The position numbers and the translations under genes were made by a program. Source: Deltaproteobacteria bacterium (lineage in GTDB: Bacteria; Desulfobacterota; Desulfobacteria; Desulfobacterales; ETH-SRB1). Taken from it: a stretch of DNA of 20,386 nucleotides. Below, in pieces: positions 1-20,386 of the stretch. Numbering within the stretch: the first letter of the stretch is position 1; every line of letters begins with the position of its first letter. The notes beneath the pieces are model-generated. The model saw only the letters and a program-made list of their open reading frames with translations, did not search any database and was not told the DNA's origin. Location: NCBI GenBank assembly GCA_030627475.1, contig DAOURZ010000003.1, positions 1-20,386 on the forward strand, given 5' to 3'.

Positions 1-53
1 CGTGGACGAAATAACTTTCGCGGGGCAGCAGGCGCACAGATTTGGGTCGCCTG
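1..53 (+). repeat. Partial MITE-like element, cut by the window edge
   Basis: The window opens inside a terminus of the repeat family (CGTGGACGAAATAACTTTC) and continues into the conserved internal block CACAGATTTGGGTCG, in the same order and orientation as the full copy at 4415-4596. The first bases (AGGAA) lie outside the window. The far half is missing, because similarity stops near the nrdG stop codon (54-56). A local stem, CAGGCG (29-34) against CGCCTG (47-52), flanks the conserved block. It could fold in the nrdG 3' untranslated region, but no U-tract follows, so I do not call it a terminator. Confidence 0.75.
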
Positions 54-752
54 TCAACGAACAATGCACTTGTTGACCCATCGGCTTGCTACGGATTTTA
101 ATTGCATAAGTTCATCGTCTTGATAAATATTAAAATTATCCTTGAATAATTCAGGATGCAAAACATCTGTTTTACTAAATTGCTGCAAAGCATAAAGCTT
201 TGAGCCGTTAATTAGCTGAGATATACTTTCAACAGTTTTTTCATCTACAAGCGACTTTATGCATGTAGTCCTGAATTCATAATCAATTTCTGACTCCATT
301 ATAATCCGGATACTTGAAAGTATGTTATCAGGACTGCAATCATCTTTTATTAGAGAAAAATAATTTAAAATGGTGGTCTTTATATCCATTGCAATATAGT
401 TTATAAGACCTTCCTTAATGAGTCTTTTTATTACTTCAGGTCTGCTTCCGTTTGTATCCAGCTTAACGGGATACCCTATAAGCCGAATTTTTTCACAAAA
501 CGATATAAGGCCCTTTTGCAGGGTTGGCTCACCCCCTGAAATAACAACTCCGTCCAAAAACCCTTTGCGATTTTCAAGAAAATCATAAATCAGGTCTTCG
601 CTCAAAAAGGCAGGGCCATGTGACCTGCCTTTCGCAAGTTCAGGATTGTGGCAATAAGGACAGTCAAAGTTGCATCCTGAAAGAAAAATAACGCAGCTTA
701 TTTTTCCTGGATAATCAATTAAAGAGCTCTTATGTAATCCACCTATAATCAT
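54..752 (-). CDS. nrdG: Anaerobic ribonucleotide reductase activating protein (radical SAM)
   Basis: This is the activase that uses S-adenosylmethionine and a 4Fe-4S cluster to install the glycyl radical on NrdD, its substrate. The radical SAM signature CxxxCxxC is at C27, C31 and C34 (context GCNFDCPYCHNP). It is followed by the GGEPTL motif, which helps bind SAM. At 232 residues it is of the longer activase type that starts with a GGLxKxSLIDYPGK-like segment, as in the NrdG family often annotated as the NrdG2 or YjjW-like type. The ATG at 752 lies 37 bp after the nrdD stop, with only a weak purine-rich site (GGTAG) upstream, so it is probably co-transcribed with and coupled to nrdD. Its stop codon adjoins a MITE-like repeat at the window edge. 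The family call is firm. The subtype is inference from residues remembered for the family. Confidence 0.93.
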   Translation of the reverse strand: MIIGGLHKSSLIDYPGKISCVIFLSGCNFDCPYCHNPELAKGRSHGPAFLSEDLIYDFLENRKGFLDGVVISGGEPTLQKGLISFCEKIRLIGYPVKLDTNGSRPEVIKRLIKEGLINYIAMDIKTTILNYFSLIKDDCSPDNILSSIRIIMESEIDYEFRTTCIKSLVDEKTVESISQLINGSKLYALQQFSKTDVLHPELFKDNFNIYQDDELMQLKSVASRWVNKCIVR

Positions 753-789
753 AAATCTACCAGGTTATTTTTTATTGAGCCACTACGGG

Positions 790-2877
790 TTATACCTTAA
801 ATGTTTTTCTTGAATTAAACTCCGCCTGTTTTCCGTTATTCCATTGTTTTACCGGCCTTAAATAGCCCACAACTCTCGAATAGATTTCGGTCTCTTCATC
901 ACAGATCGAACATTTTTCCTGTTTGCCATTCAGATATCCATGAGACGGGCATATACTAAAGGTCGGTGTCAGCGTAAAATAAGGCAAACGGAAATTAGTT
1001 ACTACTTTTTTGATGAGCCCTTTTAATGCCTCTATGTCATTTACCAGTTCACCAAGAAAAATATGAAGTACTGTCCCGCCTGTATATTTTACCTGAAGTT
1101 CATCCTGAAGCATAAGTGTTTCGTAAATATCATCCGTATAATTTACCGGAAGCTGGGTTGAGTTTGTATAGTATGGAGCAGCTCCTTTTTGGTAATCTTC
1201 TTCGTTTGCGCAAATGATTTCAGGAAATTGTTTTTTATCAAGCATGGAGAGGCGATAGGATGTTCCTTCTGCCGGTGTTGCTTCAAGATTAAACATATCT
1301 CCTGTTTTCTCCTGCATCTCTGAAATCATGCTGCGTATAAAATCCATTACTTTAAGTGAAAATTTCTGCCCTGCATCACTGGCAATATCTTCTCCAATAA
1401 AATTTAAACATGCCTCGTTCATGCCTATAATTCCAATTGTAGAGAAATGATTTTTCCAATACAGGCCAGAGCCTTGTTTGACTTCTCTTAAATAAAACTT
1501 CGAATAAGGATAAAGATTTTTGTCGGTAAACTTTTCAAGTATTTTCCTCTTTATTGAAAGGCTGGCAACGGCAAGCTGAAATTTCTTTTTTAAATTATCA
1601 AAAAATTCATCTTCGTTTTTTGCAATATACCCTATCCTTGGCATGTTTAGGGTCACAACTCCGATTGAGCCGGTCAGCGGATTTGCTCCAAAAAGGCCAC
1701 CTCCTCTTTTTAACAGTTCCCTGTTATCAAGGCGCAAGCGGCAACACATAGACCTTGCATCTTCCGGCGACATGTCTGAATTAACAAAATTTGAAAAATA
1801 TGGAATGCCGTATTTGCCTGTCATCTTCCATATCATCTCAAGATTAGGATTATCCCAGTCAAAATCCTTGGTGATGTTATATGTTGGTATGGGAAATGTA
1901 AAAACCCTGCCCCTGGCATCACCTTCCATCATTACTTCGGCAAATGCATTGTTGAGCATATTGATTTCCGGCTGAAAATCGGAATATGTCTCGTCGCACT
2001 CTTTGCCTCCAAGGATTACCGGTTGGTCCTTCAAGGTTGAAGGTGCGTAAAGATCCATGGTAATATTTGTAAAAGGTGTCTGGAAACCCACTCGTGTAGG
2101 GATGTTAATGTTAAAAACAAATTCCTGAAGAGCTTGCTTCACGTCAACATAGTCTAAATTATCGTAACGCACAAATGGAGCAAGAAGGGTATCGAAATTG
2201 GAAATAGCCTGGGCTCCTGCGGCTTCACCCTGGAGTGTGTAAAAAAAGTTTACGATCTGGCCAAGAGCTGATCTCAGATGTTTCGGAGGTGCGCTTTCTA
2301 CTTTACCCTCAACACCCTTGAAACCCTGGACTAGCAGATCATGCAAATCCCATCCAACGCAATATACCGACAGAAGGCTAAGATCGTGTATATGAATATC
2401 ACCATTTTTATGAGCAAATCTGATCTCAGGTGGATAAATACTGTTTAACCAGTACTCTGATGTTATATCTGATGAGATATAATTATTGAGCCCTTGAAGG
2501 GAATAGCACATATTGCTGTTTTCCTTGATCTTCCAGTCAAGTTTCTGAATGTAGTCTTCAACAAGACCAACATTTGCTTTGGTTACAAAATTTCTTATCT
2601 GCGAATGCTGCTCCCGGTATAAGATATAAGCCTTGGCGGTTTTATAAAACGGAGAATCAAGCAATATCCTCTCAACTATATCCTGTATTTCTTCCACCTC
2701 CGGAATAGAACCAAGGCGAAGCGCATGTGCTAATGTCAGTACTCTTAATGTGAGTTTTTTTGCTTCTTTTTCATCAAATTCTTCGTTTGCCTTGCCTGCC
2801 TTATAAATAGCGGCCGTAATTTTTGTAGAATCAAACTCAACTACCATTCCGTTACGTTTTTTTATTGTTTCAAACAA
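790..2877 (-). CDS. nrdD: Anaerobic (class III) ribonucleoside-triphosphate reductase
   Basis: The enzyme reduces ribonucleotides to deoxyribonucleotides for DNA synthesis without oxygen, using a glycyl radical made by NrdG. An ATP-cone allosteric domain fills roughly the first 100 residues (KRNGMVVEFD onward). The catalytic barrel shows HDLSLLSVYCVGWDL with the conserved active-site cysteine, and GSIGVVTLNMPRIGY. The C-terminus has a zinc site (C, H, then CSIC; about residues 643-659) and the glycyl radical loop RVVGYLRP, with the radical glycine near residue 671. A GTG at 2886 would add three residues. I prefer TTG at 2877, because AGGTGG lies 5 nt upstream of it and the resulting N-terminus (MFETIKKRNG) fits the family better. 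The gene precedes nrdG and is probably controlled by NrdR through the two boxes upstream. The protein is full length. Confidence 0.95.
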   Translation of the reverse strand: MFETIKKRNGMVVEFDSTKITAAIYKAGKANEEFDEKEAKKLTLRVLTLAHALRLGSIPEVEEIQDIVERILLDSPFYKTAKAYILYREQHSQIRNFVTKANVGLVEDYIQKLDWKIKENSNMCYSLQGLNNYISSDITSEYWLNSIYPPEIRFAHKNGDIHIHDLSLLSVYCVGWDLHDLLVQGFKGVEGKVESAPPKHLRSALGQIVNFFYTLQGEAAGAQAISNFDTLLAPFVRYDNLDYVDVKQALQEFVFNINIPTRVGFQTPFTNITMDLYAPSTLKDQPVILGGKECDETYSDFQPEINMLNNAFAEVMMEGDARGRVFTFPIPTYNITKDFDWDNPNLEMIWKMTGKYGIPYFSNFVNSDMSPEDARSMCCRLRLDNRELLKRGGGLFGANPLTGSIGVVTLNMPRIGYIAKNEDEFFDNLKKKFQLAVASLSIKRKILEKFTDKNLYPYSKFYLREVKQGSGLYWKNHFSTIGIIGMNEACLNFIGEDIASDAGQKFSLKVMDFIRSMISEMQEKTGDMFNLEATPAEGTSYRLSMLDKKQFPEIICANEEDYQKGAAPYYTNSTQLPVNYTDDIYETLMLQDELQVKYTGGTVLHIFLGELVNDIEALKGLIKKVVTNFRLPYFTLTPTFSICPSHGYLNGKQEKCSICDEETEIYSRVVGYLRPVKQWNNGKQAEFNSRKTFKV

Positions 2878-2934
2878 TTGTACCACCTGTTCAGATTTGT
2901 TTATAGGTTGATTGAATTATGTAACTAAAAAGCC

Positions 2935-2963
2935 TTACAACACAAGATGTTGATGTTTGTCAA
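2935..2963 (-). promoter_or_regulatory. Candidate nrdDG promoter
   Basis: On the minus strand there is a perfect -35 TTGACA (2958-2963), a 17-nt spacer, and a weak -10 TTGTAA (2935-2940). It lies about 60 bp upstream of the nrdD start. One NrdR-like palindrome fills the spacer and another lies just upstream of the -35, the geometry expected for a repressed promoter. The -10 match is poor, so the exact start site is uncertain. Confidence 0.5.
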
Positions 2964-2986
2964 GAATTTATTACAAGATATTGTAT
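2940..2986 (-). promoter_or_regulatory. Two tandem NrdR-box-like operators
   Basis: Two similar imperfect palindromes share the core CAAGATRTTG: ACACAAGATGTTGATG (2940-2955) and TTACAAGATATTGTAT (2971-2986). The second matches the published NrdR consensus (acaCwAtATaTwGtgt) well. The first matches its left half and core and is weak at its right end. They are 31 bp apart centre to centre, about three helical turns, as is typical of paired NrdR boxes. NrdR is the ATP/dATP-sensing repressor of ribonucleotide reductase genes. No nrdR gene lies in this window, so the regulator is inferred. Confidence 0.7.
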
Positions 2987-2994
2987 TACCGATA

Positions 2995-3040
2995 GGATAA
3001 AAACACCCTAACTTACGGTTTCTATTTCCTGATTTTATCC
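2995..3040. repeat. Inverted repeat upstream of nrdD
   Basis: GGATAAAA (2995-3002) is repeated in inverted form as TTTTATCC (3033-3040), separated by 30 nt. It lies upstream of the NrdR-like boxes. It could be a regulator site or chance in AT-rich DNA. I recognise no known riboswitch in it. Confidence 0.3.
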
Positions 3041-3055
3041 AATACAAAATTATAT

Positions 3056-3090
3056 AGGAACGTGGACGAAATTATTTCGTCCACGTTCCT
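3056..3090. repeat. 35-nt perfect palindrome made of two fused MITE-like termini
   Basis: The left arm (3056-3072) and right arm (3074-3090) are exact reverse complements of 17 nt around a single central T. Each arm equals the terminus of the full-length elements (AGGAACGTGGACGAAAT). The whole 150-nt interior of the element is absent, leaving the two ends joined. The flanks (ATTATAT to the left, TAATATAAT to the right) are also nearly complementary with a 2-nt bulge. It lies between nrdD and the small membrane protein gene and could form a cruciform in DNA or a hairpin in RNA. Confidence 0.9.
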
Positions 3091-3141
3091 TAATATAATC
3101 AATATCACTTTTTTGTATTGCGCCTCGTCTCATATAATGTT

Positions 3142-3165
3142 TAGGAATATGGACAAATTAACTTC
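3142..3165 (+). repeat. Degenerate single terminus of the MITE-like family
   Basis: AGGAATATGGACAAATTAAC and the following TTCC match the family terminus at about 20 of 24 positions and are preceded by TT. No opposite end is visible downstream. The next bases (CGGAG, 3166-3170) form the ribosome-binding site of the gene at 3180, so this remnant forms that gene's immediate 5' leader. Confidence 0.55.
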
Positions 3166-3179
3166 CGGAGAAATAAAAT

Positions 3180-3428
3180 ATGCCCCTTGACCAAAATCCC
3201 TTATTCAGAAAAGTAATATTGCCATGGTATGACGCTGAAAAAGTATGTTTTACAGTTATTTTATTTATGTTTGTTATATTTCTGTTTGGTATTGTCGGTA
3301 TCGCTGAAGTGCTTGAAAAAATAGAGTATAACGAATATCTTTGGGTACCTGTCCTTCTTGTAGCAATGAGCGCATGGGTAATAGCCTCTATTTCAATACG
3401 CCTGATAAAAAGATATACTCATTCTTAA
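3180..3428 (+). CDS. Small two-helix membrane protein, function unknown
   Basis: This is an 82-residue protein I do not recognise. It has a polar N-terminus (about residues 1-20, including FRKVILPWYD) and a strongly hydrophobic segment at about 23-45. A short charged loop follows (EKIEYNEY), then a second hydrophobic segment at about 53-74 and a basic tail (RLIKRYTHS). This predicts an inner-membrane hairpin, probably with both ends in the cytoplasm by the positive-inside rule. The ATG at 3180 has CGGAG 9 nt upstream, which supports translation. It ends 25 bp before the proC stop, so the two genes converge. It is probably a real conserved hypothetical gene, but nothing in the sequence suggests a specific role. 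Confidence 0.65.
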   Translation: MPLDQNPLFRKVILPWYDAEKVCFTVILFMFVIFLFGIVGIAEVLEKIEYNEYLWVPVLLVAMSAWVIASISIRLIKRYTHS

Positions 3429-3453
3429 GCCTTCCACCTTCAATCCCCCCCTG

Positions 3454-4305
3454 TTATCTGCTTAACTCTTTTGAGCGTCTTGCGGCTGCCTCAATGGCCT
3501 CTATTATATTTTGTTTAACTCTATTTTTTTCCAAAATCCTAAAAGCTGCTTCAGTAGTACCACCGGGAGAAGTCACGTTTCTACGAAGAATTTCAGGCGA
3601 TTCATTGCTTTTTTTCATGAGTTTAAGGGCACCCTGTATAGTTGCAACTGTCAGCATGGCGGCCTTATCCGGCTCCAGCCCGACTTTGACACCTCCCTCT
3701 ATCATAGCTTCAACAATATAAAAAACATATGCTGGCCCTGATCCGGAAAGAGCAGTCACTGCATCCAAATCTTCTTCTTTAAATTCAATTACTTTGCCGA
3801 TAGCCTTTAGAATGATCTTTATTGTTTTCATATCTTCCGGTCCGGCATATTTATTGGCGCTCATTCCGGATATTCCTGCCAGAACCAGGGCTGGCGTATT
3901 TGGCATTACTCTTATTATCGGCAATTTTTCTCTGGATTCATTATCAAGAGAATTGTAAAGCAAATCTTCAATTTTACGCAAAGGAATTCCTGCCGCAATA
4001 GAAATAACTATCTTTCGATCCGGTATCCGGTAGCCTTCATGCCTGGAGATTTGTGAAAGAACCTGATATATATGCTGAGGTTTTACAGCAATAACTACGA
4101 TCTCACATTCTGAAAAAACCTTGAAATTATCTTTCATTACAGAAATGCCATAATTCTTATTAAGACTATCAAGCCGCTTTTCACTTATATCGCTTGTATA
4201 AATCATTGATGGAGAAAAAATTTCGGTCCGGATAAGAGCGCCAACAAAAGCTTCTCCCATGTTTCCGGCACCAATAAAACCAATTTTCCTGTTAATTTTC
4301 GACAT
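3454..4305 (-). CDS. proC: Pyrroline-5-carboxylate reductase
   Basis: The enzyme catalyses the last step of proline synthesis, the NAD(P)H-dependent reduction of 1-pyrroline-5-carboxylate in the cytoplasm. The N-terminal Rossmann fold shows GFIGAGNMGEA (GxGxxG at residues 12-17). VRVMPNTPALV, next to the cofactor and substrate site, follows. The C-terminal dimerisation domain carries DAVTALSGSGPAYV and SPGGTTEAA, both family signatures. At 283 residues it has normal length. The ATG at 4305 has a very good ribosome-binding site (AAGGAGG, 6 nt spacing). From what I recall of related bacteria, proC often lies in the same direction as yggT and divIVA. Here it points away from them, with a MITE-like element between. 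Confidence 0.96.
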   Translation of the reverse strand: MSKINRKIGFIGAGNMGEAFVGALIRTEIFSPSMIYTSDISEKRLDSLNKNYGISVMKDNFKVFSECEIVVIAVKPQHIYQVLSQISRHEGYRIPDRKIVISIAAGIPLRKIEDLLYNSLDNESREKLPIIRVMPNTPALVLAGISGMSANKYAGPEDMKTIKIILKAIGKVIEFKEEDLDAVTALSGSGPAYVFYIVEAMIEGGVKVGLEPDKAAMLTVATIQGALKLMKKSNESPEILRRNVTSPGGTTEAAFRILEKNRVKQNIIEAIEAAARRSKELSR

Positions 4306-4334
4306 ATTGCCTCCTTAACCGTGAACCGTTATAT

Positions 4335-4388
4335 ATTATAGCTGCACATAAAAATCAGGTTGTAACGATTGTACCTTTAATGTGTCAA
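4335..4388 (-). promoter_or_regulatory. Candidate proC promoter region
   Basis: Two partial promoter matches are visible on the minus strand. One is TTGACA (4383-4388) with a weak TTACAA 17 nt downstream. The other is a perfect -10 TATAAT (4335-4340) lacking a good -35. Either could drive proC. I cannot choose between them from sequence alone. Confidence 0.35.
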
Positions 4389-4414
4389 TGCTTTTACATG
4401 AAATATCTTGACTT

Positions 4415-4596
4415 AGGAACGTGGACGAAATAACTTCCACAAACAGGCACACAGATTTGGGTCGAATCTGACCAATCCCAGATCGCAAAAGTTGAAGGAA
4501 TTACGAGCTATTTCAAAATTTTTGTGCTTTTAGATCGGGCAAAGATGGCCTGATGCTGTGATGCATAGTTGTGGAAGTTATTTCGTCCACGTTCCT
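4415..4596 (+). mobile_element. Full-length MITE-like inverted-repeat element (copy 1)
   Basis: This 182-bp element runs from AGGAACGTGGACGAAATAAC to its inverted copy ending GTTCCT, with about 25-bp terminal inverted repeats extending into CTTCCAC/GTGGAAG. If the element proper begins at GGAAC, TTA flanks it on both sides (4413-4415 and 4596-4598), consistent with a 3-bp target duplication. Inside is a stem CAGATT/AATCTG around TGGGTCG, and a second stem between GATCGCAAAAG and CTTTTAGATC. It holds no plausible gene, so movement would need a transposase supplied elsewhere. It occupies most of the divergent proC-yggT intergenic region and ends 26 bp before the yggT start. Confidence 0.88.
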
Positions 4597-4622
4597 TATA
4601 ACAAAATAAGAGGCCTGCGGTT

Positions 4623-4922
4623 ATGTATGTAATTGGATATTTATTCATGGCAATTGCAAAAATTCTTGATATTGTGTTACTTCTATTCATGTGGATTATT
4701 ATAGGAAGAGCAATACTATCCTGGGTCAGTCCGGATCCCTTCAATCCTATTGTTCGTTTTATCAATAATGTTACCGAACCTGTTTTATATCGCATTCGTG
4801 CATTAATACCCGTTAATTTCGGAGGTATGGATTTCTCTCCGATTATTGTCCTGCTTGGAGTGATGTTCTTGCGAAGCTTTGTAGTAAACAGCTTGATGAG
4901 ACTATCTGCTAATTTATTATGA
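4623..4922 (+). CDS. yggT: YggT family membrane protein
   Basis: This 99-residue integral membrane protein has one YggT repeat. The first hydrophobic segment covers about residues 4-33 and the second about 72-92. Between them is the family signature RAILSWVSPDPFNPIVRF followed by NNVTEPVLYRIRALIP. Relatives (YggT in proteobacteria, YlmG in Gram-positives and plastids) are linked to membrane, division or osmotic functions, but no precise biochemical role is established. The ATG has AAGAGG about 9 nt upstream. It is followed 16 bp later by divIVA, a pairing also seen in other phyla and consistent with a role near the division or polarity machinery. The leader contains the right end of a MITE-like element. 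Confidence 0.92.
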   Translation: MYVIGYLFMAIAKILDIVLLLFMWIIIGRAILSWVSPDPFNPIVRFINNVTEPVLYRIRALIPVNFGGMDFSPIIVLLGVMFLRSFVVNSLMRLSANLL

Positions 4923-4938
4923 TATATGGTGAGATATA

Positions 4939-5439
4939 ATGAAAACCACACCACTTGATATTCAACAACAGCAGTTCAAAGTTAAATTTAGAGGATTTGA
5001 TATTCATGAGGTAGATAAATTCCTTGAACAAATGGCCGACACTTTTGCTTCATTGCGGCAGGAAAACGAGAACCTGCATGAAAAAGTTAGAAGGCTGAAG
5101 CTTGAAAGCCATGGGTATAAGGAACGCGAAGAAACCTTTAAGCGTGCTATGCTTAATTCTCAAAAAGTTCTTGAGCAGATGAAAGAAAATGCTCGGAAAT
5201 CGGCTGAATTAATCATAGCTGACGCAGAGGTCAGAGCGGAAAAGATACTCAACAGAGCACATAACAGACTGGCACAGTTGCATGAAGATATAGTTGAGCT
5301 TAAAAGACAGCGCTTGCAAATCGAAGTTCAAATCAGCTCTGTAATAGAGGCTCATTCAAAACTTCTTGAAATAGGAAAAGAAAGTATGGAAAGGTCGGAT
5401 GAAGATGACTCCAAATTAAAATTACTAAAAAAATCCTGA
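4939..5439 (+). CDS. divIVA: DivIVA domain-containing coiled-coil protein
   Basis: This 166-residue protein begins with the DivIVA N-terminal membrane-binding motif (TPLDIQQQQFKVKFRGFDIHE, then VDKFLEQM). A long heptad-rich coiled coil then runs to about residue 155, ending in a charged tail. In Gram-positives, DivIVA and GpsB proteins bind curved membrane at poles and septa and recruit partners. In Desulfobacterota the role is not well defined and may concern polarity or division. It lies between yggT and pilT on the same strand, with 16 bp to yggT and 42 bp to pilT, so co-transcription is likely. Placement next to pilT would fit polar organisation of pili, but that is inference. Confidence 0.9.
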   Translation: MKTTPLDIQQQQFKVKFRGFDIHEVDKFLEQMADTFASLRQENENLHEKVRRLKLESHGYKEREETFKRAMLNSQKVLEQMKENARKSAELIIADAEVRAEKILNRAHNRLAQLHEDIVELKRQRLQIEVQISSVIEAHSKLLEIGKESMERSDEDDSKLKLLKKS

Positions 5440-5481
5440 CAGTTCAGGCCGTTATAAAAGCAATATTCACCGGAGTCGCAA

Positions 5482-6564
5482 ATGGCAAAAATAGATGCGT
5501 TTTTCAAGTTGATGAATGATCAGGGTGCTTCAGATCTTCATCTTGTTGCAGGCCAACCACCCGCACTCAGAATAATGGGTGATATAGAAAGGGTCAAATA
5601 TAAGGTACTGGATACTGATGAGCTGAAAGCCATGCTCTATGAGATTGCGCCCGAAGACAAAGTCAAAACATTTGAAGAAACCGGAGATGTTGACTTTGGC
5701 TATGAAATACCCGGCCTTGCAAGATACCGGGCAAATTTCTTTATGCAGAGAAATGGCGCTGCAGCAGTTTTTAGGGAAATTCCAGCTACAATATTGACCG
5801 CTGAACAGCTTGGCCTTCCCCCTGTAATACCTAGACTGGCATCACTTCCAAGAGGTCTTGTCGTAGTAACAGGTCCTACAGGCAGCGGCAAATCAACTAC
5901 CCTGGCAGCCATAATTGATGTGGCAAATCATAGCCGTAAGGATCATATCATTACTGTCGAAGATCCGGTCGAATTTGTTCATGAAAGCAAGACCTGTATT
6001 GTAAACCACCGTGAGATCGGTCTTCATACCAAATCATTTAGCGCAGCCCTGCGCGGCGCTCTGCGTGAGGATCCTGACATTATTCTGGTCGGTGAAATGA
6101 GGGATCTTGAAACTATATCACTTGCCATAGAAGCTGCATCTACAGGACATCTTGTTTTCGGCACATTACATACTTCCAGCGCTGCTAAAACAGTTGATCG
6201 TATCATTGAGGTCTTTCCTGCAGGCGAACAGTCACAGATACGTTCCACGCTTTCTGACGGACTCAGAGCTATCGTAGCACAAGTACTGTTTAAAAGAATT
6301 GACAAGAGGGGGCGTTGTGCTGCTCTTGAAATATTGATTGCAAATCCTGCGGTCAGAAATCTGATAAGAGAAGCAAAAACCTATCAGATTCCTTCAATGA
6401 TTCAAACAGGAAAGAAATACGGCATGCAGCTTCTTGATGACGCTATAATGGAAATGTGTAAAAAAAGGATGATAAGTCCTGAAGAAGCTTACTCCAAAGC
6501 TAATGACAAATCAAAATTCAGGTCGCTATTAAAGACCCCGCCTGCAGACTTTACTGAAGCATAA
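5482..6564 (+). CDS. pilT: Type IV pilus retraction ATPase PilT
   Basis: This cytoplasmic hexameric ATPase powers depolymerisation of type IV pili (twitching). In its 360 residues the N-terminal PAS-like domain has ASDLHL and the RYRANFF segment. Walker A is GPTGSGKST (residues 131-139), followed by the ITVEDPVEFVH Asp box, Walker B ILVGEMRD, and the His box GTLHTSSA. The retraction motif AVRNLIRE (290-297) corresponds to the AIRNLIRE motif that separates PilT from PilB. The C-terminus (GMQLLDDAI) is intact. GGAG lies 9 nt upstream of the ATG. Pilus structural genes are not in this window. It is followed by a second PilT-like ATPase after a 95-bp palindromic element. Confidence 0.95.
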   Translation: MAKIDAFFKLMNDQGASDLHLVAGQPPALRIMGDIERVKYKVLDTDELKAMLYEIAPEDKVKTFEETGDVDFGYEIPGLARYRANFFMQRNGAAAVFREIPATILTAEQLGLPPVIPRLASLPRGLVVVTGPTGSGKSTTLAAIIDVANHSRKDHIITVEDPVEFVHESKTCIVNHREIGLHTKSFSAALRGALREDPDIILVGEMRDLETISLAIEAASTGHLVFGTLHTSSAAKTVDRIIEVFPAGEQSQIRSTLSDGLRAIVAQVLFKRIDKRGRCAALEILIANPAVRNLIREAKTYQIPSMIQTGKKYGMQLLDDAIMEMCKKRMISPEEAYSKANDKSKFRSLLKTPPADFTEA

Positions 6565-6566
6565 GG

Positions 6567-6661
6567 ATAGACATTTCAGATAAATAATTTCACTGCGTTA
6601 TCGGTCGGACTTATCGAAGTCCTCCCTCTGGCCTTGTGAAATGAATTATCTGAAAGTCTAT
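6567..6661. repeat. Palindromic element with nested hairpin between the two pilus ATPase genes
   Basis: A 27-nt left arm (6567-6593, starting ATAGACATTTCAGATAA) pairs with a 26-nt right arm (6636-6661, ending TTATCTGAAAGTCTAT) with few mismatches and one bulge. The 42-nt centre contains a perfect small hairpin, GGACTT-ATCG-AAGTCC (6607-6622). Its sequence is unrelated to the GGAACGTGG family. It begins 3 bp after the pilT stop and ends 13 bp before the next start. It could be a small mobile or REP-like element, or an RNA structure that modulates transcription between the two genes. No U-tract follows, so it is not a classical terminator. Confidence 0.8.
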
Positions 6662-6674
6662 AGTTAGGTTCGCT

Positions 6675-7835
6675 ATGAAAAAACAGGAAATTGATCATAT
6701 ACTGACAAAAATGCTTGATGCATCAGGCAATGTCTCGGACATTAACATCACTGCCGGCAAGCCGTTTCAGGTAGAAAGTTCAGGTGAGCTTATCGGAGTA
6801 AAAATAGATCCTCCTTTTCATGAACTCACACCGTTTCAGACTGAAATTTTCGCTCTGAACCTGATCAATCGGGACAAACGTCTTACAGATATTCTTCTGA
6901 GAGAGGGATCATGCGATTTGTCTTATGAACTTCCAGGCAAAACACGTTTCAGGGTAAATATCTTTTCCCGGCAAAGCAACTACTCTATTGTCCTCAGAAA
7001 ACTCGAAAGCAAAATTCCAACATGCAAAGAACTGGCGCTTCCCGAAGCATTTTATAAGATGGCCCAGGAAAAAAACGGAATTATTCTGGTAACAGGTTCC
7101 ACTGGAAGCGGAAAATCTACTTCTCTGGCCGGAGTACTTAATGAAATAAACGAAAGCAAATCAGTCCATATATTAACGCTCGAAGACCCTGTAGAATTTC
7201 AACACCCGCAAAAAAAGGCTACTTTCAACCAGAGGGAGATGGGAACCGATTTCGATAGTTTTGCCAATGGGTTAAGGGCCGCTCTCCGCCAGGCTCCAAA
7301 GGTAATACTGGTCGGCGAAATGCGTGACAGGGAAACTGTTGAGATTGGCCTCAGCGCGGCCGAAACAGGCCATCTGGTATTAAGTACCCTGCACACAGTG
7401 GACGCTGGGCAAACTATTAATCGCATTCTTGGTATGTTCAATACCGAGGAAGAGAAACAAATTCGCATCCGGCTTGCCGATACTGTCCGCTGGATCGTGT
7501 GCCAGAGACTTCTTCCCAAAATAGGAGGTAGTCGCGTGGCAGCCTTTGAAATCATGGGATCCAACCTCAGGACTAAAGATACGATTTTGAACGGAGAATC
7601 CGAGGGAAAAACATTTTACGAAATAATACAAGCAGGAAAAGCCTTTGGTATGCTCACTTTTGATGATTATATCGTAAATCTGTACAAAAAAAGCCACATT
7701 ACCGAAGATACAGCTATGGCCTATGCTTCCCGTAAAGGTGTAGTTGGCCGTGGAATCGACTCGTTAAAAAGTGCTCGAGGCGAGACTACCACCGATATCG
7801 AAAAACTGGAAGTGGACAGGAATTATAGAAAATAA
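6675..7835 (+). CDS. PilT/PilU-family type IV pilus ATPase (second paralogue)
   Basis: This 386-residue protein is homologous along its length to the upstream PilT. It keeps Walker A GSTGSGKST (141-149), the LEDPVEFQH segment, Walker B ILVGEMRDRET and the His box STLHTVDA, so it is probably an active ATPase. At the place of the PilT retraction motif AIRNLIRE it has NLRTKDTILNGE, which does not match. That divergence and a longer C-terminal tail (about residues 355-386) suggest a PilU-like accessory motor that works with PilT. A weak AGG lies 7 nt before the ATG. Its TAA stop is immediately followed by GGAACAGGGAC, a degenerate repeat terminus. The assignment to PilU rather than another PilT paralogue is inference. 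Confidence 0.88.
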   Translation: MKKQEIDHILTKMLDASGNVSDINITAGKPFQVESSGELIGVKIDPPFHELTPFQTEIFALNLINRDKRLTDILLREGSCDLSYELPGKTRFRVNIFSRQSNYSIVLRKLESKIPTCKELALPEAFYKMAQEKNGIILVTGSTGSGKSTSLAGVLNEINESKSVHILTLEDPVEFQHPQKKATFNQREMGTDFDSFANGLRAALRQAPKVILVGEMRDRETVEIGLSAAETGHLVLSTLHTVDAGQTINRILGMFNTEEEKQIRIRLADTVRWIVCQRLLPKIGGSRVAAFEIMGSNLRTKDTILNGESEGKTFYEIIQAGKAFGMLTFDDYIVNLYKKSHITEDTAMAYASRKGVVGRGIDSLKSARGETTTDIEKLEVDRNYRK

Positions 7836-7853
7836 GGAACAGGGACAAATATT
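7836..7853 (+). repeat. Possible degenerate MITE-like terminus abutting a stop codon
   Basis: GGAACAGGGACAAATATT follows directly after the TAA stop of the upstream ATPase gene and resembles the family terminus GGAACGTGGACGAAAT, with three substitutions over 16 positions. No second end is seen. The AGGGA inside it (7841-7845) is 8 nt from the next ATG and serves as its ribosome-binding site. The match is weak enough to be chance on its own. Confidence 0.35.
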
Positions 7854-8546
7854 ATGGAAGTTATATGCAAACAGTGTGAGAGTAAATTCAGAATTCCGGA
7901 TGAAAAGATCCCGCAAGGAAAAGCCTTTTCGTTAACCTGCCCGAAGTGCAATAATAAAATTTCCATAGACACTCGTCCTGCTGTTTCTTCATCGCACGAA
8001 AAAACCCCTGCCGTATCCGCCGAATCACAACCCGGCATGGAAAAGACAATCTTCGACGAGGTGGTTTCCAGCAATTACGACGCTTCCGAAAAGCCTTTTG
8101 ATTTTGTGGAAGAGGGTACGGAAACAGCTCTTTTGTGTGAACCTGACCCGGCCATCAGAGCCAGGATCAAAATGGCTTTGAATAAGATGGAATATACTAT
8201 CACAGAACCAAAGTCGGCTGTTGAAACTCTCAAGCAGATGCGCTTTCATGTTTTTGAACTGGTGGTGCTAAACGAATTGTTCGACACTCAGGATCCTGAC
8301 AAAAATAATCTCCTTAAATACATAGCTCAACTTACTATGAACACGAGACGAAACATCTTTTTGGCCATTGTCACCAACCGATTTCGCACCATGGATAGCA
8401 TGATGGCCTTCAACAAAAGTGCTAATATCATTGTCAACGTAAATAATGTTGATGAAATGCAAAAGATCCTCACGCGCAGCATAGCCGATAATACTGCATT
8501 TTATCACGTATTTAAAGAGTCGCTAGCTAAAACCGGCAATGTCTGA
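7854..8546 (+). CDS. Zinc-ribbon protein with degenerate receiver-like domain
   Basis: This 230-residue protein starts with an MJ0042-type zinc ribbon (C5-x2-C8 and C29-x2-C32, with the typical FRIPDEKIP segment). A disordered linker covers about residues 43-85. Residues about 90-215 look like a response-regulator receiver fold: LLCEPDPAIRARIKMALNKM resembles the acidic first strand and helix, and FELVVLNELF sits where the phosphoacceptor strand should be, but with Asn in place of Asp. This suggests a receiver that cannot be phosphorylated at the usual site. It follows the pilus ATPases by 18 bp, so a role in pilus or motility control is plausible but unproven. Its 3' end overlaps the coaX 3' end by 43 bp on opposite strands. 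The zinc ribbon is clear. The receiver call rests on pattern reading only. Confidence 0.75.
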   Translation: MEVICKQCESKFRIPDEKIPQGKAFSLTCPKCNNKISIDTRPAVSSSHEKTPAVSAESQPGMEKTIFDEVVSSNYDASEKPFDFVEEGTETALLCEPDPAIRARIKMALNKMEYTITEPKSAVETLKQMRFHVFELVVLNELFDTQDPDKNNLLKYIAQLTMNTRRNIFLAIVTNRFRTMDSMMAFNKSANIIVNVNNVDEMQKILTRSIADNTAFYHVFKESLAKTGNV

Positions 8547-9322
8547 TCCCGTCCTTTATAGCACTTTTCGTATATAATACGCAACCCTTCAAGCGTCAGT
8601 GTGGGCTCAAGCTTTTCTATACTGTCACAAACATCAGCTATAAGATTTGATAAACCTCCGGTGGCAATCACCTTGGGAGCAGAACCCATTTCAATCTTCA
8701 TCCGCCTTACTATTCCATCCACCAGACCTGAATATCCATAAATAATACCGGATTTTATGCTGCTTGTCGTATCTTTACCTATAACTTTTTCCGGGTGAGA
8801 AAATATTTCGACTCTTGGAAGTCTGGATGCCTTTAAGAACAGCGCTTCAGCAGAAATCATAATTCCGGGACATATTGCGCCACCGAGATATTCACCATTT
8901 GTTGAGACTGCATCAAAGGTAGTTGCTGTGCCAAAATCAATTACAATCAGGCTGGTTTTATATTTTTCAAATGCAGCAACCGAATTGGCAATTCTGTCAG
9001 CCCCCACCTCATCAGAATTTTTGTAAAGTATCGGCATTATATTGATAGATCTGGCATCTACCCATAATGGACTCTGCTCCAGGTATTTATGGCAAAAAGA
9101 ATCAAGAATTCTTACCAGGGGCGGGACAACGCAGGATATGACAACGTTGCTTATATCTTTAGATTTTATATCGCTTCCGCTAAACAAACTGACCGCAATA
9201 ATATTAAACTCATCTTCCGTTATTGTATTTACAGTTCTTATTTGCCAGTTTCCGGCCAGTTTCCGGCCATTGTAAATACCGATTACGGTGTTTGTATTTC
9301 CGACATCTATAACAAGAAGCAT
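8504..9322 (-). CDS. coaX: Type III pantothenate kinase
   Basis: CoaX phosphorylates pantothenate, the first committed step of coenzyme A synthesis. The type III enzyme is insensitive to CoA feedback and belongs to the ASKHA fold. The sequence shows the phosphate-binding DVGNTNT (from D6), GADR (107-110, with catalytic D109), the second phosphate motif DFGTATTFDA (from D129), GGAICPG, and ATGGLSNLI. The usual family end (EGLRIIYEK) is followed by about 18 extra residues that overlap the convergent gene at 8504-8546. The ATG at 9322 has no visible ribosome-binding site. The 52-bp gap after folP instead holds a telomere-like repeat. It is the last gene of the tilS-ftsH-folP-coaX cluster. The function is secure. 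Confidence 0.95.
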   Translation of the reverse strand: MLLVIDVGNTNTVIGIYNGRKLAGNWQIRTVNTITEDEFNIIAVSLFSGSDIKSKDISNVVISCVVPPLVRILDSFCHKYLEQSPLWVDARSINIMPILYKNSDEVGADRIANSVAAFEKYKTSLIVIDFGTATTFDAVSTNGEYLGGAICPGIMISAEALFLKASRLPRVEIFSHPEKVIGKDTTSSIKSGIIYGYSGLVDGIVRRMKIEMGSAPKVIATGGLSNLIADVCDSIEKLEPTLTLEGLRIIYEKCYKGRDQTLPVLASDSLNT

Positions 9323-9328
9323 TGTAAT

Positions 9329-9354
9329 CAGGGTTTAGGGGTTTTAGGGTTACA
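9329..9354 (+). repeat. Short G-rich tandem repeat (AGGGTTT-like)
   Basis: Three units of the type AGGGTTT, AGGGGTTTT and AGGGTT follow one another in the folP-coaX gap. On the transcribed strand they read as CCCTAAA-like units just upstream of the coaX start, where a ribosome-binding site would be expected. Only three G-runs are present, one short of a canonical intramolecular quadruplex. Confidence 0.5.
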
Positions 9355-9374
9355 ATTTATAATTTCTCATAATC

Positions 9375-10256
9375 TCATAAACAGACGCTTCTGATTTTAT
9401 CAATTATTGCCGATGTTAAACGTGCTTTGGCAACGTCATGAACCCTTACAATATGAGCACCGTTTAAAACCGCAACGGCAATTGCTGCCTGAGTTCCTGT
9501 TTCAAGTTCCAACATTTCAAGCCTGGTATCACCGCCTTGGCTGCCCTCAAGAACATTTCGAATAAATGATTTTCTTGAAGGCCCGATCAAAACAGGATTA
9601 TTCAGAGTTTTAAATTTATCTATATGCTTAATTATAAGAAAATTATGTTCGACTGTTTTGCCGAAACCAATTCCGGGATCTATAATTATTTTAGACCTTG
9701 CAATTCCATTTTTTGAAGCTCTGTCAATTGCTTTTTTAAAAAATTTCCTGATCTCTTTTATAAGATGATCATAGTGTGGAGCAATCTGCATTGTTTCAGG
9801 AGTACCCTTCATGTGCATGATGACTACCGGCACTTCATATTTTGCTGCAATGCCCGTCATGTCAGGGTCTTTGTACATAGCGCTTATATCGTTGATCATA
9901 GAAGCGCCGGATTCAATAGCCTGTTTCGCTATACTTGCCTTTGTTGTATCAATTGAAATGGGAATTGATACACGTTTTGCAAGCTTTTCAATAACCGGCA
10001 AAACACGCCTGCCTTCTTCTTTAATAGATACAGGCTCGGAAAACGGCTTTGTGGATTCACCTCCTATGTCAATTATATCAGCGCCTGCCTCAGCCAGTTT
10101 TTCACCATGAGCCACTGCTGCATCACATGAAAAAAAAAGGCCTCCATCTGAAAAAGAATCGGGAGTCACATTTAAAATTCCCATAATACACGTACGATTA
10201 CCAAGTGAAAGACTATGCGAACCCCATGAAAGTTTATATGATTTGCAACTGTTCAA
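9375..10256 (-). CDS. folP: Dihydropteroate synthase
   Basis: FolP condenses p-aminobenzoate with dihydropterin pyrophosphate in folate synthesis and is the sulfonamide target. The TIM-barrel signatures are all present: MGILNVTPDSFSDGG (residues 25-39), ADIIDIGGESTKP, ISIDTTKA, MINDIS, VVIMHMKGTPETMQ, IIIDPGIGFGKT and IGPSRKSFI. It ends with the HDVA motif (VRVHDVAKA). Length (293) is normal. The predicted start is TTG at 10256, 7 bp after the ftsH stop, with AAGGGGTAAGGG overlapping the ftsH end as its ribosome-binding site, so translation is probably coupled to ftsH. The ftsH-folP order is common in this group. Confidence 0.96.
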   Translation of the reverse strand: MNSCKSYKLSWGSHSLSLGNRTCIMGILNVTPDSFSDGGLFFSCDAAVAHGEKLAEAGADIIDIGGESTKPFSEPVSIKEEGRRVLPVIEKLAKRVSIPISIDTTKASIAKQAIESGASMINDISAMYKDPDMTGIAAKYEVPVVIMHMKGTPETMQIAPHYDHLIKEIRKFFKKAIDRASKNGIARSKIIIDPGIGFGKTVEHNFLIIKHIDKFKTLNNPVLIGPSRKSFIRNVLEGSQGGDTRLEMLELETGTQAAIAVAVLNGAHIVRVHDVAKARLTSAIIDKIRSVCL

Positions 10257-10263
10257 TAAGCCC

Positions 10264-12120
10264 TTACCCCTTGTCCTTGGCAGCCTTATCCTTGGCCTTG
10301 GCCTTGGCCTCAGGCCCCAGCACTATATCCGGTCTCATGGAACGAATCAGATCATCAAGCGCATCTCCTTTGACAGTTTCTTTTTCAAGCAGAAGTTCTG
10401 ACAATTTATGGAGGATATCTATATTCTCATTCAAAATTTCTTTTGCATGTTTGTATGCATTCTTTATGAGAATAGTTATTTCTTCATCAATTTTTTTCGC
10501 TGTTTCTTCGGAATAATCTCTTGCGTGTGATATTTCACGACCCAGAAAAATCTGTTCTTCACCCTTGCCGTAAGAAAGCGGTCCCAGTTTTTCACTCATG
10601 CCCCATGTCCGCACCATTTGCTGAGCAAGATCCGTAGCCTGTTTGATATCGTTGGCTGCTCCTGTGCTTATACGGTTAAAAACAATTTCTTCTGCAACTC
10701 TTCCTCCAAAAGAAACGGTCAAATCGTTTTCCAGTTGATCCTTAAATTTAAAATCTCTCTCTTCCGGTAAAAACCAGGTAATGCCTGCGGCACGGCCCCT
10801 TGGAATAATTGTAATTTTGTTAACCGCATCAGCTCCAGGCAGAAAACGAGATACAAGAGCGTGGCCGCCTTCGTGATATGCCGTTACTTTCCTGTCCTCT
10901 TCCCTTATTACTTTGGATTTGCGCTCAAGCCCCATGTAAACCTTGTCTTTTGCATCTTCAAAGTCAGCCATATCAACCTTGTCTTTATCTCTTTTAGCAC
11001 CAAGCAAAGCAGCTTCATTGACAAGATTTTCCAGATCGGCTCCGGAAAAGCCCGGTGTTCCTCTTGCAAGAATACCTACTGACACATCGTCTGCAATTGG
11101 TATTTTTTTCATGTGAACTGTGAAAATTTCTTCGCGCCCTTTAATATCCGGCAATGCAACAACGACCTGTCGATCAAAACGGCCGGGACGCAATAGAGCC
11201 GGGTCAAGAACATCCGGCCTGTTTGTAGCAGATATTAATATGACGCCTTCGTTTGATTCAAATCCATCCATCTCAACGAGAAGTTGATTTAAAGTTTGCT
11301 CTCTTTCGTCATGCCCTCCACCGAGACCTGCCCCTCTATGCCTTCCAACAGCATCTATTTCATCAATAAAGATAATGCACGGAGCGTTCTTTTTACCCTG
11401 GGCAAAAAGATCCCTTACACGCGATGCACCTACTCCGACAAACATCTCAACAAAATCAGAACCGCTTATACTAAAAAAAGGCACATCGGCTTCGCCGGCA
11501 ATAGCTCGCGCCAAAAGGGTTTTTCCTGTACCCGGCGATCCCATAAGAAGAACCCCTTTAGGTATTCGTCCGCCAAGACGTGTAAACTTTTTGGGGTCTT
11601 TAAGAAAATCAACAATCTCTCCCAATTCTTCCTTTGCTTCATCAATTCCGGCAACATCAACAAACGTTACCTTCTGCGACTGGTCTGACTGCAGACGAGC
11701 ACGACTCTTCCCAAATGAAAGCGCCTTGCCGCCACCGGTCTGCATCTGGCGCATAAAAAATATCCAGACTCCTATAAGTACAAGCATGGGAAGCCATGAA
11801 GCAAGAAGAGATATATACCAGGGCGACTCTGACGGTGGTTTTGCATTAATAGCAATGCCCTTGTTCCTGAGCATCTTGATAAGATCACTGTCCTGAGGCG
11901 CAAACACCTTAAAATGATTATGGTTTATATCTGTTACAAAAAGTTCCTGACCTTGAATAACGACTTCTTCAATTTGCTCCGCATCAACCATTGCAAGAAA
12001 TTCCGTGTAATTAATCTTTCCTTCAACCGGTTGCTGCTGCTGATTAAAAAGATTATAAAGCATTATCATCATTAGCGTAATGACAAGCCATAAAGCGATA
12101 TTCTTATAAAATGGGTTCAA
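10264..12120 (-). CDS. ftsH: ATP-dependent zinc metalloprotease FtsH
   Basis: This membrane-anchored AAA+ protease degrades damaged membrane proteins and regulatory substrates. Two transmembrane segments (about residues 8-25 and 101-123) bracket a small periplasmic domain. The AAA module has Walker A GSPGTGKT (194-201), Walker B IIFIDEID (249-256) and the second region of homology ending LLRPGRFDR. The protease site is HEGGH (H416, E417, H420), with a third zinc ligand probably D491 in [13 protein letters not shown]. At 618 residues it has normal length. The start is TTG at 12120 with GGAGG 9 nt upstream. The C-terminal tail [13 protein letters not shown] is encoded by a CCTTGG hexamer repeat (about 10268-10310). 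It is followed by folP after 7 bp. Confidence 0.97.
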
Positions 12121-12206
12121 AAGATATTTCCTCCAAAAATTTAAAAATTAGGTAATCGTGAACCATAAACCTGAATAGTTATCTCATATTAATCATAATT
12201 AAATAC

Positions 12207-13721
12207 TTAGGCAAGAGAAACTTCCACTTTAAGTATATTTTCTGTTGATTGTTTTACTTTAAAGCAATCATCTATTCTGTAGCCCACAACCCATATTATT
12301 TTCTCCTGACTAAGCAGTATCGGGCATCTATCACGTTGAATTCTTGTAATCTTATTATTAATAAAATATTTTTTTACCTTCTGTGTACCGGACATGCCAA
12401 AAGGTTGAAACCTGTCACCAGGTCGAACGTTTCTTACAACCAAAGGGAAACAAAGTTTATCCATATCAAAAAAAGCAACATTATGTCCGGTACGATAAAT
12501 ATCAGACAGATTTTTAATATTGATCTCAAAAAAATTTATCTTTAAACCCAATTCCTTAATTAATAATGAATTGGGAGATATCTCCTCTTTAAAGCCAGCC
12601 TCCGGTTTTAATATCCTGTATTCAAATGAAAGTTTATTTTTATCACTTGATTCCTTATGCAGATCACGCAATGCTCCCTTTTCTCTTAAAAAGGTAATAA
12701 TATCTCCATCTCGTTTAATCCGGATACGATCGGGAAGGTCGATATAACCTGAAGCAGGTCCGCTATTTAAAAGGGAAATAATTGAATCTATGTGTGAAAA
12801 GCTAATGCGCCTCAAATTTCCTTTTATTTCTGCAATCGCTTTTCTTATAATTCTTCTCCGGGCTGCAATATGTAATTCATTAATTGAAAATATTGAAAGA
12901 GCAACTGAATTATTCTCAGCAGTTAGAACAAATTTGTTAAACATGGAATTTATTAAATCATCTACCCATTCCTCTTCAGAACTTACAATTGATGCAAAAC
13001 GGTTAATAGTTTCCACTATCTTTTTATTATAAGAAGATTTTAAATGTGGTATTAAACGATGACGTATTCTGTTCCTGAGATATCTCTCGTCAAAATTAGA
13101 TTTGTCTAAAACAAACTTTAATTCATTAATCGTCAGAAATTCAAGTATTTCGGATTTGGTTAATTTCATTAAAGGACGAATAATTTTCCCGTCCCTTACT
13201 GGTGGAATTCCTGAAATACCAAGTGGACCACTTCCCCGCAATAAATGCATTATTACAAGCTCTGCGTTATCATCTGCATTATGACCAAGAGCAATCTTGT
13301 TAAATATGTATTTCTCTGCGACACTTTCAAAAAATCTATAGCGAACAATTCTTGCTGCTTCTTCTAAAGATAACTTTTTTTCATGTCGATATTTATTGAC
13401 ATCTTCCTTTTTAATATAACAAGGCAAATCAAATTTGCGTGCAAGGAATGCAACAAACTCAGCATCATCGTCTGAATCTTTTTGCCTGAGGCAGTGATTT
13501 AAGTGAGCGACACCGACTCTAAGGGAAAATCGTTGAGCCAATGAGAGTATAATATAAAGCAGAGCGACAGAATCAGGCCCGCCTGACACACAGACCAGGA
13601 CTGAATCCCCTGGCTCAATCATACTGTATGCCCTGATGGTTCCTTCTACAGTCTTTATCAATCTGTTTTTGTAATCTTTACTTGTAAAAATTATTTCGTT
13701 CACGTTCCTAATATAATTCAT
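12207..13721 (-). CDS. tilS: tRNA(Ile)-lysidine synthetase
   Basis: TilS attaches lysine to C34 of the CAU-anticodon isoleucine tRNA so that it decodes AUA, an essential step. The PP-loop SGGPDS is at residues 46-51, followed by AHLNHCLR, the ALGHNADDNAELVIMHLLRGSG block and RNRIRHRLIPHL. The C-terminal domain (VRNVRPGDRFQPFGM) is intact, and length (504) is normal. The start is uncertain. The ATG at 13721 has no ribosome-binding site, and its first residues (NYIRNVNEIIF) are encoded by a MITE-like terminus. TTG at 13661 and ATG at 13622 are alternatives, and 13661 best fits the family N-terminus. It leads the cluster with ftsH 86 bp downstream. Confidence 0.94.
   Translation of the reverse strand: MNYIRNVNEIIFTSKDYKNRLIKTVEGTIRAYSMIEPGDSVLVCVSGGPDSVALLYIILSLAQRFSLRVGVAHLNHCLRQKDSDDDAEFVAFLARKFDLPCYIKKEDVNKYRHEKKLSLEEAARIVRYRFFESVAEKYIFNKIALGHNADDNAELVIMHLLRGSGPLGISGIPPVRDGKIIRPLMKLTKSEILEFLTINELKFVLDKSNFDERYLRNRIRHRLIPHLKSSYNKKIVETINRFASIVSSEEEWVDDLINSMFNKFVLTAENNSVALSIFSINELHIAARRRIIRKAIAEIKGNLRRISFSHIDSIISLLNSGPASGYIDLPDRIRIKRDGDIITFLREKGALRDLHKESSDKNKLSFEYRILKPEAGFKEEISPNSLLIKELGLKINFFEINIKNLSDIYRTGHNVAFFDMDKLCFPLVVRNVRPGDRFQPFGMSGTQKVKKYFINNKITRIQRDRCPILLSQEKIIWVVGYRIDDCFKVKQSTENILKVEVSLA
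13689..13709 (-). repeat. MITE-like single terminus at the tilS 5' end
   Basis: On the minus strand the sequence AGGAACGTGAACGAAATAAT matches the family terminus with one substitution in the first 17 positions. Its outer flank (TAATATAATTC on the plus strand) resembles that of the palindrome at 3056-3090. Only one half is present. It falls at codons 5-11 of the longest tilS reading frame. Confidence 0.75.
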
Positions 13722-13757
13722 AATTAATATTTTTCAAATTATTATAGCTGTTTCCCC

Positions 13758-13788
13758 TTGAAAAATTTATTTTATGGATTACTTTATA
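13758..13788 (+). promoter_or_regulatory. Candidate promoter for the SRP RNA
   Basis: TTGAAA (13758-13763) and TTTATA (13783-13788) are separated by 19 nt, and transcription from here would start near the predicted 5' end of the RNA at about 13798. The spacing is slightly long, so the assignment is tentative. Confidence 0.4.
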
Positions 13789-13797
13789 CAAATGGTT

Positions 13798-14040
13798 GTG
13801 CTATGCGGGGAGTTAGCGGTGCCCTATTCCCGAAATCCGCTTAATGCGGGGCTGAATTCCCTTATAGAGAGTTTTATCATGGATATTTTCGGGTCATCTT
13901 GACCGGCCGCTGCGCAACAGACAATCACGAACCTCGTCAGATCCGGAAGGAAGCAGCGATAAGTGATGCGATCTGTGTCGTGGATTGATTCCGGTTGAGT
14001 TTTGGCTTAAATATTTCAGAAAAGATTCGATAGAGGGTGC
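13798..14040 (+). ncRNA. ffs: Signal recognition particle RNA, large bacterial type
   Basis: This RNA scaffolds Ffh for co-translational targeting of membrane proteins. The invariant helix 8 region GTCAGATCCGGAAGGAAGCA (from 13936) contains the GGAA tetraloop and the Ffh-binding asymmetric loop. Upstream, GTGCTATGCGGGGAGTTAGC then GGTGCCC, with GAATTCCC after the CCGCTTAATGCGGGG hairpin, matches the Alu-domain 5' part of the long SRP RNA class found in Firmicutes and some Desulfobacterota. This is not the ~110-nt E. coli form. Helix 5 pairing is visible, for example CTTGACCGG (13909-13917) with CCGGTTGAG. The 3' end is estimated from the last helix 5 pairing (GAGGG near 14037). Ends are approximate to 10-20 nt. 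Confidence 0.9.
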
Positions 14041-14056
14041 ACAACCATACACCCCC

Positions 14057-14084
14057 TTGACATTCTTACAGATAGTATTATTTT
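14057..14084 (+). promoter_or_regulatory. Candidate grpE-dnaK promoter
   Basis: A perfect -35 TTGACA (14057-14062) is followed after 16 nt by TATTTT (14079-14084). It resembles a housekeeping promoter. I see no CIRCE operator (TTAGCACTC-N9-GAGTGCTAA) and no clear heat-shock sigma-32 promoter between the SRP RNA and grpE, so the heat control of this operon is not evident. Confidence 0.4.
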
Positions 14085-14138
14085 TGTTCAAATTTTTGGT
14101 TTTAATAAAGATGTTAAAAAAATTAGGAGCAACTCTAT

Positions 14139-14714
14139 TTGATGACCGACCATAAAAATGAAATTAAAAAAAAAGCTGCGGATGACAAGCCTGTTGAAGA
14201 TAATGAAGTATCCTCAAAAAAAAATTCAGACAGGACCATTGATTCTTCAAAAAAGATTAAATCTCCAAAAGAAGAACTCAAAGAAACATATGATCGCTTC
14301 TTGAGAGTTTCTGCTGAATTCGAAAATTATAAAAAACGCTCTACTCGCGAAATGTCCGAGTTTAAAAAGTTCGCAAATGAATCCTTAATTAAGGAATTAC
14401 TTCTAATTATTGACAATTTGGAACTGGCAATAAATTCATCAAAAGATGAAGGGAACTCAAATAATGGTCTAATTGAAGGCATTGATATGACCCTTAAAAA
14501 ATTACTTAAAATTTTAGGGGAATTTGGTTTAAAACAAATTGAATCACTGGAAAATCCTTTTGATCCGAATTTTCATCAGGCTGTCATGCAGGAGGAGACC
14601 AATAAACATTCGCAAAATACAGTTATAAAAGAGCTTCAAAAAGGGTATATACTTAATGAAAGATTACTAAGGCCAGCAATGGTCGTAGTCTCTAAAGAAC
14701 AACAAACAGATTAG
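14139..14714 (+). CDS. grpE: Nucleotide exchange factor GrpE
   Basis: GrpE is the DnaK cochaperone that opens the nucleotide-binding domain to release ADP. The roughly 45-residue N-terminal part is lysine-rich and disordered. It is followed by the long dimerising coiled coil ([20 protein letters not shown] with [14 protein letters not shown], about residues 47-80). The C-terminal beta domain ends with [10 protein letters not shown] and [18 protein letters not shown], both family signatures. Length is 191. TTG (14139) and ATG (14142) are adjacent in-frame starts. AGGAG (14125-14129) is 9 nt from TTG and 12 nt from ATG, so TTG may be favoured by spacing, but the difference is one residue. The gene is followed by dnaK after 23 bp in one operon. 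Confidence 0.96.
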
Positions 14715-14737
14715 ATATAATCACAAGGAGGAGAACA

Positions 14738-16684
14738 ATGGGTAGGGTAATAGGAATTGACCTTGGCACTACAAATTCATGTGTGGCTGTAATGGAAGCG
14801 GGTGAAGCAAAGGTAATAACCAACCCCGAGGGAGGGCGTACTACCCCTTCCGTTGTTGCCGTTACAGAAAGTGGCGAGAGATTGGTAGGCCAGATTGCAA
14901 GGAGACAGGCAATCACAAATTCGGAGAATACGATTTTTGCCGTAAAGAGACTTATAGGACGAAAGTTTGCTTCACCTGAAGTACAAAATGATATCAAGAT
15001 ACTTCCTTACAAACTTGAGCAGGCAAGCAACGGTGATATACGAATAAATCTTCGTGGAAAACAACACAGTCCTGCGGCAATATCGTCTTTTATACTGGCA
15101 AATATCAAGAAAACAGCGGAGGAATACCTTGGAGAAAAAGTTACGGACGCAGTAGTAACCGTGCCCGCATATTTTAACGACAGCCAGCGCCAGGCAACCA
15201 AGGATGCCGGAAAGGTTGCAGGCCTGAATGTTTTAAGAATTATAAACGAACCGACTGCTGCATCACTTGCTTATGGTCTGGACAAAAAAGGCGAAGAAAA
15301 AATTGCTGTCTTTGATCTTGGTGGAGGTACATTTGATATATCCATACTTGAAATTGGAGAAGGTGTTTTTGAAGTAAAATCTACAAATGGTGATACTCAT
15401 CTCGGTGGAGAAGATTTCGACCTTCGACTTATTGATTATATGGCAGATGAATTCAAAAAAGATCAGGGTATTGATATAAGAAACGATAAAATGGCTTTAC
15501 AGCGTCTTAAAGAAGCTGCGGAAAAAGCCAAGATGGAATTATCCACATCAATGGAAACAGATGTAAATCTGCCATTCATAACTGCCGACGCCAGTGGGCC
15601 AAAACACCTTAATATAAAGCTGACAAGAGCCAAACTTGAAGCGCTTATAGCTGATTTGCTCGACAAGCTGGACAAACCTTGCCAAACTGCAATTAAAGAT
15701 TCAGGCTTCTCTCCAAAAGATATTAATGAAATTGTACTTGTTGGCGGCATGAGTCGTATGCCGGCTGTTCAGGAAAGAGTTAAAAAAATATTTGGTAAAG
15801 AACCTAACAAAAGCGTTAACCCTGACGAAGTAGTTGCAATAGGCGCATCCATTCAGGGTGGGGTGCTTAAAGGAGATGTTAAGGACGTTCTCCTCCTTGA
15901 TGTTACGCCTCTTTCTCTTGGAATTGAGACTTTGGGCGGCATTATGACAAAACTGATCGAAAAAAACACAACAATTCCTACCAAAAAAAGCCAGACTTTT
16001 TCAACCGCTGCCGACAACCAGCCTGCGGTTTCCATTCATGTTCTGCAGGGAGAAAGGGAAATGGCTACCGGAAACAAAACTCTTGGGCGTTTCGAACTTG
16101 TTGGCATACCGCCCGCACCAAGAGGTATGCCCCAGGTAGAGGTAACCTTTGACATTGATGCCAACGGTATTGTGAATGTAACTGCTATAGATCAGGCTAC
16201 AGGCAAGGAGCAGTCAATCCAGATTACTGCCTCTTCCGGTTTGTCAAAGGAAGAAATAAACAACCTGGTCAAAGATGCGGAACTTCATGTAGAAGATGAC
16301 AAAAAGAAAAAGTCTTTGGTAGAAGCTCGCAATACTGCAGACTCTCTGATCTATTCTACTGAAAAATCTTTAAAAGAGCTTGGAGACAAGATTGATAGTG
16401 CCATCAAGACTAAAGTTGAAAATGCAATAGGCCCGCTTAAAAAAGCAATGGAAGGTGATGATGAAGCGGAAATCAAACGTTTGAGCGATGAATTGACTCA
16501 AGCTTCACACAAAGTGGCTGAAGCCATGTATCAGAAGGCATCTCAGGCTGGAGAACAACAAGATGCAGGTGCAACAGGTGCAGCAGGTGCAGCAGGTGGT
16601 ACACAACAGGCAGAGACTTCTTCATCACCGGATGAAGACGTAGTAGATGCCGATTTTGAAGAAGTAAAAGACGAGAAGAAATAA
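14738..16684 (+). CDS. dnaK: Molecular chaperone DnaK (Hsp70)
   Basis: This ATP-dependent chaperone folds and protects cytoplasmic proteins together with GrpE and DnaJ. Visible signatures are the phosphate loop [14 protein letters not shown] (from residue 5), [19 protein letters not shown], the linker [19 protein letters not shown], and the substrate-binding domain with [14 protein letters not shown]. The C-terminal lid ends in an Ala/Gly-rich stretch (encoded by a GGTGCA repeat near 16565-16600) and the conserved acidic tail [12 protein letters not shown]. Length is 648, normal for the family. The ATG has an excellent ribosome-binding site (AAGGAGGAG). dnaJ does not follow. The gene ends before a strong hairpin terminator and a convergent gene. 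Confidence 0.98.
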
Positions 16685-16695
16685 AAAAAATCAAT

Positions 16696-16732
16696 TTTGT
16701 CGGGTGGGAAAAATGGTTTCCCACCCGACAAA
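16696..16732. terminator. Strong bidirectional hairpin between dnaK and the U32 gene
   Basis: A perfect 16-bp stem (16696-16711 with 16717-16732; core GTCGGGTGGGAAA) has a 5-nt loop AATGG. It starts 12 bp after the dnaK stop and ends 16 bp from the stop of the convergent U32 gene. On the minus strand the stem is followed by a U-rich run (opposite the A-run at 16684-16690), so the terminator is best formed for the U32 gene. On the plus strand the 3' side is A-rich and lacks a U-tract. Confidence 0.85.
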
Positions 16733-16747
16733 TCAAATAAGATCCAC

Positions 16748-18736
16748 TCAAACAAGATCCAGATCCCAATTCCAGAGACCGGGCCTTTTTTTCATCTTAA
16801 CGCCTTCCGGCAAAGGTTCTATCATCTGTATAAAAATACTGTAACCTGCTTTTTCAAGCCCTTCCTTTTTATCTCTGAGATCAAGTTTCCAATTTGGATA
16901 TACCCAGAAATCTGATCCGTATTTTCTTACCCAGGCCTGTTCTCCCTTTGGGCTGCTGAATAACTCTTCTGTTTTAACATCTTCTGACAGAAAGCGTGAG
17001 ATGCTAAGTGGCCAGTTTCCGGATATTACAATACCCAAAGGAAGAGGACTATGTTCCGGTAGTTGCAAATAATCTTTTCGGCCCAGCTCCGGGCTGACAA
17101 CAACTCCGGTAAAACCCAATTTTGCCAGGGAATCTATGGCCAGCGTATTTGTTATATTGCAAAATGGTCCTGCCCATAGATTTAATTTCTTTTGTTCCTT
17201 AAAAAAGGCCATCTGCCATGGAATATTCAGAACAAAATTACGGCCGCCTCTTTTTAATATAAATTCGATAATCTCTTTATATTTTTTCTCCTGTTCAGGC
17301 CATAGAACCGGAGGAAGCCACCACCATATATTAGACGCAATGCCGCTATGAAGCTTTTCCCTGAATTCATCATGCAGCCAGATTCCAATCTGATTACAGG
17401 ATTTTTTCTTGTTCATTTTTCTGAATACATGAATTTCAAATATGCTTTGCTTTTTGTTATATCTCTTTGACAGTTTTGCATTAAATGTTGAAGAATCAAC
17501 CTTAAACTCTTGCTGTCCGGAAAGCTCATTCTCAACTTTGTCCATCATATCTCCAAGAGCCTTTTCCCGTCTGTCTATCAGAAAAACAGGACTGCCTGAC
17601 GAAACATTTTTTCCTGAAACCGGATTAAGATAAAAGCGCCCCCTTTTCGGCACGTATTTGCCGACTCTGTTTACACTATGCCAATGATCATCTTCATATC
17701 CAATGCGCAGAATATCGTTAGGCAAAAGCTCTTCTATCGGAATAAAATAAGGTTTATTTTTAAAACCTTTTGTTTTTCCTATATAAAGGCCGGAAGCGGT
17801 TTGGGCATTTATGTCTACTGGATTATATGGCCGTTGCGGTAAAAAATTAAAATGCGTCCCTGCCCTGCCGAGAGCTCGTAATATCAGTTGAAGAGCTGTT
17901 TTTTTCATCTGCGGATCGCTCCCATGATCCCTTAACATTTGATATGCCTTGACTATGTAAAAAACATAATGAGGACCTTTTTTACGACCCTCAATCTTCC
18001 AGACCTTCACTTCAGGAACAGGCAACAAAGTCTTGACAAGCGCATCAAGACTTAAATCCTGACATGAAAAAAATCTTTTGGAAGTATTATTTTCCTGAGT
18101 ATAAAATCTGCGGCATGGCTGAACACATCTGCCCCTGAGCCCGCTTTTGCCGCCCATATAACTGCTCCAGTAACACCTGCCTGAAATTCCGTAACAAAGA
18201 GCCCCTTGAACAAAAACTTCGAGGCCATGACCGTTTGTACAGGCATCGGCCATAGCCTTAATTTCATCTATATTAAGCTCTCTTGGAACAACCGTCAGGT
18301 TGACTCCAAGTCGTTGGCGAACAAACTTCAACGCCATTGGAAAACTTATATTAGCAAGTGTGGATAAATGGACTTCTCCAGTAAAACCGGTTTGCCGGAT
18401 TAACTCTATAAATGATAAATCCTGTATTATAAGGGAATCAGGTCTGCCAAACCTCTCCAACTGATCAAGAAGCCTTCCCGCTTTATTAAGATCCTCCTGC
18501 TTTAAAAGAGAGTTGAATGCTACATAAACTTTGGTTCCCATATCATGGGCAAGTTGAATAAGAGGAATTAATTCTTCAATTGAAAAATTTTTTGCCTCCA
18601 TCCTGGCCGATAATATTTTAAGCCCGCAATATATAGCATCGGCCCCTGCTGCAAGAGCAGATAGAAATGAGTCTTTGTTCCCTGCCGGAGCCAAAATACA
18701 GGGAACATGTTTTTTATTTTTTTCATTGTTAATCAT
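16748..18736 (-). CDS. U32-family peptidase-like protein (probable Fe-S RNA-modification type)
   Basis: This protein of about 662 residues belongs to the U32 family, named for collagenase-type peptidases. Characterised members mostly act in RNA hydroxylation or ubiquinone synthesis (RlhA, TrhP, UbiU/V). The N-terminal barrel starts CILAPAGNKDSFLSALAAGA, and the signature EVFVQGALCYGISGRCYWSS is followed by RGRCVQPCRRF. The four cysteines (181, 188, 204, 208) are spaced as in the members that bind a 4Fe-4S cluster. A C-terminal extension of about 400 residues is like that of the longer RlhA-type proteins. A TTG at 18838 would add 34 residues without family features, so ATG 18736 is chosen. No clear ribosome-binding site is seen for either. 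An rRNA modification role is inference. Confidence 0.85.
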   Translation of the reverse strand: MINNEKNKKHVPCILAPAGNKDSFLSALAAGADAIYCGLKILSARMEAKNFSIEELIPLIQLAHDMGTKVYVAFNSLLKQEDLNKAGRLLDQLERFGRPDSLIIQDLSFIELIRQTGFTGEVHLSTLANISFPMALKFVRQRLGVNLTVVPRELNIDEIKAMADACTNGHGLEVFVQGALCYGISGRCYWSSYMGGKSGLRGRCVQPCRRFYTQENNTSKRFFSCQDLSLDALVKTLLPVPEVKVWKIEGRKKGPHYVFYIVKAYQMLRDHGSDPQMKKTALQLILRALGRAGTHFNFLPQRPYNPVDINAQTASGLYIGKTKGFKNKPYFIPIEELLPNDILRIGYEDDHWHSVNRVGKYVPKRGRFYLNPVSGKNVSSGSPVFLIDRREKALGDMMDKVENELSGQQEFKVDSSTFNAKLSKRYNKKQSIFEIHVFRKMNKKKSCNQIGIWLHDEFREKLHSGIASNIWWWLPPVLWPEQEKKYKEIIEFILKRGGRNFVLNIPWQMAFFKEQKKLNLWAGPFCNITNTLAIDSLAKLGFTGVVVSPELGRKDYLQLPEHSPLPLGIVISGNWPLSISRFLSEDVKTEELFSSPKGEQAWVRKYGSDFWVYPNWKLDLRDKKEGLEKAGYSIFIQMIEPLPEGVKMKKRPGLWNWDLDLV

Positions 18737-18908
18737 ATTGAACTTTATAACATAATAAAACTTACTAAGAAAAGTATTTCTTACTGAGGAACCACAAAAC
18801 AAGTTTAATGTTTTAGTTAAAAAATACTTTACACTCAATAAATTTTGTTATAGATAATCAAATTCTAATTGAGAATTTTATAAAAATATAATTTCAGGAG
18901 AAATAATC

Positions 18909-19100
18909 ATGTCAAGGATGTGTGAAATATGCGGGAAAAAACCACTTGTGGGCAATAATGTAAGCCATGCACATAATATAACGAAACGTCGATTCAAGCC
19001 GAATCTTCAGAAAGTACGTACGCTTTATAAAGGAAGGGTAAAAAGAATAAGGGTGTGTACTCGTTGTATAAAGGCAGGTTGTGTTGTAAAGGTAGCTTAG
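18909..19100 (+). CDS. rpmB: 50S ribosomal protein L28
   Basis: This small ribosomal protein (63 residues) binds 23S rRNA in the large subunit. The sequence shows the L28 core [19 protein letters not shown], then [13 protein letters not shown]. It is the zinc-binding (C+) form with C5, C8, C50 and C53. AGGAG lies 9 nt before the ATG. The stop codon TAG (19098-19100) sits exactly on the junction with a MITE-like element: TA belongs to the TTA target and G is the first base of GGAAC. The encoded C-terminus is of normal length, so the insertion kept the protein intact. The gene stands alone between a divergent U32 gene and non-coding DNA. Confidence 0.97.
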
Positions 19101-19215
19101 GAACAGTGGACGAAATAACTTCCCCAACTATACATCACAGCTTCAGACCGCCTTTGTCCGATCTCGAACCTAAAAGCTATCAAACAATTTTTGGGATTTG
19201 AGATCGGTAGCGTTC
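19098..19215 (-). mobile_element. Inverted partial MITE-like element after rpmB
   Basis: TTAGGAACAGTGGACGAAAT begins at the rpmB stop and continues through CTTCCCCAACTATACATCAC and CCTTTGTCCGATCTC. This matches the reverse complement of the right half of copy 1 (4415-4596), so this copy lies in the opposite orientation. A perfect 8-bp stem CCGATCTC/GAGATCGG is seen around the centre. Similarity fades near 19215 and the other terminus is missing, so the copy is truncated or decayed. Confidence 0.78.
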
Positions 19216-19369
19216 GGCATGTTTTTTTACTGCAATATATAACAGTCTGATTTTATTTGATGGTTAAAACAGATAGATTTGGCATATAAAATGTTTTTCA
19301 GAAATAGTTTTTCTTGAATGCAGTAATATTAAGTGGTTACAATTTGATAGACAATATTCATACCGAATG
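19216..19369. other. AT-rich stretch without recognised features
   Basis: Between the truncated MITE-like copy and the rhodanese-like remnant I see no convincing reading frame, RNA gene or repeat. It is probably decayed sequence. Confidence 0.5.
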
Positions 19370-19489
19370 CTATTGATCTGAGATCGCAATTACACTTTTC
19401 TCCCCCCCTAAAATCCAGTTTATCATATTGTACAAATTACTGTATCCGGCATCCTCAATAGCCGAAGCAACACTTCTTACTCCAATATA
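19370..19489 (-). pseudogene. Remnant of a rhodanese-like domain
   Basis: The minus strand encodes, without interruption for about 39 codons, YIGVRSVASAIEDAGYSNLY and then NMINWILGG, ending in a TAG at 19370-19372. GVRS with a following AGYxNLYNM resembles the C-terminal half of rhodanese sulfurtransferase domains (loop CxxGxRS, then GYxNVYNMxGG). Going upstream, the reading frame meets TGA exactly where the MITE-like element at 19492 begins, at about the position of the expected catalytic cysteine. The rest of the gene is not visible on the far side of the element. It looks like a decayed gene cut by the insertion. The rhodanese identity is from residue pattern only. Confidence 0.5.
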
Positions 19490-19491
19490 TC

Positions 19492-19687
19492 AGGAACGTA
19501 AACGAATTAATTTTCCCAAACGACACACAGATTTTGATCGAATTTGTTTGATCTCAGATTACAGAAGTTGATGGGATAGCTAACTATTTCAATATGTTCA
19601 GGATTCAAGAGACTGGATTTAAAACTCCGGTCACAAGCGGCCTGAAGCTGTACACCTACTTGCCGAAGTTGTTTCGTCCACGTTCCT
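19492..19687 (+). mobile_element. Full-length MITE-like inverted-repeat element (copy 2)
   Basis: This 196-bp element begins AGGAACGTAAACGAATTAAT and ends GAAGTTGTTTCGTCCACGTT then CCT. It has the same orientation and internal order as copy 1, including ACACAGATTTTGATCGAATT and the segment AGCTAACTATTTCAA (AGCTATTTCAA in copy 1). The small internal stem is kept, CAGATT pairing with AATTTG through a G-U wobble in place of one A-U pair. The left end has several changes from the terminus seen elsewhere, while the right end is nearly intact. Flanks are TCA and TTA. It lies between the rhodanese remnant and the Cache-domain gene, 46 bp before the start of the latter. Confidence 0.85.
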
Positions 19688-19733
19688 TAGGGAAAACCAT
19701 TTTTGACCTGTCGTAAAAAATGCCGAAAAAATA

Positions 19734-20386
19734 ATGAAAAAAAAAATCAATTTTATCAAATCCATTCGATTGTGGGGAATAGTTTTCTTGACAGCACTTG
19801 CGGGCGTTATTGTTTGCATTGATATTGTCACCACCTATCAGGATTTCAACATTCGCGTGGATAAAATGCGTACAGATTACGTTGAGCGGCAGAAACAGAT
19901 GATCAAGCGTGAAGTTGAACATGTCGTTGATATAATTAATTATAAAAAAGCGCAAAGTGAGACATTGGCAAAAACTAAAATTAAATCAAGAGCTTATGAA
20001 GCATGCGACATCGTTCAAAATATCTATGAGCAAAACAAGGAATTGAAAACTGATATCGAGATACAAAAAATGATTGTGGATGCATTAAGGCCGGTTCGTT
20101 TCAATGATGGTAGAGGATACTACTTCATTGATTCGTTATCAGGCAAGAACATTCTTTATCCCCTCTATCCTTCCTTTGAGGGTCAAAATATTATTAATTT
20201 ACAAGATTCCGGAGGTGAATATGTTGTAAAAAAAGAATTTGCATTGCTGAGAGAAAAAGGCGAGGGATTTGTAACCGGCTATTGGTCAAAACCGGATGCA
20301 GATTCCACAAAAGACTTTAAAAAAATTACATTTGTAAAAATATTTAAACCATATGACTGGTCAATAGGTACCGGATTGTATGTGGA
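19734..20386 (+). CDS. Cache-domain membrane sensor protein (partial, 3' end outside window)
   Basis: The first 217 residues are visible. After a basic start (MKKKINFIKSIR), a transmembrane helix spans about residues 12-32. An extracytoplasmic helix (DKMRTDYVERQKQMIKREVE) and a Cache-type ligand-binding domain follow, with DGRGYYFIDSLSGKNILYPL, GQNIINLQD, GFVTGYWSKP and FKPYDWSIGTGLYV, all typical of Cache_2/sCache_2 sensors. Such domains head chemoreceptors, histidine kinases and diguanylate cyclases. The output domain lies beyond the edge, so the class is unknown. ATG 19734 has no strong ribosome-binding site. A four-codon frame (ATG at 19720) ends in TAATG overlapping the start, possibly by chance. 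The leader directly follows a MITE-like element. Confidence 0.85.
   Translation, partial: MKKKINFIKSIRLWGIVFLTALAGVIVCIDIVTTYQDFNIRVDKMRTDYVERQKQMIKREVEHVVDIINYKKAQSETLAKTKIKSRAYEACDIVQNIYEQNKELKTDIEIQKMIVDALRPVRFNDGRGYYFIDSLSGKNILYPLYPSFEGQNIINLQDSGGEYVVKKEFALLREKGEGFVTGYWSKPDADSTKDFKKITFVKIFKPYDWSIGTGLYV

Follow-up and report, generated by a model that had tools for sequence, protein, structure and literature searches.

The repeats in this stretch of DNA are small mobile elements without genes (MITEs), and they occur in very many copies in some uncultured relatives of sulphate reducers. We think it very likely that an ISAzo13-family DDE transposase moves these elements in trans. An earlier note on the window, by which we mean the whole 20,386-nucleotide stretch that was analysed, had described MITE-like repeats of a family it could not name. 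The elements are indeed MITEs, as they are short, lack a transposase gene, have terminal inverted repeats, make a 3-bp duplication and have empty sites, and the family can now be placed by its ISAzo13-type ends.

Copies in the window and across the genus

We located the pieces in the window by blastn with the family consensus.

1..49, forward strand: edge copy, truncated by the contig edge so that only its left part remains
3057..3089, no strand assigned: minimal derivative, a 33-bp palindrome of two fused termini, with flanks ATA/TTA
3144..3166, forward strand: degenerate single terminus, a weak match (E 0.01)
4416..4595, forward strand: copy 1, full-length, 180 bp, 88% identity to the consensus
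13688..13708, forward strand: single right terminus (E 0.003), within the tilS ORF in its 5' extension
19100..19207, reverse strand: truncated element with a single terminus, matched as two segments of one copy (19100-19168 and 19187-19207)
19493..19686, forward strand: copy 2, full-length, 194 bp, of a longer size class, 74% identity to the consensus

The two full copies, one inverted partial copy and one edge copy recognised before all stand, but the count is up to seven pieces with 3057-3089, 3144-3166 and 13688-13708 added. The pieces at 3144-3166 and 13688-13708 are insecure because a shuffled consensus, used as a control on the window, gave 2 matches at E<=0.01 over 50 shuffles. It had also been claimed that all copies are intergenic; this is true of the pieces with respect to Pfam-recognised genes, except that 13688-13708 falls within the extended tilS ORF. 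The start of that ORF may be called too early, because its first Pfam match begins at residue 41. Copy 1 lies between proC and yggT and has TTA on both sides (4413-4415 and 4596-4598), as was seen before, while the flanks of copy 2 (TCA/TTA) are a duplication with one change. The edge copy adjoins the end of a radical-SAM (nrdG-like) gene at 54-752. The stop codon of rpmB (TAG, 19098-19100) takes its G from the truncated element, of which it is the first G. A search against Rfam at the gathering threshold matched SRP RNA alone.

The terminus of the family is roughly 29 bp, GGAACGTGGACGAAATAACTTCCCCAACT. Terminal inverted repeats of about 25 bp had been reported, and this was too short: in copy 1 they reach 35 nt (91%), and the inverted repeat spans the whole element. 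Over its full length the 180-bp element forms an imperfect palindrome, and it folds as one hairpin; the consensus and its own reverse complement are identical in 146 of 184 aligned columns. We examined 154 pairs of ends, all below 260 bp since the search was limited to that length, and 100 of them measured 175-186 bp. The shorter classes (66-70 and 30-34 bp) may be products of internal deletion.

The family far exceeds the window. Its 2.07 Mb genome has 198-220 termini (220 at one mismatch or fewer, against 1 for the control), and the 3.5 Mb genome of one congener has 1,183; controls gave 0-1. Copies are patchily distributed between congeners, and the number of termini per genome runs from 3 to 1,183 across one genus. 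These uneven numbers are a natural series on what limits the spread of MITEs in bacteria. The family had no match among plasmids at E<=1e-5, and viral contigs held neither an exact terminus nor a relative of the ISAzo13-type transposase. These assemblies are broken into hundreds of contigs, to which the MITEs probably contribute.

Transposition into TWA sites

The elements have transposed, because their flanks are duplicated and empty sites exist. Flanks of 3 bp were identical in 104 of the 154 end pairs from the fetched loci, compared with a mean of 59.2 and a maximum of 78 in 5,000 shuffles; the other 50 pairs had flanks that were not identical, and identity reached 4 bp in one pair. The duplicated triplet was TTA or TAA in 99 of the 104, which is the same TWA site read on opposite strands. 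Empty sites were found at base level, for example a single TTA (L106 compared with L276) and a single TAA (L095 compared with L147). The proC-yggT locus is polymorphic, with a MITE present in 3 of 8 congeneric genomes. No exact empty site for copy 1 of the window was seen in the congeners, where the flanks differ. Target duplications and empty sites were among the checks proposed in the earlier note, and both turned out as expected of a mobile element.

The source of the transposase

We propose that the transposase would recognise the end GGAACGTGGACGAAATAACTTCCCCAACT and would insert the element into TWA (TTA or TAA), duplicating 3 bp. It would presumably act in trans and be supplied by an insertion sequence (IS) of the L208 type or close kin. 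L208, in the congener G003, has TAA, then an end identical in 29 of 29 bases to the right-end consensus of the MITE, and then a transposase. The larger piece of this transposase scores 363.8 bits against NF033519 ISAzo13 (cut-off 200) and 329.7 against PF07592 (cut-off 26.9). Mobility in trans, suggested in the earlier note, is made likely by this relative, which pairs the same left end with a transposase. As the autonomous element that was to be looked for, L208 answers in its left end, but it is broken. No other near-complete parent IS turned up in the genus, and in this one the transposase is split over two frames and the contig breaks off before the right end is complete; the right end was deduced from L295 and L302. 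The genome carrying L208 has only 11 termini.

L295, in the congener G004, is a 148-bp derivative in which the left 71 bp of the IS is joined to its right 64 bp and to a further terminus, and CAA flanks it on either side. This element is IS-derived. The 180-bp elements matched L208 in a DNA search only over the first 29 bases, and their interior has nothing obvious in common with the IS. In the window's genome we detected only remnants of the L208-type IS, and the genome with 1,183 termini has only remnants plus one relative at 40% identity. Intact transposases of 418-432 aa, 91-93% identical, occur in metagenomes and are known as proteins only; three of their six clusters come from contigs of 1,617-1,860 bp, a length close to that predicted for the IS.

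The 3-bp duplication of the MITE family agrees with the rule for ISAzo13 given in a passage of PMC10045372. We surveyed ISAzo13 ends in the order and recovered clear ends in only 10 of 64 loci; these represent eight distinct elements, flanked by TWA duplications and ending in GG, which is GGAA in six of them. L238 and L234 come nearest, agreeing with the MITE end at 20 and 19 of 27 positions.

Long end pairs with TWA flanks were rejected as candidate autonomous elements after a Pfam scan of ten ORFs, drawn from such pairs or from ORF clustering between inward ends, none of which was a transposase; eight matched other families (lipoyl synthase, FabH-like, cation efflux, FUR/FeoA, DHH/DHHA2, DUF2232, DUF4147/MOFRL and Ig-like) and two matched none. 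An ORF common to inward ends was likewise rejected, as clustering gave five two-member groups, four of which paired a contig with itself, retrieved twice; the DUF4147/MOFRL gene belongs to the fifth (L117, L180).

Another DDE family with a 3-bp TWA duplication might move the MITE instead, such as the IS5/IS1031-like elements, which are bacterial kin of PIF/Harbinger. IS1031-type elements and Tourist MITEs likewise duplicate TNA/TWA. We give this a slim chance, as 22 DDE_Tnp_1 or DDE_Tnp_4 loci (21 distinct places in 8 congeneric genomes) had no terminus in the fetched flanks, the sole terminus-like matches near them had 4 mismatches in 16 and were unpaired, and the exact end in L208 precedes an ISAzo13 transposase. 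Harder still to believe is a REP/BIME-like origin, in which a Y1 (RAYT) transposase would have mobilised the palindromes. They are palindromic, mostly intergenic and present in many copies, and there is a palindromic 33-bp form, but REPs are not known to make such a target duplication, and the defined 3-bp duplications count against this origin for the full-length class. So do the units of about 180 bp, since PMC3733652 gives REPs a length of 20-40 bp and, at one end, a GTAG or CGTC tag, a description that the full-length class does not fit. Equally improbable is insertion aimed at stop codons (TAA), which would spare proteins. Distances from gene 3' ends that face an element (92 in all) include 7 at 0, 4 at -1 and 4 at -18, but measured against TWA sites drawn at random from the intergenic stretch concerned, the observed 6 of 61 compare with 5.4 expected (P 0.45), which does not support the idea.

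Covariation between the arms supports the hint of the earlier note that folding may matter. Across 100 copies 98.1% of pair cells are standard, 13 of 51 pairs have changes on both sides, and none of 500 shuffles attained any of five measures, a control that is inflated by the relatedness of the copies. Pairs 7-186 (10 and 10 changes, joint 14) and 52-143 (10 and 12, joint 16) repeatedly change together, in raw counts without a null, on a tree built without the columns of nine pairs. A host function of its RNA or cruciform (transcript end or mRNA stability) could explain why the hairpin is kept, and the copies would then be domesticated regulatory parts. We doubt this, as the same pattern is expected from mutual correction of the arms, or where one transposase has to accept both ends, and pairs 62-133 and 39-155 change nearly independently. 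The copies are also patchy between congeners, and the seven full copies of the window's own genome lie further from the consensus (mean identity 89.0%) than 85 others (94.0%), in a comparison that omitted 8 further rows. Slightly less doubtful, but still unlikely, is that the full-length hairpin is no by-product. Paired changes, arising once a copy has inserted or while the family spreads, would then maintain the complementarity of the two 90-nt arms, with a hairpin (ssDNA or RNA) as an actual intermediate or functional form. If true, this would account for more than 1,000 termini in a genome that holds only IS remnants.

Comparison with known systems

The element is of an ordinary kind, a bacterial MITE, with a high copy number. 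With ISAzo13 as the preferred source, the repeats now have a likely transposase family, a target rule and defined ends. Among the matches listed, we found no report in the open-licence literature of ISAzo13 as a MITE transposase family; PMC9208149 is the one paper there in which both words occur, and its passages mention ISAzo13 and MITE separately. No paper with Seep-SRB1 appeared among the matches listed for that name.

Tourist MITEs of plants (PIF/Harbinger) are also short and non-autonomous with a TWA duplication, but differ in transposase family and host. REP and BIME sequences share the palindromic form, the mostly intergenic position and the many copies, and differ in size, in the 3-bp duplication and in having a Y1 transposase where we propose a DDE enzyme. 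Other bacterial MITEs (RUP, NEMIS, Nezha and others, in part of PMC3733652) are likewise non-coding, with terminal inverted repeats, target duplication and a hairpin fold; the present family would stand apart by its ISAzo13-type ends and by up to 1,183 termini in one 3.5 Mb genome. There is also a likeness to the ISAzo13 insertion sequences themselves (PF07592 / NF033519, with Zator as eukaryotic kin). They share the 3-bp duplication (a passage in PMC10045372), at TWA in the MITE family, GG ends, to which the nearest elements add a AAATAACTTCCCCA-like stretch, and, in one congener, an identical left terminus beside an ISAzo13 transposase, whereas the MITE has no transposase gene, is 180 bp compared with about 1.3-1.6 kb, and is palindromic throughout.

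Copies in the window and in the genus

The window is the entire contig C315 of an assembly of 2.07 Mb in 483 contigs (90% complete), and it contains as many as seven pieces of the repeat. The four pieces listed in an earlier note are real, but it missed three further ones, two of which are weak.

Features of the window
4416-4595: MITE copy 1
19493-19686: MITE copy 2
19098-19100: stop codon TAG of rpmB, made of the flank TA and the first G of a truncated MITE
13796-14044: bacterial large SRP RNA gene (RF01854)

In the same genome, a 14-base terminus (allowing 1 mismatch) was found 220 times (126 + 94), compared to once for the reversed pattern. A longer, 22-base terminus pattern (allowing up to 2 mismatches) has 198 matches, and its control gave 0 matches in all eight genomes of the genus. 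We found the 22-base terminus in 16 of the 58 genomes searched; three genomes had one control match each.

Matches to the 22-base terminus (at most 2 mismatches) in the seven congeners
G001: 1,183
G005: 313
G006: 87
G004: 59
G007: 18
G003: 11
G002: 3

Among the 129 elements that are 100 bp or longer, 23 share more than 20 bp with a predicted gene, as judged from a crude ORF call. We considered targeting of stop codons, which was not supported (6 of 61 sites versus 5.4 expected, P 0.45, with 16 sites within ORFs excluded).

Target duplications and empty sites

These MITEs have transposed. We collected 154 distinct end pairs from the fetched loci and the window, with the ends facing inward, less than 260 bp apart and with no more than 3 mismatches per end. 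Identical 3-bp flanks were present in 104, and in 99 of those the flank was TTA or TAA (TWA, the same site read on opposite strands), while shuffling the right flanks over 5,000 trials gave identical 3-bp flanks in a mean of 59.2 pairs and a maximum of 78. Identity extended over 4 bp in only one pair of the 154. The window's own genome contributed 21 pairs: 8 with TTA/TTA or TAA/TAA, 2 with other identical flanks and 11 with differing flanks. At L079 (1319-1681, in G001), a pair of full MITEs stands back to back with one TTA common to both.

Sizes of the 154 end pairs
200-207 bp: 5
192-195 bp: 15
175-186 bp: 100
155-169 bp: 3
93-108 bp: 7
55-81 bp: 19
30-46 bp: 5

We compared the joined flanks of 100 elements with the fetched loci; 36 matches crossed the junction and nine of these were inspected at base level. 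Clear empty sites with a single TWA were seen for L106 against L276, L095 against L147, L110 against L208 and L160 against L129. Empty sites with an altered target were seen for L106 against L275, L149 against the window and L107 against L088, and the L009 and L021 junctions were not clean. Several empty sites sit within other multi-copy sequences. The MITE flanks at L095, L106, L160 and L021 match several other loci, so additional families of repeats are probably present.

Between proC and yggT, the MITE is present in G000 (the window's genome), G001 and G005, missing from G003, G004 and G007, and not present in the visible parts of G002 and G006, where contigs break. The exact empty site of the window copy was not seen among the congeners because its flanks differ from theirs by a missing stretch. 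Upstream of yggT (window 4306-4622) the relatives share a promoter-like stretch, TTGACTT...ATATTTGAT; in the window's genome the sequence past TTGACTTA is missing and the MITE occupies that place. The copy may thus have taken the place of some of a promoter.

A probable parent insertion sequence

An ISAzo13-family element at L208, in the congener G003, has the same end as the MITEs. After a TAA, an end that agrees with the MITE right-end consensus at 29 of 29 bases starts at 919, and beyond it the transposase is split between two frames that overlap (983-1528 and 1468-2340). Against NF033519 (cut-off 200) the second piece reaches 363.8 bits, and it also matches PF07592; the first reaches 101, under the cut-off, and does not match PF07592. 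The contig ends before the right end of the IS. L295 (1446-1593, in G004) carries a 148-bp element that joins the first 71 bases of the IS to 64 bases of the L208 contig end with a short overlap, has a terminus after the IS-derived bases and is flanked by CAA on either side, and a second right end is visible at L302. From these joined ends and the second right end, we infer a full IS of about 1.62 kb.

Decayed pieces of this IS occur in G000 (C280) and G001 (C135), and at L110 one MITE is inserted in the 3' end of a decayed remnant. G003, with the near-complete IS, has 11 termini, whereas in G001, with 1,183, we detected only remnants and one 40%-identical relative. The search for PF07592 in the window's genome found only a 54-residue fragment. 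Intact transposases do occur in metagenomes: among the best 120 of 7,952 matches, P0001-P0003 and P0005-P0007 are intact (lengths of 418-432 aa, with 91-93% identity across 95-96% of the query), P0004 is shorter, and P0007 represents 86 sequences. Binning readily loses short contigs of a multi-copy IS, which may explain why the genomes lack an intact one.

Of 66 ISAzo13 loci in the survey, the 64 with a tblastn match were scanned, without gaps, for ends. GG ends with TWA duplications were found at 10 of these loci (8 distinct elements), the nearest matching the MITE end at 19-20 of 27 bases. This ungapped scan gave no convincing end pair at the remaining loci, including another copy in G129 and one in G292. 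The 22 DDE_Tnp_1 and DDE_Tnp_4 loci from the eight genomes of the genus had no matching ends in the fetched flanks.

Hairpin arms, distribution and known systems

The consensus of 100 full copies is predicted to fold into a single end-to-end hairpin (-118.8 kcal/mol) and matches its own reverse complement at 146 of 184 columns. For 27 selected elements, folding z lay between -3.0, in the window's second copy, and -20.3. Across the 100 copies, 98.1% of pair cells have standard pairing, and both sides carry changes in 13 of the 51 pairs. Out of 500 shuffles, none reached any of the pairing measures, a test inflated by the relatedness of the copies, and every measure fell when the partner was slid, as expected since the structure was derived from the same sequences. 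On a tree built without the columns of nine pairs, joint change appears at pairs 7-186 and 52-143 but not at 62-133 and 39-155, and the five others are intermediate. We therefore consider the arms to be partly coupled. The cause may be selection, arm-to-arm correction, or both ends needing to suit one transposase.

With copy 1 as a 182-base query, and two candidates scored per genome, matches at E<=1e-12 were obtained in 24 of the order's 389 genomes, spread over 12 of 150 genera. The best match (88%) came from G146, which belongs to another family; the seven congeners gave 80-90%. This patchy distribution suggests transfer between lineages. Among the matches listed, the exact 22-mer occurs in MAG records named Desulfobacteraceae, Desulfobacterales, Deltaproteobacteria 'EthSRB1' and Desulfococcaceae HSG9. 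The two-contig relative G064 has 28 termini in the 400 kb sampled, versus 5 control matches. At L311 (8622-16517) in that genome, several end pairs have identical flanks (ggtta...ttatt) at a spacing of about 1.5-3 kb, a pattern resembling tandem duplication of a larger unit.

In the literature, REP classes are described (PMC3733652), a review of prokaryotic MITEs does not name ISAzo13 (PMC10969869), and ISAzo13 and MITEs are each mentioned, separately, in PMC9208149. According to a passage of PMC10045372, 3-bp duplications are made by both ISAzo13 and the eukaryotic Zator.
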